A stretch of 64,000 nt of DNA from Hyphomicrobium sp. (GTDB lineage: Bacteria > Pseudomonadota > Alphaproteobacteria > Rhizobiales > Hyphomicrobiaceae), in NCBI GenBank assembly GCA_003987725.1, contig RXJH01000002.1:348461-412460 (forward strand), written 5' to 3'. Below are positions 1 through 64,000 of this stretch, one piece after another (position 1 is the stretch's first letter; every line of letters begins with the position of its first letter). The position numbers and the translations under genes are program-made. The notes under the pieces were generated by a model. The model had not been told where the DNA came from and did not search any database. It was given only the letters and a program-made list of their open reading frames with translations.

Positions 1-325
1 CGAGGCGTACGATTGCATCGAGAACGTGGATTCCGCTCGGATCGCCAGGCAAGTATGGGAATATCCCACCCGTGGTTTCAATTTCGGTATCGAACGTGAA
101 GCCGATGACCTTGTTAAACTGACCACTTGTAAGAATACGCGCGCTTTCAAGAAAGCCGTCGGTATCACCATCCGTCGACCTTATCGAAGCACGAACGGCA
201 CCCCCGATGGTAAAACTCGCACCATTCCCGAGGTCGATTGTCTCTCCTGCGTGAGCCGATCCCACGCCAAGAAACGCAAGTATGGCCGACGTTACGCACA
301 GCCGTGTCCTGTAGGCGGCAAGCAT
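1..325 (-). CDS. FmdC-like outer-membrane porin, N-terminal part
   Basis: Only the first 108 codons lie in the window; the gene runs off the left edge. It starts with a signal peptide ending in a SAHA-G cleavage-like site. The mature part then matches the start of the porin at 13988-15085: a short strand, 'RSTDGDTDGFLESARI' versus 'RDTDGDSDTTLDSARI', then 'GFTFDTE' versus 'GFTLDTE'. Start choice: the ATG at 325 has a GGGGGA Shine-Dalgarno four bases upstream, while the in-frame ATG at 337 has none. It follows the hupE/ureJ gene by 45 bp and is probably the last gene of the urea operon. By analogy with FmdC of Methylophilus it may pass urea or short amides across the outer membrane; that role is inferred. 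Confidence 0.75.
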   Translation of the reverse strand, partial: MLAAYRTRLCVTSAILAFLGVGSAHAGETIDLGNGASFTIGGAVRASIRSTDGDTDGFLESARILTSGQFNKVIGFTFDTEIETTGGIFPYLPGDPSGIHVLDAIVRL

Positions 326-370
326 GACTTCCCCCATTGTTTAAGTGTCTATTTTTTCGAGTGGAAAGTG

Positions 371-970
371 TTACATGGCCACCGCCATGAGACCGGCACC
401 CACCAACGCCACGCCCGCCCCCAGCGAGCGCATTACCACGTCACCGTAACGGCCCGTGATTCTTGTAATGAGAAGGCCGATGCTGATACCGGCCGCGTGC
501 AAAGCGGCAGTCATCAGCATGAAACCGGCTGCGTAAGCCAAACCGTTGACACTCTCCGGCATCTCCGTTCCATGAGAATGACCGTGGCAAAGGCCGAACA
601 GCGCGACGAGCGTCATCGCCGAAATGAGACCCAAATGCGATCGGCAAGCGACGATCGCGCCGAGCGTAAATACGGACGAAGCTATTCCAAATTCGGCCAG
701 ACCGAACTTGAATCCAAAAACACCTAGAGCTGCGCCTATCGCCATCGAACCGACGAACGATGCTGGAACGAGAAAGAGCGCACGCCCCCCAAGCTGAGCT
801 GCGAACGTACCGACCATGATCATCGCAAGAAGGTGGTCGATGCCGAATATCGGGTGCAAGAGACCGTTGGAAAAGCCAACTGTCGGCCCGAAACCAACGT
901 GCGCGTAAGCAGAGTTAGCGCAACACATCAAACCAGCCGTGGCGACAGATCTTACTGTCATTGCGTGCAT
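371..970 (-). CDS. ureJ: HupE/UreJ-type membrane protein (probable nickel permease)
   Basis: The product is 199 residues with a cleavable leader (…NSAYA-H) and about six membrane segments. It carries both HupE/UreJ signatures: LHPIFGIDHLLAM, and a histidine cluster CHGHSHG. Family members move nickel (or cobalt) across the inner membrane for urease or hydrogenase maturation. The start was taken at the ATG at 970, which has AGGA six bases upstream; a longer reading frame reaches 1060 but would add a non-signal N-terminus overlapping ureD. It lies 25 bp after ureD in the urease operon, which supports nickel supply to UreC. A paralogue is at 26544. Confidence 0.88.
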   Translation of the reverse strand: MHAMTVRSVATAGLMCCANSAYAHVGFGPTVGFSNGLLHPIFGIDHLLAMIMVGTFAAQLGGRALFLVPASFVGSMAIGAALGVFGFKFGLAEFGIASSVFTLGAIVACRSHLGLISAMTLVALFGLCHGHSHGTEMPESVNGLAYAAGFMLMTAALHAAGISIGLLITRITGRYGDVVMRSLGAGVALVGAGLMAVAM

Positions 971-995
971 TGTTATTCCTTTCATCCCCCTGAAC

Positions 996-1871
996 TCACT
1001 TTCTACGTTTCTGCGGAATTTTGCCGAATGCCGATTGGACGACGGCTGAGAACAGGTCATCAGTGACCGTGCGCGTGACGGCCGCGCTTGAAGCGAGCAC
1101 TTTGATGCTCAGACCTGCATGATTTGGAAGCTCGCTCAGACCGACCACACAGTCCGTACCGCGCGCAGCGATATTTTTAATGGTATCGTTCGCGGGTAGT
1201 CGGGCACGATTTCCTAGAAGAAGAAAATTCGAAACGATTGTGAAATGGCCGATTGGTGTCGTTGCCGATGCGAAATCCTCGCCACGGATTTCGAAGCCTT
1301 CGCGCACGAGCAACCGTCCAGTAGGGTCTCGGACCACCGTGTCCGAGCGGTACTTCTCAAACGTTCGCAGGTTCGTTGTGAAGTCATGTTCGGTGAATGA
1401 CTCGCCGACCATAAGAACGGAAGTCGCGTGGAGAGTAATGTCCAGCGTCGTGGTGTATTCGGCTCCAGGGAAAAGCACTAGCGCCTCGGGGACGAGACCG
1501 AGAAAAGCGTCTTCTTCGATCACTATTTGTGTGCTCTGCTTCGCAGGCTGGCCATAGCAATCGTGAACAAGCGTCGCGGCCTGGGTCGTAATATGAGCCG
1601 CTGTCCGCGCCCCCATCTTGATTTGGCACGTGAGCTGGTCTGATCGGTAGACCCCGCCCGACGATGACTGCTGATAAATAGTAGCTAAGGCCGGGATGTG
1701 AGGATCGAGCGTGAACGGCCGAGTTAGATGAAACGGATAGGCGACATACTGACGTTCCAGTATCGTGCGATCCCCGTGACGGCAGAAAGAGAGGTCGAAG
1801 CAAGCCCTGCGGTCTCGCTCAACGCTTTGCTCCACGGGCGGACCGGACTTTCCGTTCCAATAAACGTTCAT
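996..1871 (-). CDS. ureD: Urease accessory protein UreD
   Basis: This 291-residue protein has the UreD pattern of an N-terminal beta-rich domain with '[16 protein letters not shown]' followed by '[15 protein letters not shown]', the region where UreD (UreH) proteins have their conserved T-Q-A-A/S-T-K core. UreD binds apo-urease and forms the platform for UreF and UreG during nickel insertion. It overlaps the ureG stop codon by four bases, so the two are translationally coupled. It is divergent from UreD of the second locus (20775-21653) and they are clearly separate lineages, not a recent duplication. Confidence 0.88.
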
Positions 1872-2515
1872 CGGAACAAAACCTCAGACATCAGCCTGTC
1901 GGCAACTTCTTCGATTCCTTTCTGATGCCGGCAGTTCGTGAACGATAGAGGCTTCCCATTGCGCGCCTCCCCTGCCTCGCGCTCCATACGGCCCAGATCA
2001 ACACCAACGTGTGGAGCGAGATCTGTTTTGTTTATGATCAGAAGATCGCATTTTATGAGGCCGGGGCCATTTTTCCGCGGAATATCGTCCCCACCCGCGA
2101 CGTCAATGACGAACATCCACCAGTCGACGAGGTCCAGCGAGAAAGTAGATGCGAGATTGTCGCCTCCGCTTTCAATTAGGATGAGTTCCACGTCCGGAAA
2201 CCGGGCTTCGAGATCATCTGCCGCCGCGATGTTTAAGGTCGGATCTTCGCGGATAACTGTATGCGGGCAAGCGCCAGCCTCGACCGCAGCGACGCGGTTG
2301 GGATCGATCAGACCTGATCGGCGAATCCGGTTCGCGTCTTCCGCCGTTACGAGATCGTTGGTGACGACCGCGAGCGATACGCCACGACGAGAAAAGCAGG
2401 GAATTAGTCGCTCAATAAGCGCTGTTTTTCCCGACCCTACCGGACCGCCGATGCCCACACGAGCGGCGCCGATCCGTGACTTTAGGGCGAGCGAATGTTG
2501 TACCGAAACGTTCAC
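1868..2515 (-). CDS. ureG: Urease accessory GTPase UreG
   Basis: UreG is the SIMIBI GTPase that carries nickel to the urease pre-activation complex. The 215-residue product has the P-loop GGPVGSGKT near residue 25, the metal-binding Cys-Pro-His motif ([11 protein letters not shown]), a Walker B-like '[13 protein letters not shown]', and the NKTDL guanine-specificity motif. It starts three bases after ureC ends and overlaps ureD by four bases. A second UreG is encoded at 21646-22260. Confidence 0.95.
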
Positions 2516-2518
2516 AGA

Positions 2519-4231
2519 TCACCTCAACATATATCGTTGCGATAGCGGTAATTCATGAGCGGGTTCGCAAGTCGCCAACTGGCCGTCGACGAAAACATCG
2601 AAAGTCTGCGGATCGACGCGAATGTCCGGGCACGCGTCATTGCGCAGCATGTCCTTCTTCGACAAGCGGCGCGTTCCCCGCGCGGGCAGCAGGTTTTTTT
2701 TCAGATCCAACGTCTTCGCGATGCCGCGATCGATCGCAGCAGGGTTTACAAAGCATGCCGACAAAGCCGGGCTGGCGCGACCGAACGCACCCCATTGCGG
2801 TCGCAATGCCCTCGGTTCGCATGTCATGAGAGAAGCCGCGCTGTCTCCCATCGCGCCCCAGGCGATAAAACCGCCCTTGAGGATCAGTTCAGGTTTGACC
2901 CCAAAAAAGGCAGGACTCCAAACAACGATATCCGCGAGCTTGCCGTCTTCAAGTGAACCGATGTGGTCGGCAATACCGAAAGTACGAGCCGCATTGATCG
3001 TGTATTTCGCGATGTACCGCTTGATGCGCTCATTATCTCCGAACGGAGTCGTTTCCTCAGGCAGGCGACCGCGTTGACTTTTCATCTTGTCGGCGAGCTG
3101 CCACGTTCTGCATATGACCTCGTTGATCCGCCCCATGCCCTGGCTATCCGAGCCAAGCATCGAGATGGCGCCGATATCGTGAAGAATATCCTCGGCCGCA
3201 ATTGTCTGAGCGCGAATGCGGCTCTCCGCAAACGCAACGTCCTCCGGAATTGCCGGGTTCAAGTGGTGGCAAACCATCGTCATGTCGAGATGTTCGTCGA
3301 ACGTGTTGATGGTGTAGGGATTAGTCGGATTGGTTGAAGACGGCAGACACCAAGGAAGGCCCGCAACGCGAATGATGTCGGGGGCGTGTCCGCCTCCGGC
3401 GCCTTCGGTGTGGTACATGTGAATGGTACGTTCGGCGATCGCGGCCAGCGTATCTTCAACGAACCCGGACTCGTTAAGCGTGTCGGTGTGAATTTGGACG
3501 GGAAAATCCATCTCATCGGCAAGCGCAAGACAGGTATCGATAGCAGCCGGCATCGAGCCCCAGTCTTCGTGAAGCTTCAGGCCGAGGCAGCCGGCTTCAA
3601 TCTGCTCAACGAGCGACGCAGGTTTGTGCGAATTGCCTCGACCTAAAAATCCGAAATTGAGCGGCCACTGCTCAGCCGCCTGTAGCATTTTCCCGACGTT
3701 GAATGCTCCGCCGCAATCGATACCGACAGTGATCGGGCCGAGAGAACCACCAAGCAGAGTTGTAATGCCCGACGCGATCGCATGCTCGCAAAGCTGCGCA
3801 CTGTCGAAATGGACGTGCACGTCTATGGCGCCGGCGGTGGCAATCAGTCCCTCGCAGTCGCGGACGGCAGTCGCGGTTGAAACAATCAGTCTGGGATCGA
3901 CGCCATCCATGATGGCTGGATTTCCGGCTTTTCCAATTCCAACAATTCTGCCGTCCTTGATGCCGAGGTCACCCTTGACGATGCCGACGACCGCGTCGAT
4001 GACGGTCACATTGCAAAGCAGGAAATCGAGTGCTCCGTCGCTACTTGTGACGCCAGCTGCGAGACCTGCGCCGTCGCGAAGCGTTTTTCCGCCGCCGTGA
4101 AGGCATTCGTCGCCATAGCTCACGAAATCCTTCTCAACAACCGCGATAAGCGAGGTGTCTCCCAAACGAACGCCGTCCCCAACTGTGGGACCATACATAG
4201 CGGAGTAATCGCGACGTGATAGTACAGCCAA
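2519..4231 (-). CDS. ureC: Urease alpha subunit UreC, atypical substrate loop
   Basis: The 570-residue protein is full length for UreC. The active-site set is visible: H139 and H141 (DVHVH), the carbamylated K219 and H221 (GLKLHEDW), H248, H274 ([13 protein letters not shown]), flap residues C321-H322, R338 and D362. Two features depart from textbook ureases. The segment after H141 reads FDSAQ where classical enzymes have ICPQQ. The loop after G165-P166 is three residues shorter and lacks the alanine that hydrogen-bonds urea, and the second substrate-contacting alanine (after SDSQ) is glycine 365. The second UreC (23560) has the same changes. Urea or a related amide is the likely substrate; the exact specificity is open. 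Confidence 0.95.
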
Positions 4232-4246
4232 TGTTCCGTCTCCTTA

Positions 4247-4945
4247 TCAGCTCGTCCGGAAGCCGCGCTCGCGCGCGCGTGCGAGTGCCGCCGCTTTGAC
4301 GGCAGGGTCTTGCGCAGATCCGTTTGTGAGCCCGTTCAGTCCAGAAAGGTGGCGTTCTCCGCCGAATTCGGTGAGTTCAACGACCTTCTCTTGTCCCGGC
4401 TCGAACCGGACTGCGGTTCCGGCAGGAATATCGAGGCGCATGCCAAACGCAGCGTCGCGATCGAAATCAAGCGCGCGATTCACTTCGAAGAAATGATAGT
4501 GCGAACCGATTTGCACGGGCCGGTCACCCATATTCGTGACCTTCATGCTGATCTTGCGACGACCGGCATTGAGTTCGATCTCGCCATCGATCGCCAATAT
4601 TTCACCTGGCGTGATGGTCGCCTCATCCAACGCGCCGGGCTTCGGCCGCAGCGGATCGTGAACCGTGACGAGCTTCGTGCCGTCTCTAAAGGTCGCTTCC
4701 ACCTGAAGCATGGGCAACATCGCGGCTACACCCGGCAGCACATCATCTTGCGTCAGGATTTGCGAACCGATCGACATCATCTCCGCAACGGACCTACCGT
4801 CACGAGCGCCTTCGAGTATTTCATCGGAAATGAGCGCGACGGCCTCGGGATAGTTCAGTTTCAGCCCTCTGCTTCGCCGCTTTCTCGCAAGCTCTGCCGC
4901 GGTGAAGATCGTTAAACGTTCGAGTTCGGTAGGAGTAAGCAGCAT
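4247..4945 (-). CDS. ureAB: Fused urease gamma-beta subunit UreAB
   Basis: One 232-residue chain contains a complete gamma subunit (about residues 1-100, including [21 protein letters not shown] and the TKLVTVHDP end) followed by a beta subunit (about 105-205, with [13 protein letters not shown] and [18 protein letters not shown]). The second locus has these as separate genes (ureA 25844, ureB 25303). A gamma-beta fusion is known in Helicobacter-type ureases. It precedes ureC by 15 bp in the operon. Confidence 0.95.
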
Positions 4946-4969
4946 ATGGTGTGACCTATTTCTCGCCCT

Positions 4970-5650
4970 TCAGTTCGAAAACAATCTCTGCCCGGTCGCG
5001 CCATGCAATGAGATCGCGATTTCCGAAAGTGGAATGAACGCGCGTAAAGGCTCGTTCTCCGACACAGGAGAGCAGGACACTTGTGCGATGACGGGAAGAA
5101 TTTTCGTGAGGTAGGCTTGCGCATCGATCGCGCCGACCAGGCCGAGACGAACGGCTGCCGTCGTCAGCGATGCCGCCGACTGATAGCCACTCATCAGCAC
5201 GGCACCATCTTCTTCGATTTCGAGGGCATTCCATAGAAAACCTTGCACAACCGCCACATGACCGAGCGCCTTGCCATCGCGAACCATGCCCCGGTACGCC
5301 TTTGCGTAAGGCGTCCCGATCCTTTCATGCGTCGTGAGAAGACCCATGCCATTTCGGCGTGACCCGACCCTAAGCGGCTCGCTTATCGTCGATGCCTCCA
5401 CCTCCGCATCCAGGTCTGCGAGAGCGTCGAGATCGCTGTTGAGCCTGTGGGCTCTAATGATTGCAATGCGCTCACTGGAAGCCCAGCGGTGTACGATCTG
5501 CGCGTAGAGAAAATTCCATAGGTCGAACTTTCCAAGCCGATCCTGTTGTTGCGAGAACGCCTCGAGACCCTGAGAAAACGCGAAGGCCCCAGACGGAAAC
5601 TGACTGTCCGCATGCTGAAAGGTTCGGAGAATCTTATCGCGCGATATCAT
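4970..5650 (-). CDS. ureF: Urease accessory protein UreF
   Basis: UreF couples UreG GTP hydrolysis to nickel transfer. The 226-residue product has the UreF N-terminal pattern 'HADSQFPSGAFAFSQGLEAF' and the central GxVQGFLWNALE helix. A longer reading frame extends to 5770, but the ATG at 5650 overlaps the ureE stop by four bases (ATGA), which decides the start. The C-terminus ends in a short GATGQRLFSN tail, typical of the UreD-binding segment (S-x-R-L-F). Confidence 0.88.
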   Translation of the reverse strand: MISRDKILRTFQHADSQFPSGAFAFSQGLEAFSQQQDRLGKFDLWNFLYAQIVHRWASSERIAIIRAHRLNSDLDALADLDAEVEASTISEPLRVGSRRNGMGLLTTHERIGTPYAKAYRGMVRDGKALGHVAVVQGFLWNALEIEEDGAVLMSGYQSAASLTTAAVRLGLVGAIDAQAYLTKILPVIAQVSCSPVSENEPLRAFIPLSEIAISLHGATGQRLFSN

Positions 5651-6108
5651 TGTACTTCCTGAGCGGTTGCTCGCCCGTCGTGCAGCATGGGTTCGATGCG
5701 GGCCATATAAGTTTCGACCGGCCCATCCAGGGAGACGAGGATATGCTCGTCCTCGAACCGCACGCGCCAATGCAGATTGCCGACGAGATACCCGAGCTCC
5801 ACAGCGTCCCGCTTCGAATTAGGAACGATCCGAAGCCAGCGCTGTTCTTGCGCTCGGAGAACGATCGCCTTGTCATTGCCGAGATAAAGAATTGCTCCAT
5901 CGAACAAGCGATCTTGCCGCGACAAGACAATGGCTAAGTCTTCGCCCTGCTCCGTACGCACGCGCAAACGCCGGCGATCAAGGTCGGTCGGCGCGACACG
6001 CACCGTATCGACGGTCATGCCGTGATGTTCGTATTCGTGAAGCTTGTGATGGAGATCGGGATCGTTTCGATCTCCTATAATCCGATCAATGAGAAGCATG
6101 GCTTTCAC
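5647..6108 (-). CDS. ureE: Urease accessory protein UreE (no His tail)
   Basis: This 153-residue protein has the UreE two-domain layout: an N-terminal peptide-binding half, then a metal-binding half with 'AVELGYLVGNLHWRVRFED'. The conserved GNxH nickel-ligand histidine is present. The C-terminus lacks the histidine-rich extension seen in the second UreE (23040). The start is a GTG overlapping the urtE stop by four bases; an ATG nine bases downstream (6099) is an alternative. Placement between urtE and ureF joins the transporter and the urease genes in one transcript. Confidence 0.85.
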   Translation of the reverse strand: MKAMLLIDRIIGDRNDPDLHHKLHEYEHHGMTVDTVRVAPTDLDRRRLRVRTEQGEDLAIVLSRQDRLFDGAILYLGNDKAIVLRAQEQRWLRIVPNSKRDAVELGYLVGNLHWRVRFEDEHILVSLDGPVETYMARIEPMLHDGRATAQEVQ

Positions 6109-6800
6109 AAACCCATATGCCGATGAATGAGATCGTTGGAGAGTTCGTTCGAAGCGCCTGACACGCGCACGCGGCCTTTCTCGAGAATCGCAAAGCGATG
6201 GGCGGCACTGCGAGCAAATCGGATTTTCTGCTCGATAAGTACGATCGTCAGACCGTGCACGCGATTGAGCGTCGTGATGGATTTTTCTATGTCCTCGACG
6301 ACATTCGGCTGAATGCCTTCGGTTGGCTCATCGAGTAGAAGCACGCTGGGATCGGTTGCGAGTGCGCGCGCAATCGCCAGCTGCTGTTGCTGTCCACCAG
6401 AGAGATTCGTGCCCCGCCGGTGGAGGTGTTCCTTCAGCATCGGGAAGGTATCCCACACGAGTTGCGGCACCGTTTTTCGGCCGTCCTCGCGGGCATTACA
6501 CCCGAGCAAGATGTTTTCCAGAACCGTGAGACCCGGAACAATTTCGCGGCCTTGAGGAACATAGCCAAGCCCAAGCCGAGCACGCGCATGCGTCGGCAGG
6601 GTCGAGATGTCCCTGCCTTCGAATTCGATGCGTCCCGTCGTGTTGACGGTGATGCCGACCAAGCTTCGAAGAAGGGTGGTCTTCCCGACCCCGTTTCGAC
6701 CGAGAAGGCAGAAGATCTCGCCCTTACGTATCTCCAGATCGAGATCGTGAATGATGTGGCTGGTGCCGTAGAAGGCATTTAGATGATTCAATTTAAGCAT
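6105..6800 (-). CDS. urtE: Urea/short-amide ABC transporter ATPase UrtE
   Basis: A LivF-type nucleotide-binding subunit of 231 residues. The Walker A (GRNGVGKTT), the family motif GYVPQGREIVPGLTV, signature LSGGQQQQLAIARAL and Walker B LLLDEPTEGIQPNVV are all present. The ATG at 6800 overlaps urtD by eight bases. The longer frame to 6836 lies inside urtD. It pairs with UrtD to power UrtBC. Confidence 0.93.
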   Translation of the reverse strand: MLKLNHLNAFYGTSHIIHDLDLEIRKGEIFCLLGRNGVGKTTLLRSLVGITVNTTGRIEFEGRDISTLPTHARARLGLGYVPQGREIVPGLTVLENILLGCNAREDGRKTVPQLVWDTFPMLKEHLHRRGTNLSGGQQQQLAIARALATDPSVLLLDEPTEGIQPNVVEDIEKSITTLNRVHGLTIVLIEQKIRFARSAAHRFAILEKGRVRVSGASNELSNDLIHRHMGL

Positions 6801-7590
6801 GGCTGAGCGTCGCCGATCCGAGATAGGCCTCAACAACCGCCTGGTTCCGCTCGATTTCAGAAGCGGTGCCTTCGGCGAGAATGGCTCCCTGATGCATCAC
6901 GGTGATTTTTCGACAGATGCGTTTGACGAACGCCATGTCGTGTTCGATGACCAAAACCGTATGCGAGCCGGCAAGATCGAGAAGGAGCTGTGCGGTCTTG
7001 TCTGTCTCAGCGGCCGTCATCCCCGCAGCAGGTTCATCCAGAAGGACAATCTGGGGATCTTGGCTGAGCACCATCGCGAGCTCCAGCCATTGAAGCTGTC
7101 CGTGCGAAAGCTCCGACGCTCTGCGATTAAGCACCCCGCTTAAGCCAGTTCGGGAAGCAACTTCGGCTTCGACCTCCGTTGGCCGAGGCGGACGCCACGA
7201 AAACAGGTTGGCGAACACGCCGGTACGGCGGTTGCTTGCGACCTGAAGATTTTCAAGCACCGTCATCTCTTTAAAGACGCTCGGCGTTTGAAATTTTCGG
7301 CCCACCCCGCTCCGCGCGATTGCTGCTTCTCCAATCCCAGTGATGTTTCGATCCCGCAACCAAACCTCGCCTTCGGTTGGAAGGGTTTTCCCGCACAGCA
7401 GATCGAGTAGAGTCGATTTTCCAGCCCCATTCGCACCGATGATGACGCGCAACTCACCGCGCGATACGGTAAGATTGACGTTGTTCACCGCGGCAAAGCC
7501 GTCGAATTTGACCGTAAGGTCCTTCGTGCGCAGGACTGGTTCAGTGCCGAGGTTCATGTCGCTCCGGAAGGTGTTCGGGATGGCATTCAT
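6793..7590 (-). CDS. urtD: Urea/short-amide ABC transporter ATPase UrtD
   Basis: LivG-type ATPase of 265 residues with Walker A GANGAGKST, the LivG-specific 'GVGRKFQTPSVFKEMTVLENL', signature LSHGQLQWLELAMVL and Walker B IVLLDEPAAGMTAAET. The GRKFQ.P…E.LTV spacing and AGMT after the Walker B are typical of UrtD and FmdF-like ATPases rather than of amino-acid LivG. It overlaps urtC by four bases. Confidence 0.92.
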   Translation of the reverse strand: MNAIPNTFRSDMNLGTEPVLRTKDLTVKFDGFAAVNNVNLTVSRGELRVIIGANGAGKSTLLDLLCGKTLPTEGEVWLRDRNITGIGEAAIARSGVGRKFQTPSVFKEMTVLENLQVASNRRTGVFANLFSWRPPRPTEVEAEVASRTGLSGVLNRRASELSHGQLQWLELAMVLSQDPQIVLLDEPAAGMTAAETDKTAQLLLDLAGSHTVLVIEHDMAFVKRICRKITVMHQGAILAEGTASEIERNQAVVEAYLGSATLSHA

Positions 7591-8678
7591 TGAGTGACCT
7601 CTTTCAGAGAACGAGGCTGCCTTGGCTTAGCCACCCACGATTTCGCGATTCCGGCGATCCCCTCCGGCATTACCAGAACGACAAGAACGAACATCAGTCC
7701 GAGCACGATTGGCCATACCGGCTGCAGCGCGGCATTCTCGCTTGCAACCGAACCAATGAAATTGACGATCAGCGCGCCCACGCATGCGCCTAAGAGCGAA
7801 CCCCTTCCGCCCAAGGCTGCCCAAATAACCATGGAGATGCTGAAGGACGTCGACATAAGTGATGGCGACGCGAACTCGGAAGTTACCGCAAAAAGTAATC
7901 CCGCAACCCCGGCGACCGCAGCAGAAAGACAATAGATAAAGAGCTTATAGCTCTCGACGTTATAGCCTAGATAGCGAACGCGTGAGTCATCCTCGCGCAC
8001 CGCTTTGAGAACGTGACCCAAGCGCGTGGAAACGACGAGTCGAGATAGAAGAACAACGATTAGTAGGACTGCTGCTACCAGATAGTAGACACTCTTTCCG
8101 TACGGATCGAATTCGACGCCGCCCACGCTCAATGGAGCAAGATCCGCCAGCCCATTGAAGCCACCTGTAAGGGGCTGATTGTTGATGATCAGCATTTGAC
8201 CGATCAGCGCCAACGCCAACGTTATGATGCTCACGTAGACGCCCGACGTACGGCGTTTGAACATGACGTATCCAAGCGCGGCGGCGATGACGCATGGAAC
8301 CACTATCCCCGCAAGAATTCCTATCGAGAGATATCGAAACGGCTCCCAAAGGAACGAACCTGGCGTAACGCAACAAAGGTCTCGAAGCGCATTCGGCTCC
8401 ATATTGAGAAGCATGAATTGCGGGACAGGATTATTGTCAGGAACCGCCAATGTCAGAGACATCGCGATCATGTAGGCACCAATTCCGAAGAAGAGGCCTT
8501 GGCCCAGGCTTAGTATTCCCGCATAGCCCCACGACAGGCTGATGCCCACCGCGCAAATGGCGTAAACCAGATAAACGGCGATCCGATTTGTCCAGAAGCT
8601 GTTCAACGCAAGTGGTAATGCGAAAACAACTGCGAAGAACAGAAGATAGGCAGCGAATGTAATAGTGCGTTCTTTCAT
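7587..8678 (-). CDS. urtC: Urea/short-amide ABC transporter permease UrtC
   Basis: A LivM-type permease of 363 residues with about ten hydrophobic segments, the 'GYAGILSLGQGLFFGIGAYM' motif and the cytoplasmic EAA-like loop 'GHVLKAVREDDSRVRYLGYN'. The reading frame extends to 9020, but the first 114 codons overlap urtB and are basic, non-membrane sequence. The ATG at 8678 with GGAAAG upstream gives a normal N-terminus (MKERTITFAAYLL). Confidence 0.92.
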   Translation of the reverse strand: MKERTITFAAYLLFFAVVFALPLALNSFWTNRIAVYLVYAICAVGISLSWGYAGILSLGQGLFFGIGAYMIAMSLTLAVPDNNPVPQFMLLNMEPNALRDLCCVTPGSFLWEPFRYLSIGILAGIVVPCVIAAALGYVMFKRRTSGVYVSIITLALALIGQMLIINNQPLTGGFNGLADLAPLSVGGVEFDPYGKSVYYLVAAVLLIVVLLSRLVVSTRLGHVLKAVREDDSRVRYLGYNVESYKLFIYCLSAAVAGVAGLLFAVTSEFASPSLMSTSFSISMVIWAALGGRGSLLGACVGALIVNFIGSVASENAALQPVWPIVLGLMFVLVVLVMPEGIAGIAKSWVAKPRQPRSLKEVTQ

Positions 8679-8692
8679 GGGCTTTCCAAACG

Positions 8693-9583
8693 TCAGCGAT
8701 TGCGGCTCACAAAAAGCCCCTGCGGCTTGAAGAGGAGGATAAGAATTACGACGGCGAAGAGAACGGTTCGGCCGTATACGTCGTTCGACCATGTCGCGAC
8801 GAAACTCTGAACTTCGCCGAGGATGCCCGCGGACAAAACCGTACCGAGCAAGTGCCCTACTCCCCCCGCCACGACGACTAAAAACGCATCGATAACGTAG
8901 GGCGCACCCATATCGGGAGAGACTGTCTTGAAGCCAGAGACAAGAACTCCGGCAATACCCGCAAGGCCAGACCCATACGCGAATGCCAGTGCATTGATGC
9001 GCTTGTCGTTGACGCCACATGCCGCGGTGATGTTGCGTGCCGCGGAAACGGCTCTTAACTGGCTGCCAAATCGCGTTTTATAGATCAGCCACCAGCTTAC
9101 GAGACCAAGAACAACCGCAACGCCAAAAACAAAGGTGCGGTAAACCGGGATGTTTGTTCCCAGAACGTGCAGCGTTTGTTGAAGCTCAGCTGGAACCGGT
9201 ACGTTCTGCAGATCCGAACCGAGACCGTCGATTTGGATGCCAAAGAGCGCGAATCCGAAATGGATTCGGATCAGTTGCTGCAGAATGAGCGCTATGCCCC
9301 AGGTCGCAAGCAGAGTGTCCAGCAGGCGTCCGTAGAGCGGACGCACTACGAGAACTTCAATTGCAAGTCCGAAGAGCGCGGCGACGAGGAAAGCAAGTGG
9401 TAGGCAGCTGTAGATACTCAATCCCAAATGCTTGGAAGCGAGCACCGTGACGTATGCGCCGATCATCACCATCTCGCCGTGAGCGAGATTGATGACTTTC
9501 ATCGTGCCGTAGACGATCGCCAAGCCTAGGGCAACGATGAATAGAATCGAAGCGATGCTTAGCCCAATTACGAAGGTTTCCAT
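8693..9583 (-). CDS. urtB: Urea/short-amide ABC transporter permease UrtB
   Basis: LivH-type permease of 296 residues, about eight membrane helices, with the family motif 'YGTMKVINLAHGEMVMIGAY' near the N-terminus and 'GVNDKRINALAFAYGSGLAGIAGV' in the EAA-like loop. It follows urtA by 57 bp and precedes urtC by 14 bp. Confidence 0.93.
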   Translation of the reverse strand: METFVIGLSIASILFIVALGLAIVYGTMKVINLAHGEMVMIGAYVTVLASKHLGLSIYSCLPLAFLVAALFGLAIEVLVVRPLYGRLLDTLLATWGIALILQQLIRIHFGFALFGIQIDGLGSDLQNVPVPAELQQTLHVLGTNIPVYRTFVFGVAVVLGLVSWWLIYKTRFGSQLRAVSAARNITAACGVNDKRINALAFAYGSGLAGIAGVLVSGFKTVSPDMGAPYVIDAFLVVVAGGVGHLLGTVLSAGILGEVQSFVATWSNDVYGRTVLFAVVILILLFKPQGLFVSRNR

Positions 9584-9640
9584 GCGAGATCCCAGACAAG
9601 CAATTTCTCGTGCAAGGGAAGGCTGTTAGTGGAGGTGCGT

Positions 9641-10885
9641 TCAGAGAGACGCACCACTCACCTTGCAAATGCGCTTGTCTGCGGTTTCGCCAACGCTCGA
9701 ATATGGCAATGGGACCAGCGGCTCGGAATATTGATCGACGATGTCAAACATGCCGTCCGATCTTGCCTTGCCGATGCGTGGAGTGAGGAAAGAATGAAGG
9801 TTTTGCGGATCAATCGTAACTTTGCCCTGGGGCGCCTCAAAAGATATGCCGCCGGCTGCGCCCACGACCGCCTTCGAAGAGACGTCGCCAGCTTTTTCTG
9901 CGGCCATCGCCCACATGTGGACGCCGGTATAAACGGCTTCCATCGCGGCGTGCGTTACCGCATCAGCGCCAGCAAATTCCTTAAAAGCCTTCACGAAGGC
10001 TTTGTTCTGCGGAGTGTCTACCGTCTGGAAATAAGGCAGAGACACATAGCTGCCCTTCGCATATTCCGGGCCCATAGCCCGGACCTCAACCTCAGTCGTG
10101 GTTGAGGAGCACAGGGGCAGTTTCTCGAAGTCGTACCCCTGGTTACGAAGTTCGCGATAGAATGCGACGATGGAATCCCCGACTACGTTCGAGAAGATCA
10201 CGTCAGCGCCGCTCGAACCGATCTTGGCGACCATAGAAGCCCATTCGGTGTGACCGAGCGGGAGGTATTCGTCACCAACGACTTGCATTCCAATCTTTGC
10301 GCAAAGTGTTTTTGAGGTCTTGGCCATGCCGCGAGGGAATGCGTAGTCGGAGCCAACAATGAAGAGTTTATTTTTGCCAAGCTTGTTCTTCAGCCAAGGT
10401 ATGGAATTTTCGAGCTGTTGGTTGGGCACTGCAGACCCGGCGTAAAGAACGCTCTTCGAACATTCCTCGCCCTCGTACCAAGTAGGCCAAACCAACAATC
10501 CGTTACGCCGCTCTACGACGGGGAGCACAGCCTTCCGGCTTGCCGTCGTATAGCAGCCAAATATCACGGGCACCTCGTTCTCAATCGTCAGCTTGCGTGC
10601 TTTTTCACTGTAGGTCCTCGGTTCAGATGCCGGATCCTCGATGACCGGACGCAATTGTTTTCCGAGCACACCGCCTTTTGCATTGATCTCGGCGATCGCC
10701 ATCAGCGCGCATTGATTCATTGACTTTTCGACGATCGCGGTCGTGCCCGTTAGCGAGTAGAGAATACCGACAGGGATCGTGCTTTCGGCTTTGACCGCAC
10801 GAGAGTTCAGAATGGTTGGCGCAGCTAACCCTCCCGCAGCAACTCCCATAGCCTTGATAAATTGACGTCGATCGGGATTTTTCAT
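9641..10885 (-). CDS. urtA: Periplasmic urea/short-amide binding protein UrtA/FmdD-like
   Basis: A 414-residue type-1 periplasmic binding protein with a Tat-type leader (RRQFIKAMG then a hydrophobic stretch and AxA-like site). The mature part has the UrtA/AmiC/FmdD pattern: GILYSLTGT, AEINAKGGVLGKQL, GCYTTASRKAVLPV, and 'ISFEAPQGKVTIDP' near the end. Start: ATG at 10885 with AAGGA upstream; the longer frame enters the terminator hairpin. The family binds urea, formamide or acetamide; which one is bound here cannot be read from sequence. The leader hairpins 5' of it control its transcription. Confidence 0.9.
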   Translation of the reverse strand: MKNPDRRQFIKAMGVAAGGLAAPTILNSRAVKAESTIPVGILYSLTGTTAIVEKSMNQCALMAIAEINAKGGVLGKQLRPVIEDPASEPRTYSEKARKLTIENEVPVIFGCYTTASRKAVLPVVERRNGLLVWPTWYEGEECSKSVLYAGSAVPNQQLENSIPWLKNKLGKNKLFIVGSDYAFPRGMAKTSKTLCAKIGMQVVGDEYLPLGHTEWASMVAKIGSSGADVIFSNVVGDSIVAFYRELRNQGYDFEKLPLCSSTTTEVEVRAMGPEYAKGSYVSLPYFQTVDTPQNKAFVKAFKEFAGADAVTHAAMEAVYTGVHMWAMAAEKAGDVSSKAVVGAAGGISFEAPQGKVTIDPQNLHSFLTPRIGKARSDGMFDIVDQYSEPLVPLPYSSVGETADKRICKVSGASL

Positions 10886-10938
10886 TTTCCTTTTTCCCTC
10901 CCTGGTATCGCCGACTTTTTTGCGGTCTGCGAAAGCTG

Positions 10939-11023
10939 AAAAACAAAAAAGCCCACGCCCTCCCTGCAAAGGGAGGACGTGGGCTACATAGCCTTACGAT
11001 ACACGACGGCACTGTCGTGCATC
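10939..11023 (-). promoter_or_regulatory. ANTAR antitermination leader: two hexaloop hairpins, second one a terminator
   Basis: In the transcript (minus strand) the first hairpin spans 11023-10998: a ten-pair stem GATGCACGAC/GTCGTGTATC around the six-base loop AGTGCC. After a 13-base linker the second spans 10984-10951: a fourteen-pair stem around the six-base loop TTTGCA, followed at once by TTTTTTGTTTTT, i.e. an intrinsic terminator. Each stem has one G-U pair that would be A-C on the plus strand, so the structure belongs to minus-strand RNA. Known ANTAR targets are paired hexaloop stem-loops with A at loop position 1 and G at position 4; hairpin 1 fits both, hairpin 2 only G4. It lies between the ANTAR gene and urtA. 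Confidence 0.85.
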
Positions 11024-11067
11024 AGAAATGGAATCGCTCGTGTCCTGAGCGTTAGTTCATTTTGATA

Positions 11068-11676
11068 CTAGTCACCGCGCAGATTATTCGTCAATAGCGT
11101 GTGCGCTGCAATAATTGCGTCGGCAAGTTCATCCATCGACATCCGCTTCGCCATCGCCTGCTGCCTGATGCATTCGTAGGCGGCATCTTCGGTCAGTCCC
11201 TGGGTCTGCATTAAGATCTCCTTGGCGCGGAGAATCTGTTTGTTGCTTCGCAGACGGCGTTCCAACTTTCTGATGCGCTTGCTTGCGTTCTGCCGTTCGA
11301 GCCAAATCGCTCGTGTAATCATGAGGTTCGTCAGCAGGCCAAATGGTCTGATCGGCCGATCGATAAATCCGAGCGCACCGCACTCAAGAACGATCTGAAA
11401 TGTCGATGGATCTTCGAAGGATATCACCGCCAAAAGTGCCGGATCTAACGGCTCTACCGGTCGAAACAAATTTAGGATTTGCTCACGGCACGATGGTTCG
11501 ATCGCAATGATCACGACGGACGCCGTCGGACTAATCTGGTCCGGCAGTGGCCATGTGGCCTCACACATGCAGCCTATACGATTAAGGTGCTCGATAAGGA
11601 CTTTGCCCTCCGCATCAGGTGGATGAATCACCTGTACGCGCAATCCCTTCAAACTTTGAAGTAGCTCTTTGGACAC
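11068..11676 (-). CDS. AmiR/NasT-like ANTAR transcription antiterminator
   Basis: 202 residues. The N-terminal part (1-120) is a pseudo-receiver: it keeps the fold-like pattern but shows no phospho-acceptor Asp in the usual place. A coiled-coil linker follows (about 125-145, RIRKLERRLRSNKQILRAKEIL), then the ANTAR domain (about 140-195) with 'AKEILMQTQGLTEDAAYECIRQQAM'. AmiR binds nascent RNA and blocks a terminator when freed by its ligand-sensing partner. Here the partner gene is immediately upstream (nine bases apart) and the RNA target immediately downstream, so the whole switch is contiguous. Confidence 0.9.
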   Translation of the reverse strand: MSKELLQSLKGLRVQVIHPPDAEGKVLIEHLNRIGCMCEATWPLPDQISPTASVVIIAIEPSCREQILNLFRPVEPLDPALLAVISFEDPSTFQIVLECGALGFIDRPIRPFGLLTNLMITRAIWLERQNASKRIRKLERRLRSNKQILRAKEILMQTQGLTEDAAYECIRQQAMAKRMSMDELADAIIAAHTLLTNNLRGD

Positions 11677-11685
11677 CTTACCCCA

Positions 11686-12840
11686 TCATACATTGCAGTT
11701 GGACTGGGGCTCAGGGGCGTGCCAGCCGTCGCCTGAAGACGTTACAAAATAAACGTCAGGCCGGATTCGGTTTTCGGACTGCCATACAATCTCGAACTGC
11801 CCGGCTTCGTTTATCCGCGCAATGCGCGACCAAAGTTCGGTGTGGTGGTTGTCGGGATCGATGCGTATTCGCCCCTGAGGGGCCTCGAATTCCATACCCC
11901 GAAGGTGTTTCGCAATGAGCTCGGGATCGTCGTCTCCGGCCAGCGCAAGTGCTTTCGCGAAAAGATGAACCTGACAGTAAACAGCTTCGGCGCTCGATGT
12001 AATCGGTGCGCCAGCGCCAAATCGCTCTTTGAACGCCGCAACAAATCGACGTGCCTCGGGGCGATCTAGGTTTTCGAAAAACGACGCCGATGTCAGGTGG
12101 CCGGCAACAACCTCCGGCAGCACTTTTGCAACCTCGGCCTCGGTCATCGTCAGGCTCGCTATCGGCGTCTTACGCGCGTCTAGGCCCGCAGAATGGAAAC
12201 TTTCAAACAGCTGCTCCGATCCGAGTCCAACGACGGTCGATACTATGACATCCGGCACATGATTTTTTATGCTCCTGATGATTTTCTCAAAGTCCCTTGC
12301 CGTTGCTTCCACCGGAACATAGATCTCGTCTACGACTTGGCCGCCGGAGAGCTCCACAAGCTCCGAAATCACGCGATTGTACTCACGGGGGAACACGTAG
12401 TTTGAACCGACTAGTAAAAACCGGGTCCCGAACTTCTCGATGAGATATTTAGCTAGTGCGACAGCATTTTGATTAGCCGCGGCTCCGCCGTAGAAACATC
12501 GACTTGAGTACTCAAAACCCTCGTAAAACGTGGGGTAAAATAACAACCCTCGGAAAGCTTCGATCTGAGGAAGTACCACTTTCCTCTCTGACGACATGTA
12601 GCAGCCGAAGACAATGCGGACCTTGTCCTCTTTCAGCAGCCTGATCGCGTATTCCTGAAATTTTGGCGGTGAACAACCTGGATCATAATCGATAGCGCGC
12701 AGATTCCGGCCGAGAACTCCGCCAGAAGAGTTGATTTCTTCAATGGCCAGGAGTGCTGCATTCAGCTCCGACGTCTCTGCGCCCGCTGTGACACCTGTCC
12801 TGGAGAACAGGATGCCTATCTTCCATTCGCCTTCCGCCAC
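11686..12840 (-). CDS. AmiC-like cytoplasmic amide/urea sensor
   Basis: A 384-residue type-1 binding protein related to UrtA (9641) but without any signal peptide: it begins MAEGEWKIGILFSRTGVTAG directly with the first beta strand. That is the hallmark of AmiC, a cytoplasmic sensor that holds AmiR until an amide binds. Motifs include SELNAALLAIEEINSSGGVLGR, GCYMSSERKVVLPQ and 'MEFEAPQGRIRIDPDNHH'. The start is a GTG at 12840 with GGAAGG seven bases upstream. It is the first gene of the transport-urease operon. Ligand: urea or a short amide, inferred from the operon. Confidence 0.87.
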   Translation of the reverse strand: MAEGEWKIGILFSRTGVTAGAETSELNAALLAIEEINSSGGVLGRNLRAIDYDPGCSPPKFQEYAIRLLKEDKVRIVFGCYMSSERKVVLPQIEAFRGLLFYPTFYEGFEYSSRCFYGGAAANQNAVALAKYLIEKFGTRFLLVGSNYVFPREYNRVISELVELSGGQVVDEIYVPVEATARDFEKIIRSIKNHVPDVIVSTVVGLGSEQLFESFHSAGLDARKTPIASLTMTEAEVAKVLPEVVAGHLTSASFFENLDRPEARRFVAAFKERFGAGAPITSSAEAVYCQVHLFAKALALAGDDDPELIAKHLRGMEFEAPQGRIRIDPDNHHTELWSRIARINEAGQFEIVWQSENRIRPDVYFVTSSGDGWHAPEPQSNCNV

Positions 12841-13869
12841 AACCGCCTTCCAAGTCCATCAGTTATGTCACTGCGATACCGCGCTGGCACCGCTGAACAG
12901 CAACTTCCCATAGTCTTTCTACGATTTCAAACCCTGCTTTCCGCGTCTGACTTACACGCGGACGCGTACGACAGACGATTCTAACGCAAACTTAAAGCAT
13001 CTTCCGCATTGCCGCCGCCTGTCCCTCCTGCGCGGCAAGCACTCGAAAGCTTGAGCTGTTCGAGCAAATCGCGATCAGCCGGACACAGTGACAACTTCAC
13101 CAATTTGAAGGACAGACGCTAAATCGGCGAGACACTTTCTGTCGTGAGTGCCCGGTCTAGGTCGGGCGCCTAGTCGGCTTAAGTGACAAGAACGCACGGA
13201 GCATTGAGCGCTCGTGGAGTGTCAAACTGATCTGCATAGTATATCTGTTTTCTCGGCAAAGAAGACGTGTCGCGAGACCGCTAAATCCCAAAAGCCGACA
13301 GGCGGCGGAACGCGAGCGTACGCCCAGCCCAGATGATCATGTCCGCAGTCCGTCGTAAGCGGGCAAAGCTGCCTTATCCGTTTCGGGCCAGAACGGGACC
13401 TGATCGGATCGAAGGTGGATTTCCGGAGTCAGGATTTGGCGTTTCGTCAGCCGCACTCGCGCTTGCACGCTTTGCATTGGCCGGATGATGTCTAGCCAAA
13501 TACCTACCACGAGCTATCAATCGGTCATCCGACGTGTCGGAATGCCAATGAACCGCCTCCGCAATTATTCGTGCCGCATCGACGAGACACCGACCAGCAC
13601 GCCGCGACCGATGACATACTAGCGTTCGCGCACGAGCTAAGCCACGATCCGGCGCAAAGATTGCTTTGTCCCAGGAACGGACTCTTACCATGGCATTCAC
13701 CGACAGCTTGGAATGAAGCCGAAGCGCGCGGATCGGGATGGCGCAGAACAGCCCCGTCAGTCGTCGCGTAATCCACGCATCGCTGGACTTTCCGGAATAC
13801 TGGCGAAAGAACACGACAGCGAAATGGTCATCCAGTCCGGAGACTAGACAAAGAACTTCCAGTGAAATT
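12841..13869. other. Intergenic, no convincing gene
   Basis: About 1 kb between the sensor gene and the downstream hairpins of the porin. Reading frames of up to 146 codons exist on both strands (for example 13374-13814 minus) but they are Arg/Ser-rich, overlap one another and match no family I recognise. The right half could hold a decayed gene. The promoter of the 12840 operon should lie within the first 200 bases; I could not identify a clear sigma-54 or sigma-70 box. Confidence 0.5.
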
Positions 13870-13926
13870 GATGTGCAGCGCTTGCAGCGCGCTGCACATC
13901 ACGTAGCATCATTGCGCAATGATGCT
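13870..13926. repeat. Two adjacent perfect inverted repeats
   Basis: The first repeat (13870-13900) has twelve-base arms GATGTGCAGCGC / GCGCTGCACATC around seven bases. Five bases later a perfect 22-bp palindrome spans 13905-13926 (AGCATCATTG arms around CG). They sit 61 bp past the end of the porin gene at 13988. No T-run follows in either direction, so they may stabilise the porin mRNA 3' end or form a factor-dependent terminator, or be a REP-like element. Confidence 0.6.
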
Positions 13927-13987
13927 GGTTATCTGCTAGCCAGACAGAGAAAGTGCCAAGTGAATTTTTCACCGGGCTTTGCTCTTC

Positions 13988-15085
13988 TCAATATTGCAGC
14001 TGAACACCGAGCGAAAACGAGCTTATGGGTGCCAATCCGTCGCCTTTGTAGTCGGTCTCCGCGTACATCGCGGACAAACGCGCATCATGACCTTTGATGA
14101 TGTAGTTCACGCCGCCTTCCCAACGACTGATATCGTAGCCGCCGTCATTCCTATCCAAATTCTGATAGCGGACGATGGGCTGGAATTTGCCGATACCAAT
14201 CTCATAGGGGAGAAGATAGCTGCTCAAAAGGAAATACCCATTTCCGCTGACGAGCGGGGTCGGACGTCCATCGGTGTCATAGTGATAGTACGAACCCTCA
14301 AGCGTAAAGACGCCGCCGTCCAGCACCTTCTTCTGCATCAGGAAATCGAAGTTAAAGCCCGAATAATCACCGGGATTCGATGCCGTTCCGGTCGCGTCCG
14401 CTTGATATGTGCCAGACACGCCTATCGAAAGAATTTCCTTCGTGCCGTAGTAATCGCTCGCCAGATAGTAGCCCGGCTCCGGATCCCAGAAAGCGTAGCT
14501 CAAACGCGCAGAAAGCAGTGGGCTGTTGCCGTCAGCCGCAGATGCACAGGGGGAGTCACCATTGCAGCCTTGGAATGCACCGGCGGAGTAGCGAAATTTA
14601 CCACCGCCAGTTTGGCCCCAGACAGCGACGCCTTGATCACGCCCAAGCCAATAGGCGGGAAAATTCTGAACGAACGGAAAATCCCAAATGCCAAGGTAAT
14701 ACGCGCCCGATGAGTTTGCGCGGTCGCCCGGAGGCACGAAACGGCCGCCCCAGACATTGAAGTAATCATTGAATTCGAGACGAAGAATTGCGTCAAGGAT
14801 TCGCAGCTTATCAAGATCTCCATTGCTGGCGTGATCGAACTCCGTATCCAAAGTGAACCCGAGGATCTTGTTCGCTTGTCCGTTCACGTAGATTCTGGCG
14901 CTATCAAGCGTTGTATCGGAATCTCCATCCGTATCTCTAAATGTGGCTCTCAGCCCCGCGCCGACACTCAGCCAGGCATCATTGCCGAAATCCCATTTCT
15001 GTCCGGCAAAGGCTAGATTAGACCCAGCCAGCAGCGTCACGATAACCGCGCCAGCACAAATGTGCTTACCCTTATTGTCAAGCAT
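13988..15085 (-). CDS. FmdC-like outer-membrane porin
   Basis: A 365-residue OprO/P-like beta-barrel porin with a signal peptide (…GSNLAFA-G). It has alternating amphipathic strands, a DTDGDSD loop near the N-terminus and a C-terminal aromatic (…SFSLGVQLQY), as required for barrel assembly. The frame reaches a TTG at 15109; the ATG at 15085 has GGGGG six bases upstream and gives the shortest good leader. It is a paralogue of the partial porin at the left edge, and each porin lies at the distal end of one urea transport locus. FmdC-type amide/urea uptake is an inference from this context. Confidence 0.8.
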   Translation of the reverse strand: MLDNKGKHICAGAVIVTLLAGSNLAFAGQKWDFGNDAWLSVGAGLRATFRDTDGDSDTTLDSARIYVNGQANKILGFTLDTEFDHASNGDLDKLRILDAILRLEFNDYFNVWGGRFVPPGDRANSSGAYYLGIWDFPFVQNFPAYWLGRDQGVAVWGQTGGGKFRYSAGAFQGCNGDSPCASAADGNSPLLSARLSYAFWDPEPGYYLASDYYGTKEILSIGVSGTYQADATGTASNPGDYSGFNFDFLMQKKVLDGGVFTLEGSYYHYDTDGRPTPLVSGNGYFLLSSYLLPYEIGIGKFQPIVRYQNLDRNDGGYDISRWEGGVNYIIKGHDARLSAMYAETDYKGDGLAPISSFSLGVQLQY

Positions 15086-15481
15086 CCTCATCCCCCGTGT
15101 CGAGAGCAACGCCCTCAGCTACCGCTGTGGACAACGAGCGCTCTCGCAGTCCACGCCCCTTTCCGCCCCGGCACGCACCCCCGCGCTGGCTTGCTATTGA
15201 GTTGAATAGTCAAGCACCGAGTGTATTTAGGGATAAATGAGATATGAGGTTTATCAACCTACCCAATTAAATAGGTAGACCAATCAAAAGTCCGCAAGAA
15301 ATAGAGGAACGATTCAGACACGCTGAATAGGTTGCCCGCCTTCACGATAATTGAAGCTTGAATAAATAGATTCCGAAATGGACCTATCAGATATAATTTC
15401 CGGCAAAGGAAATCGCTGTTTGAGCCAATCTAAAAAATAACCCAATTAAAGCATTGCAATTCATCTATCGGATGTACGTCG
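15086..15481. promoter_or_regulatory. AT-rich intergenic region upstream of the porin with a dyad and repeated box
   Basis: The 396-bp stretch is much richer in A+T than its surroundings. It contains an inverted repeat CTACC-N10-GGTAG (15259-15278) and the 11-mer ACCCAATTAAA twice (15261-15271 and 15440-15450). These could be operators for the porin promoter, perhaps for the adjacent XRE protein. No gene is visible here. Confidence 0.45.
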
Positions 15482-15718
15482 TTACTCATCATAGGGAATA
15501 AAAAGAGTACTTAGCCCGATCTCAAGGGCTTGCGACAAGCGGCCGAGAGTCGTTAGCGAAGGTGAGATCACACCGTTCTCGATCTTGGAGAGCATACTGA
15601 GCGATACACCGCTGACGGTCGCCAGCTCGGCAAGCGTCATTTGACGGCTATTTCGAACCGCTTTGACCTCGCGTCCAATTCGCTTTTCCAGGGTTTCTCG
15701 ACGAACATTCACCGGCAC
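15482..15718 (-). CDS. Short XRE-family DNA-binding regulator (HTH only)
   Basis: 78 residues, almost all a Cro/C1 helix-turn-helix: 'MTLAELATVSGVSLSMLSKIENG' and 'PSLTTLGRLSQALEIGLSTLF'. Relatives of this type usually continue into a C-terminal cupin domain to about 190 residues; here a TAA follows 'PYDE' and no cupin is found downstream. It is the last gene of the second transporter operon, nine bases after urtE, and probably an autonomous repressor or a truncated XRE-cupin regulator of this locus. Confidence 0.82.
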   Translation of the reverse strand: MPVNVRRETLEKRIGREVKAVRNSRQMTLAELATVSGVSLSMLSKIENGVISPSLTTLGRLSQALEIGLSTLFIPYDE

Positions 15719-15727
15719 GTCCCACTC

Positions 15728-16432
15728 TCATCCGATCGCCAGATACCTCTGCGACACCTCCGGATCATCAAGATCCGATGGTTTCAGCGTAGCAACCGCG
15801 GCGCCTCTGTCCATAACAATGCAACGGTCTGCGACAGCTTGAATAAGATTTAGATTTTGCTCGACGATGATGATGGTCAGATTTTCTTCACGGCGCAGCC
15901 TTCGAATTGTGGATCCAATTTCCTGCACAATATTCGGCTGAATTCCCTCAGAAGGTTCATCCAACAACATAATCTGCGGAGCACCGACCAAAATACGGGC
16001 AATTGCGAGTTGTTGTTGTTCGCCGCCGCTCATTGAGCCAGCAGCTTGGGAAAGACGTTTCTTAAGGACAGGAAAGAACTCGAAAGCCCGGTCCAAGTTC
16101 GCTTCCCGGGAATTGCCGACGCCCATGCCGAGCATGAGATTTCCCTCAACCGTCAGCTTGGAGAATATGCCTCGTCCCTGCGGAACGTATCCAATTCCCA
16201 AACGCGCACGTACTGGAGGCGAGAGTGGGGTGATGTCACGGCTCATAAATTCGATCGTGCCACCGGACGTACGAATGTTACCAATTATGGTCTTCATCAA
16301 GGTCGTCTTGCCTACGCCGTTGCGTCCGATTACTGCAACGATCTCGCCTCGATCAACCGTCATGGAGAAGTCATTGATAATTCGTACGCTGCCGTAGCCC
16401 GATTTCAGGGAGGCAATATTAAGATGCTTCAT
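15728..16432 (-). CDS. urtE: ABC transporter ATPase UrtE-like, second locus
   Basis: LivF/UrtE-type ATPase of 234 residues: Walker A GRNGVGKTT, 'GYVPQGRGIFSKLTVEGNL', signature MSGGEQQQLAIARIL, Walker B IMLLDEPSEGIQPNIV. The GIQPN after the Walker B is shared with UrtE of the first locus. Twelve bases separate it from the upstream ATPase gene. Confidence 0.9.
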   Translation of the reverse strand: MKHLNIASLKSGYGSVRIINDFSMTVDRGEIVAVIGRNGVGKTTLMKTIIGNIRTSGGTIEFMSRDITPLSPPVRARLGIGYVPQGRGIFSKLTVEGNLMLGMGVGNSREANLDRAFEFFPVLKKRLSQAAGSMSGGEQQQLAIARILVGAPQIMLLDEPSEGIQPNIVQEIGSTIRRLRREENLTIIIVEQNLNLIQAVADRCIVMDRGAAVATLKPSDLDDPEVSQRYLAIG

Positions 16433-16444
16433 GATCGAGCTCCC

Positions 16445-17188
16445 CTAGGCAGCGCCAAGATAGATTCGCCGCACATCGTCGTTGGCGGCGATTTCGTCAA
16501 AGCTTCCTTGGGCAAAGAGCCTACCGTAGTGAAGGACGCTGACGTGGCCGTTGAGGCTACGAATAAAATCCATATCGTGCTCTATGACGACAACGGTTAC
16601 GCCGTGGCGATTGACGTTTGCGATAATGTCGGCCACTAGCCGCGTCTCCTCGACCGAAAGCCCAGCTGTCGGCTCGTCGAGAAGAATGAGCTGGGGTTGA
16701 GTTGCGAGTGACATCGCGATGGCGACGCGCTGCTGTTCGCCGTGAGATAGCTGTCGCATCAAGCGGTTTTCCGCCCCCAACAAATGGATGCGCGAGAGCA
16801 GAACCTCGGTCTGCTCGGCAATGTCCGCAACGCGATGTGTCCGTCGTAGAGCGATGAAGAGATTTTGCCCGACTGTCAGGTCACCGAAGAGGCGCAGATT
16901 CTGGAATTTGACGGAAAGACCAAGTCCGACGCGACGGAATGCTGGTAGCCTTGTGATATCGGCACCATTGTAGATGATGCGCCCTGATGTGGGCCGTTCG
17001 GTTCCGATCAGCGTTTTGAAAAACGTGCTTTTTCCGGCACCATTCGGGCCCAAAACGCAGTGCACCTCTCCTTTCTTTATGTCCATAGACAAGCCGTCGA
17101 GTGCATGGATGCCGCCATAATACTTGCGAACATCTCGCACTTCGAGGATCGATACTTTCCCTTCCCTTGTTTGCTCAACGGACTTCAT
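16445..17188 (-). CDS. urtD: ABC transporter ATPase UrtD-like, second locus
   Basis: 247-residue LivG-type ATPase with Walker A GPNGAGKST, 'GLGLSVKFQNLRLFGDLTVGQNL', signature LSHGEQQRVAIAMSL and Walker B LILLDEPTAGLSVEET. The frame reaches 17695 but the first 169 codons overlap the permease. The ATG at 17188 shares one base with the permease stop (TGATG), which fixes the start. Confidence 0.9.
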   Translation of the reverse strand: MKSVEQTREGKVSILEVRDVRKYYGGIHALDGLSMDIKKGEVHCVLGPNGAGKSTFFKTLIGTERPTSGRIIYNGADITRLPAFRRVGLGLSVKFQNLRLFGDLTVGQNLFIALRRTHRVADIAEQTEVLLSRIHLLGAENRLMRQLSHGEQQRVAIAMSLATQPQLILLDEPTAGLSVEETRLVADIIANVNRHGVTVVVIEHDMDFIRSLNGHVSVLHYGRLFAQGSFDEIAANDDVRRIYLGAA

Positions 17189-18309
17189 CACGCGATCTTC
17201 TCCTTCCAGGAATTTGGAGCTATTCGCGGCTTTCGCGCAATCATGCGACCGATGAAAGCCCCGAACTGGGCCACGATTCCATCGGGAGCAATGAGCATTG
17301 CGACGACGAGGATCAAACCCTGAATGAGAAGCGAAACTTCGCCGTATGGTGCAAGCTCTAGCGCAATCCAGCTCAGCAGCATGGTGCTGATCACCACGGA
17401 GGTGAGATCTTTTCGTCCACCGACCACGACCCAGATGACTACGAGAATATTCGGCGCGACACTGAAGCCGTCCGGATGAATGTAAGCGCCCCAAGCGGTG
17501 TAGAGGGCACCCGACAACCCCGCTATTGCAGCGGAAAGACAAAATACGGTGAGCTGAATGAGACGGATATCGTAACCCATTGTCTCCGTTCGATCGAGGT
17601 CTTCGCGGCAGGCAATGAGCTTGTAACCGAAGCTCGAATTTACGAGCCATCTGAGCCCCAGATAAACCAAGACGACGATGGCCAAGGTTAGCCAATAAAA
17701 ACCGATGCCCCGACCGTCAAAGACCCAGCTGTATTCGGCGAACCGGAATGTCAACGGCGGAACGCCAGGATCACCAGCGCCTGCGGGCTTCAGACCATTC
17801 ATTCCACCGAAAGCGGCCTTGCCGATCGCATAGAACGGATCGGCCGTCTGACGCATGAACAGCCCGAGCAACAAGGACACCACGAGCGTCAGGATCGCAA
17901 CGTAGACTCCCTGCAGCCGGCTGTAGAACATCATCGCGCCGAGGACAGCCGCGAATCCCACTGGCACAATTATCCCCGCGAGAATCGCGAGCTCGGTGTT
18001 GCCGCTGGATTGGATGAGATTTATCCCAGCAATACCGTAAGCATATCCGCCAATACAGTAGAACGATGCTTGCCCAAGACTCAAAATCCCGCCGTAGCCC
18101 CATATGAGACACAGGCTCATCGCGAGGATCGATGAGATCAAAATATTGCTGGCATTGATGATCTGATACCGCGACGCCAGCAACGGTAACGCAATCATCA
18201 ACGCTAAACCGATTGCCCAAACGACCCAAAAAAAAGCGCTATTGCCGAGCGTCTGCGGCCCATTGAGCCCGATGCCACGACCACACGCCAGACTTCTCTC
18301 GCCCCCCAT
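17188..18309 (-). CDS. urtC: ABC transporter permease UrtC-like, second locus
   Basis: LivM-type permease of 373 residues with about ten membrane segments. Family motifs are 'IWGYGGILSLGQASFYCIGGYAYG' and the cytoplasmic loop 'GYKLIACREDLDRTETMGYD'. It starts six bases after urtB of this locus ends. It is only distantly similar to UrtC of the first locus, so the two transporters probably prefer different ligands or affinities. Confidence 0.9.
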   Translation of the reverse strand: MGGERSLACGRGIGLNGPQTLGNSAFFWVVWAIGLALMIALPLLASRYQIINASNILISSILAMSLCLIWGYGGILSLGQASFYCIGGYAYGIAGINLIQSSGNTELAILAGIIVPVGFAAVLGAMMFYSRLQGVYVAILTLVVSLLLGLFMRQTADPFYAIGKAAFGGMNGLKPAGAGDPGVPPLTFRFAEYSWVFDGRGIGFYWLTLAIVVLVYLGLRWLVNSSFGYKLIACREDLDRTETMGYDIRLIQLTVFCLSAAIAGLSGALYTAWGAYIHPDGFSVAPNILVVIWVVVGGRKDLTSVVISTMLLSWIALELAPYGEVSLLIQGLILVVAMLIAPDGIVAQFGAFIGRMIARKPRIAPNSWKEKIA

Positions 18310-18315
18310 GAGTAC

Positions 18316-19206
18316 CTACCTCTGCATCGCGCGGACGCGCCGCCGCTCAACGAAACCGGAAATGCCCGTCGGCATAACCAGCAGTGCCACAAATGCCGCG
18401 GCCATAATCGAGATGTAGCCAATGTACTGGTTGAAGACATTGACCGTTAAAGTTTGGATGCCAGCGAGATACGCAACGGCATAAACCAGGCCCGCGATGA
18501 CGTTGGCGCCGCCGGCGATCACGACAGTTATGAAGGCCAAAGGCGTATAAGCCTGACCGAAGAACGGCGATACGGCAGCCGTCATGGCAAACATAGCGCC
18601 TGCTATGCCGCCCATCGCACTGCCGAGCCCGAACGTTAGTGTGTAGATCCGCCGTGTATCGATTCCGAGCGCCTGCGCCATCGTGGGATTCTCGATCGCC
18701 GCCTGTGCCTTAGTTCCGAAACTCGAGAAACGGAACAGGGCCCACAATCCCACAATCAACAGCAGAGCAACGGCAAAAAGCACCATCCGATAGATGCCGA
18801 AGGAGAATTCGCCCACGCTGAAGCTGCCGAAAGGAGTCGGCATATTCTTCGCTGAGGGCCCAAATATCATCAGCATCCCTTGTGTGAAGATGAGGCTCAA
18901 GCCCCACGTCACGACGAGTGATGAAAGAAGCTGGTTATAGAAGTGTCGAACGATGAGGCGTTCAATGATGACGCCGACGACTCCGGTAACAATGCCCGCA
19001 AAGATAATTGCAATTGGAACGGGAACACCCGCATAGTAAGCAAATGTAGCTGTATATGCCCCAATCATCATCAATTCGCCGTGGGCCATGTTGATGACGC
19101 CCATCATCCCGTAAATCAGGATGAGCCCAATAGCCGACAACGCAAGAAACGCGGCGTTGTCGAAATATTGGTAGGCATAGCTGATGATCTGTCCCCAGAT
19201 GTCCAT
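18316..19206 (-). CDS. urtB: ABC transporter permease UrtB-like, second locus
   Basis: LivH-type permease of 296 residues with 'IYGMMGVINMAHGELMMIGAY' near the N-terminus and an EAA-like loop 'IDTRRIYTLTFGLGSAMGG'. The frame could begin at 19308, but the ATG at 19206 gives a conventional hydrophobic start (MDIWGQIISYAYQYF). It lies 73 bp after the binding-protein gene. Confidence 0.9.
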   Translation of the reverse strand: MDIWGQIISYAYQYFDNAAFLALSAIGLILIYGMMGVINMAHGELMMIGAYTATFAYYAGVPVPIAIIFAGIVTGVVGVIIERLIVRHFYNQLLSSLVVTWGLSLIFTQGMLMIFGPSAKNMPTPFGSFSVGEFSFGIYRMVLFAVALLLIVGLWALFRFSSFGTKAQAAIENPTMAQALGIDTRRIYTLTFGLGSAMGGIAGAMFAMTAAVSPFFGQAYTPLAFITVVIAGGANVIAGLVYAVAYLAGIQTLTVNVFNQYIGYISIMAAAFVALLVMPTGISGFVERRRVRAMQR

Positions 19207-19279
19207 CGCGCCAAAACCCTCTATCTTGTGTCCTTGGAGGACGTCGCGCCAATCCGGCACGACGTCCAAACGCGGTTTG

Positions 19280-20557
19280 TTATTTGAAGAATTGGGCCCA
19301 AGCCGCATTCTCCGGAGGCAGGAACTGGCGTCCAGGAGATGACTTCGTTAGATCCACGCCGACATCCTTGAGAAAGGTCGGTTCCGTAACGTCGAACGCC
19401 TTCACGAATTCGAGCGTATGGTCATCTTTCACTTTGAACATGTGGCTAGGCATTGCGGCATGATGCTGGCTACCGCGCAAGGTCCACGGACCACCCGGGG
19501 CGTCGGGTAGCGATATATCGCCCTCCAACGCCGTGATGACTTTCTCTGTATCGACGGTACCTGCTTTCGTCCAAGCCTGCGCCATGGCTTTCGCAGCGAT
19601 GTAACCGAACGCCGCGTGCTCGTTTACATATGGTGTATCAGGAAACATCGCGCGGATTTTGGCTGCAAAGGCTTTGCTTTCGTTGCTGTCCACATCTTCG
19701 ATATAGCCTGGCGTGACGTAGAGGTTAGCAAGCGATGGCGGCGCAAAGCGCTTATGTTCATAGCCATCAGCAATTGTCACGTTTGACCAAGCCGGCGTTC
19801 TGAGTCCCGCGGCTTGTGCCTGGGGATAGAACTGAACTTGATCCGCACCCACCAGGCAGTGGACTTGGAAGTCAGGTTTCGTAGCCTTTATTTTGTCAAT
19901 GGTGGCCTGCCACTGCGAGACGCCGAATGGAAAATATTCTTCCATCTCGATTTTGCCGCCATTCAATCCGGCCGCAACACGAACCCACTGACCTATAGCT
20001 CGGCAAAAGTTATAGTCGGCGCCTATGAACGTCATCCGCGGCCCGATGTTTTCGATCATGTACTTGACGGCAGGAAGCACCTGCTGCTCAGGCGTTACGC
20101 CGGAAAAAAACGAGTAGTGGTCGGCTATCCCACCCTCGCCTTGATTGTTGTGCCAGTAGATAACCTTGTTTCGCACCACTTCCTGGCGAGCGGCTTCGCG
20201 CTCAGCGCCAGTGTAGCCGGCCATTACGACATCAGCTTCGTCATCGAATATGCAGCGCTGAGCCAGTTGCTGATAGCGTGCGACGTTCGACTGCCCATCA
20301 TAAGAGATAAGCCTGATTTTCTTTTTCTCGCCATCAACTTCGATGCCACCAGCATCGTTGATTTCCTTGACAGCGAGCTTGTAGCCGTACGTCTTCGGTG
20401 TCGACATAATCGAAAAATCGCCGGACAGATCATCAATCGTGCAAAGCACAATTACGTCTTTTGCCCGTGCAGCTTCGGAGACAAACCCCGCTCCGAAGCT
20501 AATCGAAACAGCGGCGAACAGCGTCGCCAGCTTAGACCTCCAGTGAGTGGCAATCAT
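19280..20557 (-). CDS. urtA: Periplasmic binding protein of the second urea/amide transporter
   Basis: 425 residues with a Sec-type leader (…VSEAARA-K) followed by a type-1 binding protein: 'VLCTIDDLSGDFSIM', 'AVKEINDAGGIEVDGEKKKI', 'AGYTGAEREAARQEVVRNKVIYWHNNQGEGG', 'FIGADYNFCRAIGQW', 'WTLRGSQHHAAMPSHMFKV'. It aligns in outline with UrtA/FmdD proteins, but the first-strand and hinge residues differ from UrtA of the first locus (9641). The ligand may be urea or another small amide; the linked urease genes favour urea. The symbol is by position and is tentative. Confidence 0.82.
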   Translation of the reverse strand: MIATHWRSKLATLFAAVSISFGAGFVSEAARAKDVIVLCTIDDLSGDFSIMSTPKTYGYKLAVKEINDAGGIEVDGEKKKIRLISYDGQSNVARYQQLAQRCIFDDEADVVMAGYTGAEREAARQEVVRNKVIYWHNNQGEGGIADHYSFFSGVTPEQQVLPAVKYMIENIGPRMTFIGADYNFCRAIGQWVRVAAGLNGGKIEMEEYFPFGVSQWQATIDKIKATKPDFQVHCLVGADQVQFYPQAQAAGLRTPAWSNVTIADGYEHKRFAPPSLANLYVTPGYIEDVDSNESKAFAAKIRAMFPDTPYVNEHAAFGYIAAKAMAQAWTKAGTVDTEKVITALEGDISLPDAPGGPWTLRGSQHHAAMPSHMFKVKDDHTLEFVKAFDVTEPTFLKDVGVDLTKSSPGRQFLPPENAAWAQFFK

Positions 20558-20774
20558 GTTAACTAACCCCGGTCAAGAATTCGACAGCTGGCGCTCTGCC
20601 AAGCTTGAACGAGATCATACGGACATCAACTGGAAGCGCTATTTACCCGTTTGGGGAGAGCGGACGAGGCCACGCCTGCTCCAACTTTGGGCACGCTATG
20701 ACCAACGCCCAAGCAAACACTTGCCGCGTTGATCTTTAGATTTCGAAGTCGCCATCTCTACGCGAGGTGGTTAG

Positions 20775-21653
20775 TCAGCATTTCCGAATGAGCTTCGCGG
20801 GCTTGCCCGCTATATGTGGACGGACGATACGCCAGACAGCCTGAATGGCTTCGTGAGTATGCCATGCTTCCTTGGCCAAGATGCGACTGGACAATATGTT
20901 TCCGAAGCGGCTAGCCCCCGATGCCACAAGGTCGAAGCGTGAAAGCTCTTGCTCGACTTTATCCTCTAATCCCGCCGGCAGTTTTGGATCGTGGCAGACA
21001 ATGGTAGCGGCGTGATGTGCACCTTGCCACAGCGATTGGAGTTCCTGAATCTCCTCGCGATCGACCGCGACAATCCGGTCCAGGACCGCGCTCTTTCCAT
21101 CCACCTTGATGGAGAATTCCGACAAAAGACTAGCGAACGCGAAGACCTCGCCTGATCCATAATGAACCCGACCAGCCGAGACCATATCGACAGCGAATAA
21201 CCGCGAAGTCGAGGTGATTTCAATTTGAGTTCTCCGCTCCGTTCGCGACTGCGCAAACGGTATCGATTCGTCGGGGTAATATTCGAGAAGGGCATCCGGC
21301 CCAACGTTCAGATGAACTTCCTCGCGAGAAACGGCTCCGCCCGGACACTTATAAAACTTACTCGCGGCCGTCGTCGTTATGAGCGCCCTGGTGCCTGCAT
21401 CGAGGTTTCCATGGAGTTCCGCAACATCTCCTTCCACGAAACCACCGCCGCTGTTGATGAGAAGCAGAAACGGCTGGTCGTCGTTATCTTGATAATGGGT
21501 GCCCTGCCATTGATATGGAATACGCCAATTGCTGGGGTCGACCTCCGTCCGTCCGTTGCGGCGGACGATCTTGAGATTCATCAGTGCGTGCTTACCGATC
21601 GGCCATGCCGGGTCGGGCTTCACGCAGAGGGCGAGCGGAAGTTCATCAAGCAT
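20775..21653 (-). CDS. ureD: Urease accessory protein UreD, second locus
   Basis: 292 residues with the UreD core: '[42 protein letters not shown]', in which the T-T-A-A-S-K-F-Y-K run is diagnostic, and '[23 protein letters not shown]'. It is much closer to canonical UreD than the first-locus copy (996). It overlaps ureG by eight bases. The 217 bp to the next gene (urtA, 20557) contains nothing obvious beyond a possible promoter. Confidence 0.93.
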
Positions 21654-22260
21654 GTTCGACCATCATCACGTTCGTTTCGATCCAAGATACAATGCGATCA
21701 ATCCCTTCACCGGTCTTCATATTCGAAAAAAGGAAGGGCTTCGTTCCGCGCATACGCTTAGAATCGCGGTCCATCACATCAATGGACGAACCGACATAGG
21801 GGGCGATATCGACCTTGTTGATAAGAAGAAGCGGTGACTGCGTAATTCCCGGGCCGCCTTTGCGCGGTATTTTCTCACCTTCGCCGACGTCGATAACGTA
21901 GATGTGGCTGTCCGCGAGTTCGGGGCTGAATGTAGCGGCGAGATTATCGCCGCCGCTTTCGATAAAGATAATGTCGAGATCCGGAAACCTCTCTGCCAAT
22001 CCCTGGCAGGCGATGAGATTCATGGAGACATCTTCCCGGATGGCCGTGTGAGGGCAACCACCCGTCTCTACACCGACGACACGCTCAGAATCGATCGATC
22101 CGCTCTTTGAAACGAACTCGGCATCCTCTTTGGTGAAGATGTCATTGGTGACGACAGCGACCGAATATTTTGAACCCATAGCTCTGCAAAGCTGCACCAC
22201 TAGATGAGTTTTACCGGCCCCGACGGGCCCGGCTATACCGAGACGGATAGGCTTCCGCAT
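21646..22260 (-). CDS. ureG: Urease accessory GTPase UreG, second locus
   Basis: 204 residues: P-loop AGPVGAGKT, Cys-Pro-His metal motif ([11 protein letters not shown]), '[20 protein letters not shown]', and the [10 protein letters not shown] guanine motif. The ATG at 22260 ([14 protein letters not shown]) is preferred over 22296 because GGAG lies eight bases upstream and the extra residues are not UreG-like. Confidence 0.95.
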
Positions 22261-22283
22261 GTCCTTAACTCCAAAAATGCAGG

Positions 22284-22997
22284 TCAGGAAATACACAGTC
22301 TGGTCGACAGCCTCTCGTGCCGCATAGATGCGGCATCAAGAGCCGCATTCATCGAACTCATCGTGCTTTCGTTTCGACTGCTCGCTATTTCGGCTGATCT
22401 CTCAATCAGCGGCATGGCTTCGAGAAGAATCCGTTGGACGTCCGTTTGGCCTAGAGGCAGCAACCGTCCCACAACTGAGATCAGATTTGAAAAGCTACTC
22501 CAAAGATACGTTTCTAGTGCCTGTGTCTGACTGAAACCCAGGCCCGCGCTCGCAACGCCATAGACGACGGCATGATGGGGGAGCATATCATGCTCTTTTA
22601 ACGACGCGTCGAGACGGCTGATCTCTGGCGTATTGAAGATATCACGGCAGGCCGCAAGCAACGCCACGCCGGTCTTTGCCGATGCCTCGCGTGCTTCGCG
22701 ACTAATCTTCAAGGATTGAACGAGCCGATTCAGTTCGGCCAACCCGTTCATGTCTTCGTAGAGCGTTCGGCGGAAAGCCCCCGCGACGGCAACTCCATCG
22801 CAACAGGCGACGCCGAAGCGGAGCCATCTCCTGCACCACTCCTCGGCCGTTTCCGGCGAACGGATCAACCCCTCCGCGATCAACGTCTCCAATCCGTAAG
22901 AATGACAGAACGATCCCGTAGGAAACGTGGAATTCGTAACCTGTAGGAGAAGAAGGAAGGAGTCCCTCCCGTTATGAGATGCCCGCGCGGCAGTCAT
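22284..22997 (-). CDS. ureF: Urease accessory protein UreF, second locus
   Basis: 237 residues with the typical UreF opening '[26 protein letters not shown]' and the mid-protein '[51 protein letters not shown]', where the G-Q-T-D-x-Q motif is characteristic. It ends in '[13 protein letters not shown]', resembling the S-x-R-L-F UreD contact with Cys in place of Phe. It lies between ureE and ureG. Confidence 0.93.
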
Positions 22998-23039
22998 ACA
23001 ATTTCCTTAGGACCAGCATCATAAGCGTTCCGCCCATCA

Positions 23040-23555
23040 TCACTTCGCGTGATGGTGGTCATCATGATGATCGGAATGACTTCTGCTCTCGCCATGTGAA
23101 TGCGCCTGATGATGATTTTGAACTGCGCCAAATCGGCGTCCAACGAACGGACGACTTGCGCGCTCGATTTGACAGCCAAAGCCCTGCAATACATTAAGCG
23201 CCATTGCGTCGTAGGGGGTCAGTATCCCGTCATCGAGGAATCTGACTGGCCTATGCAGGTTGCCGAGTTGATAGCAGGTCACCCACCACATTATCGGCTC
23301 GCTAGAAGGGCGAATGAACAGCAGATCCTCATTCTCCGCCTGAACGACCACAGCATTCTCGTCTTGAATCGCAAGAACGTCGCCGTCTTGCAGTTCGGTT
23401 CCGCGGGGAAGCGAAACGTGAACCTCTCTCCCAGAAGCCGTTTGAGCGACGAAATGAGGACTGGACCGTTGCTGCGACGTCAACAACAACGGATCCAAAA
23501 CCCATATGCCTTGCAAGCTATCGGCGCGGCCGAGAATGTCGGTGATGATTCCCAT
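23040..23555 (-). CDS. ureE: Urease accessory protein UreE with His-rich tail
   Basis: 171 residues. The N-terminal half carries 'VHVSLPRGTELQDGDVLAIQDENAVVVQAENEDLL', and the metal-binding half has 'WWVTCYQLGNLHRPVRFLDDGILTPYD' with the GNxH nickel ligand. The last 25 residues are histidine-rich (NHHQAHSH…HSDHHDDHHH), a nickel store that the first-locus UreE lacks. The difference suggests the two loci work under different nickel supply. Confidence 0.93.
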   Translation of the reverse strand: MGIITDILGRADSLQGIWVLDPLLLTSQQRSSPHFVAQTASGREVHVSLPRGTELQDGDVLAIQDENAVVVQAENEDLLFIRPSSEPIMWWVTCYQLGNLHRPVRFLDDGILTPYDAMALNVLQGFGCQIERASRPFVGRRFGAVQNHHQAHSHGESRSHSDHHDDHHHAK

Positions 23556-23559
23556 GCGC

Positions 23560-25272
23560 TCACCTGAAATAGTACAGTTGCGTGAGCGGAAGTGTCTTCG
23601 CCGGCTTGACGGTTATGCGCTGGCCATCGACGTACACGTTGTACGTCTCCGGATCGATCTCAATGTCAGGCATCAGGTTGTTGTGAACCATGTCCCGCTT
23701 TGAAATTGTACGTGTCCGCTTCACCGGCACCAGAGTCTGGTGAGTGCGCAGACGTCCCTGAAGTCCGGCATCAATAGCGGCTTGCGTCACGAACGAATAG
23801 CTGAGCCGTCCGGGATTGGCGCCATATGAACCGTACTGCGGCCTGTACTTCAGTGGCTGGCATGTCATCAGCGAGCCGGCTGGATCGCCCATCACCGCAT
23901 GCGAAATGAAGCCGCCCTTCAATGTGACTTCTGGCTTGGCAATAAAGAATTTCGGCTTCCAGAAAACGAGATCAGCAAGTTTACCGGGAGCAATTGAGCC
24001 TACGTAGGAATCCACACCAAACGTAATTGCGGGATTGATCGTCACCTTTGAGAGATACCGCTTGATACGGAAGTTGTCGTTGCCAGCGCCGTCTTCCGAC
24101 AAGCGTCCGAAACGCACCTTGTTGACAGCAGCCAGCTGGAACGCCCGCTGAGCGCTTTCGGCCGCTCTTCCGACGCCCTGGCTGTCAGAACCGATCATGC
24201 TAAACGCTCCCAGATCGTGGAGAACGTCTTCTGCACGCATCGTCTCAGCGCGCGCACGGCCCTGAATGAAGGCCATGTCCGTGGGCACGTTCTTGTTGAG
24301 GTTGTGACAGGTGATCAACATATCGATTTCTTCATCGTACGTGTTGATCGAGAACGGATTGGTGGGATTGGTCGAACTCGGCAGGCAGTTCGGTTCCCTG
24401 CAGCAGCGCATGATATCGGGGGCATTGCCGCCGCCTGCGCCTTCCGCGTGATAAATATGCATGACGCGACCATTGATCGCCGCAAGGGTATCTTCATAAT
24501 ACCCGGTCTCGTTCAAGGTATCCGCATGAACTTGAACCTGGAAGTCCAGCTCGTCCGCAAGATCCATACAGGTTTCGATCGCCGCCGGTGACGAGGACCA
24601 GTCTTCGTGGATCTTCAGGCCAGTGGCGCCACCGATAATAACCTGCTCTTCGAGAGCTCCCTTCGTAGCCGCGTTACCCTTTCCGAAGTTGCCAAAATTG
24701 AGCGGGATGTCCGCCATAGCTTCGAGCATCCGGTGCAGGTTGAACACGCCGGGGCATTCGATCCCCACCGTCTTCGGACCAGAGCCACCGCCGATGACTG
24801 TGGTAAAGCCAGCGCCCTGATATTCGGATAACTGCTGGACAGAGTCGAAATGGGGATGGATATCGACGAAACCCGGCGTAACGATCATTCCTTCCACAGA
24901 TAGAATGTCGGTGTTGGGAGAAACGATGAGGCCAGGAGTGACATTCATCGTGTCTGGGTTGCCTGATTTGCCAATGCCTACGATGAAGCCGTCCTTGACG
25001 CCGATATCGGCTTTCACAACTCCCAAGATTGGATCGATGATGATGGCATTGGTGATGACCATGTCGAGCGCGCCGTCGCGCGCCTTCCACTTCGAAGCCT
25101 GGCCCATACCGTCACGGATAGTCTTGCCGCCGCCGAAGACCAACTCGTCGCCATACGTCGTATAGTCGTGCTCGATCTCGGCGACGAGCCCGGTGTCGGC
25201 GAGATAGACCTTGTCACCGGTCGTCGGACCGTATTGAGCGGCATATTCCGGGCGTGAAATTTTCATGCTCAT
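23560..25272 (-). CDS. ureC: Urease alpha subunit UreC, second locus, atypical
   Basis: 570 residues with all nickel and catalytic positions: H139, H141 (DIHPH), K220 and H222 (GLKIHEDW), H249, H275 (YHAEGAGGGNAPD), C322-H323, R339 and D363. Like the first UreC it has FDS.Q instead of ICPQQ after the HxH pair, a shortened loop 'GPKTVGIECPGVF', and Gly366 where the classical enzymes have the substrate-contacting Ala. It diverges further: the flap reads CHNLNKNVP instead of CHHLDP, and the histidine in GGGHAPD is Asn. Start ATG at 25272 or the ATG two codons later. Confidence 0.94.
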   Translation of the reverse strand: MSMKISRPEYAAQYGPTTGDKVYLADTGLVAEIEHDYTTYGDELVFGGGKTIRDGMGQASKWKARDGALDMVITNAIIIDPILGVVKADIGVKDGFIVGIGKSGNPDTMNVTPGLIVSPNTDILSVEGMIVTPGFVDIHPHFDSVQQLSEYQGAGFTTVIGGGSGPKTVGIECPGVFNLHRMLEAMADIPLNFGNFGKGNAATKGALEEQVIIGGATGLKIHEDWSSSPAAIETCMDLADELDFQVQVHADTLNETGYYEDTLAAINGRVMHIYHAEGAGGGNAPDIMRCCREPNCLPSSTNPTNPFSINTYDEEIDMLITCHNLNKNVPTDMAFIQGRARAETMRAEDVLHDLGAFSMIGSDSQGVGRAAESAQRAFQLAAVNKVRFGRLSEDGAGNDNFRIKRYLSKVTINPAITFGVDSYVGSIAPGKLADLVFWKPKFFIAKPEVTLKGGFISHAVMGDPAGSLMTCQPLKYRPQYGSYGANPGRLSYSFVTQAAIDAGLQGRLRTHQTLVPVKRTRTISKRDMVHNNLMPDIEIDPETYNVYVDGQRITVKPAKTLPLTQLYYFR

Positions 25273-25302
25273 ATCTTCTACCTTCGATTTTTTCGCGGAC
25301 TA

Positions 25303-25812
25303 TTAGCGCTTTTTATCGCCATGATCGGCAAACCGGTCGTCGGGCTTCTGCCGGACCTTGTAGCGCTCACCCTCAAAACAATAGCCATTTTCGCGGAGAC
25401 GCCGAACCGTCTGCTCCTTGATAATGTCGGAGCGAAGCGTGCCGTTGGTCATGTTATTCATGCCGTAAGCAACCTCACGACCGACGTAAGTCGTGAGCTG
25501 CACCTTGCGGCTTTGTCCAGGCTCGAAGCGAACAGCAGTACCGCTCGGAATATCCAAACGCATGCCGAACGCTGCCTCACGATCAAGCGCCATAGCGCGA
25601 TTACACTCGGCGATGTGGTAGTGAGCACCGATCTGAACAGGCCGATCTCCGGTATTCACCAGAACGAGTTCCAGCGTCGGACGGCCAGTGTTGATTTCGA
25701 TATCTCCCGGCGCAAAATCAATCGCGCTGCATTTCTTTGGCTCTCCAACATCGAAAGCCTCTGACGGGACGATCGATTGCGGCACGGGGGGACGGGTGAA
25801 TTTTTTTGACAT
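25303..25812 (-). CDS. ureB: Urease beta subunit UreB, extended
   Basis: 169 residues. The beta core (about 40-140) has '[39 protein letters not shown]', '[24 protein letters not shown]' and the YVG-x-x-x-YGMNN end. It is longer than the usual 100-odd residues: about 35 extra at the N-terminus (Pro-rich, MSKKFTRPPVPQ) and a charged tail ending DDRFADHGDKKR. The gene follows ureA by 31 bp. Confidence 0.92.
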   Translation of the reverse strand: MSKKFTRPPVPQSIVPSEAFDVGEPKKCSAIDFAPGDIEINTGRPTLELVLVNTGDRPVQIGAHYHIAECNRAMALDREAAFGMRLDIPSGTAVRFEPGQSRKVQLTTYVGREVAYGMNNMTNGTLRSDIIKEQTVRRLRENGYCFEGERYKVRQKPDDRFADHGDKKR

Positions 25813-25843
25813 TGAGTGCGGTTCCTACCCTTGGACAATCAGA

Positions 25844-26155
25844 TCAATCTCGAATTGGATTCATAACGGTGACGAGCTTCGTACCATCAGGAAATAGGGC
25901 TTCGACCTGAAGAATGGTGAGCATCTCCGGAACACCGTCCATCACCTGCTCGCGCTTCAGAATCGTCGCGCCGTATTCCATCATGTCGGTCAGCATCGGG
26001 ATGGAACCCTCGCGGGCTCGCTCCAGAATCTCATCGCAGATGAGAGCGACGGCCTCGGGATAGTTCAAGCGCACACCATTATCGATTCTCCGGCGAGACA
26101 TCTCCGCCGCCGCCCAGATCTGAATGCGTTCTTCTTCGCGTAACGTCATATGCAT
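25844..26155 (-). CDS. ureA: Urease gamma subunit UreA
   Basis: 103 residues, the standard gamma-subunit length, with '[21 protein letters not shown]', 'MEYGATILKREQVMDGVPEML' and '[14 protein letters not shown]'. The frame extends to 26275 but the ATG at 26155 (AGGGAAA upstream) gives the family-typical start MHMTLREEERIQIW. It is the first gene of the second urease operon. Confidence 0.94.
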   Translation of the reverse strand: MHMTLREEERIQIWAAAEMSRRRIDNGVRLNYPEAVALICDEILERAREGSIPMLTDMMEYGATILKREQVMDGVPEMLTILQVEALFPDGTKLVTVMNPIRD

Positions 26156-26445
26156 CGTAAGAATTTCCCTGGCTTCGACCTTGGAGTTCGATATCGGCGA
26201 AGGATCTGCTCCAACCTGATGGACCTTCGCAGGGTGGCTAATGGCTTGAACGAGATGACGGACAACGCCGGGCAAAGCGCCGATCAGCGAAAGCGCAAAT
26301 GCGGTTGCCGCATCATCATCTGTTCATCGGTGTTGGGAGCATACGAAATGGATCTGGACCTAATCTATCTACCCGATCAGGGAGATTGCCGCGCAGCCCG
26401 CTGCAATTATCAAATTCGCGGATGTCCCTTCGGGCACAGGCAAAG

Positions 26446-26462
26446 GGGAGGATGATCCTCCC
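26446..26462. promoter_or_regulatory. 17-bp perfect palindrome in the ureA / hupE divergent promoter region
   Basis: GGGAGGAT-G-ATCCTCCC lies 82 bp before the hupE/ureJ ATG (26544) and 291 bp before the ureA start (26155) on the other strand. The 388-bp region between the two genes otherwise shows no gene. The palindrome could be an operator, or the stem of a short hairpin in the hupE leader. It does not resemble the NikR consensus. Confidence 0.45.
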
Positions 26463-26543
26463 GTCACAAAGCGTCTTGGCGCAGCCAATGTGCCGACGTG
26501 AGAAAAAACAACGAGTTTCACCAACCAAACAGGCAGGTATTAC

Positions 26544-27155
26544 ATGACTAGGAAACGGCTATTATCTTGCATTGCGCTTGCTGCCTCGCTGACGTGCACG
26601 TCACCGGTGTGGGCACATCCTGGGCATCTTGATCTTCAAAACGGGTCGGCCTTTATCGCCGGCCTTCTCCATCCGTTGACGGGTTTGGATCACATCCTCG
26701 CCATGGTCGCCGTTGGACTTCTCGCGTTTAATCTCGGAGGCCGCGCCCTCTGGGCAATTCCAGCAAGTTTCATCTTCGCCATGATTGGCGGTGGCGCTCT
26801 GGCCATGGCCGGAGTTCACCTCCCAATGGTGGAATCGGCGATCGCAACATCTGTGCTGGTGATTGGCCTTCTCGTTGCCATGCAGACAAGCCTTTCGACG
26901 CCGACCGCTGCTCTCATTGTTGCGTCGTTTGCGCTTTTCCACGGTCACGCACACGGAACCGAGATGCCGGCTAACGCGTCGGCTTTTGGATATGTGCTTG
27001 GCTTTATCACCGCGACTGCAGCCCTCCACGCGTCAGGCATTTTGGCCGCGATTGCAGCGAGCAAGTGGTCTCTGCGTTATTCGCAGAGCGTGTTGCGGAT
27101 TACCGGCGGTCTCGTCGCTGCTGCGGGTCTCGCCCTCACAGCATCAACGTTCTAA
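26544..27155 (+). CDS. ureJ: HupE/UreJ-type membrane protein, second copy
   Basis: 203 residues with a signal peptide (…SPVWA-HPGH), the histidine start HPGHLDL, the 'LHPLTGLDHILAM' motif and a second histidine cluster FHGHAHGTEMP. About six membrane spans. It is transcribed divergently from the second urease operon and is presumably its nickel permease; the first-locus homologue sits inside its operon instead. No terminator is visible in the 188 bp before the convergent luxR gene. Confidence 0.9.
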   Translation: MTRKRLLSCIALAASLTCTSPVWAHPGHLDLQNGSAFIAGLLHPLTGLDHILAMVAVGLLAFNLGGRALWAIPASFIFAMIGGGALAMAGVHLPMVESAIATSVLVIGLLVAMQTSLSTPTAALIVASFALFHGHAHGTEMPANASAFGYVLGFITATAALHASGILAAIAASKWSLRYSQSVLRITGGLVAAAGLALTASTF

Positions 27156-27343
27156 CGGACTGTCGACCACGTAAAAGCTAACTGGTTACCGTCTCAAAGC
27201 CTTCTTGCTTCGGTCTTCCAACCAAGCACCGATGCCTGGCATCGTGACCACGGAAACGGCAGTGCCTTGGACCACGTGTTTAACGCTCAATAATTCACGT
27301 GGCGCTGCCGTTTGACTTGCCTGATTTCGTCCAGGCACAAATA

Positions 27344-28102
27344 TTAAATGAGTCCGAGTTCAACAGCGTTTGCAACAGCCTGAGCGCGATTGTGAGCGTT
27401 GAGCTTAGCAATCGAATTCTTGATGTGAAGTCTGACCGTTTCAGGCGAACGTCCAATAATGATGCCGATTTCTGTAGACGTCTTACCACAAGCCGCCCAG
27501 CGCATGCATTCCTGCTCTCGGTTCGTCAGACTTACCGGATTGGCAACATCTATCTGAGATTCGAATCCGCGATCAAAAATGACTTTTGTGAATGCGTGCA
27601 TCATCCAGAACAGCGGGTCGCGAGCTTCGTTTCGCACCGCGTGCCAATTCCTGCAGGATCGGTCGGCAATCGCGCTCATGACCGCAAAGCGACCGAACGG
27701 CAAATGAACGGGAACCGTTATGCCACATGAAAGGCCGAAATCACCGAGGTATTCGAATGCACGGCGCTGCACAGGAGTGATTTGCTCTGACCGCTGAACA
27801 TCAGACCACTCGATCAGACCTGTTCCACTAAAGCACGCTCGGTAGTACGGATCGATTTCAGTAAATGGCTCCCAGCCAGCGACCCACCCCGAAGGGAAAT
27901 TTCTAACGTTCAGTTTCAAAGGATACCAGGTGCCATCCCGCTTCCGAGGTATCGTGGGAATATATCCGTACAGTGCTTGAGTGAAACCTAACCGCTGAGT
28001 GGCATCGGCTAGAAGATCGAGCGCCTGCTGAAAATTATCGGCCTGTTCAACCTGCCGAACAAATTCGACGTCTAACGATCCCATGTACATAGTTAGCCCC
28101 AT
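27344..28102 (-). CDS. LuxR-family autoinducer-binding regulator (LuxR solo)
   Basis: 252 residues: an N-terminal autoinducer-binding domain (about 15-170) and a C-terminal GerE helix-turn-helix (about 185-250; 'LTNREQECMRWAACGKTSTEIGIIIGRSPETVRLHIKNSIAKLNAHNRAQAVANAV'). The acyl-homoserine-lactone pocket markers are present: two Trp followed by the Asp-Pro pair (W-E-P-F-T-E-I-D-P), a Trp at 'IEWSDV' and Gly in 'CGITVPVH'. No luxI-type synthase is in the window, so this copy is a candidate solo that listens to signals made elsewhere. The target is unknown; nothing ties it to the urease genes except proximity. Confidence 0.88.
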   Translation of the reverse strand: MGLTMYMGSLDVEFVRQVEQADNFQQALDLLADATQRLGFTQALYGYIPTIPRKRDGTWYPLKLNVRNFPSGWVAGWEPFTEIDPYYRACFSGTGLIEWSDVQRSEQITPVQRRAFEYLGDFGLSCGITVPVHLPFGRFAVMSAIADRSCRNWHAVRNEARDPLFWMMHAFTKVIFDRGFESQIDVANPVSLTNREQECMRWAACGKTSTEIGIIIGRSPETVRLHIKNSIAKLNAHNRAQAVANAVELGLI

Positions 28103-28490
28103 CGCGACATACTAAACTCAGGATTGATGGTCGTTACACGTCCCTTATTGATCTTCGCGAGTATTCGACCCCTTGTGCTATTGCAGCACGGAAGAACTCC
28201 CCTGCACCGCACAATTGCCGACGAACATCTGTTCCTCCATTTACCTATAGCAACATTTGTTTACTCTGAAGCACCACGCTACAGTACTGGCGATTCAACG
28301 AAGTGTCACGATTTTGATTTAGTCAAACTGCATTAAATTCGGGCGAAATCGGTGTTATTTGCCGATTGGTCGCGCGCCGAGGGGGTGTGCTCGGTCGTGC
28401 CCATGCGAGAAACATTATTAAGCGTCCGACACTCAAATGAAGTGTCGAACTTAGGGGCATTCGCGAGAGGAGGCTGAAGGGCGCAACGCA
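28103..28490. other. Intergenic, no gene seen
   Basis: 388 bp between luxR and a decayed SRAP fragment. It contains short frames without family resemblance and an imperfect repeat GTCCGACACTC / GTGTCGAAC around 28418-28451. It presumably includes the luxR promoter. Confidence 0.5.
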
Positions 28491-28635
28491 GTCCGTGGCG
28501 CAATCGTGCAGCTGTGCGAGACTTGGAAAGGGCCGGTGAAGAACGATAGCGCGTTCGAGGAGTTCGATGTCTACAGCTTCATGACGACGACGCCCAATGC
28601 CCTGACCGTTTTCATCCGGGACTTGCGCTGGCACC
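28491..28635 (+). pseudogene. Remnant of a SRAP (YedK/HMCES-like) DNA-crosslink protein
   Basis: The plus-strand translation reads VRGAIVQLCETWKGP…, then VYSFMTTTPNALTVFIRD. This matches the SRAP-domain pattern 'FAGLWE.WK.P' followed by 'SFTI.TT.PN.L…IHDRMP', which surrounds the conserved His of this family. The frame loses similarity right after 'IRD', where HDRMP should be, and no N-terminal catalytic Cys2 segment precedes it. I read it as a short, decayed fragment. Confidence 0.5.
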
Positions 28636-29182
28636 AACCGGCGAGAGGCCGAAGTGGTCGTCGCGCGCAGGTTCGCTCGGCAAAGGCTACGAACTGGGAC
28701 GCGGCGAAGGACAACGTCATCTGACATCCCGGCCCGTTCGCTTAGTTCAAATGCAAGGCATCCCCAAAGCCCTGTCTGCACGAGGGGCAGCTGCCCGACG
28801 ACGGGCACAGGCAAGAACTTTAAACACCAGCTCTAAAGCTCTCCGTATGTTTTCGTCGATTGCATGGAACCGAAGTAGGTCCCGGTCCAGCGCTCAGCTT
28901 CTTCGGGCAGAAAAATGAAGCTCTGAACCTTTGAGGCAACGCCGGTATTGGCGGCAATTTCTTCGCTATCACCCGCGGTTTCGCGTTGGGCGAAGCTACT
29001 TGATGACTCTTTGCACTGCAGAAATTTCCCGAAACCCATACGGGATCATCAGCGCGCTATTGAGAACTTCGGCTGGCTAGCCGACGAGCCGACGCCTTGC
29101 CCTTCCCATTCGGCGTCTCTGTATGACGGTCGAATTCGAGCGCCCGCAAACAGACGGTTCTCCAAGTTTTAGCTATCTCGCC
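28636..29182. other. Intergenic, no convincing gene
   Basis: Only short overlapping frames are present (for example 28833-29039 minus, 68 codons, and 28948-29172 plus, 74 codons). None resembles a known family, and the region looks like decayed DNA continuing from the SRAP remnant. Confidence 0.45.
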
Positions 29183-29195
29183 GGGAGAAAATCCC
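29183..29195. promoter_or_regulatory. Candidate quinoprotein-regulon operator before the TonB receptor
   Basis: GGGAG-AAA-ATCCC, a 5-3-5 dyad that differs by one base from the GGGAR-N3-TTCCY motif found before both xoxF operons. It lies about 200 bp upstream of the receptor ATG (29391). It is the weakest of the six sites. Confidence 0.45.
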
Positions 29196-29390
29196 AGCCC
29201 TTCGGTATTCTTTGGAATTCCATCCCATGAGGCGAATTGCCGACCCTATGCATGCGACTTCAGCATAAGGCGCAATCCTGACGCCAAATATCTGATCTCG
29301 CGCCTCTTTCTGAAAACGCCTGATCAACAGGCGATGGCTCGATCTAGCCAGAAAGAGAACTCTGGGGAGCGTATCGTGGGGGAAGAGCTT

Positions 29391-32102
29391 ATGAAGTCGT
29401 TAAAAATATGTGTCGCGACAGCAACGCTTGCGTGCCTTTCGGCACCCGGCGCCATTGCTCAGGACGCAGGAAGCACCACAGCACAGCCGCCGCCCACGGC
29501 AGGCGAAGCACAGTCAGGGCAAAAGCTTCCCGAAGTGCAGGTGATTCAGCAGCAGCAAAAGCCTACGGCAAAACCGAAAAAGGCAACCCACACTCCAAAG
29601 AAGCAACCCGTCCAAAAGGCCGGACCGCCGTCTTCTCCGAACGTAGAGCCGGCAATCGCGGAGCAAGGTGCGGCCCCAACGGCGCCGGTCTTCGCTGTGC
29701 CTGCTCCCCCATCGGACGTGAAGCTGTCGCCGCTGCCGGGCAGTGAAGTACCGATCGGCAAAGTGCCCTATGGCGTAACGGGCCTCTCATCCGCTGACAT
29801 CAATCGCGATCACTCTGTCAATATGCAGGATACGCTGAACAATCGTATTCCAGGCGTTGTCGTTGACGACCTGCAGGGCAACGCATTCCAGACGGGAGTT
29901 CAATATCGCGGCTTCGAAGCTTCACCCGTCAACGGTCTGCCGCAAGGCATCGCCGTCTATCAGAATGGCGTACGTATCAACGAGGCATTTGGCGACACCG
30001 TCAATTGGGACTTCATTCCAGCCAACGCTATCGCCGATCTCACCGTCATGAGCAGCAATCCGATCTTCGGCCTCAATGCCATCGGCGGCGCTATCAACCT
30101 CACGATGAAAGACGGCTTCAATTTCCACGGAGCCGACGTCGACACGCGCTTTGGATCGTTCGGACGCAAGCAGGTCAGTACGGAAGCCGGCATGCAGAGC
30201 GGCAACTGGGCCGCCTACGGCGCGTTCGAAGCCATCAACGATGGCGGATTTCGCGATTTCTCCGACGCCGAGGAACGGCGCGGATATGCGGATCTCGGCG
30301 TCAAAGGCGACGGCGCAGAGTTTCACTTGAACGGAACGATCGCGAGCAGCCACGTCGGCGTGACGGCCGCAGTGCCGGAAGAACTGCTCGACTTTGGCGG
30401 GCGCACGCGCACGTTCACCTCGCCGCAGATCACTCAGAGTGACATGCAGATGGTCTCCTTGAACGGCATCGTTCAGGCGACGCCCGATACCACGGTCTCC
30501 GGCGTCGGCTATTATCGCCACTTCAAGCAAAGCCATATCGACGGCAACATCTCAGAGTTTGAGCCTTGCACCGTCACGGGAGGCGCTGGAGTCATCGGTA
30601 CGTCGCTTTGCACGGAGGACGGGGCTCCGCTCTATGCGCTCGGCGCTGGAGGTCTCACAGGCATAACACTTCCCGACGGCGTGCTTGGGTCGATCGACAA
30701 AACAGGTCAAAACACCGACGGCTACGGATTCTCCTTGCAGGCTGTGAACAAGGCGAACCTCTTCGGCCACCGCAACCAGTTCATCATCGGCACCAGCTAC
30801 GATCACGGTCACGTCGCTTACCGGGCGTCGAGCGAGCTCGGCACTTTCCTGCCGAAATACGTGGTTCGAGGAACGGGTCAGACGCTGTCCGGAGATTCAA
30901 ACCTCCCTGAGGAATGCGAGGATGGCGATCCCGCGCCCTGCCCGTACACGGACGCCACGGACGTTACACCGCGATCGCTGACCACGCTCAACGACTACGT
31001 CGGCGTCTACGCGCTCGATGCCTTCGACGTCACGGATAGATTGACGGTCACAGTGGGCGGCCGCTTCAACTATGCACGTGTCGAGATCATAAATACCGGC
31101 GAGCCGTCGCTCGATGCGCTCGACGGCGTCAATACGTATAACCGGTTCAATCCCTCAGCCGGTTTCACCTACAAAATCAACCCCAACCTCTCGTTCTACG
31201 GCGGCTATTCGGAGGCTAACCGCGCCGCGACGGCGTCCGAAATTGCCTGCTCGGATCCGGAGAACCCTTGCATCATCGAAAGCGCATTGGCTTCCGACCC
31301 GCCTCTTAAACAGGTCGTGACGCGGACCTGGGAACTCGGTTTCCGTGGCGAGCACAACTACTGGACGGGCGAGAAGCTAAACTGGAGCCTCGGCTGGTTC
31401 CGCGCACTCAACGCCGATGACATCATCCAAATCGCGGATTCGCAGCAAGGCCGCGGCTACTTCGCCAACGCCGGCGAAACACAACGCCAGGGCATCGAAG
31501 CGAGCGTCGACTACCGCACGCGGAGGCTTTTTGCCTACGCCAGCTACGCCTACGTCGATGCGACCTTCCAATCGACGAACATCATTCCGTCGGAAAACAA
31601 TCCGCACGAGGAAACGCCCTGCCCTGTCTCTGGCGACATCGATGATGATGATGAGGTTCCGACGTGCCTCACTATCCGGCCCGGCAACCGCATGCCTGGC
31701 GTTCCGCGCCATCGCATCAAGGCCGGGTTCGACTATAAGCTGACGCCGAAGTGGACCTTCGGATCGGACCTGATCGCCGCCAGTGACCAGATCTTCTATG
31801 GCGATGAAGGCAACCATGACCGGCCGCTGCCAGGCTACGTGAAGGTCAACCTACATACGTCCTATGACATCACGGACCGCATCCAGGTCTATGGACTGAT
31901 CGAGAACCTGTTTGATCAGCAGTACGGTGTCTACGGTACGTATTTCAATACTGAGCTGGCTCAAGAAGCTGGCCCCGGCGCGGGTGGTTCAGGCGGACCT
32001 GATCCGTCTCTCAAAGGCTTGAAATATGATCCGGACAATGCGCGAACGATCACACCAGCCATTCCCTTCGCGGCCTATGGCGGCGTGAAGGTCAGATTCT
32101 AA
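29391..32102 (+). CDS. TonB-dependent outer-membrane receptor (candidate lanthanophore/metal uptake)
   Basis: 903 residues: signal peptide (…SAPGAIA-Q), an unusual Pro/Lys/Gln-rich linker (about 25-110), a plug domain (about 130-260; 'NNRIPGVVVDDLQGNAFQTGVQYRGF', 'FGLNAIGGAINLTMKDG'), and a 22-strand-type barrel ending in 'AAYGGVKVRF' with the required terminal Phe. Several predicted surface loops are acidic and bounded by two cysteines, e.g. CEDGDPAPC and C…DIDDDDEVPTC. The ATG at 29391 has GGGGGAAGAG upstream; the frame begins earlier at 29334. Next to two XoxF operons and behind a related operator, a role in lanthanide-complex uptake is plausible but not shown. Confidence 0.88.
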   Translation: MKSLKICVATATLACLSAPGAIAQDAGSTTAQPPPTAGEAQSGQKLPEVQVIQQQQKPTAKPKKATHTPKKQPVQKAGPPSSPNVEPAIAEQGAAPTAPVFAVPAPPSDVKLSPLPGSEVPIGKVPYGVTGLSSADINRDHSVNMQDTLNNRIPGVVVDDLQGNAFQTGVQYRGFEASPVNGLPQGIAVYQNGVRINEAFGDTVNWDFIPANAIADLTVMSSNPIFGLNAIGGAINLTMKDGFNFHGADVDTRFGSFGRKQVSTEAGMQSGNWAAYGAFEAINDGGFRDFSDAEERRGYADLGVKGDGAEFHLNGTIASSHVGVTAAVPEELLDFGGRTRTFTSPQITQSDMQMVSLNGIVQATPDTTVSGVGYYRHFKQSHIDGNISEFEPCTVTGGAGVIGTSLCTEDGAPLYALGAGGLTGITLPDGVLGSIDKTGQNTDGYGFSLQAVNKANLFGHRNQFIIGTSYDHGHVAYRASSELGTFLPKYVVRGTGQTLSGDSNLPEECEDGDPAPCPYTDATDVTPRSLTTLNDYVGVYALDAFDVTDRLTVTVGGRFNYARVEIINTGEPSLDALDGVNTYNRFNPSAGFTYKINPNLSFYGGYSEANRAATASEIACSDPENPCIIESALASDPPLKQVVTRTWELGFRGEHNYWTGEKLNWSLGWFRALNADDIIQIADSQQGRGYFANAGETQRQGIEASVDYRTRRLFAYASYAYVDATFQSTNIIPSENNPHEETPCPVSGDIDDDDEVPTCLTIRPGNRMPGVPRHRIKAGFDYKLTPKWTFGSDLIAASDQIFYGDEGNHDRPLPGYVKVNLHTSYDITDRIQVYGLIENLFDQQYGVYGTYFNTELAQEAGPGAGGSGGPDPSLKGLKYDPDNARTITPAIPFAAYGGVKVRF

Positions 32103-32116
32103 TCGCAGATGGGCGG

Positions 32117-32134
32117 CGCCCGCTTCGGCGGGCG
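32117..32134 (+). terminator. GC-rich TTCG-loop hairpin after the TonB receptor
   Basis: CGCCCGC-TTCG-GCGGGCG starts 15 bases past the receptor stop. It has no clean U-run; together with the following hairpin (32187) it may end the transcript. Confidence 0.5.
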
Positions 32135-32186
32135 TCTCGATCGTATTCTGTCAATCGAGTATCACCCGTCTCTCGATTGCGTAGCG

Positions 32187-32226
32187 AGCGGTGGCTCAGA
32201 AGTGAGCCGCCGCTCTTTCATTTTTC
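32187..32226 (+). terminator. Intrinsic terminator of the TonB receptor gene
   Basis: A twelve-base-pair stem (AGCGGTGGCTCA / TGAGCCGCCGCT, one G-U pair) with loop GAAG is followed by CTTTCATTTTT on the plus strand. It sits 85 bp after the receptor stop and 34 bp before the convergent end of the beta-propeller gene. Confidence 0.78.
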
Positions 32227-32260
32227 ATGCGAAGACGAAGGAGATGAGCCGGCACAAACG

Positions 32261-33244
32261 CTATTTGGAATCCGGCTTGACTGCGACGCCCCACGGGAGG
32301 CGTCCGACGCGAACGGACTTTTCCGCCTTGAGCGTCGCGACATCGATAACGGTCACGTCATTGGTCATGCCGTTGGCGACATAAAGCTTGGTACCGTCAG
32401 GCTTCAAGGCGAGATGCCAAGGCCGCTGCCCAACCAGGATGTAGCTTTTGATTTCATGCGTCGCAGAGTCGACGACGGCAACTCTGTTGGACGGCCCGAG
32501 CGCAACGAACGCTGTCTTGCCGTCGAGCGTAAACCTTATGCCTATTGGCTGCATCAGTTCGGGGCGAATGCCGGGCACGTCGAACGTGAGCTTCTTTTTG
32601 ATCTGGAACGCCTTTGTGTCGATGATGGAGACCGTGCCGCCGACCTCGGCCGAGACCCAAACCTCGTTTCCGTCTTTCGTGAACGTTGCCTCCCTCGGCC
32701 GGGTATCGACGAGGATATTGGCCAAGACCTGATTGGTCTTCGCATCGATAACGTGCGCCATGCTCGTCTGTTCGGAGGTATTCACGACAAGGCTATCATC
32801 CGGCGAGACCGCCATGCCCTCCGGCTCGACCCCGACGGGAATCTCGGTGATCGCTTGTCCGGTGGACCGGTCCATGACGGTGACCAAGCCGTCATCTTCG
32901 TTCGCGACGTAGATGCGATCGCCCTTGTGATTGATGTCGAGAAGCTCCGGGTCGGGACCGGACGCCGGATAGGATTTCGTGACCTCCAGCTTTTCGGTAT
33001 CGATGACATCGAGGCGGTTGTCGTCGCCGACACACACGATCAGCTCTTTGTAATCCGGCGTGATGACGATACCGCGCGGCCGCTTTCCTGTCGGAATACT
33101 CTTGATGATCTCGAGCGTCTCGCTGTCAACGACAGTTACGGTGTTATCCTTCTCGTTCGAAACGAAGATTTTATCGGCGAAGGCGGATGGCGCGGCACTT
33201 AGCATGAGCGTGGCGCACAGCGCCCGCGTCGCAGCTTTGTTCAT
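32261..33244 (-). CDS. PQQ-pathway YVTN beta-propeller protein, copy A
   Basis: 327 residues with a signal peptide (…SAAPSAFA-D) and seven repeats of the YVTN type, each with 'v.V.D…' strands (e.g. IFVSNEKDNTVTVVDSETLEIIKSIPTGKRPRG). It belongs to the family of beta-propellers found with PQQ-dependent alcohol oxidation genes; function unknown, possibly a scaffold or sensor in the periplasm. Several ATGs cluster at the start; 33244 and 33250 both use the same GGAG. It is the last gene of xoxF operon A. Copy B is at 40651. Confidence 0.88.
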   Translation of the reverse strand: MNKAATRALCATLMLSAAPSAFADKIFVSNEKDNTVTVVDSETLEIIKSIPTGKRPRGIVITPDYKELIVCVGDDNRLDVIDTEKLEVTKSYPASGPDPELLDINHKGDRIYVANEDDGLVTVMDRSTGQAITEIPVGVEPEGMAVSPDDSLVVNTSEQTSMAHVIDAKTNQVLANILVDTRPREATFTKDGNEVWVSAEVGGTVSIIDTKAFQIKKKLTFDVPGIRPELMQPIGIRFTLDGKTAFVALGPSNRVAVVDSATHEIKSYILVGQRPWHLALKPDGTKLYVANGMTNDVTVIDVATLKAEKSVRVGRLPWGVAVKPDSK

Positions 33245-33273
33245 TGTCATCATACTCCGATGCGTTGATCCAT

Positions 33274-34479
33274 TCAGCCTGGAAGTTTGCAAGCTGTTTC
33301 CGGCGCGTCGACGCCGAGCGTGTCAGTCAGATGCTTTTGGTGCAGGAAGCCATCCTGCGGCGACATCGAGACGAGGGAGCGGGGCCCGGTCAGGATGATG
33401 GGTTGACGAAGTTGTCTGTCCCACGAGCGGAACGACATACCCTGTCCCTTGAAGCCCGCGACCTGAAAATCTTTCGACAACAAATATGTCCGTAAACCCC
33501 CGATGTCGGCATTCTGCGCCCGCGTTACGGCTTCGCCAAAAACGCGCGCCGCGAGCCACGCCATGTAATCGCGCTCCGTCATCTGCCTTTTGGCCATAGC
33601 AAGAAATCGGTTTTGAAGCTGAACACCGCCGTATTGCTCGTAGGAGCGATGCCAAGCGACGGCGACGAGACCGTGCGTTCCAGCAACCGGCTTCGGTACC
33701 GAGGTTCGCCAGAGCAGATACTCTCCGAACGTATCGTTGGTATCGGCAGCAAAAACGATGTCGTGTGGCGGCGGAGACTGGGTCAACATCGGAATTTGCG
33801 CTTGGATCTGTTGGTGTCCGGTTTCGCTGCGCCGATTTCCGGGATCGAATGCGATCGTCCTCTCTTCGGCAATGGTGCTGCCGAATTTCTTCGCCGCGCG
33901 TTTCATTGCATTGGCGTAGTAGATGTCCTGCTTTGTGGCGCCGCGCAGAAGCAGCCACGTGTTCCACCGCTTCCACGCCATGTATTGCGCCAAGGCGTCC
34001 GCGCGCATGGCCCAGCTCGGCGCGACATGAAAGACATTCCGCCGGCAGTCCTTCCCGCGAAGCTCGTCGTCGCTCGTGCGCACATTGACGATGATGGCAT
34101 CACGTGCTTCCGGAAGATCCGCGACGCGGAGAAGGTCCTCCGGTTCCAGATCGGCCAGGAGCAGATGCGTCATCTGAAGCAAGGCTTTGGCATCAGCGAC
34201 GACGTCGCCGTCCTTCGGCGTCATCTTTTCGTCGAGGTGGTAGGACTGACCGAGAAAGCGGCCGGTTGCGAGATTGTCGTTGACGCCAAGCCGTGCGCCC
34301 TGAACGCCCTGATCGGATATGACCGGCTCGAGCAGCGAGACCGGCAGCGGTTCCGGATAGTCGCGACCGAGGTATCCTATCTCGACCTGGGTTGGTGTCG
34401 CGGGTGTTGAATTTGCGCTAGCCGCAAACGCCAAAAAGAAGGGCAGCAGGCAGACAAAACGTCGAGCTCTCGCTATCAC
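33274..34479 (-). CDS. ABC-type substrate-binding protein of PQQ alcohol dehydrogenase systems, copy A
   Basis: 401 residues with a Sec leader (…AFAASA-N). It is a type-1 binding-protein fold recognisable by 'VEIGYLGRDYPEPLPVSLL', 'GARLGVNDNLATGRFLGQSY', 'CRRNVFHVAPSWAMRADALAQYMAWKRW', 'GTHGLVAVAWHRSYEQYG' and 'LTGPRSLVSMSPQDGFLHQ'. This family is known from neighbourhoods of quinoprotein dehydrogenases; no permease or ATPase accompanies it here, so it may sense or chaperone a ligand rather than feed a transporter. Copy B is at 41641. Confidence 0.88.
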   Translation of the reverse strand: MIARARRFVCLLPFFLAFAASANSTPATPTQVEIGYLGRDYPEPLPVSLLEPVISDQGVQGARLGVNDNLATGRFLGQSYHLDEKMTPKDGDVVADAKALLQMTHLLLADLEPEDLLRVADLPEARDAIIVNVRTSDDELRGKDCRRNVFHVAPSWAMRADALAQYMAWKRWNTWLLLRGATKQDIYYANAMKRAAKKFGSTIAEERTIAFDPGNRRSETGHQQIQAQIPMLTQSPPPHDIVFAADTNDTFGEYLLWRTSVPKPVAGTHGLVAVAWHRSYEQYGGVQLQNRFLAMAKRQMTERDYMAWLAARVFGEAVTRAQNADIGGLRTYLLSKDFQVAGFKGQGMSFRSWDRQLRQPIILTGPRSLVSMSPQDGFLHQKHLTDTLGVDAPETACKLPG

Positions 34480-34485
34480 AGACTG

Positions 34486-36294
34486 TCACTGAGTTGTCTT
34501 GGCTTCGTTGGCCGGCTTCCCGGTCCCCGAGCCAGTAAGAAACTTCAACGCGCTGGTTGCCGCTTCATTGCCTGCGCCGGACGCTATGTCGAGGGCAGTT
34601 TTTCCCTTCGCCGATATCATTTTTGCATCGGCCCCCGACCGAAGGAGAAGGCCAATCATTGGCGCGCTGTTCTGCCCGGCAGCGATCATCAGAGCCGTCA
34701 CGCCATCGGTGGAGGCTGCGTTGACGTCCGCACCACGTTTGATGAGTTCCTCTGCGAGCGCAAGAGGCGTCGGTCCGTGCGCAAGCTGATTGAGACGCTG
34801 TTGCGGCTGCAGTTGCGTTGCGCAGACCATCAGCGGCGTCAGCTTCTCGGGGCCGCCAGTTGCGTTGACCTTGGCTCCGGCATCGATGAGCGCCTTGGCG
34901 GCAAAAAATTTGCCGTCTGATAGAGCGACTTCAAGTGCCGTATAGCCTTTCTCAGTGCCCATTTCGATTTCTGCGCCGCGTTTCGCCAGCAGCTCGACTG
35001 ACGGCACGTGATTGACGTTGATCGCGTGCCGCAGCGCGGTCATGCCGTCACTGTCTTTCGCGTCGACCTTGGCCCCGGCATCGAGGAGGATCTCCATAAG
35101 GTCCGTCCTGCGGATGCTCGCTGCGGAGCCAAGAGGCAAGGCGCCAAGTTGATCTCGTTTGTTGACATCGGCACCCTTCTCGATGAGGAACTTGAGGCGC
35201 TCGGCGTCCGCGCCGACGATGGCATTCATCAGCTCGGTGTTGACGTCGACACCCGCTTTGAGCCACGCCTCAAGGCGTTCGCGCGAGACGACCTGGTCAG
35301 GTGACGCATCTACACTCCGCTTTCTGGTCTCCTGAACTTTGAGATAGCGATCTTCATAAGCTGCGCCCTGGACCTCCTGGATGACGCCGTGGGACGGCAG
35401 GTTGCCCTCGACGATACAGTTCGAACACTGAACAAGCGGCACACCGTAGTCTTCGAGAATCTTGGCGATCTCGTCTTTGGCGTCCTCCATCGCCATGTCG
35501 ATCTTGAGCTTTAGAACGACGTCCGTGTTCTGCACACCCCACCCGAGAGAGAACTCGAGCGGTGTTGTGTCGACCATCATGTTGACCGGTTGGATCGTCA
35601 GCGGCGCGCCGTTCTTTTTCACCCAGCCGGCAAACGGCCCCCAAACCGCGGCAATATCGATCTTTTCGTCGACCACACGCTGCACCTGACGCCAGGGTTG
35701 CTGCTCTGGTTCCAAATCAGCGTCGACGCTGACGATTTGGAGGTCGACATTTTCCTTGATGCCGTGATCGGCAAGAACATCGCGCATCGCGGAATGCTGG
35801 AAGACGCCGACCTTGAGCTGATGCAGGGCCGGGTCGTCCATATTTTTTATATCGATCCCCCTATCTGAGCGATAAGCGAGTACATACGTGGTGCGGTAGA
35901 GCGGCACCGTTGTAAGCAAATTGGGATAGTCGGTCGGCATGCCCAACAGAACCTGGCATTCGTTGTTGTCGAATGTCTCGCGCGTCAGCCCGCGTTCGAT
36001 ATAAGGCCGCCAGAAGAAAGTTATATCGACGCCGAGTTTGCGGCCGATCACGTTGGCGATCTTATTTTCGTAGCCCTCCTGTTTATTGTTGGAGAGCGGC
36101 ATGTTGCCAGGATCGGCACACGCGACAAGGCGCGTTACCTTCAAATTCTTCGCTTCTTCTCTGGCAGCAGATAGCTCGGCGGAGGTCAGCTGATCGAACG
36201 GCTTCGATTTGAGATAGCTCAAGTCTCTGGCCAAGCTGGGTGTGGTCGTTGCCGCGAACGCTACGCTGATAAGAAGAAGCTTTAGGCCACGCAT
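34486..36294 (-). CDS. xoxJ: XoxJ-type periplasmic binding protein fused to ankyrin repeats, copy A
   Basis: 602 residues. After a leader (…TTTPSLA-R) a XoxJ/MxaJ-like solute-binding domain spans about 45-290: 'RLVACADPGNMPLSN', 'FFWRPYIERGLTRETF', 'YRTTYVLAYRSDRG', 'VDEKIDIAAVWGPFAGW', ending with a conserved CSNC pair. From about 335 to the C-terminus there are about six ankyrin repeats (FLIEKGADVNKRD…GALPL, TALRHAINVNHVPSVELLAKRGAEI, …). XoxJ is thought to help activate XoxF; the ankyrin extension in the periplasm is unusual. ATG at 36294; the frame runs to 36654. Confidence 0.88.
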   Translation of the reverse strand: MRGLKLLLISVAFAATTTPSLARDLSYLKSKPFDQLTSAELSAAREEAKNLKVTRLVACADPGNMPLSNNKQEGYENKIANVIGRKLGVDITFFWRPYIERGLTRETFDNNECQVLLGMPTDYPNLLTTVPLYRTTYVLAYRSDRGIDIKNMDDPALHQLKVGVFQHSAMRDVLADHGIKENVDLQIVSVDADLEPEQQPWRQVQRVVDEKIDIAAVWGPFAGWVKKNGAPLTIQPVNMMVDTTPLEFSLGWGVQNTDVVLKLKIDMAMEDAKDEIAKILEDYGVPLVQCSNCIVEGNLPSHGVIQEVQGAAYEDRYLKVQETRKRSVDASPDQVVSRERLEAWLKAGVDVNTELMNAIVGADAERLKFLIEKGADVNKRDQLGALPLGSAASIRRTDLMEILLDAGAKVDAKDSDGMTALRHAINVNHVPSVELLAKRGAEIEMGTEKGYTALEVALSDGKFFAAKALIDAGAKVNATGGPEKLTPLMVCATQLQPQQRLNQLAHGPTPLALAEELIKRGADVNAASTDGVTALMIAAGQNSAPMIGLLLRSGADAKMISAKGKTALDIASGAGNEAATSALKFLTGSGTGKPANEAKTTQ

Positions 36295-36430
36295 TATTCT
36301 TTGACCTTTTGTTGCGTTGAATTCCGGTTCAGGCAGCGAAGTCCACTGCCATGCACAAATTGGTGCGTGAAACGGAAATGGCGTCCGGCCTCTTCGAGGT
36401 CCGGACGCCGGCTGTGCAGTCACATCACCC

Positions 36431-38329
36431 TTACGGATAGACGCGGAACGTCGAAAGCACACCGCCCTGCGGGATCTTGTCGAGGCCAGCGGCTTTCGCC
36501 ATGGCCGTCGCGCCGATCGCGCCGAACTTGTCGTCCATATCCAGACCCGCGGTGACCGGGATACCGATCCAGCCGCCGAGTCCCTGGAAGACCGAGATGT
36601 ACTCCTTGTCGCCGACTTTCCAGGCAATCGGGTTGCCGATGATGCCGGAAGCAAGCTTGCGCTCCCAAAGCACCTTGCCGGTGTTGCGATCGACCGCGCG
36701 GAAGTGACCGCTGTTCGAACCGTAGAACATCAGGCCGCCGTCGGTATTGAGCGTGCCGGACCAGTTCGGATAGGGATCCGGAATTTCCCAGTCCGCCGTG
36801 CCGCTCACGATATCGAACTTCTTGATCTTGCCGGTGACGCCAGGCTTCTCAGGATACATGTAGACGTTGGCGAAGACGTACACAGTGCCCTGCTGGGTAT
36901 GCGTGCGATCCTGCGGTTCGTCTTCCATGCACCAGTTGTTGGTCGGGCAATAGAACTTGTTCGGTTCTTTCGGATCGACCGAGCACGGCTGCTGGTCCTT
37001 GCCACCCATCGCCGACGGGCATGCCTGGACGTTGCGGTGACGCTCGAACGGCGAGTGCTCATAGACCTTGATCGGACGGCCGGTCTTGAGATCGACCTTT
37101 TCGGCCCAGTTCACGGTCACGAACTTGTTGGCCCGGAGCAGCGTGCCATCGTCGCGATTGAGAACGTAGTTGAAGCCGTTACGGTCGAAGTGAACAAGGA
37201 CGTCCTGCTTCTTACCGTCGATGTCGAGATTATCGACGAGGATGTTCTCGTTGACGCCGTCATAGTCCCATTGATCGAACGGTGTCATCTGGTAGGCCCA
37301 GGCGACCGAGCCATCTTCAACGTGGCGAGCGAAAATGGTCATCGACCACTTGTTGTCCCACTTACCGTTGTTGCACTCGTCATGGGTCTTGGCGCCGCAG
37401 CGATAAGACGGGCTCCAGTGGCCGGGGTTACCGGTCGACCAGTAGACGAGCTTCCGCTTCGGGTCGTAGCTGCCCCATGCCCAATACGAGCCGCCGCCGA
37501 TTTTCCATTCGCCGCCGTTCGTGGCCGGGTAACTCGAAACACCGATGTCGGAACCGGCCGTGCCGTACTCAGGGTGCGCCTTGTTGGTGTCTTTCGTCAG
37601 GCACACGTCCTTGTCCGGGCCATTCGAATGGCACTTCCATACGACCTTGCCGGTCTTGAGGTCGTAGGCCGTCAAACGTCCGCGTGCTGCGAATTCGTCG
37701 CCGCCAAAGCCTGCGATCACAAGGTTTTCAGCGATCAGCGTCGGGCCGGTGATCGTTTCTCCCTTTTCAGGATACGCATGCTTGACGACCCACACTTCCT
37801 TGCCCGTTGACGCGTCGAGAGCGATTACGAAACCATCGAGCGTATGATAGATGACCTTGCCGTCAGCATAGTTGACGCCGCGATGAACGGTGTCGCAGCA
37901 GGCGCGCGGTACGGCAGTTTCGTCACGATCGGTTTTCTTGACGTAGTTCCAGACCTGGACGGGATTGTCGGGATCCGTCAGATCAAGTGCCTGCAAAATA
38001 TTGCACTGGGCCATGTTGGGGCAGCCCGATGAGAAGTACATCATCGGCTTGCCGTCATGAATGACGACGATCGGCTGGCCTTCATGTCCGCGCAGTGCGC
38101 CGGTCGATTGCGACCAGGCAAGCTGCAGCTTGTCGACGTTACCGGTATTGATGTCGGAAAGATCCGAATGGCGCGTCAGCTGGTTGTCGCGGCCGGGCGC
38201 CGGCCACAAATTCGGGTTCTTCGCCTCTTGTTCGATCTGTTCGTTGGCAAAGCTGGGTACAGCAGAGGCACCGCATAGGAGTGCCACCGCAAGCCCGCCC
38301 GCCAACAGGAATGATTTCCTGAAGCTCAT
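36431..38329 (-). CDS. xoxF: Lanthanide-type PQQ alcohol (methanol) dehydrogenase XoxF, copy A
   Basis: 632 residues with signal peptide (…SAVPSFA-N). It is an eight-bladed quinoprotein with 'QSTGALRGHEGQPIVV', vicinal cysteines C144-C145 of the PQQ pocket, metal ligands E212 and N301, catalytic D355, and D357 two residues on (FDQWDYDG). An Asp at that last position marks lanthanide-dependent enzymes; calcium MxaF has Ala. It should oxidise methanol or another short alcohol to the aldehyde in the periplasm. No mxaI-type small subunit is present. ATG at 38329 with GAGAGGA upstream. First gene of operon A; its own 267-bp upstream region holds an operator-like dyad. Confidence 0.95.
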   Translation of the reverse strand: MSFRKSFLLAGGLAVALLCGASAVPSFANEQIEQEAKNPNLWPAPGRDNQLTRHSDLSDINTGNVDKLQLAWSQSTGALRGHEGQPIVVIHDGKPMMYFSSGCPNMAQCNILQALDLTDPDNPVQVWNYVKKTDRDETAVPRACCDTVHRGVNYADGKVIYHTLDGFVIALDASTGKEVWVVKHAYPEKGETITGPTLIAENLVIAGFGGDEFAARGRLTAYDLKTGKVVWKCHSNGPDKDVCLTKDTNKAHPEYGTAGSDIGVSSYPATNGGEWKIGGGSYWAWGSYDPKRKLVYWSTGNPGHWSPSYRCGAKTHDECNNGKWDNKWSMTIFARHVEDGSVAWAYQMTPFDQWDYDGVNENILVDNLDIDGKKQDVLVHFDRNGFNYVLNRDDGTLLRANKFVTVNWAEKVDLKTGRPIKVYEHSPFERHRNVQACPSAMGGKDQQPCSVDPKEPNKFYCPTNNWCMEDEPQDRTHTQQGTVYVFANVYMYPEKPGVTGKIKKFDIVSGTADWEIPDPYPNWSGTLNTDGGLMFYGSNSGHFRAVDRNTGKVLWERKLASGIIGNPIAWKVGDKEYISVFQGLGGWIGIPVTAGLDMDDKFGAIGATAMAKAAGLDKIPQGGVLSTFRVYP

Positions 38330-38595
38330 GGGTTTTCCTCTCCATCCTTTTCGATACAGACGCTTGCCTCGCCACCGTGCCTTTCGGCGCCGGTTCGCTT
38401 CCAATTTGCGGCCACACAAGCAAGAGCAATCGGCATTGCATCTTTTCGGCGCCAGGCAGACACGCGCTCAGCACGCGTAACTTTTCCCGGCAAAAGAGCG
38501 GAGGATGGCGTGAACATCTGGAGGACCGGATCTTCACCCCAACCTACCGCAAGCGTGGCAGCCAGACACTAGGTGTCAGATCCCCAGCCCACCAC

Positions 38596-38608
38596 GGGAT
38601 GACTTCCC
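38596..38608. promoter_or_regulatory. Candidate quinoprotein-regulon operator before xoxF copy A
   Basis: GGGAT-GAC-TTCCC, a 5-3-5 dyad, about 270 bp upstream of the xoxF-A ATG and 57 bp beyond the end of the response-regulator gene. The xoxF-B copy is at nearly the same distance (about 255 bp). A separate 13-bp dyad, GACAC-TAG-GTGTC, lies close by at about 38562-38574. Confidence 0.6.
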
Positions 38609-38664
38609 GATGTTTTTTGGCTGCATTCCCATTACGATCGGGATTGATCGGTTGAAGTGCGGTC

Positions 38665-39288
38665 CTAGTTCTTGCGCATTTCAAGCGCCATTCTGATGAG
38701 ATCGGCGGTTCTTTCGACCGCGAGCTTGTTCTTCATCAGGCTGCACGCATTGGCGACCGTCTTGTAGGCGACGTTTAACGTCCCGGCGATTGCGGAAAGG
38801 CTCTTACCCTCACCCAGCAACCGCAGAATTTCGATTTCGCGCATGGTCAACCGCTCGAGAAGATCGCCGTCGCCGGAAAACTGCTTCATAGCGAGATCCG
38901 TTGCAATTTCCCGCTCTACGTAGCGCTTGCCTTCGGCGACGCGCAGCACTGCGGTTACGAGTTCTTCGGCGGACGCACCTTTCGAAATGTAACCTCGGGC
39001 GCCTGCCTGCACGGCGCGGGCGGCATAAATTGCTTCGGCATGCATGCTCAGCATCAGGACCTTGGCGTTAGGGTTCTCAATAAGAAAGCGTTTCAGAAGT
39101 TCGAGGCCGCTTGATCCGGCGAGACTGATATCAAGCACGACGATATCGGGACTCTGCTGGCGAAATACCGTGAGTGCTTCATAGCTCGTCGCCGCTTCAT
39201 AGATGTCCGCGCTCGGGATCGCGGAGAGCAGGCGGCGGACGCCTTGGCGGACGAGAACGTGATCATCGACCAATAAGATCTTCATCAT
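38665..39288 (-). CDS. NarL-family response regulator
   Basis: 207 residues: receiver (1-120) with acidic pair D8-D9, phospho-acceptor D53 (VLDIS) and K103 (YISKG), then a LuxR-type HTH (about 142-205). The recognition helix, AYKTVANACSLMKNKL, is nearly the same as that of the regulator at 53706 (SYKTVAADCAMLRTKL). It overlaps the kinase gene by four bases and ends the long xoxF-B operon. It probably activates the xox genes. Confidence 0.92.
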   Translation of the reverse strand: MMKILLVDDHVLVRQGVRRLLSAIPSADIYEAATSYEALTVFRQQSPDIVVLDISLAGSSGLELLKRFLIENPNAKVLMLSMHAEAIYAARAVQAGARGYISKGASAEELVTAVLRVAEGKRYVEREIATDLAMKQFSGDGDLLERLTMREIEILRLLGEGKSLSAIAGTLNVAYKTVANACSLMKNKLAVERTADLIRMALEMRKN

Positions 39289-40640
39289 ATCCCTGTGCCT
39301 GTTCTCAAGGGTTCGGATGCGCTGGATTTAGTCGCGGGATAAGGGAATTTAGCCTCAACCAGCGTGCCGCTGCCGTCCGGACGATTCCTGATGCTGAATG
39401 TGCCGTTGCGCGAGGCAACCCGCTCGCGCATGCCCGTCAGCCCGTGTCCGGAACGATTGGATTTCAGGCCCCCGCCATCATCGACGACACACACGCGGAT
39501 GCCGCCGTCCTCCACGGCAACCGTGGCGTCTATCGCCGACGTATTGCCGTGACGAACGGCATTGCTCATGCTCTCTTGAATGATGCGATACACGACGGAA
39601 TCGAGTTCAGCCCCAACGCCGCCCTCCGGAATGGTCGTGTGAACATTCAAGCCCGGATGACGGGATGTCCAGAATTCAACCAACCGCTGAACGGCCGCCT
39701 CGAGCCCAAGGTCTTCGACCGTTCCGGTTCTCAGCCGGCCAAGAATTTGGAGGACACGCTTCTGACTGAGACCTACCGCCTCGCGAATGGAATCGAGGCG
39801 CTCGAGCACGTCGCGGTTTGCGCCATCTCCGAGAGCCTTCTGCACGGAGGCAGCGTCAAGGCCGACGGAAAACAGGAGTGGCCCGATCTCGTCATGGAGA
39901 TCGCGAGCGAGTTCGGCCCGCTCTTCGTCCTGCACGGTCGAAAGCTGTTCTTCCAGCAGCGTTTTCGAAGCCTCGGCCTCCTCGAGCTGACCCACCATGT
40001 GGTTGAAGCCGCTGGTAACCGCGCGAAGATCGCGAGGACCGCTTTCAACGAGCCGTAAACTGAAATCGTGCTGCGCCACTCTCGCAATGGCGTGGCGCAA
40101 TTGATCGAGCGGTTTTAATTCCCGCTCAACGGTCCAGTAGATGAGCGCCGAAACAAGCCCGGCAAGAATCCCTGCGAGGAGCAAGCTGTTCCCAAGGTCT
40201 TCCCAAACCTCCTGCACTTCGTTGCGGGGTTCCGCCTCGATCAGAAAGGCCGAATAGCCCCGCACATTCGGCGGCGTCGGAACTCGTGCAGATTCGGGTG
40301 AACCTCCGAGCAATCCATAAAACCAAGCTGGTGCTGGATCATCGGGTGTTTCGAGATGCGATTGCACGACCCGGCTCCCGTCCATGTCGAGAAGCGATAC
40401 GCGCAGATGGCGTCCGTTGTTAAATTGCTCGATGATGCCGCTCAATTTCTGATACGGGTTCGGAGATCCCTTCAGCCCGTTGACTCCGTCCTCCAACACC
40501 TGTTTTCCAACCACGAATGCTGAATGCAGTTCGGTCTCAATTTTTGCAGCGGCGCGCCAGTATGACATGAACGCTCCGATCAACAAGCTTAGAGCCAGCA
40601 CGAGGGCGACGTTCAATAAGAGTCGTTGACGGAGCGACAT
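39285..40640 (-). CDS. Membrane sensor histidine kinase (HisKA_3 type)
   Basis: 451 residues: TM1 (8-28), a periplasmic sensor loop (30-150), TM2 (151-171), HAMP (172-225), a HisKA_3 dimerisation domain with H249 (ARDLHDEIGP), and an ATPase domain with N-box ESMSNAVRHG and G-boxes VDDGGG and GHGLTGMRERV. Translation is taken from the ATG at 40640; no good Shine-Dalgarno is visible. The gene lies between the beta-propeller B gene and its cognate regulator. The periplasmic loop may sense alcohol, aldehyde or metal status. Confidence 0.92.
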   Translation of the reverse strand: MSLRQRLLLNVALVLALSLLIGAFMSYWRAAAKIETELHSAFVVGKQVLEDGVNGLKGSPNPYQKLSGIIEQFNNGRHLRVSLLDMDGSRVVQSHLETPDDPAPAWFYGLLGGSPESARVPTPPNVRGYSAFLIEAEPRNEVQEVWEDLGNSLLLAGILAGLVSALIYWTVERELKPLDQLRHAIARVAQHDFSLRLVESGPRDLRAVTSGFNHMVGQLEEAEASKTLLEEQLSTVQDEERAELARDLHDEIGPLLFSVGLDAASVQKALGDGANRDVLERLDSIREAVGLSQKRVLQILGRLRTGTVEDLGLEAAVQRLVEFWTSRHPGLNVHTTIPEGGVGAELDSVVYRIIQESMSNAVRHGNTSAIDATVAVEDGGIRVCVVDDGGGLKSNRSGHGLTGMRERVASRNGTFSIRNRPDGSGTLVEAKFPYPATKSSASEPLRTGTGI

Positions 40641-40650
40641 GGCGCAAACA

Positions 40651-41619
40651 TTAGGGTTTGATGACGAGGCCCCATGGGAGGCGGCCAACAGGGATGGATT
40701 TCTCCGCTTTCAAGCTTGCGACATCGATTACGGTGACATCATTCGAAAGCCCGTTGGCGGTAAAGAGTTTCGTGTGATCGGTATTGAAGTCCATATGCCA
40801 TGGGCGCTGGCCGACCAGGATAAGGCTCAACGTCTTGTATGTGGCTGTGTCTATGACCGCGATGCGGTTAGCCCGGCCCAGGGCAACAAACGCTCGCTTG
40901 CCGTCGGGAGTGAACTGCACGCCCATGGGCTGAATGAGTTCCGGCCGGACGCCCGGGATGTCGAATGTCAGTCTTTGCTTGATCTTGCGTTGCTCCGCAT
41001 CGATCACCGATACGGTGCCGCCGACTTCGGCAGTGACCCAAACCTCTTTTCCATCGGGCGTATATCGAGCAACGCGTGGACGCGTATCGACGAGCACGTT
41101 GGCAACGACCGTCATCGATTTGATATCGATGAAATGCGCCATGCTCGTCGATTCCGAAGTCGCAACCACGATGGCGTCATCGGGAGATACCGCCATGCCT
41201 TCCGGTTCGACACCGATTTGGATTTCTCCGCGCACTGACCCGTCAGCGGCGCTGATAACCGTCACCATGCCGTCGTCTTCGTTGGCAATGTAAATGAACT
41301 TGCCAGCGTGATCGATATCGAGCAGCTCGGGGTCGGGGCCTGACGTTTCGTGCGTGCTGGTGATTTCGAAGGTCGTCGTATCCATTACGTCGAGGCGGTT
41401 GTCGTCGCCCGCGCAGATAAAAAGCGTTTTGTAATCGGGCGACAGCACCATTCCACGCGGCCGCTTTCCAACGGGCACGGTCTTGATCACTTTCAGCGTA
41501 CTCGTATCGAGTACGGTAATGGTGTTGTCTTTCTCGTTGCTGATGAATGCGGTGCCAGCGAGTGCCGGGTGGGCAATCCAGAACGAAACAAGAGCCAATT
41601 TCCAACCTAATCGCATCAT
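40651..41619 (-). CDS. PQQ-pathway YVTN beta-propeller protein, copy B
   Basis: 322 residues, leader ending …HPALA-G, seven YVTN-type blades (FISNEKDNTITVLDTSTLKVIKTVPVGKRPRG…). It is about two-thirds identical by eye to copy A (32261) and colinear with it throughout, including 'GPDPELLDI', 'NEDDG.VTV', 'GVEPEGMAVSPDD', 'VGGTVS.ID' and a shared C-terminal 'LKAEKS..VGRLPWG'. It precedes the kinase gene by ten bases. Confidence 0.88.
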   Translation of the reverse strand: MMRLGWKLALVSFWIAHPALAGTAFISNEKDNTITVLDTSTLKVIKTVPVGKRPRGMVLSPDYKTLFICAGDDNRLDVMDTTTFEITSTHETSGPDPELLDIDHAGKFIYIANEDDGMVTVISAADGSVRGEIQIGVEPEGMAVSPDDAIVVATSESTSMAHFIDIKSMTVVANVLVDTRPRVARYTPDGKEVWVTAEVGGTVSVIDAEQRKIKQRLTFDIPGVRPELIQPMGVQFTPDGKRAFVALGRANRIAVIDTATYKTLSLILVGQRPWHMDFNTDHTKLFTANGLSNDVTVIDVASLKAEKSIPVGRLPWGLVIKP

Positions 41620-41640
41620 TCAACGCCTATGATCGTCGCC

Positions 41641-42915
41641 TTAGTTTCGCTGCCTGCATTTCGATTCCGGCTCGTCATAGCCGAGCGTGTCGGTGAGGTA
41701 TTTTGGGTGCAGAAAGCCGTCCTGCGGCGATATCGAAACAAGTGCCCGCGGTCCTGCCAGCAGGATCGGCTGGCGCAATTGACGGTCCCACCGGCGAAAA
41801 TTCATGCCTTGCGATTTGAATCCGGCGACCTCGAATTTGTCCGACAGCAAATATGACCGGAGCACGCCCGGATCGGCCGAGTCCGTGCGCGTCACTGCTT
41901 CGCCGAAGGTGCGCACGGCGAGCCACGCGGAATAATCGCGCTCCGTCATGATGCGGCCTGTCTTGCGTTCGAACCGGTTCTGCATTTGCGTCGCGGCACT
42001 CTCCTCGTAGGAGCGATGCCATGAGACGGCGGTTAGGCCGTGCGTGCCTGCAACGGGGCGCGGCTCGTAAGTATTGAACAATAGGTAGTCGCCGAAGCTT
42101 TCCTCGACATCCGCGACGATGATGACGTCGGCGTCTCCGAGCCCCTGCGTGAGCAATGGCATCTGCTTCTGAATCTGCTGATGCCCGGTGTCGGTTCGGC
42201 GGGAGCCCGCGACATACGCATAGGTTTTCTCGCCAACAATTTTTCCGCCAAAGCGTGCCGCTGCCCGACGCACCGCGGCCGCATAGTCTTTGTCCTTCGG
42301 CCTCTCGCCAGAGATCAGCGCCCACTTCCTCCATTGTTTCCAGATCAGGAACTGAGCGAGCGCATCGGCGCGCATCGCCCAGTCGGGAGGGATGTGAAAA
42401 ATGTTTCTCCGGCAGTCTTCGTTACGAAGCCTGTCGTCGCTAGAGCGGACGCTTAGGATAATAGCGTTGCTCGCCTCTGGAAGATCCGCGACGGCAAGAA
42501 GATCGGCGGGTTCGAGATCCGCGACGATCAGCGAAACGCCCGACCTTAAAAGTTCGAGCGCCTTCGGCTTGATATCGTCGCCTTCAGGAATAATGGCTTC
42601 GACCAGCGCATAGTTCTGGCCGATCAGGCGGCCCGTCATGTTGTCTTCTGTAATCCCGACTCGCGCGCCCTGTATGCCTTTATCCGTGTAAATCTTATCG
42701 ATAAGGGAAAGCGGCTCGGCTTCGGCGTAGGTCTTGCCGAGGTAGGCAAGTCTTATGGAGAGCGTCGCGTGCGCGTCGCCACCGGGCGGAGCGTCATCGC
42801 TCCGCACCGGATCAGTCACACACATCAGGAATGCCGCCAACACGAACGCTAACCCTTTGGCAACATGCATTTTGCTCGCGGGGACGTACCCGGCGCTTCG
42901 TTGTGGCCGCGTCAC
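41641..42915 (-). CDS. ABC-type substrate-binding protein of PQQ alcohol dehydrogenase systems, copy B
   Basis: 424 residues, colinear with copy A (33274): 'GYLGKTYAEAEPLSL' region, GARVGITEDNMTGRLIGQNY, CRRNIFHIPPDWAMRADALAQFLIWKQW, GTHGLTAVSWHRSYEE, LAGPRALVSISPQDGFLH. The GTG at 42915 overlaps the cytochrome stop (GTGA) and has GAGGA upstream; an ATG at 42870 is the alternative and would give a shorter leader. No permease or ATPase accompanies it. Confidence 0.87.
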   Translation of the reverse strand: MTRPQRSAGYVPASKMHVAKGLAFVLAAFLMCVTDPVRSDDAPPGGDAHATLSIRLAYLGKTYAEAEPLSLIDKIYTDKGIQGARVGITEDNMTGRLIGQNYALVEAIIPEGDDIKPKALELLRSGVSLIVADLEPADLLAVADLPEASNAIILSVRSSDDRLRNEDCRRNIFHIPPDWAMRADALAQFLIWKQWRKWALISGERPKDKDYAAAVRRAAARFGGKIVGEKTYAYVAGSRRTDTGHQQIQKQMPLLTQGLGDADVIIVADVEESFGDYLLFNTYEPRPVAGTHGLTAVSWHRSYEESAATQMQNRFERKTGRIMTERDYSAWLAVRTFGEAVTRTDSADPGVLRSYLLSDKFEVAGFKSQGMNFRRWDRQLRQPILLAGPRALVSISPQDGFLHPKYLTDTLGYDEPESKCRQRN

Positions 42916-43481
42916 CAAGTCCTCTTCGAGCCCTTATAAAGCGAGTGAACGAACGCAATGATCTTCCAGAGCTCATCGTCGTCCTTGATGATTTCGCCGA
43001 ATGGCGGCATCGGTCCGACGACGGCTTCCTGGCCCTTGCGGCTCACCCCATAAGTCTTCTGCAATGACTGGCTGCCATGCGAGACAAGCCGAAAGAGAAT
43101 GTCGTCGTCGCCGCCATAGACCCAGGTTTCATTCGTGAGTGGCGGACACATGCCGCCACCGCCACCGCCACCGTGACAGCCATTGCAGCTGTACGAGAAG
43201 TAAAGCTTCTTGCCCTCTTCGATTTTGTCGGCCTGATCCGTATAGGGGTTTTTCATTGTCCCTATCGGATTGGCTTTGTCGACTTCGAGCGGTGGCTTAT
43301 GCGTCACCTCTGTCGGCTTCCTGGCCTTGAATTCCTCGTAAGCCTTCGCCGCTGCTGCTTTGGCTGCAGCTTGCGGGTCATCGTCGTCATCGGCCATGAC
43401 GACATGAGCGGATGCGAACAATGCCGCCGTGCCCAACATGAGGGCAGCGAAAAATATAGATACCCAATTCCAATCTCTCAC
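42912..43481 (-). CDS. xoxG: Periplasmic c-type cytochrome, candidate XoxF electron acceptor
   Basis: 189 residues from a GTG at 43481 with AAGGA seven bases upstream (the frame reaches 43553). It has a hydrophobic leader (residues 7-30), an acidic DDDDD start to the mature part, one heme site C99-N-G-C102-H103 followed by a run of seven glycines and a third Cys, and a likely axial Met158 (GPMPPFG). It fits the family of methanol-metabolism-related cytochromes found beside quinoprotein dehydrogenases and probably takes electrons from XoxF. Only operon B has it; operon A must share it or use another. The symbol is by role. Confidence 0.85.
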   Translation of the reverse strand: MRDWNWVSIFFAALMLGTAALFASAHVVMADDDDDPQAAAKAAAAKAYEEFKARKPTEVTHKPPLEVDKANPIGTMKNPYTDQADKIEEGKKLYFSYSCNGCHGGGGGGGMCPPLTNETWVYGGDDDILFRLVSHGSQSLQKTYGVSRKGQEAVVGPMPPFGEIIKDDDELWKIIAFVHSLYKGSKRTW

Positions 43482-43613
43482 GAGCCGATCCTTCCCTGCA
43501 TATTCTGATTGACCCCAAGTTCCCAACTCATTGGTTCGGTTGACGACCGACACCTTCCATTTAACGCGTTCGCCATTGCCGAAATTTCCCGAAATTGATT
43601 GTCAGAGCGCGGC

Positions 43614-45455
43614 TCAATTGCTCCGCTCCTGAGAGAGAAGGCCGAGCAAGCTCACGACCGCAGTGTTGCCGTTCTGGCGTGCCAAATCGGCAGCGGTCTG
43701 GCCTTGCGGCGACTTGAAATTCTGATCGGCGCCCGCCTGTGCCAGCAGGCCGACGATCGGTGCATTGTTGTGGGCGGCGGCGAGAAGAAGCGCCGTCACG
43801 CCCGATCCCGAGACATCGTTGACCTTCGCCCCTTTTGCGATCATCGCCCGGGCAACATCGATCGGACCCGGATCGCTTGGATTGACTTTTTCGATGCGCG
43901 ATACTCCGGCGCCCAATGTCAGCTCCCGGTCTTCAGAACCGGAGATCAGCATCAATGGCGTGAGTTTCGCCTCTCCGTCCGCCGTCTCGACGTTCGCGCC
44001 GGAGGCAATCAGGGCGATCGCGGCCTTGTATTTACTCTCGAGGATTGCCAGAGCGAGCGGCGTCACACCTGTCGGCGTCCGTGCCTCGAGATCGGCGCCG
44101 TGCGTTCCCAGCGCATCGATGGCGGCACCGGAATTACGCAGCACAGCGTGTTGCAACGGCGTGTAGCCGTCCCGGTCCTTTATGTTGACATCGGCTTTGC
44201 GGGCAATCAGCGCCGAGATGATTTCGGGGCGCTCGTTTCGCGCCGCGATGTGCAACGGCGCATATCCCTCGGGATCAAGCTTGTTTACATCGGCGCCCTT
44301 GTCGAGCAGGAACGCGATGCGGTCTTTGTCGTTGGCAAGAACAGCGTTCGATAGCTCCTGGTTGACGTCGGCTCCGTCCTTGAGCCAATTTTCCAGGCGT
44401 TCACGCGTAACCTTCTGGTCGGCCGCGATCGCGACGGGCCCAGGGCTCGTATCCACAATAGGCTTCGTATAGATGCCGTGCGACGGAAGATCCCCGGCGA
44501 CGAAGCAACGGCTGCACTGTACGAGGGGCACGCCATAATCCCGCAGTATCTTTTCGATCTCGGCTTTCTTCGCTTCCAGCGCCAAATCGAATTTGTACTT
44601 GAGGATCCAATCGATCTTCCGGAGGCCGATCGTCAGATCGAATTCCAGCGGAACATCATCCTCGTCGAGATTGACCGGTTGAATGACGAGCGGCTCGCCC
44701 TTCATCGTCTTCAGCCAGCCCGCAAATGGTCCCCACACCGCGGCAACATCGAGTTTGCCGTCGATGACATCCTGAACTTGCCGCCAAGGTTGGGCTGCGG
44801 GATCGAGGTCGGAATTGTGGCTCAGGACGTGCAGGCTGACATTGCTGCGTATGCCGCGCTCAGCCAGCGCCATGCGAATGCCCGACGTCTGAAACGTGCC
44901 AATGGAAAGCTTCTGTAGCTGCGGATCGTCGAGGTTCTTGATCTTCAGGCCGCGATCGCTGCGGTACGCGAGGACATACGTCGTCCGATAGATCGGCTCC
45001 GTCGTCAGGACGCGCTCGAAGCCGACCGGGAGATCGAGCAGGACATCACAGTCGCCCGATTCAAACGTTTGCCGGGTGATTCCGCGCTCGAGATAAGGGC
45101 GCCAGAAATAGGTCACGGACGTGCCCATCTCGGCCGCAATGAGTTCAATGATCTTGTTCTCGAATCCCGCGCGATTGATATCCGAAAGCGGCAAGTTTCC
45201 CGGATCGCCGCAGACCTGAAGCGCCGGAACCCGACGCTCCGTCGCGGCCTTTTTCAACGCGTTGTGATCGGCAGACGTCAACGGCATCTGCGCTTCGAGG
45301 TGAGCGAGCGCCGTCTCGAGACGAAGCTTGTCTTTGTCCGGCGGGGTATCGGCGGCGACAGCGAACTGTCCGGCGAAGCTCAGGCCGGACATCAGCAGTG
45401 CGCCCGCGAGGACCTGGAAACGCCGCGGACGCCGCCAACTGCAATCAGAAGTCAT
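43614..45455 (-). CDS. xoxJ: XoxJ-type periplasmic binding protein fused to ankyrin repeats, copy B
   Basis: 613 residues with a leader (…GQFAVAA-D). The XoxJ domain spans about 55-305 ('LQVCGDPGNLPLSDINRAGFENKI', 'YFWRPYLERGITRQTF', 'YRTTYVLAYRSDRG', 'AAVWGPFAGW', CSRC). Ankyrin repeats then fill about 340-600 (FLLDKGADVNKLDPEGYAPLHIAARNERPEIISALIARKADV, …). The same domain order and the CxxC are conserved in copy A, so the fusion predates the operon duplication. Start ATG 45455 (GAGG nine bases upstream); 45470 and 45542 are alternatives. Confidence 0.88.
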   Translation of the reverse strand: MTSDCSWRRPRRFQVLAGALLMSGLSFAGQFAVAADTPPDKDKLRLETALAHLEAQMPLTSADHNALKKAATERRVPALQVCGDPGNLPLSDINRAGFENKIIELIAAEMGTSVTYFWRPYLERGITRQTFESGDCDVLLDLPVGFERVLTTEPIYRTTYVLAYRSDRGLKIKNLDDPQLQKLSIGTFQTSGIRMALAERGIRSNVSLHVLSHNSDLDPAAQPWRQVQDVIDGKLDVAAVWGPFAGWLKTMKGEPLVIQPVNLDEDDVPLEFDLTIGLRKIDWILKYKFDLALEAKKAEIEKILRDYGVPLVQCSRCFVAGDLPSHGIYTKPIVDTSPGPVAIAADQKVTRERLENWLKDGADVNQELSNAVLANDKDRIAFLLDKGADVNKLDPEGYAPLHIAARNERPEIISALIARKADVNIKDRDGYTPLQHAVLRNSGAAIDALGTHGADLEARTPTGVTPLALAILESKYKAAIALIASGANVETADGEAKLTPLMLISGSEDRELTLGAGVSRIEKVNPSDPGPIDVARAMIAKGAKVNDVSGSGVTALLLAAAHNNAPIVGLLAQAGADQNFKSPQGQTAADLARQNGNTAVVSLLGLLSQERSN

Positions 45456-45566
45456 TGAGGTGACCCTCATTTGAAATCGCGCGCTTGCTCGGAGGTGCTC
45501 ATACCGACGACGGCGCCCGGCGAGGAATTCGCCGAGCGCCAATCGACTTCTCTGCGTCGCGACTGA

Positions 45567-47450
45567 CTATTCCATCACCCGGAACGTGAAGAGCGTTCCG
45601 GCCTGGGGAATCTTGTCGAGATTTGCAGCTTTGGTCATGGCCGTGGCGCCGATCGCACCGAACTTGTCGTTGAGATCGAGGCCTGCGGTGACGGGAACGC
45701 CGATCCATCCGCCGATACCCGACAGGATCGAGACATATTGCTTGTCTTTGATCTTGTAGGTGATCGGATTGCCGATGATGCCCGAGGCCAGCTTGCGGTC
45801 CCAGAGGACCTTGCCCGTGTTGCGATCGACCGCGCGGAAATCACCGCCGAGCGAGCCGTAGAACATCAGGCCGCCTGACGTGTTGAGCGTGCCGCCCCAG
45901 TTCGGATACTGGTCCGGAATTTCCCAATCCGTCTGGCCGGTCAAGACATCGTACTTCTTGATCTTGCCGGTGACGCCGGGCTTCTCCGGGAACATAAACA
46001 CGTTGGCGAACACGTAGACGGTGCCCTGTTGCGTGTGGCTGCGTTCCTGCGGCTCAAGCTCCATGCACCAGTTGTTCGTGGGGCAATAGAACTTGTTGGG
46101 CTCTGCCGGATCGACCGAGCACGGCTGCTGGTCCTTGCCGCCCATCGCCGACGGGCAGGCATTGACGTTGCGGCCACGCTCGAGCGGCGAGTGCTCGCGC
46201 ACCTTCACCGGACGGCCCGTCTTGAGGTCGATCTTCTCGGCCCAGTTCACGGTCACGTACTTGTTGGCACGGAGAAGCGTGCCGTCTGTCCGGTCGAGAA
46301 CGTAGTTGAAGCCGTTGCGGTCAAAGTGGACGAGCGTCTTGCGGTCTTTGCCGTCGACGTTCATGTCGACGAGAATGTTCTCGTTGACACCGTCATAGTC
46401 CCACTGATCGAACGGAGTCATTTGGTAAGCGAAAACCGCTTCACCGGTATCGACCTTGCGCCCGAAAATGGTCATCGACCACTTGTTGTCGAACTCGCCC
46501 GTGTTGCATTCCTCGTGCGTTTTCTTGGCGCAACGATATGCGGGGCTCCACAGGCCAGGGTTGCCTGTCGAGTAGTAGACCATCTTCAGTTCCGGGTCGT
46601 AGCTGAACCAGCCCCACGCCGAACCGCCGCCGATCTTCCAATCGTCGCCGACGTGCGTATGGATGCCGAGATCTTTGCCCGCCGTGCCGTAGTGGGGATT
46701 TGCTTTGTTGGTCTCGGCGGTCAGGCAGACGTCCTTGTCGGAACCCGTCGAATAGCATTTCCAAACTTGCTTGCCGGTCTTCAGGTCATAGGCGTTGACA
46801 CGGCCGCGAGCCGCGAACTCGTCACCGCCGAAACCGATGATGACAAGACCATCGGCGATAAGCGGCGCGTTGGTGATCGTCTCACCTTTTTCCGGCCACG
46901 CATGCTTGACGACCCAGGCTTCCTTGCCGGTCTGGGCGTCGAGAGCGATGAGGAAGCCGTCGAGCGTGCCGAACACGACCTTTCCGTCGCCGTAAGCCGG
47001 GCCGCGGTTGACCGTATCGCAGCAGGCCCGCGGCACGGCCGTTTCGTCGCGGTCCGTCTGCTTCACATAGTTCCAAATCTGCTTCGGATGGTCGGGATCG
47101 GAAAGATCGAGACCCTGGACGATATTGCACTTCGACATCTCCGGGCAGCCGGAGACGAAGAACATCATCGGCTTGCCGCCGACGTCTTCGATCACTACGG
47201 GCTGACCTTCATGACCCCGGAGCGCGCCGGTCGATTGCGACCAGACCATCTGCAGCTTCGAGACGTTGTCGGTATTGATGTCCTTAAGTGGGCTGTGACG
47301 GGTCAAGGCGTTGTCACGGCCCGGCGCAGCCCACTCGTTGGGATTGGCCGCGCGGTGGGCAACTTCATCCTCGGCAACCGCTGGCAGGACAAAACCGATC
47401 AGCGTCGCCAAGATGCCGCCCGCAAGATAACGGAGCGATCTCATTCTCAT
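45567..47450 (-). CDS. xoxF: Lanthanide-type PQQ alcohol (methanol) dehydrogenase XoxF, copy B
   Basis: 627 residues, leader …VLPAVA-E. The key positions mirror copy A: vicinal C143-C144, E211, N297, catalytic D351 and lanthanide-marker D353 (FDQWDYDG). The two copies are colinear with few gaps and roughly 70-75% identical by eye. The ATG at 47450 has the strongest Shine-Dalgarno of the region (AGGAGG, seven bases upstream), consistent with high expression. First gene of the operon xoxF-xoxJ-cytochrome-binding protein-propeller-kinase-regulator. Confidence 0.95.
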   Translation of the reverse strand: MRMRSLRYLAGGILATLIGFVLPAVAEDEVAHRAANPNEWAAPGRDNALTRHSPLKDINTDNVSKLQMVWSQSTGALRGHEGQPVVIEDVGGKPMMFFVSGCPEMSKCNIVQGLDLSDPDHPKQIWNYVKQTDRDETAVPRACCDTVNRGPAYGDGKVVFGTLDGFLIALDAQTGKEAWVVKHAWPEKGETITNAPLIADGLVIIGFGGDEFAARGRVNAYDLKTGKQVWKCYSTGSDKDVCLTAETNKANPHYGTAGKDLGIHTHVGDDWKIGGGSAWGWFSYDPELKMVYYSTGNPGLWSPAYRCAKKTHEECNTGEFDNKWSMTIFGRKVDTGEAVFAYQMTPFDQWDYDGVNENILVDMNVDGKDRKTLVHFDRNGFNYVLDRTDGTLLRANKYVTVNWAEKIDLKTGRPVKVREHSPLERGRNVNACPSAMGGKDQQPCSVDPAEPNKFYCPTNNWCMELEPQERSHTQQGTVYVFANVFMFPEKPGVTGKIKKYDVLTGQTDWEIPDQYPNWGGTLNTSGGLMFYGSLGGDFRAVDRNTGKVLWDRKLASGIIGNPITYKIKDKQYVSILSGIGGWIGVPVTAGLDLNDKFGAIGATAMTKAANLDKIPQAGTLFTFRVME

Positions 47451-47698
47451 TGTGCTTCCTCCTAGCCTCTCATTTTCACCGCGCTCCGCTTTCGCCGATC
47501 GCGGCACGGCTCTTTTTCCGGCTTCGCGGCAAGCAAAGAGACTTCGTTCCTCGAACCGGCTGTTCGAGAATTGGAAAACGACGAAGTGATTTCGCTAACT
47601 GCGTGCGTCGGGTCGTTATTCAGCTGCCTCGCTCGACGCGAGACAACTCGCTGTACTTCAGCGTGCGGACGCTAATGTTCAAAATTTTCCGAAACCAT

Positions 47699-47711
47699 GG
47701 GAGTTGTTCCT
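47699..47711. promoter_or_regulatory. Candidate quinoprotein-regulon operator before xoxF copy B
   Basis: GGGAG-TTG-TTCCT, a 5-3-5 dyad about 255 bp upstream of the xoxF-B ATG. Closer to the gene there is another inverted repeat, CTCGAAC-CGGCT-GTTCGAG (about 47552-47570), whose role is unknown. Confidence 0.6.
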
Positions 47712-47821
47712 GGAGCATACAGGAAGGCTTCCTCTTCACACGGATGTGATGTTATCACGACGCGTAGGGATCATTTTTGATCTGCGAAAGCCGGCTCGGC
47801 TCATCCCATCGGATGACGGAA

Positions 47822-47874
47822 TTCAAAAAAATAGGCGCCGAGCGGAGGACGGGAGGAAACCGCTCGGCGCCTTT
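47822..47874 (-). terminator. Intrinsic terminator of the serine hydrolase gene
   Basis: A thirteen-base-pair perfect stem (AGGCGCCGAGCGG / CCGCTCGGCGCCT) around a 14-base loop. On the minus strand it is followed by TATTTTTTT, and on the plus strand by TTTTC, so it may work in both directions. It separates the hydrolase gene (ends 47998) from the xoxF-B promoter region. Confidence 0.82.
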
Positions 47875-47997
47875 TCAACGTGGCATTTGCAATATGCCGA
47901 CAGGCTTCGACATTCCGCCATGGGCAATTCTCCCGAATTCAACGCCTCAAAATCCCGGGAAAGAAATTTAGCTTCAACCGTTCGTGAACGTCGAACT

Positions 47998-49134
47998 TCA
48001 GGGACTCGAGATGAGTGCCGCAAGTTTATCGGCCAGGACGTCTAGATCCTCCACACCGTCGCTATTCGTCAGTAGGGTAACTGACACCCAATGATTGTCG
48101 CGACGGCGCACGATCAAATTGAAGGCGGTGTAGCCCGAGACGGTTCCGCTATGAAAATAGCGATCCACGCCATCCTTGTGCGTAATGAACCAACCGGCGC
48201 CATAGTAAGTCCAGACGTCCACGCGGGCAGAATCCGAGAGCATGACATCGCGCATGGCCGGCGTCAGTGCGCGCCCCTCCATCAAGGCCTTATTCCATTT
48301 GAAAATATCCATGACGGACGACGCGACATCGCCGCTGCCTTTCAACCAATCCGGCTGGGAGAAGCGTGGCCGACGGTTGTAGTGCGGACTTGCCAAGCGA
48401 TGGGCAAAGCTTGGATCATTTCCGAAACCCGTCTCTGCAAGGCCGAGGCGCGAGAAGACTTCCTCCTGCAGAATACGCCGGTAGTCGCGCGACACTCCAT
48501 CCACCTCGACAGCTTCCATGAGTTCGGACAGCAGGAAGTAGCTCGTATTCGAGTATTCGAACGATCCGGGAAAGCCGCTCGGCCGATAGTCCTTTATTCC
48601 ATCGAGCAAGCGTGGCGCAGGCACGGCTCCCCAAGGATCCAGCTCATGAGGCGGCCGGCGCGTGAAGTTTGGTAGGTTCGACGTCATCGACAAAAGGTGG
48701 CCCACGGTGATGGGCGGCCCCCCTTCGAGCGTCCAGCCACCTGCGACGTCGAGCAGGTTGGAGACGGGCGTGGCAGTGGTCAGCCGTGAACCGTCGCGCC
48801 GGAGAACGGCGTTCTTTTCGATGAGCCAAAGGACTGCCGTGGCGGTGAACTGCTTCGTTATCGAGCCGACCATGTAAATGGTCCGCGCAGTCGCCGGACG
48901 ATGCTTGTCCGCGTCTCCAAATCCATCGGCATAGAGCAGTGTTCCATCCCGGCCGATCGCGACGCTCATCGCAGGGAGTGGACGCGACATGCCATCGACG
49001 CCTGCAGCCATGAAGTTTTGAATCAACGTCGCAGCGGATGCACCAAGCGAGCCGGATCCCTCCTCTGCTCCGGCGGGCGAGCGCACGAGCGACACGGCGA
49101 CGGCCAGAAGCAATATCCAACGGCAAGCTGCCAT
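47998..49134 (-). CDS. Secreted beta-lactamase-family serine hydrolase
   Basis: 378 residues with a signal peptide (…RSPAGA-E). The serine-hydrolase triad of class C beta-lactamase / DD-peptidase-like proteins is present: S91-x-x-K94 (GSITKQFTA), Y194-S-N196 (FEYSNTSYF), and an HSG motif (YFHSGTVSGY). It may act on peptidoglycan fragments or small esters/lactones; the substrate is not evident. Start ATG 49134; the frame reaches 49191. It is divergent from the SoxYZ-like gene, and the shared promoter region contains a regulon dyad (49194). Confidence 0.88.
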   Translation of the reverse strand: MAACRWILLLAVAVSLVRSPAGAEEGSGSLGASAATLIQNFMAAGVDGMSRPLPAMSVAIGRDGTLLYADGFGDADKHRPATARTIYMVGSITKQFTATAVLWLIEKNAVLRRDGSRLTTATPVSNLLDVAGGWTLEGGPPITVGHLLSMTSNLPNFTRRPPHELDPWGAVPAPRLLDGIKDYRPSGFPGSFEYSNTSYFLLSELMEAVEVDGVSRDYRRILQEEVFSRLGLAETGFGNDPSFAHRLASPHYNRRPRFSQPDWLKGSGDVASSVMDIFKWNKALMEGRALTPAMRDVMLSDSARVDVWTYYGAGWFITHKDGVDRYFHSGTVSGYTAFNLIVRRRDNHWVSVTLLTNSDGVEDLDVLADKLAALISSP

Positions 49135-49193
49135 ACGCGTCCTCAGCCCGCGGAGCGTCGTAGTGCGTTGCCGGTGCGGTTCCCGGCACAATC

Positions 49194-49206
49194 AGGAATA
49201 TTTCCT
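49194..49206. promoter_or_regulatory. Candidate quinoprotein-regulon operator between hydrolase and SoxYZ-like genes
   Basis: AGGAA-TAT-TTCCT, a perfect 5-3-5 palindrome, 66 bp before the hydrolase ATG (minus) and 115 bp before the SoxYZ-like ATG (plus). Confidence 0.6.
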
Positions 49207-49314
49207 CAGGGAAACGCCGATTGCAACAGCTGGCGGAGAAGTATTCTAAGGCTCATACTTCGAGCAACTGCTCCGCCGTCGTTTTCTCGTTCGCCATTGA
49301 CTGCAGAGGAAACC

Positions 49315-50142
49315 ATGCAATCCATTTTGCGCAAATTTTCGGCGGCTCTTGCTTCCGCCGCAGTCGGCCTCACGGCTTTCGCATTCACGGCGATGGGAGA
49401 TGACGACCCCTGGCCTGAAATTCAAAGAGCGCTCTTTTCCAGCCGCCCGGTGCAAGACGACCCGGCGAGTGTCCAAATCTTCGCGCCGAACCAGGCGGAC
49501 GACGCTGCCGTCGTTCCCATTTCGATCAAAATACCGTCGAAGGTCGCAGCTTCCGCGAAAGCCTTGACGCTGATCATCGATCGAAATCCCGTACCGGTCG
49601 CCGCAACCTTTGCCTTTGGAAACGGCTTCCGGAGTGGACCCGACGTCGGGGAAAGAACGATCGCAACACGCGTTCGGGTGGATGCGTTCAGCCGCGTTCG
49701 CGCCGTTCTCGAGACGACCGACGGCGTGCTTCACATGGCATCGAAATTCGTCATTGGCTCGGGAGGATGTTCGGCGCCGGCTTCAAAGGATCCGGAACAA
49801 GCACTCGCACAGATGGGGAAGGCACATCTTACGATCTTGCGTGATGATTCTAACGGCAAGGATTGGCGCGAGGCGCGCGTGATGATCAAACACCCGAACT
49901 TCACCGGTATGCAGATGAACAAGACGACGGGTAATTACACGCCCGCTCGCTTCGTCAACGCCATCGAAGTGAAGCAGGGCAATACCGTACTGTGGTCGAT
50001 GGAAGGAGGTATATCGATTTCGGAAGATCCCAATATCCGCTTCACGTTTGCGACCGAAAGCCCCGAGGATCTCGAGTTCAACGCGACCGATACTGCCGGA
50101 GCCAAATTTCGGGCGACGGGGTCGATATCTCCGCCCTCCTGA
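49315..50142 (+). CDS. Quinoprotein-associated SoxYZ-like carrier protein
   Basis: 275 residues with leader (…TAFAFTAMG). The N-terminal part (about 35-165) is SoxY-like and carries the carrier cysteine C152 in GSGGCSAPA; in true SoxY this Cys sits at the C-terminal tip. The rest (about 165-275) is SoxZ-like (MIKHPNFTGMQMNK, PARFVNAIEVKQGNTVLWSMEGGISISEDPNIRF). Such fused SoxYZ-like carriers are known beside quinoprotein dehydrogenases, not in thiosulfate oxidation. The carried group is unknown. Clear start: GAGGAAACC-ATG. Its last 65 bases overlap the convergent VWA gene. Confidence 0.9.
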   Translation: MQSILRKFSAALASAAVGLTAFAFTAMGDDDPWPEIQRALFSSRPVQDDPASVQIFAPNQADDAAVVPISIKIPSKVAASAKALTLIIDRNPVPVAATFAFGNGFRSGPDVGERTIATRVRVDAFSRVRAVLETTDGVLHMASKFVIGSGGCSAPASKDPEQALAQMGKAHLTILRDDSNGKDWREARVMIKHPNFTGMQMNKTTGNYTPARFVNAIEVKQGNTVLWSMEGGISISEDPNIRFTFATESPEDLEFNATDTAGAKFRATGSISPPS

Positions 50143-50872
50143 ACATCCCGTGGTTCGGCCCGAGCTCCGTTATCAACGGGCACGTCAACGTCTTGCGAAG
50201 GGCCTCGACGAGTTCATCCTCCGTCTCGACCGAGAGATAGAGGCCGCCGGTTTGTTCAGCGAGGCAACGCGCGCCGAAAACCGCTCCGAGCCCAGCGGCA
50301 TCCCTATGACGATAGCCGATAACATGGATCGTCAAATCGGTTGCATCCGCTTTCAACGCCTCAGCCAGTTCACACGGCTTGCCACCGCAGGTCTCTTCGC
50401 CGTCGGTCAAGAGAACGATGACTGAGGAATTGCGCCGGTAATCGAGAATATCTGCAGCATCGCGAACCGATTGCGTTAGCGGCGTGCGGCCCATTGGCTG
50501 AACCTTGTCGACCTCGGCGACGATCGTCGGCCCGGCATTGAGTTGCGGCCGAACCTTCAATTCGATGCTGTCGCACTGGTTGTAGGCCCCCTCACCGTAG
50601 ATGATCAGCCCCATTCGGCGAGAGGGCGGAATTTCCGGAAGGATGCGGTGCAGCGCCCTTTTCACTCGCTCGATATGCGGTTCCTTTGCCGTGAGGTCCG
50701 TCGTGCCCATCGATCCGGACGCATCGAAGACAAACATCAGATCCTTCGTGCATTCAGCTTTCTTGTCGACCGGTTGGGCGAGCGCAGAAAGCGATCCGAG
50801 CGACATAACCAGTAGCGCGCACAACACTCTGAGGCCGCGTAGCCAATGCTGGGAAATGACCCGTCCAATCAT
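50078..50872 (-). CDS. Exported von Willebrand factor A domain protein
   Basis: 264 residues with a leader (…GSLSALA-Q) and one VWA domain with an intact metal-ion adhesion site: D50-A-S52-G-S54 (FVFDASGSMG), a Thr (RTPLTQS) and TDGEETCGG. VWA proteins are common in quinoprotein clusters and may bind or assemble partners. It lies nine bases after the WD40 gene and is co-transcribed with it. Its C-terminal 21 codons overlap the 3' end of the SoxYZ-like gene on the other strand. Confidence 0.87.
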   Translation of the reverse strand: MIGRVISQHWLRGLRVLCALLVMSLGSLSALAQPVDKKAECTKDLMFVFDASGSMGTTDLTAKEPHIERVKRALHRILPEIPPSRRMGLIIYGEGAYNQCDSIELKVRPQLNAGPTIVAEVDKVQPMGRTPLTQSVRDAADILDYRRNSSVIVLLTDGEETCGGKPCELAEALKADATDLTIHVIGYRHRDAAGLGAVFGARCLAEQTGGLYLSVETEDELVEALRKTLTCPLITELGPNHGMFRRAEISTPSPEIWLRQYRSR

Positions 50873-50881
50873 CGCTTCGGA

Positions 50882-51991
50882 CTATTGCGCCGGAAGGCGC
50901 GACAGATCCCATATCCGCGCCTTGCCGTCATAGGACGCCGTCACGACCTTGCTCCCATCTGGCGAGAATTCGGCATCCTCGACTTCCATGAGGTGCCCGG
51001 CGAGGGTCGCCAGCGACGCGCCGGTTTTGGCATCCCAGACGCGCGCGGTCTTGTCATGGGAGGCCGTTACGAGACGCGTGCCGTCTGAGCTGAGTGCCAG
51101 TCGCATGACGTAGCGATCGTGCCCGGTGAACGTCGCGATGACGGCTCCCGTCTCAACGTCCCACAGCTTCGCCGTCTTGTCGGTCGAGGCCGAATAGAGC
51201 TTCGTTCCGGTGTGATCGAAGATAACTTTGAGAACCCCGCGCTGATGGCCCTCGAGCTTTCGAATGAGGGTGCCAGTATTCGCATCCCAGATGCGAACGA
51301 ACTTGTCGCTCGACGATGTCGCGACTTTCTTTCCATCGGGACTGAATGCGACGCTCGTTACCATGCCGCCGTGATCGCCCAGCGTGAAGAGCAAGGCCCC
51401 GGTCTTGCCGTCCCAAATTCTGGCTGTCCGGTCGTTTGACGACGTCGCGATGCGCGAAGCGTCCGCGTTGAATTCAATATCGGAGATATTGCCCTCGTGG
51501 CCGGTCAGCTTCAGAAGCTCTTTGCCACTGCTAGCATCCCAGACGCGAGCCGTCGTATCGAGGGATCCCGTTGCTATCTTTGTACCGTCCCGGCTGAACG
51601 TAACCGCTTCCGTCATAGCCGAATGCCCCACGAGTTCGCCTCGATTGGCGCCTGTCTCGCCGTTCCAGAGACGTCCGGAGCCGTCTCGCGCGACGGTGAC
51701 AATGATCTTGCCGTCAGGGCTGAACGCGGCGTTGCGCACACCTTGCTCGTGCCCCTTCAAAGTCGCGATCTCGGCGCCGGTTTCGGCGTTCCAGAGCTTA
51801 GCGGTCTTGTCACTCGACGCCGTCAGAACGCGGGTACCGTCCGGACTGAACTGTGCCACCCAAAGATCGCTCGTGTGACCGGCCAATACGAACTGCGGAT
51901 CGGTTAAGACGACGCCGTCGGCGCGGGAATTTTCCGGCAAGAGCGCGCACATGGCGAAGACGACGAAACTCAGGCCTCTTGCGAATGACAT
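50882..51991 (-). CDS. Exported WD40-repeat beta-propeller protein
   Basis: 369 residues with a leader (…PENSRA-D) and eight WD40 repeats of the pattern GH-x-…-F-S-P-D-G…-V-T-A-S-x-D-x-T-A-x-L/V-W-x-x-x-T-G, the last shorter. Periplasmic WD40 proteins in quinoprotein loci probably act as scaffolds. It is the first gene of a two-gene unit with the VWA gene and faces DUF3617 across a promoter region with a perfect regulon dyad (52056). Confidence 0.9.
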   Translation of the reverse strand: MSFARGLSFVVFAMCALLPENSRADGVVLTDPQFVLAGHTSDLWVAQFSPDGTRVLTASSDKTAKLWNAETGAEIATLKGHEQGVRNAAFSPDGKIIVTVARDGSGRLWNGETGANRGELVGHSAMTEAVTFSRDGTKIATGSLDTTARVWDASSGKELLKLTGHEGNISDIEFNADASRIATSSNDRTARIWDGKTGALLFTLGDHGGMVTSVAFSPDGKKVATSSSDKFVRIWDANTGTLIRKLEGHQRGVLKVIFDHTGTKLYSASTDKTAKLWDVETGAVIATFTGHDRYVMRLALSSDGTRLVTASHDKTARVWDAKTGASLATLAGHLMEVEDAEFSPDGSKVVTASYDGKARIWDLSRLPAQ

Positions 51992-52055
51992 CCGAGTCTC
52001 ACCCGTCCAAATGGAAGCGACCGGAGATTGCTAACGAATAATAGGTAACGACAAT

Positions 52056-52068
52056 GGGAATACTTCCC
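52056..52068. promoter_or_regulatory. Candidate quinoprotein-regulon operator between WD40 and DUF3617 genes
   Basis: GGGAA-TAC-TTCCC, a perfect palindrome and the best match to the motif, 71 bp before the WD40 ATG (minus) and 131 bp before the DUF3617 ATG (plus). Confidence 0.65.
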
Positions 52069-52192
52069 GAACTTTATTTCCTCTTCATCCAATCATTGCG
52101 CACCTCACCGGAACGGCCTTAGAGATCCGCGGCGTGCGGATGAAACACGTTTTCGCCAACAAGAAGCCGCCTTGCCGTTCGGGAGACACTCG

Positions 52193-52711
52193 ATGCGTTC
52201 GACAGCTCTGCTCTTCGCCCCCCTCGCCTTTCTCGCATTTTCCGTATCCTCCGCCTCTAGCGACGACGCGAAGGCAACCTTGCCCGAGCGCAAAGCCGGG
52301 CTCTGGGAACTCAAAACCGTGATGGACGAAGGTAACGGCCCGCACGACCAGACCATGAAGCTCTGCATCGACGGCCAAATGGAAAAGAATACCGTTTCCG
52401 CCAGCGTCCTCGAACACAAGGCAAATTGCTCGTCCTACGACATCAAGTCGGCGGGCGGCTCGACCGAAGTCAATTCCGATTGTCTCTATAACGGCCGCAA
52501 GGTCATGAGCACCACGACCATGTCTGGGGACTTCAAGTCCGCATTCGAGATCAAGATCCAGAGTACGACGACCGAACCCGAGCAAAAAACGCAAAGCGTC
52601 GTCGTCAAACGCACAATCACCCAGCTTGGCAAGTATGTCGGCGAGTCGTGCGGCGATTTGAAAGCGGGTGAAGCAGAAGCGGCCGACGGAACGCGCATAC
52701 TGGTTCAGTAA
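52193..52711 (+). CDS. Exported DUF3617-family protein
   Basis: 172 residues with leader (…SVSSAS-S). The pattern 'KAGLWELKTVMDEGNGPHDQTMKLCIDGQ' followed by 'CSSYDIKSAGGSTEVNSDCLYNGRKVMSTTTMSGDF' is typical of the DUF3617 family of secreted proteins (function unknown). Start ATG 52193 with GGGAGA upstream; the frame begins at 52172. It is followed after 21 bp by the SUMF1-domain gene, probably in one operon. Confidence 0.83.
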   Translation: MRSTALLFAPLAFLAFSVSSASSDDAKATLPERKAGLWELKTVMDEGNGPHDQTMKLCIDGQMEKNTVSASVLEHKANCSSYDIKSAGGSTEVNSDCLYNGRKVMSTTTMSGDFKSAFEIKIQSTTTEPEQKTQSVVVKRTITQLGKYVGESCGDLKAGEAEAADGTRILVQ

Positions 52712-52732
52712 ACTTCGCGAGATGGATCAAAG

Positions 52733-53680
52733 ATGCGTCGTCTCACCGATATCGCTCGTGCTTGCACGTGCGCGACACTGCCAGCATTCGTAGCTGTAGC
52801 CCTGATCCTCGCCGCCCAGCCGTCGCATGCGGGCGATGGCCTGGCAGCGGCGCCGGCGATCAATGATTGTCCCACGGCGCACTGTCCGGACCTGATCGTC
52901 ATCCCAGCTTCGCCGCCAGGATTTGAGATCGGCTCTCCGGAAGACGAGCCCGAGCGTTTGCCATCGGAGAAGCTGCATCACGTTTCCATCGGGTCATTCG
53001 CGATCGGCAAATATGAAGTGAGAACCGCGGAATATATGGCCTGCGTCGATGCGAAAGCCTGCCGGCCGCCGGAATGGCTCGAGCCCGGCGGCGAGCACAA
53101 CATCTATACGGGCAGCGGTGTTACGTACAAAAGCATGGCGGACTACATCAAGGGTGACGATCAGCCGATCGTCGGCATCAGCTGGGACGATGCGACCTCC
53201 TACGCCGACTGGTTGTCCAAGAAGACCGGTCATCACTATCGCCTGCCGTCGGAAGCAGAATGGGAATATGCGGCACGCGCAGGAAGCAAAACCTCCTACT
53301 GGTGGGGGAAAGACGTCAAAAACAATGGCGAGGTAATGGCCTGCTGCCGCGGCTGCGGAAGCGAACGCGATGGCACCGGCGCCTATCCGGTCGATAGTTT
53401 CAAGCCCAACGCCTTCGGCCTCTACAATGTCCACGGCAACGTCTGGGAGTGGGTTGCCGACTACTATTGCGACGACTACGAAACGGGTCCGAAAGACGGC
53501 TCCGCACGTCAATCAAAAAGCTGCGGCAAGGAGGGCGCAATTGAAGGGCTGCGCATCTTCCGGGGTGGATCCTGTTTTTATGAGCCGCGTCAGATGCGTG
53601 CCGCGATGCGGCTCAGGAATTGGCCGTTCTTTCGTAATCAGACACTCGGCTTCCGAATTGCCAGAGATCTTTCGCCCTGA
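52733..53680 (+). CDS. Exported SUMF1/FGE-fold protein lacking the FGE cysteine pair
   Basis: 315 residues, leader …AAQPSHA-G. The SUMF1 fold is clear: 'FEIGSPEDEPERLPSEKLHHVSIGSFAIGKYEVRTAEYMACV', 'YRLPSEAEWEYAARAGSKT', 'GLYNVHGNVWEWVADYY', 'RIFRGGSCFYEPRQMRAAMRLRN'. In catalytic formylglycine-generating enzymes GGS is followed by a Cys three residues on and another five later; here the spacing is GGSCFYEPRQM and both are absent. It is therefore unlikely to make formylglycine, unlike the protein at 60290. A structural or regulatory role in the quinoprotein regulon is possible. Confidence 0.85.
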   Translation: MRRLTDIARACTCATLPAFVAVALILAAQPSHAGDGLAAAPAINDCPTAHCPDLIVIPASPPGFEIGSPEDEPERLPSEKLHHVSIGSFAIGKYEVRTAEYMACVDAKACRPPEWLEPGGEHNIYTGSGVTYKSMADYIKGDDQPIVGISWDDATSYADWLSKKTGHHYRLPSEAEWEYAARAGSKTSYWWGKDVKNNGEVMACCRGCGSERDGTGAYPVDSFKPNAFGLYNVHGNVWEWVADYYCDDYETGPKDGSARQSKSCGKEGAIEGLRIFRGGSCFYEPRQMRAAMRLRNWPFFRNQTLGFRIARDLSP

Positions 53681-53705
53681 GCAATTGCCCTCGTCCCGAT
53701 CGCCC

Positions 53706-54323
53706 TCAGACAAGCTTTAGCTCGACGGCAATGCGGACCATTTCCGAAGAGGTGCGCGCATTGAGCTTCGTCCGCAACATCGCGCAATCGGCCGCGACGG
53801 TCTTGTACGAGACGGAAATATCGTTGGCGATTTCGGCCATGCTGCGCCCCCGAGCCAGCATCCTGAGAACGACATGCTCGCGGTCGCTCAGCATTGCCGT
53901 CGTCCCGCGGGCACGAGACCGGATCAGCGCCATTTCCTGGATGAGTTCATCGGATATCCAGGAACCTCCGCGCGCAACCGTGAGGACGGCATCTCTCAAA
54001 TCGAAAGGATTGCCGTTCTTGCTGACATAACTTTTTGCCCCGCATTCGATTGCCTGGATGGCCAGCATCGGGGTGTCGTTCATCGAAAAAACGACGATCC
54101 GCGCGTTGGGATTCTTGGAGACAAATTCCCGCGTGAGATCGAGGCCTGAACCGTCAGGAAGATTGATGTCGACAACTGTGACGTCCGGTGCCTCGTCCGT
54201 CATCGCGACGCGTCCGGCCGAGATCGTGCTCGCTTCGATCATTGTCACTCCGTCTTCTTCCGAAAACAATGCCCGGCAACCGGAGATGACAATGGGATGA
54301 TCCTCGATCACGAGAAGCTTCAC
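53706..54323 (-). CDS. NarL-family response regulator, second pair
   Basis: 205 residues from a GTG at 54323 (the frame reaches 54389 but the receiver starts with MKLLVIEDHP). It has the acidic pair E8-D9, phospho-acceptor D52 (VVDINLPDG), K102-equivalent (YVSKNG), and a LuxR-type HTH with recognition helix SYKTVAADCAMLRTKL. It is divergent from its kinase gene, and the 111 bp between them carry a regulon dyad. Confidence 0.9.
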   Translation of the reverse strand: MKLLVIEDHPIVISGCRALFSEEDGVTMIEASTISAGRVAMTDEAPDVTVVDINLPDGSGLDLTREFVSKNPNARIVVFSMNDTPMLAIQAIECGAKSYVSKNGNPFDLRDAVLTVARGGSWISDELIQEMALIRSRARGTTAMLSDREHVVLRMLARGRSMAEIANDISVSYKTVAADCAMLRTKLNARTSSEMVRIAVELKLV

Positions 54324-54401
54324 GTCGGCTCGCGCTCTTCTTGACTTCCAGACCAACTTTGGTTCTAGCGAGCAGAGACGGATTATCAATATCCATTTTC
54401 C

Positions 54402-54414
54402 GGGAGATTTTCCC
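54402..54414. promoter_or_regulatory. Candidate quinoprotein-regulon operator between regulator and kinase genes
   Basis: GGGAG-ATT-TTCCC, a 5-3-5 dyad, 79 bp before the regulator GTG (minus) and only 20 bp before the kinase ATG (plus). This position suggests autoregulation. Confidence 0.6.
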
Positions 54415-54434
54415 GATCAGCGGCGAGCATTCCC

Positions 54435-55796
54435 ATGTCCATTCAGCTGCGTCTCAATCTCGCGATCGCACTTCTCTCGGCGTTGGGACTCTTTTGTATG
54501 ATCGCTTTCATTCTCATCGATGCGAAACCGCGTATGGACGACGAGAACGCGAGCACGATGCTGCTGACCGAGACGCTCATTCGATCTTCGCTTTTGCCGC
54601 TCAAAGATTCGCAGGACCCAAAGGCAGCGCTGCTGCGCCTTGTGGGCGAACTCAAGAATCTACGCCACGCATCGGTGTCACTGATTTCGCAAGAGGGGGC
54701 GGAACGCCCCGCCGATCAGGACGACATCGAACAATCCTGGCTCCTTGGGTACAACGGCCATTCTTTCGTACCTGTCAGAATCCCTGTCGAGGGCCGCGGT
54801 GAGATCATCGACACCATATTGATTACGCCGAAACCCAGCGATGAGTTCTCTGAGCTTCTCGAAGCCATTTTCCGGATCTTCGAATGGGGCGTAATCATCT
54901 CGACAGTGACACTCGCTCTGACGTGGCTCATTATCGATCGCTCTCTCAGACCAATCCATGGGCTGCGCGACGCGATGCGTCGCATGGCAGACGGAGAGTT
55001 CAATCTTCGCGTTCCCGAAGCGGGCCCGCCCGAGATCAAAAGCATCTGCGGGAGCCTGAACGGCTTAGCGGCCGCATTGCAGAAAGCGCGACAGGACAAT
55101 CAGCGACTCACGGGGAATATGATTCTGATCCAGGATCAAGAACGCCGCGACATCGCTCGCGAGCTGCATGACGAACTCGGTCCCTACCTGTTCTCTATCC
55201 GGACCGACGGGATGCTCCTCGGCCGCGAACTCGAACAGGCCGAACCGGATTTCAGGCGAACGCAGCGGTTGAACAGCCAAATTCTCGGTCACGTAGATCT
55301 CTTGCAGCAGACAAACCGCAGGGTGCTGGAGAGATTGACTCCTCCCGGCCTTTCGGAACTCGGCTTGAGCGGTGCTCTGCGTGCAATGGCAGAGATGTGG
55401 CAGCGAAATAAAAATTCCGTCACGCTCGAACTTGCGATCGATGGCCCTATCGATGCGCTCGACGAAACTACGAAGTTGACGGTCTATCGAATCGTCCAAG
55501 AGGGTTTGACGAACGCCTTTCGCCATTCCGGCGCCTCGATCATTACCGTCGACGTATCTCTGCAGCGTGACGACGCCGTCGAAGTGAGCGTACGAGACAA
55601 CGGTCGCGGAAGAGCGGATTCGTCAGCAGAGGGATTTGGTTTGAAAGGGATGCGTGAGCGCGTCAACGCACTCTCAGGTTTATTCTCATTGACTTCAACC
55701 GCTGACGGCGGGACTTTTCTGCACATTCGCTTGCCCGCTACGACGCCGGCCGAACGCGACACGCCGCGGCCAGGAGATCTTCTGCAAGGAGAATGA
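54435..55796 (+). CDS. Membrane sensor histidine kinase (HisKA_3 type), second pair
   Basis: 453 residues: TM1 (about 8-28), a periplasmic loop (30-145), TM2 (about 148-168), HAMP (169-222), HisKA_3 with H245 (ARELHDELGP), and an ATPase domain with N-box EGLTNAFRHSG and G-boxes VRDNGRG and GFGLKGMRERV. It is similar in layout to the kinase at 39285 but with a divergent sensor loop, so the two probably respond to different cues. A Pro/Arg tail ends the protein. Confidence 0.92.
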   Translation: MSIQLRLNLAIALLSALGLFCMIAFILIDAKPRMDDENASTMLLTETLIRSSLLPLKDSQDPKAALLRLVGELKNLRHASVSLISQEGAERPADQDDIEQSWLLGYNGHSFVPVRIPVEGRGEIIDTILITPKPSDEFSELLEAIFRIFEWGVIISTVTLALTWLIIDRSLRPIHGLRDAMRRMADGEFNLRVPEAGPPEIKSICGSLNGLAAALQKARQDNQRLTGNMILIQDQERRDIARELHDELGPYLFSIRTDGMLLGRELEQAEPDFRRTQRLNSQILGHVDLLQQTNRRVLERLTPPGLSELGLSGALRAMAEMWQRNKNSVTLELAIDGPIDALDETTKLTVYRIVQEGLTNAFRHSGASIITVDVSLQRDDAVEVSVRDNGRGRADSSAEGFGLKGMRERVNALSGLFSLTSTADGGTFLHIRLPATTPAERDTPRPGDLLQGE

Positions 55797-55869
55797 TTTT
55801 TTTCGATCCTAGCGATGGAATAGGCAGCTCGATCGCCGCCATACACGGTCGCGCCAATGCCGCGCGCGG

Positions 55870-55895
55870 CGTGTTCCCTGTCTGGCGTCCGGGAA
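55870..55895. terminator. Inverted repeat between convergent kinase and outer-membrane protein genes
   Basis: TGTTCCC and GGGAACA arms are separated by twelve bases. The repeat sits between two gene ends, as a bidirectional terminator would, but no T-run follows on either strand. Confidence 0.35.
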
Positions 55896-55918
55896 CAGCG
55901 GGCCTACCCTCAAGTCCC

Positions 55919-56857
55919 TCAGAAGCGAACGGTACCGGAGAAAATCGTGTTGTTGCCTTCCCAGCGGCGCTCAACATTGAATTCCTGGTAGTGCCGCGCA
56001 CTGAGGATCAGGGGCGTCGAGCCGATCAACGTCGTGTACGTCAAGCCGCCGCCGATCGCGTCGACACTGCCTTCAAAAGGACCAAGACGAGCTCCAGAAC
56101 CGCTATCGCTGGTCAGCTGCCGATAGTCGTAGCCCGCAGGCCCCACAATCAGGCCTTTGCAGATCTCATAACCAACGGCCCATTCAAAATGAAAATCTGT
56201 CCCGCTATCGTAGTCGGTTGCGTTATTTGTGAAGTTGAAGGTCACCCCTGCTGCGCCATTAAACTGCAGCTTTGAGGTCTTTTCCGTCCAAGTGAAAGCC
56301 CAGCCAATATCTATTCCCGGGCGATTCAGTCCGATATCGGGTTGGAATCCCACCGCATAACGGCCGGATGGAGCGACCGCCTGGACATACGCAAGGTGCG
56401 CAAAGTCGCCCTGCTGCCAACCGAGCTGCATTCTCGTCGTAATGTCACCCAGACCCCACCCGGCGGTCTCATCGTGGAAGGTATTACCCAAAGGACCGGT
56501 GACGGACGCGTTGAGATCAATGTGTCCCACGGGAACGGTCACGGAAAGTCCGAGATGGCCGCCCAGCACCTTTCGGTCTGGAACGTAGAGACCGTTGACC
56601 GCTGCCTGAAAGAACTCGACTTTGCTCCCGACGTTCAACGTCACGCCGCCGAGTGTGAGCGGACCACCAATCTTGCCTTCGTAGAAGCCGCTGACGAAGG
56701 TCACGTATGTCCCAGGAGGTGGCGTTACACCCGCGCCGAATGCGGAGCCGCCGAGACCGTAAGAAGAGAACCCAGCTTCAGCAGCATTCACGGGGGACGT
56801 CCGGAGAATCGGAAGCGCCAAAATGAGACCGGCAACGAGATAAATAGGCGCGCGCAT
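55919..56857 (-). CDS. SphA/MetA-type outer-membrane channel protein
   Basis: 312 residues with leader (…TSPVNA-A) and a beta-barrel of the 'MetA-pathway of phenol degradation' transporter family (SphA-like): 'AGFSSYGLGGSAFGAGVTPPPGTYVTFVSGFYEG' at the start, 'VGHIDLNASVTGPLGNTFHDETAGWGLGDITTRMQLGW' and the terminal 'NNTIFSGTVRF' with the C-terminal Phe. It probably lets hydrophobic or organic substrates through the outer membrane. The ATG at 56857 is preferred (GGGGG eight bases upstream). Confidence 0.82.
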   Translation of the reverse strand: MRAPIYLVAGLILALPILRTSPVNAAEAGFSSYGLGGSAFGAGVTPPPGTYVTFVSGFYEGKIGGPLTLGGVTLNVGSKVEFFQAAVNGLYVPDRKVLGGHLGLSVTVPVGHIDLNASVTGPLGNTFHDETAGWGLGDITTRMQLGWQQGDFAHLAYVQAVAPSGRYAVGFQPDIGLNRPGIDIGWAFTWTEKTSKLQFNGAAGVTFNFTNNATDYDSGTDFHFEWAVGYEICKGLIVGPAGYDYRQLTSDSGSGARLGPFEGSVDAIGGGLTYTTLIGSTPLILSARHYQEFNVERRWEGNNTIFSGTVRF

Positions 56858-57036
56858 TCCCGAGACCCCCATCTCAACGAACGCAACGACATCGAAATGC
56901 TACTTCGAATGGTTCGGGGATGATGTAGCCAAAGGGTCACGAACGCGCAAATTTGAAGCGCGATTTGAATTTCATTCCCCTGGGCGAGCACCAGCGGAGT
57001 TTCTTTTGCGTCGCGTATCCCGTGCCTCGAACTGCG

Positions 57037-58116
57037 TCAACGCCTCCGTCCGCGATGGGCGGCGCCGTGGCTACGCGGAGCTTTGAAATTCCTCACCTGC
57101 GCTGCGCCGCGATTGAAGGAACGCTTCGGGCGCGCGTCGAACTTAGGTCCGGTCTTTCGCGCGGGGCTATGGAATTGCTTCTTGTCCCTGAAGCGAGATG
57201 CGTCGCGCGGCGCACCCTTGTTAGTTATCTTATTCATTCCTGCGCGATCGCCATCGGTGCGGCGCAGGTCTTTGCTAAGCTCCCGGCGTTGTTCGGCCCG
57301 GTCGATGCCTTTGTCACGCGGTCGCAACGCGCCGCCATGTTTCGGATCGTGCTTCCAACGATCCGATACCATGCGGTCTCGATTGCCGTTGATCTTGTTC
57401 CACTTGTTGACGTCGACATGAATGTCGTGCCGCCGCCAGTCCCAACGATTCCAACCCCAGATTCCGCCGACGATTGCGACGCCTGCTGCTCCCCACCAGA
57501 AGCCGTTGTCGAAAACGGCACCCGGATAGCCCCAATAGTAGGGCGGATAGTCGGGATACCACCACGGCCCATAGACGACGTCCGGTTCATAGACTGGGAC
57601 GTACACGACGTCCGGATTGACGGGCTCGATAATGTAGTCGTCGTCCTGCCGGACCACTTTCTGCTGCGAATTGCTCTTGAGATGACCTGAACCATCGGCC
57701 TTGGACCGAAGGAACTGGATTTGGTCCATGACCTCGCTCTGTTGATTGAGGAACGCCGCCCCGAGGTTCTGCGTCCAATCCAGTTTTTCGCTGAGCGTCT
57801 TCAGAACGTCCGGAAACAGCAGCAAAGCTTTGATGCTCGGATCCCAATTCTTTGTTTTCACCGCGTCCGTAAGTGCGTCACCAGCGAGTTTCGCATTCTC
57901 CGGCTCTTCGCGCCAACGCTGGGCTTCGACAACGTCGAGGGGATACGTTGATGCCATGAGAACATTCGATAATAGATCATCCGGATAGAGCGCGATCGGC
58001 GCCAGCATTTGATCGAGCTGTTGCTTGCTGAATTTTCCGTCGTCGGCCATGGCCGGTGCCATCGGAGAAGCCAATAGCAGTAGAAGCACCAGCCAATGCG
58101 CGACCAGAACCTTCAT
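57037..58116 (-). CDS. Exported DUF3300-family protein
   Basis: 359 residues with leader (…PMAPAMA-D). The DUF3300 domain (about 30-240) has 'LDQMLAPIALYPDDLLSNVLMASTYPLDVVEAQRW' and 'VVYVPVYEPDVVYGPWWYPDYPPYYWG'. The C-terminal 120 residues are highly basic and Arg/Lys/His-rich, as is common in this family of unknown function. In related genomes such proteins are often next to sulfatases; here the sulfatase gene lies 285 bp upstream. Confidence 0.86.
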   Translation of the reverse strand: MKVLVAHWLVLLLLLASPMAPAMADDGKFSKQQLDQMLAPIALYPDDLLSNVLMASTYPLDVVEAQRWREEPENAKLAGDALTDAVKTKNWDPSIKALLLFPDVLKTLSEKLDWTQNLGAAFLNQQSEVMDQIQFLRSKADGSGHLKSNSQQKVVRQDDDYIIEPVNPDVVYVPVYEPDVVYGPWWYPDYPPYYWGYPGAVFDNGFWWGAAGVAIVGGIWGWNRWDWRRHDIHVDVNKWNKINGNRDRMVSDRWKHDPKHGGALRPRDKGIDRAEQRRELSKDLRRTDGDRAGMNKITNKGAPRDASRFRDKKQFHSPARKTGPKFDARPKRSFNRGAAQVRNFKAPRSHGAAHRGRRR

Positions 58117-58400
58117 GTGACGAACTCCAACCGGTTAAAATGGATTGACGTAATTCACGATCGCGATCATCCCCAGCATGACACGGCGGATGACATTAGC
58201 ATGGCCGCCGCGAGGGGTGCACTGGCGCGGACGCAGGCAAAGCGAAATTTATTCATCGTCAGATCTCCCTCGCGAGCTGGAAATAAATAGGTTGCTCGGC
58301 CCGTAGTGTGCTGTCGTCATCGAAGACGGCGACGCGATGTGCTTGAGGCACGAAGTCCCCGTCGCCGCTCTTCGTCACCATGCCGACGAAGTCGATCGCG

Positions 58401-60194
58401 CTACGGCGCGCCGTGCTCGAGTATGCGATCGTCGATCATCCTGTTCAGTCCGCCGCGAATGCGATCTAGATCGAGCGACTGTTTGAACGCTTCCTTTCGT
58501 TTGATGCTGTCCATCTCTTGCTCCAAGATGTTCGCGGGATTGAAGCTCGGCGGGAACGAGCGCGGCGGAAAATCCTTGAACGTCGTTGCGAATTGAAAGA
58601 CGTCATCCATAACGCCGTACATTGAGCCTACGTGATTCATTTGCCAATCCCAGAAGGTATTGGACGTGATATCGGCGCGCTCAAATGGGTCCTGGAAAAC
58701 GTTGAAGATTTTTTGCAAGCGAAGCGTCGTGAAAGGTTCGGCCCAAACCTCCATCGTGCCGGGCGAGCGTTGCTCCGAGAAGACGTACTTGTAGTCTCCC
58801 TGCCGGAACGCGACCAGCAAACCGTCGTCGTTCGAATAGAAGAAACCGTTACGCGCGCTTTTGGTGCCGTTGTTGTTTGCGGCGCTGCCGCTCACGTTCT
58901 GCAGGAAGGCCGACTGGTCGTAGCCGTCGAGATGAACTTTGTAGTTGATGCCGTTGGCCGTGTAGCCTTGCTGGAGTTTGCTGACGATGTCCGGCTCTCC
59001 GGCTATCGAACAAAGAGTCGGTATCCAATCGTTGTGACTCATAAGCTCGTTGCTGACGGTGCCCGGTTTGATTTTGCCCGGCCAACGCACCAGACAAGGA
59101 ACGCGGAAGGCGCCTTCCCAATTCGTGTTCTTTTCCGATCGAAACCACGTCATGGCGCCGTCCGGCCAGGTGTTCATGTGAGGGCCGTTGTCGCTTGAGT
59201 ACACAACCAGCGTGTTGCCGGCGATCCCCATGTCGTCGAGGGATTTCAAGATGCTGCCGATGGTGTCGTCGTGTTCCATCATGCCATCGATGTACTCGCT
59301 ATCACCGTGCATATAGCGGCCACGATGGCTCGGGCGGACGTGTGTTCTCAGATGCATCCGCGTCGAGTTGAACCAGACAAAGAACGGTTTGCCCGCCGCG
59401 TGTTGCCGCTTCATGAAATCGATTGCCGCGCTCGACGTCTCGTCGTCGATCGTTTCCATGCGCTTCTTGGTCAAAGCGCCGGTATCCTCGATGATCTGCT
59501 TGCCGATTTTGCCGAAACGCGGATCCACCGTCGGGTCGTCGACGTCGGTCGCCTTGCATTTCAGAACGCCGCGCGGCCCGAACTTGGCGCGATATGCCGG
59601 ATCTTTAGGATAGTCAGGCAGTTCCGGTTCTTCCTCTGCGTTGAGATGATAGAGGTTGCCGAAGAACTCGTCGAAGCCGTTGACGGTCGGCAATGATGGG
59701 TTGCGGTCGCCGACATGATTCTTTCCGAACTGTCCGGTCGCATAGCCGAGGTTCTTGAGCAGACCACCGACCGATGGGTCGAGCTGACTCATCCCCATCG
59801 GCGCGCCGGGGAATCCCACCTTGCTCAGTCCACTCCGCATGATGTGCTGACCGGTGAGAAACGCCGAGCGGCCAGCCGTGCAGGATTGTTCGCCGTAGTA
59901 ATGCTGAAGTTTAAGGCCTTCTTTCGCGAGGCGATCGATGTTGGGGGTCTCGTAGCCCATCAGTCCATTGGAATACGCGCTGACATTGGCGATCCCGATG
60001 TCGTCTCCCCACAGCACGAGAATGTTTGGCTTACCTCCAGATGTCGGGCTTGGCGAAGGTGCGCCAAGCTGCTCCTGGGCGTCGGCACGAGCGCTCAAAG
60101 TGGTCGATAGAGCGAGCAGCGACGCGCCGCTCCTCAATATGTTTCTGCGATCGAGTGAGGACTGCGATTGAGCGTCATTTGCGACTGTACCCAT
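58401..60194 (-). CDS. Tat-exported arylsulfatase
   Basis: 597 residues. A Tat-type leader (LDRRNILRSGASLLALS) is followed by the sulfatase fold: 'PNILVLWGDDIGIANVSAYSNGLMGYETPNIDRLAKEG' with metal ligands D64-D65, and C105 in the modification motif SCTAGRSAFLTGQ, which is C-x-A-x-R instead of the usual C-x-P-x-R. Further landmarks are 'GKNHVGDRNPSLPTVNGFDEF', 'MHLRTHVRP' and SSDNGPH. C105 should be converted to formylglycine by the enzyme encoded 95 bp upstream. It hydrolyses an organic sulfate ester in the periplasm; the substrate is unknown. Confidence 0.92.
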   Translation of the reverse strand: MGTVANDAQSQSSLDRRNILRSGASLLALSTTLSARADAQEQLGAPSPSPTSGGKPNILVLWGDDIGIANVSAYSNGLMGYETPNIDRLAKEGLKLQHYYGEQSCTAGRSAFLTGQHIMRSGLSKVGFPGAPMGMSQLDPSVGGLLKNLGYATGQFGKNHVGDRNPSLPTVNGFDEFFGNLYHLNAEEEPELPDYPKDPAYRAKFGPRGVLKCKATDVDDPTVDPRFGKIGKQIIEDTGALTKKRMETIDDETSSAAIDFMKRQHAAGKPFFVWFNSTRMHLRTHVRPSHRGRYMHGDSEYIDGMMEHDDTIGSILKSLDDMGIAGNTLVVYSSDNGPHMNTWPDGAMTWFRSEKNTNWEGAFRVPCLVRWPGKIKPGTVSNELMSHNDWIPTLCSIAGEPDIVSKLQQGYTANGINYKVHLDGYDQSAFLQNVSGSAANNNGTKSARNGFFYSNDDGLLVAFRQGDYKYVFSEQRSPGTMEVWAEPFTTLRLQKIFNVFQDPFERADITSNTFWDWQMNHVGSMYGVMDDVFQFATTFKDFPPRSFPPSFNPANILEQEMDSIKRKEAFKQSLDLDRIRGGLNRMIDDRILEHGAP

Positions 60195-60289
60195 CAGACA
60201 TTATCCTTTCATGCGAAATATTCTCCCCAATGACCCTCGTCGTTTTCCCGTCATTTGAATTGCGCGTCTCAAGCGCACCGATTGTTTCT

Positions 60290-61270
60290 CTATATTCGGA
60301 GAACGCAGCGAAACCCGACGTGGCTTGTCGATGTATCGACGGGTTCCGGGTGGCGAGCGGCGGGGCGGTAGCGGCGGCAGTAGTTCGGCGCGCATAGGTG
60401 AGACCCGCCTTTCAGAACTTTGCGCGCGATTCTGATGTTGGGCAGGCAGGGATCGTAACTCTGCTCCTCACGGGGGCCGCGGGGATTTTCCGGGATGCAG
60501 CAAGCCTTCGCTGCATCGGCCGGATGCTTTGGCGCATACCAATCGGAGGTCCATTCCCAGACATTGCCGATCATATCGTGAAGACCATAGCCGTTCGGCG
60601 GGAAGGCTTTGACGGGCGAAGTTCGTTCGAAGCCGTCCAGGTTCAGGTTCTCGTGCGGAAAATTCCCCTGCCATATGTTGGCCATGTGCCGTCCGCCTGG
60701 CGTCAACTCATCACCCCAAGCGAACTCCGCCCTCTCGAGTCCTCCGCGCGCGGCGAACTCCCATTCCGCCTCCGTTGGCAAGTCTTTTCCGGCCCATCGG
60801 GCATAGGCCTGGGCGTCTTGGTAGGCGACGTGGACAACCGGATGATCGTCAAGGCCCTTGATCCACGAGCCCTTGCCATAGGGATGACGCCAGTTCGCGC
60901 CGAAGCGAAATTCCCACCACTGGCTCCAATCGTTCAAACCGACGGGCCCCGCAGGAGGACGGAAGACCAGCGATCCCGCCTTCAGCATGTGCGGCAACGC
61001 ACCAGGGTAGTCTTCGGCCTTCGGTGCGATTTCGGCGAACGTCGTGTAGTCTGTTTCTTCAACGAACTTGCGGAATTGCGCGTTCGTAACAGGCGTCTCA
61101 TCGATCCAGAAGCCGTCAACCGCAACTCTATGGACGGGCGCTTCTTCGGGATAATGCCGGTCCGACCCCATTGCAAAGATACCTTCGGGTATGAAGATCA
61201 TGCCCTTGCGGTGCGTTGCCGTCATCGCCTCGTTGGCGACATCTTCGACATCTGCATGGTTGGCAACCAT
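60290..61270 (-). CDS. Formylglycine-generating enzyme (sulfatase-modifying)
   Basis: 326 residues without a leader, so probably cytoplasmic, acting before Tat export. The FGE fold is complete: 'MIFIPEGIFAMGSDRHYPEEAPVHRVAVDGFWIDETPVTNAQF', 'DLPTEAEWEFAARGG', 'GYGLHDMIGNVWEWTSDWY', and the active-site pair C293 and C298 in GGSHLCAPNYCRRYRP, spaced like Cys336/Cys341 of human SUMF1. The start ATG 61270 has GAGGGA upstream (the frame reaches 61291). It modifies the neighbouring sulfatase. Confidence 0.93.
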   Translation of the reverse strand: MVANHADVEDVANEAMTATHRKGMIFIPEGIFAMGSDRHYPEEAPVHRVAVDGFWIDETPVTNAQFRKFVEETDYTTFAEIAPKAEDYPGALPHMLKAGSLVFRPPAGPVGLNDWSQWWEFRFGANWRHPYGKGSWIKGLDDHPVVHVAYQDAQAYARWAGKDLPTEAEWEFAARGGLERAEFAWGDELTPGGRHMANIWQGNFPHENLNLDGFERTSPVKAFPPNGYGLHDMIGNVWEWTSDWYAPKHPADAAKACCIPENPRGPREEQSYDPCLPNIRIARKVLKGGSHLCAPNYCRRYRPAARHPEPVDTSTSHVGFRCVLRI

Positions 61271-61291
61271 TGTCCCTCGCCGATTGGACAC

Positions 61292-62036
61292 GCCTTGATG
61301 AGTTACATTTCTGTGCGAAATGTCCGAGCTAGGAAGTTTCTAAAGTCGCTATAATTGGAGGCTTGCAGTTGGAGTTTGGTGCCTTGCACCGCTGCGATCG
61401 CATAAGTCGCGTAAAAGGGACCGCTCGACACGGCATTCCAAAAATGTCTTGAGGAAAGAGAAACACGAAAATCGATTCAAACGATCGATTTAACAATATG
61501 ACGATGGCCATGGCCGACCGCATTTCCAGCCTCGCTCTGGATGCGTAGTCGCCCTGCCCGTCCCGGTACAAACTTTCTAGCTGCGCTGGATCTCAGTCAA
61601 ACAAATACGTCTCTGTACTGCGTTTACATCGAATGTCATGATAAACGTGATGCGCGATTTAAAGTTTGAATTTCTCTCAAATACGTCGACCAGATGCTTT
61701 TCCGACCCGACGGCGCGTTTAAAGAAGTTAAGACGAGAAAACCATTTGGCGAGCCCCTGCGATAGGCCGAACAAAAACATGCTCGCGCTCATTAACTACG
61801 CCACGTTGGGACGGAGTTGGGAGCATTTGCTTCCTATTCCGACAAAGCAAAACGCGGAAGCCGCCAGGTTCTATGTCAAGCGGACTGAGACCCAGCGCAT
61901 CACCGCTGTACGCCGCCGGCGTGCGTCGATCGAAAGCAACCAAAATCGAGAACGATCCGCGGCCAAGAGTCGGAATGAACCCACAACCGCAGAGTCGGAA
62001 TGACGAAGGTCGCTTGCAGTAAGTCCCTGAAAGATT
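61292..62036. other. Intergenic, no convincing gene
   Basis: About 745 bp. Two opposite frames (61638-62003 plus; 61728-62102 minus) overlap almost fully and neither shows a family motif. An inverted repeat AAATCGAT-N7-ATCGATTT lies at 61469-61491, and a direct repeat AGAGTCGGAATGA near 61968 and 61991. This looks like decayed DNA beside the tRNA fragment. Confidence 0.5.
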
Positions 62037-62081
62037 TGGTGGGTGATCACGGGCTCGAACCGTGGACCCGCTGATTAAGAG
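62037..62081 (-). tRNA. 3' half of tRNA-Lys(CUU), truncated copy (likely attachment-site scar)
   Basis: On the minus strand the sequence begins in the anticodon loop (CTCTTAA), continues with stem TCAGC, variable loop GGGTC, T arm CACGG-TTCGAGC-CCGTG, acceptor strand ATCACCC, discriminator A and CCA. The 5' half (acceptor, D arm and 5' anticodon stem) is missing: the bases before the loop read GAGAA instead of GCTGA. A 45-base 3' tRNA fragment is what site-specific integration into a tRNA gene leaves at the far end of an element. No integrase gene is in the window. Confidence 0.82.
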
Positions 62082-62249
62082 TTCTCGGGCGTGGCCTATC
62101 ACCGATCATCGGAAGCGCTCCTTGAATGGCTGCACGAGGCAAAAAGCTCGACGGCTATCGCGCCCACCCCACGGAAAGCGGAAAATTTCCGGAGTGTCGG
62201 TTGGAGTTTTTGCTTCAAGATCGGCACCGGAACTTCCAACCGGCGGACG

Positions 62250-63218
62250 CTAATCTCCTTCGACGGGCCTTATATCGTCGGGATCGGGATCCTCCGCAAT
62301 CGCAGCCTGCACCTTTTTATCTGCGGCGTCACGCAGGCCTGTGAGAGACTGATAGTAGGTTTCCGCTGATTGGGCCGCGCTAAGTCGGAGGTAGGCCGGA
62401 TAAATTCGGATGTTCGAAGCGATATAGTTCACTTCGCGCTCAAGCGGCCTTTGAAATCTCCAATACCCAATTGCCAAGACTGCGAGCGCAACGATCGCTG
62501 CAATCTGAATGGAACTGCGCGTGCCGAGGCTTGAGGCATGGATCAGATGGAGGCAGACGGCGCAACCGAGTGCCATTGCACCGAGCCACGCGATGTTTCT
62601 ATCCGGCGTCGGCAAAGAAAACACGTACATACTGATATCAAACAAGCTGTCCACACACAAATATATAGCAAGAGCTCCTGCGCTGATCGCAATATGCCGC
62701 AACCAGCTCCACTCGCCTCGCATTACGCGAGACAGAAGCGCCCACACGAAAACCCACAACGCCAACACCAATGCCATGGAGCCAAGAAGAGAAACCATGG
62801 TTGCAGTGAGATCCTGGGGAGCAACCAGCCAGCTCGAATACGCTAGCTGCGCTCCTAGCGCGAGAAGGCACGCAGCTGCCAACCACGCTGGATCATGAAA
62901 CCGAGCAGCAACATCAAAGAGGTCAGCTTTTTCGGGCGAAAGCTCTTGATGTTCGGTGCGAACGCGCAAGCGCGTGCGGCCGACTTGTAGTTCACGACCG
63001 GCAAGTTCCATGTCCCGTGCTGCATGGTACCGCTTCCCGGATACTATGATGCCGTTGGTCGTTCCCAGATCGGTCGCGAGAATGCGGCCGTCAGAGGTAA
63101 TCTCAATAGAGGCGTGCAATGGTGCCACGTGCTCGTCGTCCACCGTCACGTCGGCCTTGACGCTTCGGCCCACGGTCAGCGTTCTTCTCGGACTATTTAG
63201 CGTGACGCGTTCACGCAT
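62250..63218 (-). CDS. FHA-domain membrane protein
   Basis: From the ATG at 63218 the product is 322 residues: an FHA domain in the first 95 ('LTVGRSVKADVTVDDEHVAPLHASIEIT', 'DLGTTNGIIVSGKR') and then about five membrane helices and a C-terminal soluble tail. The coding similarity continues upstream: eighteen further codons (LSIEVVLVEFVDARGRVL) supply the missing first FHA strand but contain no ATG, GTG or TTG. A CTG at 63272 overlaps the protease stop by four bases with GGAG eight bases before it, and may be the real start. FHA domains bind phosphothreonine; the partner is unknown. Confidence 0.78.
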   Translation of the reverse strand: MRERVTLNSPRRTLTVGRSVKADVTVDDEHVAPLHASIEITSDGRILATDLGTTNGIIVSGKRYHAARDMELAGRELQVGRTRLRVRTEHQELSPEKADLFDVAARFHDPAWLAAACLLALGAQLAYSSWLVAPQDLTATMVSLLGSMALVLALWVFVWALLSRVMRGEWSWLRHIAISAGALAIYLCVDSLFDISMYVFSLPTPDRNIAWLGAMALGCAVCLHLIHASSLGTRSSIQIAAIVALAVLAIGYWRFQRPLEREVNYIASNIRIYPAYLRLSAAQSAETYYQSLTGLRDAADKKVQAAIAEDPDPDDIRPVEGD

Positions 63219-63268
63219 AAGTACGCGTCCACGGGCGTCGACAAATTCGACTAGTACGACCTCGATAC

Positions 63269-64000
63269 TCAGGGTTGAGACTCCATGCTTTCGAGAAAGC
63301 GTTGAACGAACGCAAGTCCGGAATCGAATTCGAGTCCCGACAGATCAAGATGGCTGACAAAGCCGCGATCAGGGTAACTGAGACTTACGACCCGCACAGT
63401 GAAGTCGTAGATCCCAGTAAGTTTGCGATAGCCACGCGCGCATACGATAGCATTAGCATCGAAGCCTTTGAGTTTAATGGCGCGCGTTTCACACGCGAAC
63501 GGCCCAAGGTGCTGGCGGAGGCCAAAACGCCCTGAAGCGGCGGAAAAGGCAGAAAGCCGGTTGGCGAAACGCCACGAGCCGAGTTTGGAGTCCGTGAGTA
63601 TCGTATGAATGTAGTGAATGTCTCCAACCACAAAACCGGGTCGAAGTTGAATTCCGGCCTTTCCGTTGCATTCGATACGAACCCTGTCGACCGGCCGATT
63701 GGAGGATGTATCGCCAGATGCACTGCAATCAACAAAAGGAGCCAGTTGCGCCGGTAAAATAAATCCACCTACGACTTGCGTCTTAATTGGACCGTCGAGC
63801 GCGCCGAGCAGATCGTTGGAATGAGCCCTTACTTGCGCGAGGACATCTGCCTTGAGCATTTCGGCGTCGGGCAGAGGGCCGCTCGCTCGCGCGATGAGGG
63901 ACTTTGCGCGATCTACCGGGACGAGGAAGCTCACCAGCTGCTGCAAAAAATAACCGGAAACGTTGATACCGATTACGTTGCCCGAAGCGTCGAAGGCTGG
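63269..64000 (-). CDS. Trypsin-like serine protease, C-terminal part
   Basis: The gene enters from the right edge; 243 codons are visible. The first residues, PAFDASGNVIGINVSG, match the D-x-x-G-x-V-I-G-I strand near the end of trypsin/DegP-like protease domains that follows the catalytic Ser. About 220 residues of unfamiliar sequence follow, with four cysteines. The Ser-His-Asp triad is outside the window. It is coupled to the FHA gene and may form a phospho-signal-linked envelope system with it; that is a guess. Confidence 0.65.
   Translation of the reverse strand, partial: PAFDASGNVIGINVSGYFLQQLVSFLVPVDRAKSLIARASGPLPDAEMLKADVLAQVRAHSNDLLGALDGPIKTQVVGGFILPAQLAPFVDCSASGDTSSNRPVDRVRIECNGKAGIQLRPGFVVGDIHYIHTILTDSKLGSWRFANRLSAFSAASGRFGLRQHLGPFACETRAIKLKGFDANAIVCARGYRKLTGIYDFTVRVVSLSYPDRGFVSHLDLSGLEFDSGLAFVQRFLESMESQP

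Follow-up and report, generated by a model that had tools for sequence, protein, structure and literature searches.

A conserved GGGA-N5-TCCC dyad accompanies xoxF-like operons and a clade of LuxR/NarL-type response regulators in Hyphomicrobium

A 64,000-nucleotide stretch of a Hyphomicrobium genome (hereafter, the window) carries two XoxF-like dehydrogenase genes and two sets of sensor kinase and response regulator genes, and an initial annotation claimed that a 13-bp dyad, found there by eye in six places, defines a quinoprotein regulon. We asked whether this dyad is a real element and, if so, whether it follows the quinoproteins or the regulators. The genes concerned are as follows.

29334..32102, + strand, TonB-dependent receptor
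36431..38329, - strand, xoxF1-like PQQ dehydrogenase (TIGR03075; best PDB match 7o6z; WDYDG motif)
38665..39288, - strand, RR38, NarL/LuxR-type response regulator (Response_reg and GerE; recognition helix VAYKTVANAC), candidate binder
39285..40640, - strand, HK39, HisKA_3 sensor kinase with a LapD/MoxY periplasmic domain (domain match)
40651..41619, - strand, PQQ-associated beta-propeller protein, 3' of xoxF2 (TIGR03866)
41641..42918, - strand, periplasmic binding protein (PF13458)
42912..43553, - strand, cytochrome c, 3' of xoxF2
43614..45542, - strand, MoxJ-like binding protein fused to ankyrin repeats (TIGR03871; ankyrin)
45567..47450, - strand, xoxF2-like PQQ dehydrogenase (TIGR03075; best PDB match 7o6z; WDYDG motif)
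47998..49134, - strand, serine beta-lactamase-type hydrolase (PF00144)
49315..50142, + strand, quinoprotein-dehydrogenase-associated SoxYZ-like carrier (TIGR04557)
50078..50872, - strand, VWA-domain protein
50882..51991, - strand, WD40 protein
52193..52711, + strand, DUF3617 protein
52733..53680, + strand, SUMF1/FGE-type protein
53706..54323, - strand, RR53, NarL/LuxR-type response regulator (Response_reg and GerE; helix VSYKTVAADC), candidate binder
54435..55796, + strand, HK54, HisKA_3 sensor kinase (domain match)

The best PDB matches of both XoxF-like proteins were 7o6z and 4mae, followed by XoxF entries. TIGR03075 and the extra Asp in WDYDG, which we take to be the lanthanide-type mark, assign both by sequence to XoxF, the predicted lanthanide methanol dehydrogenase. 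RR38 and RR53 exceeded the cut-offs of both PF00072 and PF00196 (receiver domain and GerE helix-turn-helix), and the regulators at 38665 and 53706 are the right kind of candidate binder, as had been suggested; the LapD_MoxY_N domain of HK39 scored just above its cut-off (26.2 versus 25 bits). The dyads, none of which is assigned a strand, are listed below.

29183..29195, weak dyad GGGAG-AAA-ATCCC, 138 bp 5' of the first ATG of the TonB receptor
38596..38608, dyad GGGAT-GAC-TTCCC, 5' of xoxF1 and 56 bp beyond the RR38 stop
47699..47711, dyad 1 of the xoxF2 pair, GGGAG-TTG-TTCCT, 8/10 match
47721..47733, dyad 2 of the xoxF2 pair, AGGAA-GGC-TTCCT, 8/10 match, 22 bp from dyad 1
47922..47934, weak third site GGGCA-ATT-CTCCC, 8/10 match, between xoxF2 and the hydrolase gene
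49194..49206, dyad AGGAA-TAT-TTCCT, divergent hydrolase/SoxYZ promoter region
52056..52068, perfect dyad GGGAA-TAC-TTCCC, divergent WD40/DUF3617 promoter region
54402..54414, dyad GGGAG-ATT-TTCCC, divergent RR53/HK54 promoter region

All six dyads of the initial annotation were recovered at their coordinates and are intergenic; the pattern GGGARNNNTTCCY matched exactly at 47699, 52056 and 54402 and with one mismatch at 29183, 38596 and 49194. Two sites had been missed, namely the dyad at 47721-47733, exactly 22 bp beyond 47699, and the weaker third one at 47922-47934. The near-equal distances before the two xoxF genes, originally given as 255 and 270 bp, came to approximately 267 bp (38329 to 38596) and 249 bp (47450 to 47699) when measured from the likely xoxF starts. 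A scan for sigma-70 promoters from 47.4 to 54.5 kb found 2 versus 2.4 expected, and promoter hexamers are therefore not claimed.

We computed the density of the pattern in the window and across genomes. With at most one mismatch, the window contained 29 matches (a palindromic site being counted twice), compared with 12.96 expected (sd 4.27), and 0 of 100 shuffled sequences reached 29. Throughout the 4.25-Mb genome, the raw pattern was just mildly enriched relative to a reversed control, both for exact matches (36 versus 24) and with at most one mismatch (113 versus 82), as was the perfect palindrome when 22 genomes of the genus were taken together (100 versus 62). Because raw density is weak, the density test was dropped and weight was placed on position and conservation, which are what supports the dyad. 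We scored the 64 kb with a matrix of 24 sites taken from relatives only (G003, G010, G016, G019, G002, G021 and G011; G000 and G020 were excluded). Ranks 1-5 fell on 52056, 38596, 54402, 49194 and 29183, rank 6 on a coding site at 6442, and 47699 (rank 7) and 47721 came next; 7 of the top 8 sites were intergenic, with approximately 11% of the window being intergenic by a rough gene list (binomial P ~2e-6). Six sites scored at least 13; across 60 Markov sequences, the average number of such sites was 0.98 and the highest 5. At thresholds of 12 and 11, the random maxima (7 and 9) equalled the window counts (7 and 9). Since the matrix sites had originally been found at syntenic places with the pattern of the initial annotation, this result is a check on conservation and not a wholly independent one. 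No intergenic site was located in 1-28 kb or 55-64 kb among the top 25 scores, the nearest further one being at 28189 (score 10.1), and at that level the claim that the dyad is absent before the urease, arylsulfatase and outer-membrane channel genes holds.

The comparison with relatives confirmed that the dyads are real: in up to 10 relatives they occupy the same syntenic places in Hyphomicrobium, before orthologous genes of diverged genomes, while the surrounding DNA has diverged. A 9/10 match was observed in all seven RR38-xoxF intergenic regions examined, and the block AAAAAACATCGGGAA.TC.TCCCGTGG was invariant in the xoxF1 dyad region of all six aligned sequences. At xoxF2, the 22-bp pair recurred in L056, L060, L063 and L067, the second dyad had diverged in L058, and the third site (47922) had a similar match at a similar offset in L056, L058 and L063 and none in L060. 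Dyad pairs were spaced by 22 bp in 19 of 29 cases, some of which represent the same DNA in two loci. Matches of 9/10 or 10/10 were found at the hydrolase/SoxYZ dyad in 5/5 relatives and at the WD40/DUF3617 dyad in 6/6 regions. For the TonB site at 29183, L057 has GGGAGCAAATCCC in similar flanking sequence together with a better site, GGGAAAAAGTCCC; the TonB region of the G020 locus L056 contained no site of at least 9/10.

In L059, the region of the SoxYZ dyad lies between xoxF2 and SoxYZ.

The interpretation of the initial annotation was partly supported, but the term quinoprotein regulon was not supported as a definition. As had been claimed, one conserved cis element is common to the two xoxF operons, the WD40/VWA and DUF3617/SUMF1 genes, the hydrolase/SoxYZ genes and the RR53/kinase pair. 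The proposed link between the TonB receptor and XoxF rests on one relative, on two other receptor genes and on TonB genes that diverge from RR38-type kinases elsewhere. The anticipated enrichment at PQQ genes across the genome was not borne out: counting a site of at least 9/10 or a 22-bp pair in the fetched flank, the dyad occurred at 2 of 12 PQQ-alcohol-dehydrogenase genes, both in the window. The fetched flanks of the 10 others and of pqqB, the sole PQQ synthesis gene looked at, had no match of at least 9/10, and these genes are not supported as targets. Several of the other dehydrogenase genes had 8/10 near matches, and the xoxF2 sites are themselves 8/10, so that score alone separates them poorly. 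In the majority of the loci examined in the genus, the same dyad also marks a paralogous kinase/regulator set (C11) adjacent to polysaccharide-export genes. The dyad follows a clade of LuxR/NarL-type response regulators, not the PQQ cofactor, and extends from the regulators' own genes to XoxF1-type genes, TonB receptors and accessory genes.

For RR53-type genes of at least 64% identity, a dyad stood at -89 to -94 in 11 of 13, and the other two had an 8/10 match in the same region; all five RR53 relatives in the 43-54% identity range lacked the -91 site. Loci retrieved through their similarity to the kinase, excluding the distant partial matches L053 and L054, contained a dyad of at least 9/10 within 500 bp upstream in 12 of 17 cases, versus 0 for four scrambled palindromes, although dyads beside many of these genes were known before this count. 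We further analyzed named loci, the best 80 of at least 516 confirmed stretches, in zones fixed after the dyad positions at earlier loci were known. Among the 33 outside Hyphomicrobium with RR38 relatives of at least 44% identity, the 15.2 kb upstream of the kinases contained 13 dyads and the 5.2 kb immediately beyond the regulators contained 7, compared with 16 across the remaining 447 kb; in the same zones, seven scrambled palindromes yielded 0 to 2. Below 44% identity to RR38, just 6 of 36 named loci had a dyad upstream of the kinase. Among nine RR38-type loci, the dyad was approximately 245 bp from RR38 in G019, and G016 had none of at least 9/10 near RR38. A third regulator type with a similar helix (VSYKTIANTC), beside an ExaA-like gene, had no dyad of at least 9/10 within 2.4 kb at 3/3 loci.

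XoxF1-type genes were surveyed at 29 loci besides the window's two, of 45 matches listed (two being the window's own), with rough distances because the gene start is uncertain for most loci. In 19 further genomes, a dyad of at least 9/10 was present in 5/7 with an RR38-type regulator (at least 50% identity) and 0/12 without; the corresponding values for 8/10 matches with both cores were 6/7 and 1/12. This contrast points towards the regulator but is confounded with descent, since 11 of the 12 genomes without RR38 belong to one family. In G567, an RR38-type regulator was present and the fetched XoxF1 gene had no dyad. A class-wide XoxF search at E 1e-200 returned the window's own genome alone among 385.

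We also compared Pseudomonas and Stutzerimonas (16 of 18 matches examined, two G807 fragments being left out). Two dyads 22 bp apart were found upstream of all eight PedE-type genes examined, one dyad near the start codon upstream of all five PedH-type genes, and none upstream of three genes of a more distant type. PedS2/PedR2 controls pedE and pedH genetically (PMC6115532), and PedR2 does so inversely. The window system resembles PedS2/PedR2 (EraSR, ExaDE) in that a LuxR-type regulator governs PQQ alcohol dehydrogenases, one of them lanthanide-type, and the same dyad precedes pedE/exaA- and pedH-type genes. However, the adjacent Pseudomonas regulators have another recognition helix, ISGKTVSNYLTLLKSK or similar in 9/9, and 40-43% identity to RR38, and a shared helix therefore does not explain the shared dyad there. 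We tentatively raise the idea, at somewhat short of even odds, that the lanthanide/alcohol switches of Alpha- and Gammaproteobacteria share one operator code, in which a promoter-side pair of dyads with 22-bp spacing signifies activation (xoxF2, PedE-type genes and some TonB receptors) and a single perfect dyad near the start codon signifies repression (PedH-type genes). If so, the number and place of dyads would explain why PedR2 turns pedE on and pedH down.

Judged from sequence comparison, GGGA-N5-TCCC (best form GGGAA-N3-TTCCC) is probably the operator of a LuxR/NarL-type regulator clade that includes RR38 and RR53 (probability roughly 0.8). The cognate HisKA_3 kinase would sense a periplasmic signal, such as an alcohol, a lanthanide or the dehydrogenase state, and the phosphorylated regulator would bind a single dyad as a dimer. 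Two dyads 22 bp apart (two helical turns) may be bound cooperatively beside the promoter; the bound regulator would drive xoxF, the TonB receptor and accessory genes, and may autoregulate its own kinase or regulator gene. Any assignment of RR38 or RR53 to particular sites is equally conditional. A refinement compatible with this explanation holds that there are two operator subclasses and two overlapping regulons, A/T-rich spacers serving RR53 and C11 types and G/C-containing ones (GAC, GAG, TTG) at xoxF1/xoxF2 serving RR38. By eye, the spacers at xoxF1/xoxF2 do differ from those at RR53-HK54 and C11 kinases across relatives; however, the joint matrix has little information at the outer positions of the spacer, and no examined genome separates RR38 from RR53 in this cluster. 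The refinement is less likely than not.

Alternatively, C11 could be a single master that binds every dyad, RR38 and RR53 being non-binding targets: its helix (IAYKTVANIC) resembles that of RR38, and a dyad lay upstream of the C11-type kinase in 14/15 loci, several picked after perfect dyads beside them were known, and also in genomes such as G006 and G015, where no XoxF1 was found. Such a master is unlikely, given that dyads adjoin the own kinase or gene of other clade regulators in Nitrospirillum, Aurantimonas, Jiella and Acetobacteraceae, and that the spacing between RR53-type genes and their dyad is constant. Binding by a transcription factor other than a response regulator, happening to control these loci, would suit the different helix in Pseudomonas, and many dimeric regulators would fit a dyad of this length; the linkage to kinase/regulator pairs in several genera and the co-occurrence with RR38-type genes make it quite unlikely. 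The arms could also pair in the transcript as a hairpin or terminator, and a terminator scan flagged 52055-52069 on both strands, although the region total was 9 versus 7.7 expected. Pairing at the fifth position is often lost (GGGAT..TTCCC) with GGGA and TCCC retained, and the dyads precede start codons and occur as pairs spaced by exactly 22 bp, so this account is very improbable. Chance matches to a loose pattern, selected by eye, would agree with a raw density mildly above control; recovery by the relatives-only matrix and the same places in relatives reduce their probability almost to nothing, and conservation refutes them.

Operators of NarL/FixJ-type regulators are in general short inverted repeats to which a GerE-domain regulator binds as a dimer, and the present element differs from these in its GGGA-N5-TCCC sequence and its 22-bp pairing. 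Singh et al. 2017 are said to have described a LuxR-type regulator and sigma-54 in the control of exaA in Azospirillum brasilense, a likeness in that a LuxR-type regulator acts on a quinoprotein alcohol dehydrogenase, and that work may already describe a related site. In Methylocella silvestris, a kinase/response regulator (cf. the MxaY/MxaB lanthanide switch of methanotrophs) was proposed to control xoxF1, which has LutBAH-like neighbours and adjoins genes for a TonB receptor, a YVTN-type protein and a binding protein, an arrangement also seen in the window (PMC9291206, main text, where the terms 'binding site' and 'motif' are absent). The CgrA site TGTGA-N6-TCACA (PMC4681086, in part) was considered and is unrelated to GGGA-N5-TCCC. 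As far as the portions covered go, AIDmut-Seq (PMC9927353) concerns ErdR, not RR38/RR53-type regulators, the RpoE6 Azospirillum paper (PMC12826043) does not give the EraR operator, and PMC6115532 and PMC12997753 name no operator for PedS2/PedR2-type control. Among the literature records listed, titles and the beginnings of abstracts contained no description of the GGGA-N5-TCCC dyad; lanthanide switches are known genetically, and no operator is named for them in the literature covered.

A conserved sequence with recurring 22-bp pairing makes it possible to test directly at which sites each regulator acts and helps to read regulons from genomes. The dyad ties unexplained genes (SoxYZ-like carrier, DUF3617, WD40/VWA and SUMF1), as well as TonB receptors, to XoxF, and its arrangement suggests a simple rule by which pedE and pedH could be regulated in opposite directions.

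All six dyads on which the initial annotation had founded a "quinoprotein regulon" were found in the window. The dyad has the form GGGA-N5-TCCC (best form GGGAA-N3-TTCCC; a score such as 9/10 gives the arm positions matched), and the gene cluster that surrounds it in this 4.25-Mb genome (G000) is as follows.

Features of the gene cluster in the window
36431-38329: xoxF1, PQQ dehydrogenase, above the TIGR03075 cut-off, WDYDG motif
45567-47450: xoxF2, PQQ dehydrogenase, above the TIGR03075 cut-off, WDYDG motif
39285/38665: sensor kinase HK39 and response regulator RR38
54435/53706: sensor kinase HK54 and response regulator RR53; the two kinase/regulator pairs surround the PQQ dehydrogenases
Within the same cluster: TonB receptor, TIGR03866 propeller, TIGR03871 MoxJ-like protein, TIGR04557 SoxYZ-like carrier
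Further members: WD40, VWA, DUF3617, SUMF1 and beta-lactamase-type proteins

The second Asp of the WDYDG motif is a mark of lanthanide enzymes. For both dehydrogenases, the closest PDB relatives were 7o6z and 4mae. Ankyrin repeats are fused to a MoxJ-like binding protein (43614-45542) and a second ankyrin protein follows xoxF1 (34486-36654), which ties ankyrin proteins to the XoxF operons. In G020, the closest relative, the TonB receptor is apparently broken or truncated (L056:15899-16753; only two tblastn pieces, in different frames).

We built a matrix from 24 sites at syntenic places of relatives, excluding G000 and the near-identical G020; its information was concentrated in GGGA and TCCC, the five intervening bases being more variable. 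The eight best matches in the 64 kb were 52056, 38596, 54402, 49194, 29183, 6442 (coding), 47699 and 47721, the last of which, 22 bp from 47699, had been absent from the initial list. A score of 13 was reached by six window matches, and by 0.98 on average and at most 5 in each of 60 Markov sequences, in a test that measures conservation and is not wholly independent, because the relatives' sites had been located with the pattern of the initial annotation. At scores of 11 and 12, the window's count equaled the maximum of the 60 random sequences. Genome-wide, 113 places matched the dyad with at most one mismatch, compared with 82 for the reversed control; the pattern by itself is a poor guide.

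G000 contains 12 genes with strong matches to PQQ alcohol dehydrogenases, 10 of them above the family cut-off. No dyad of at least 9/10 lay in the fetched flanks (at most 1.5 kb) of those outside the window or of pqqB, the PQQ gene inspected, and the view of the dyad as a label of quinoprotein genes was therefore not borne out. Since such sites are missing from these other genes and the pattern has little predictive value by itself, the dyad is best read, from sequence comparison, as the predicted operator of a regulator clade that has xoxF genes among its targets.

Among relatives whose HK54 orthologues ranged from 91% to 38% identity, the dyad was found at matching syntenic places; the flanking DNA had diverged and the sites were retained. 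Dyads of at least 9/10 were present between the WD40 and DUF3617 genes in 6/6 regions, between the hydrolase and SoxYZ genes in 5/6 (the window itself scores 8, and L059, among the five, is a xoxF2|SoxYZ region), and between RR38 and xoxF in 7/7, the seventh of which (L067) precedes a xoxF2-type gene. Between RR53 and HK54, the corresponding count was 6/11, with 8/10 in two more and none in the three most distant. An extended block at xoxF1, AAAAAACATCGGGAA.TC.TCCCGTGG, was invariant in all six aligned sequences. At xoxF2, a pair of dyads 22 bp apart was found in the window, G020, G010, G019 and G011, and in G003 the first dyad was retained and the second had diverged.

This spacing recurred elsewhere. 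Among 29 dyad pairs at most 60 bp apart, a count that includes some duplicates, 19 were separated by 22 bp, and the others by 42-43 bp (8), 17 bp (1) and 45 bp (1). Pairs 22 bp apart were present at two other TonB-receptor genes of G000 (7430/7452 in L115 and 7913/7935 in L107), and no dyad was found at a third paralogue (L116). A promoter beside a Wzz-like gene also carried a dyad pair (8720/8742 in L105).

Three paralogous regulator families had the dyad at their own genes: the RR53 type, the RR38 type and a C11 type encoded elsewhere in the genome. For RR53-type genes of at least 64% identity, it was located at -89 to -94 in 11/13, and at that position in 0/5 of the more distant genes. In the C11 type, it lay upstream of the kinase in 14/15 loci. 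Seven of nine RR38-type loci had it upstream of the following xoxF gene, 43-74 bp beyond the stop codon of the regulator; in G019 it was about 245 bp away, and in G016 no dyad of at least 9/10 was found near the regulator. Since perfect sites near some C11 loci had been seen beforehand, a separate count was made on 17 loci sampled by kinase similarity, many of them genes already in the family counts: 12/17 had a dyad of at least 9/10 no more than 500 bp upstream; for four scrambled palindromes the count was zero. Their recognition helices resemble one another (AYKTVAN.C and SYKTVAADC). A third regulator type with a similar helix, VSYKTIANTC, had no dyad of at least 9/10 within 2.4 kb at 3/3 loci. 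A second copy of RR53 (G000:C5:392503-393753, L069; 89-92% identity) has dyads on both sides. Of an HK54-like kinase, no more than fragments adjoin it (37 aa at 76% and 41 aa at 46% identity), and this copy is perhaps a decaying duplicate that has retained its putative operators.

XoxF1-type enzymes were present in 24 of 397 genomes of the order (E 1e-200), and we inspected 31 loci from this search, two of them from G000. The dyad was found in 12/12 loci of family f1 (seven at 9/10 or better, the others at 8/10 with both cores), in 2/3 of family f10, in 0/15 of family f204 at 9/10 (1/15 under the looser rule of 8/10 with both cores), and not at the one G043 locus inspected. A search for RR38 in nineteen of these genomes gave a regulator of at least 50% identity in all seven f1 and f10 genomes among them and none in the other 12 (best match 35-37%; in G780 and G043, no match at E 1e-30). 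Counted by genome, a dyad of at least 9/10 accompanied the RR38-type regulator in 5/7, versus 0/12 without it (6/7 versus 1/12 under the looser rule), although 11 of the 12 belong to one family and shared descent could account for the contrast. Five other XoxF1 genomes (G000, G002, G010, G011 and G019) each had both the regulator and the dyad, at 9/10 in four and as an 8/10 pair in G019.

From named genomes, we took the best 80 of 516 loci, ranked by regulator alignment, and obtained 67 matches at a matrix score of at least 13, compared with 14 expected. The 33 of these 80 loci that lay outside Hyphomicrobium and had a regulator 44% or more identical to RR38 contained 13 dyads in 15.2 kb upstream of the kinase, 7 in 5.2 kb just past the regulator and 16 in the remaining 447 kb; seven scrambled palindromes gave 0 to 2 in the first two zones. 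Below 44% identity, again among the best 80, the linkage was weaker (6/36). Aurantimonas and Jiella had the dyad past the regulator, before a beta-propeller gene. In three Nitrospirillum species, the match positions place it between the kinase and a TonB receptor gene divergent from it; a mechanical ORF caller assigned the site to an ORF. By eye, TTCCCGA repeats at 22 bp surround this dyad near -1540 of the regulator (L195, L196 and L197) and appear to be the dyad plus an extra half site.

In nine named Pseudomonas or Stutzerimonas genomes, where genes were designated PedE or PedH by identity and Asp motif, PedE-type genes (AWDFSG, without the extra Asp) had two dyads exactly 22 bp apart in 8/8 cases, the second scoring 8 or 9 of 10. 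PedH-type genes (GWDFDG or GWDYDG) had a single perfect dyad in 5/5, ending about 32-36 bp before the presumed start ATG. Three of three more distant genes (40-41% identity), which are probably of the quinohaemoprotein type, had none. According to the accessible part of one study, pedE activity in P. putida KT2440 requires PedR2 and pedH is partly repressed via PedR2 (PMC6115532). The operator reading predicts such a layout, with two upstream sites where the gene is activated and a single site close to the start where it is repressed, the genetics being those of KT2440 and the dyads being read in promoters other than its own. The regulator adjoining the Pseudomonas genes has a different recognition helix, so that the dyad is either read by two different helices or recognized by some other regulator, such as AgmR, which the available text of a second report also places in the cluster (PMC12997753). 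By eye, PedH-type and most PedE-type promoters (L329-L333, L320-L327) also share another element upstream of the dyads, TTGCTACCAAGG or CTACTACCAAGG, which is a candidate site for a second regulator such as AgmR.

We found no description of the dyad in the open literature covered, and its novelty as an operator is provisional because many subscription papers lie outside this coverage. An Azospirillum study reportedly concerns a LuxR-type regulator of exaA, and a related operator might be described there. In Methylocella, xoxF1 has LutBAH-like neighbors and control by MxaYB has been proposed, as far as the consulted part of that paper states (PMC9291206).

The association of the DUF3617, SUMF1, WD40/VWA, SoxYZ and hydrolase genes with XoxF, also put forward in the initial annotation, is supported through the putative operator by both position and conservation. 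Moreover, the C11 kinase/regulator pair and the same dyad adjoin Poly_export and Wzz-like genes (G000:C11:718835-722000, L070), and the regulator clade may thus touch polysaccharide export too.
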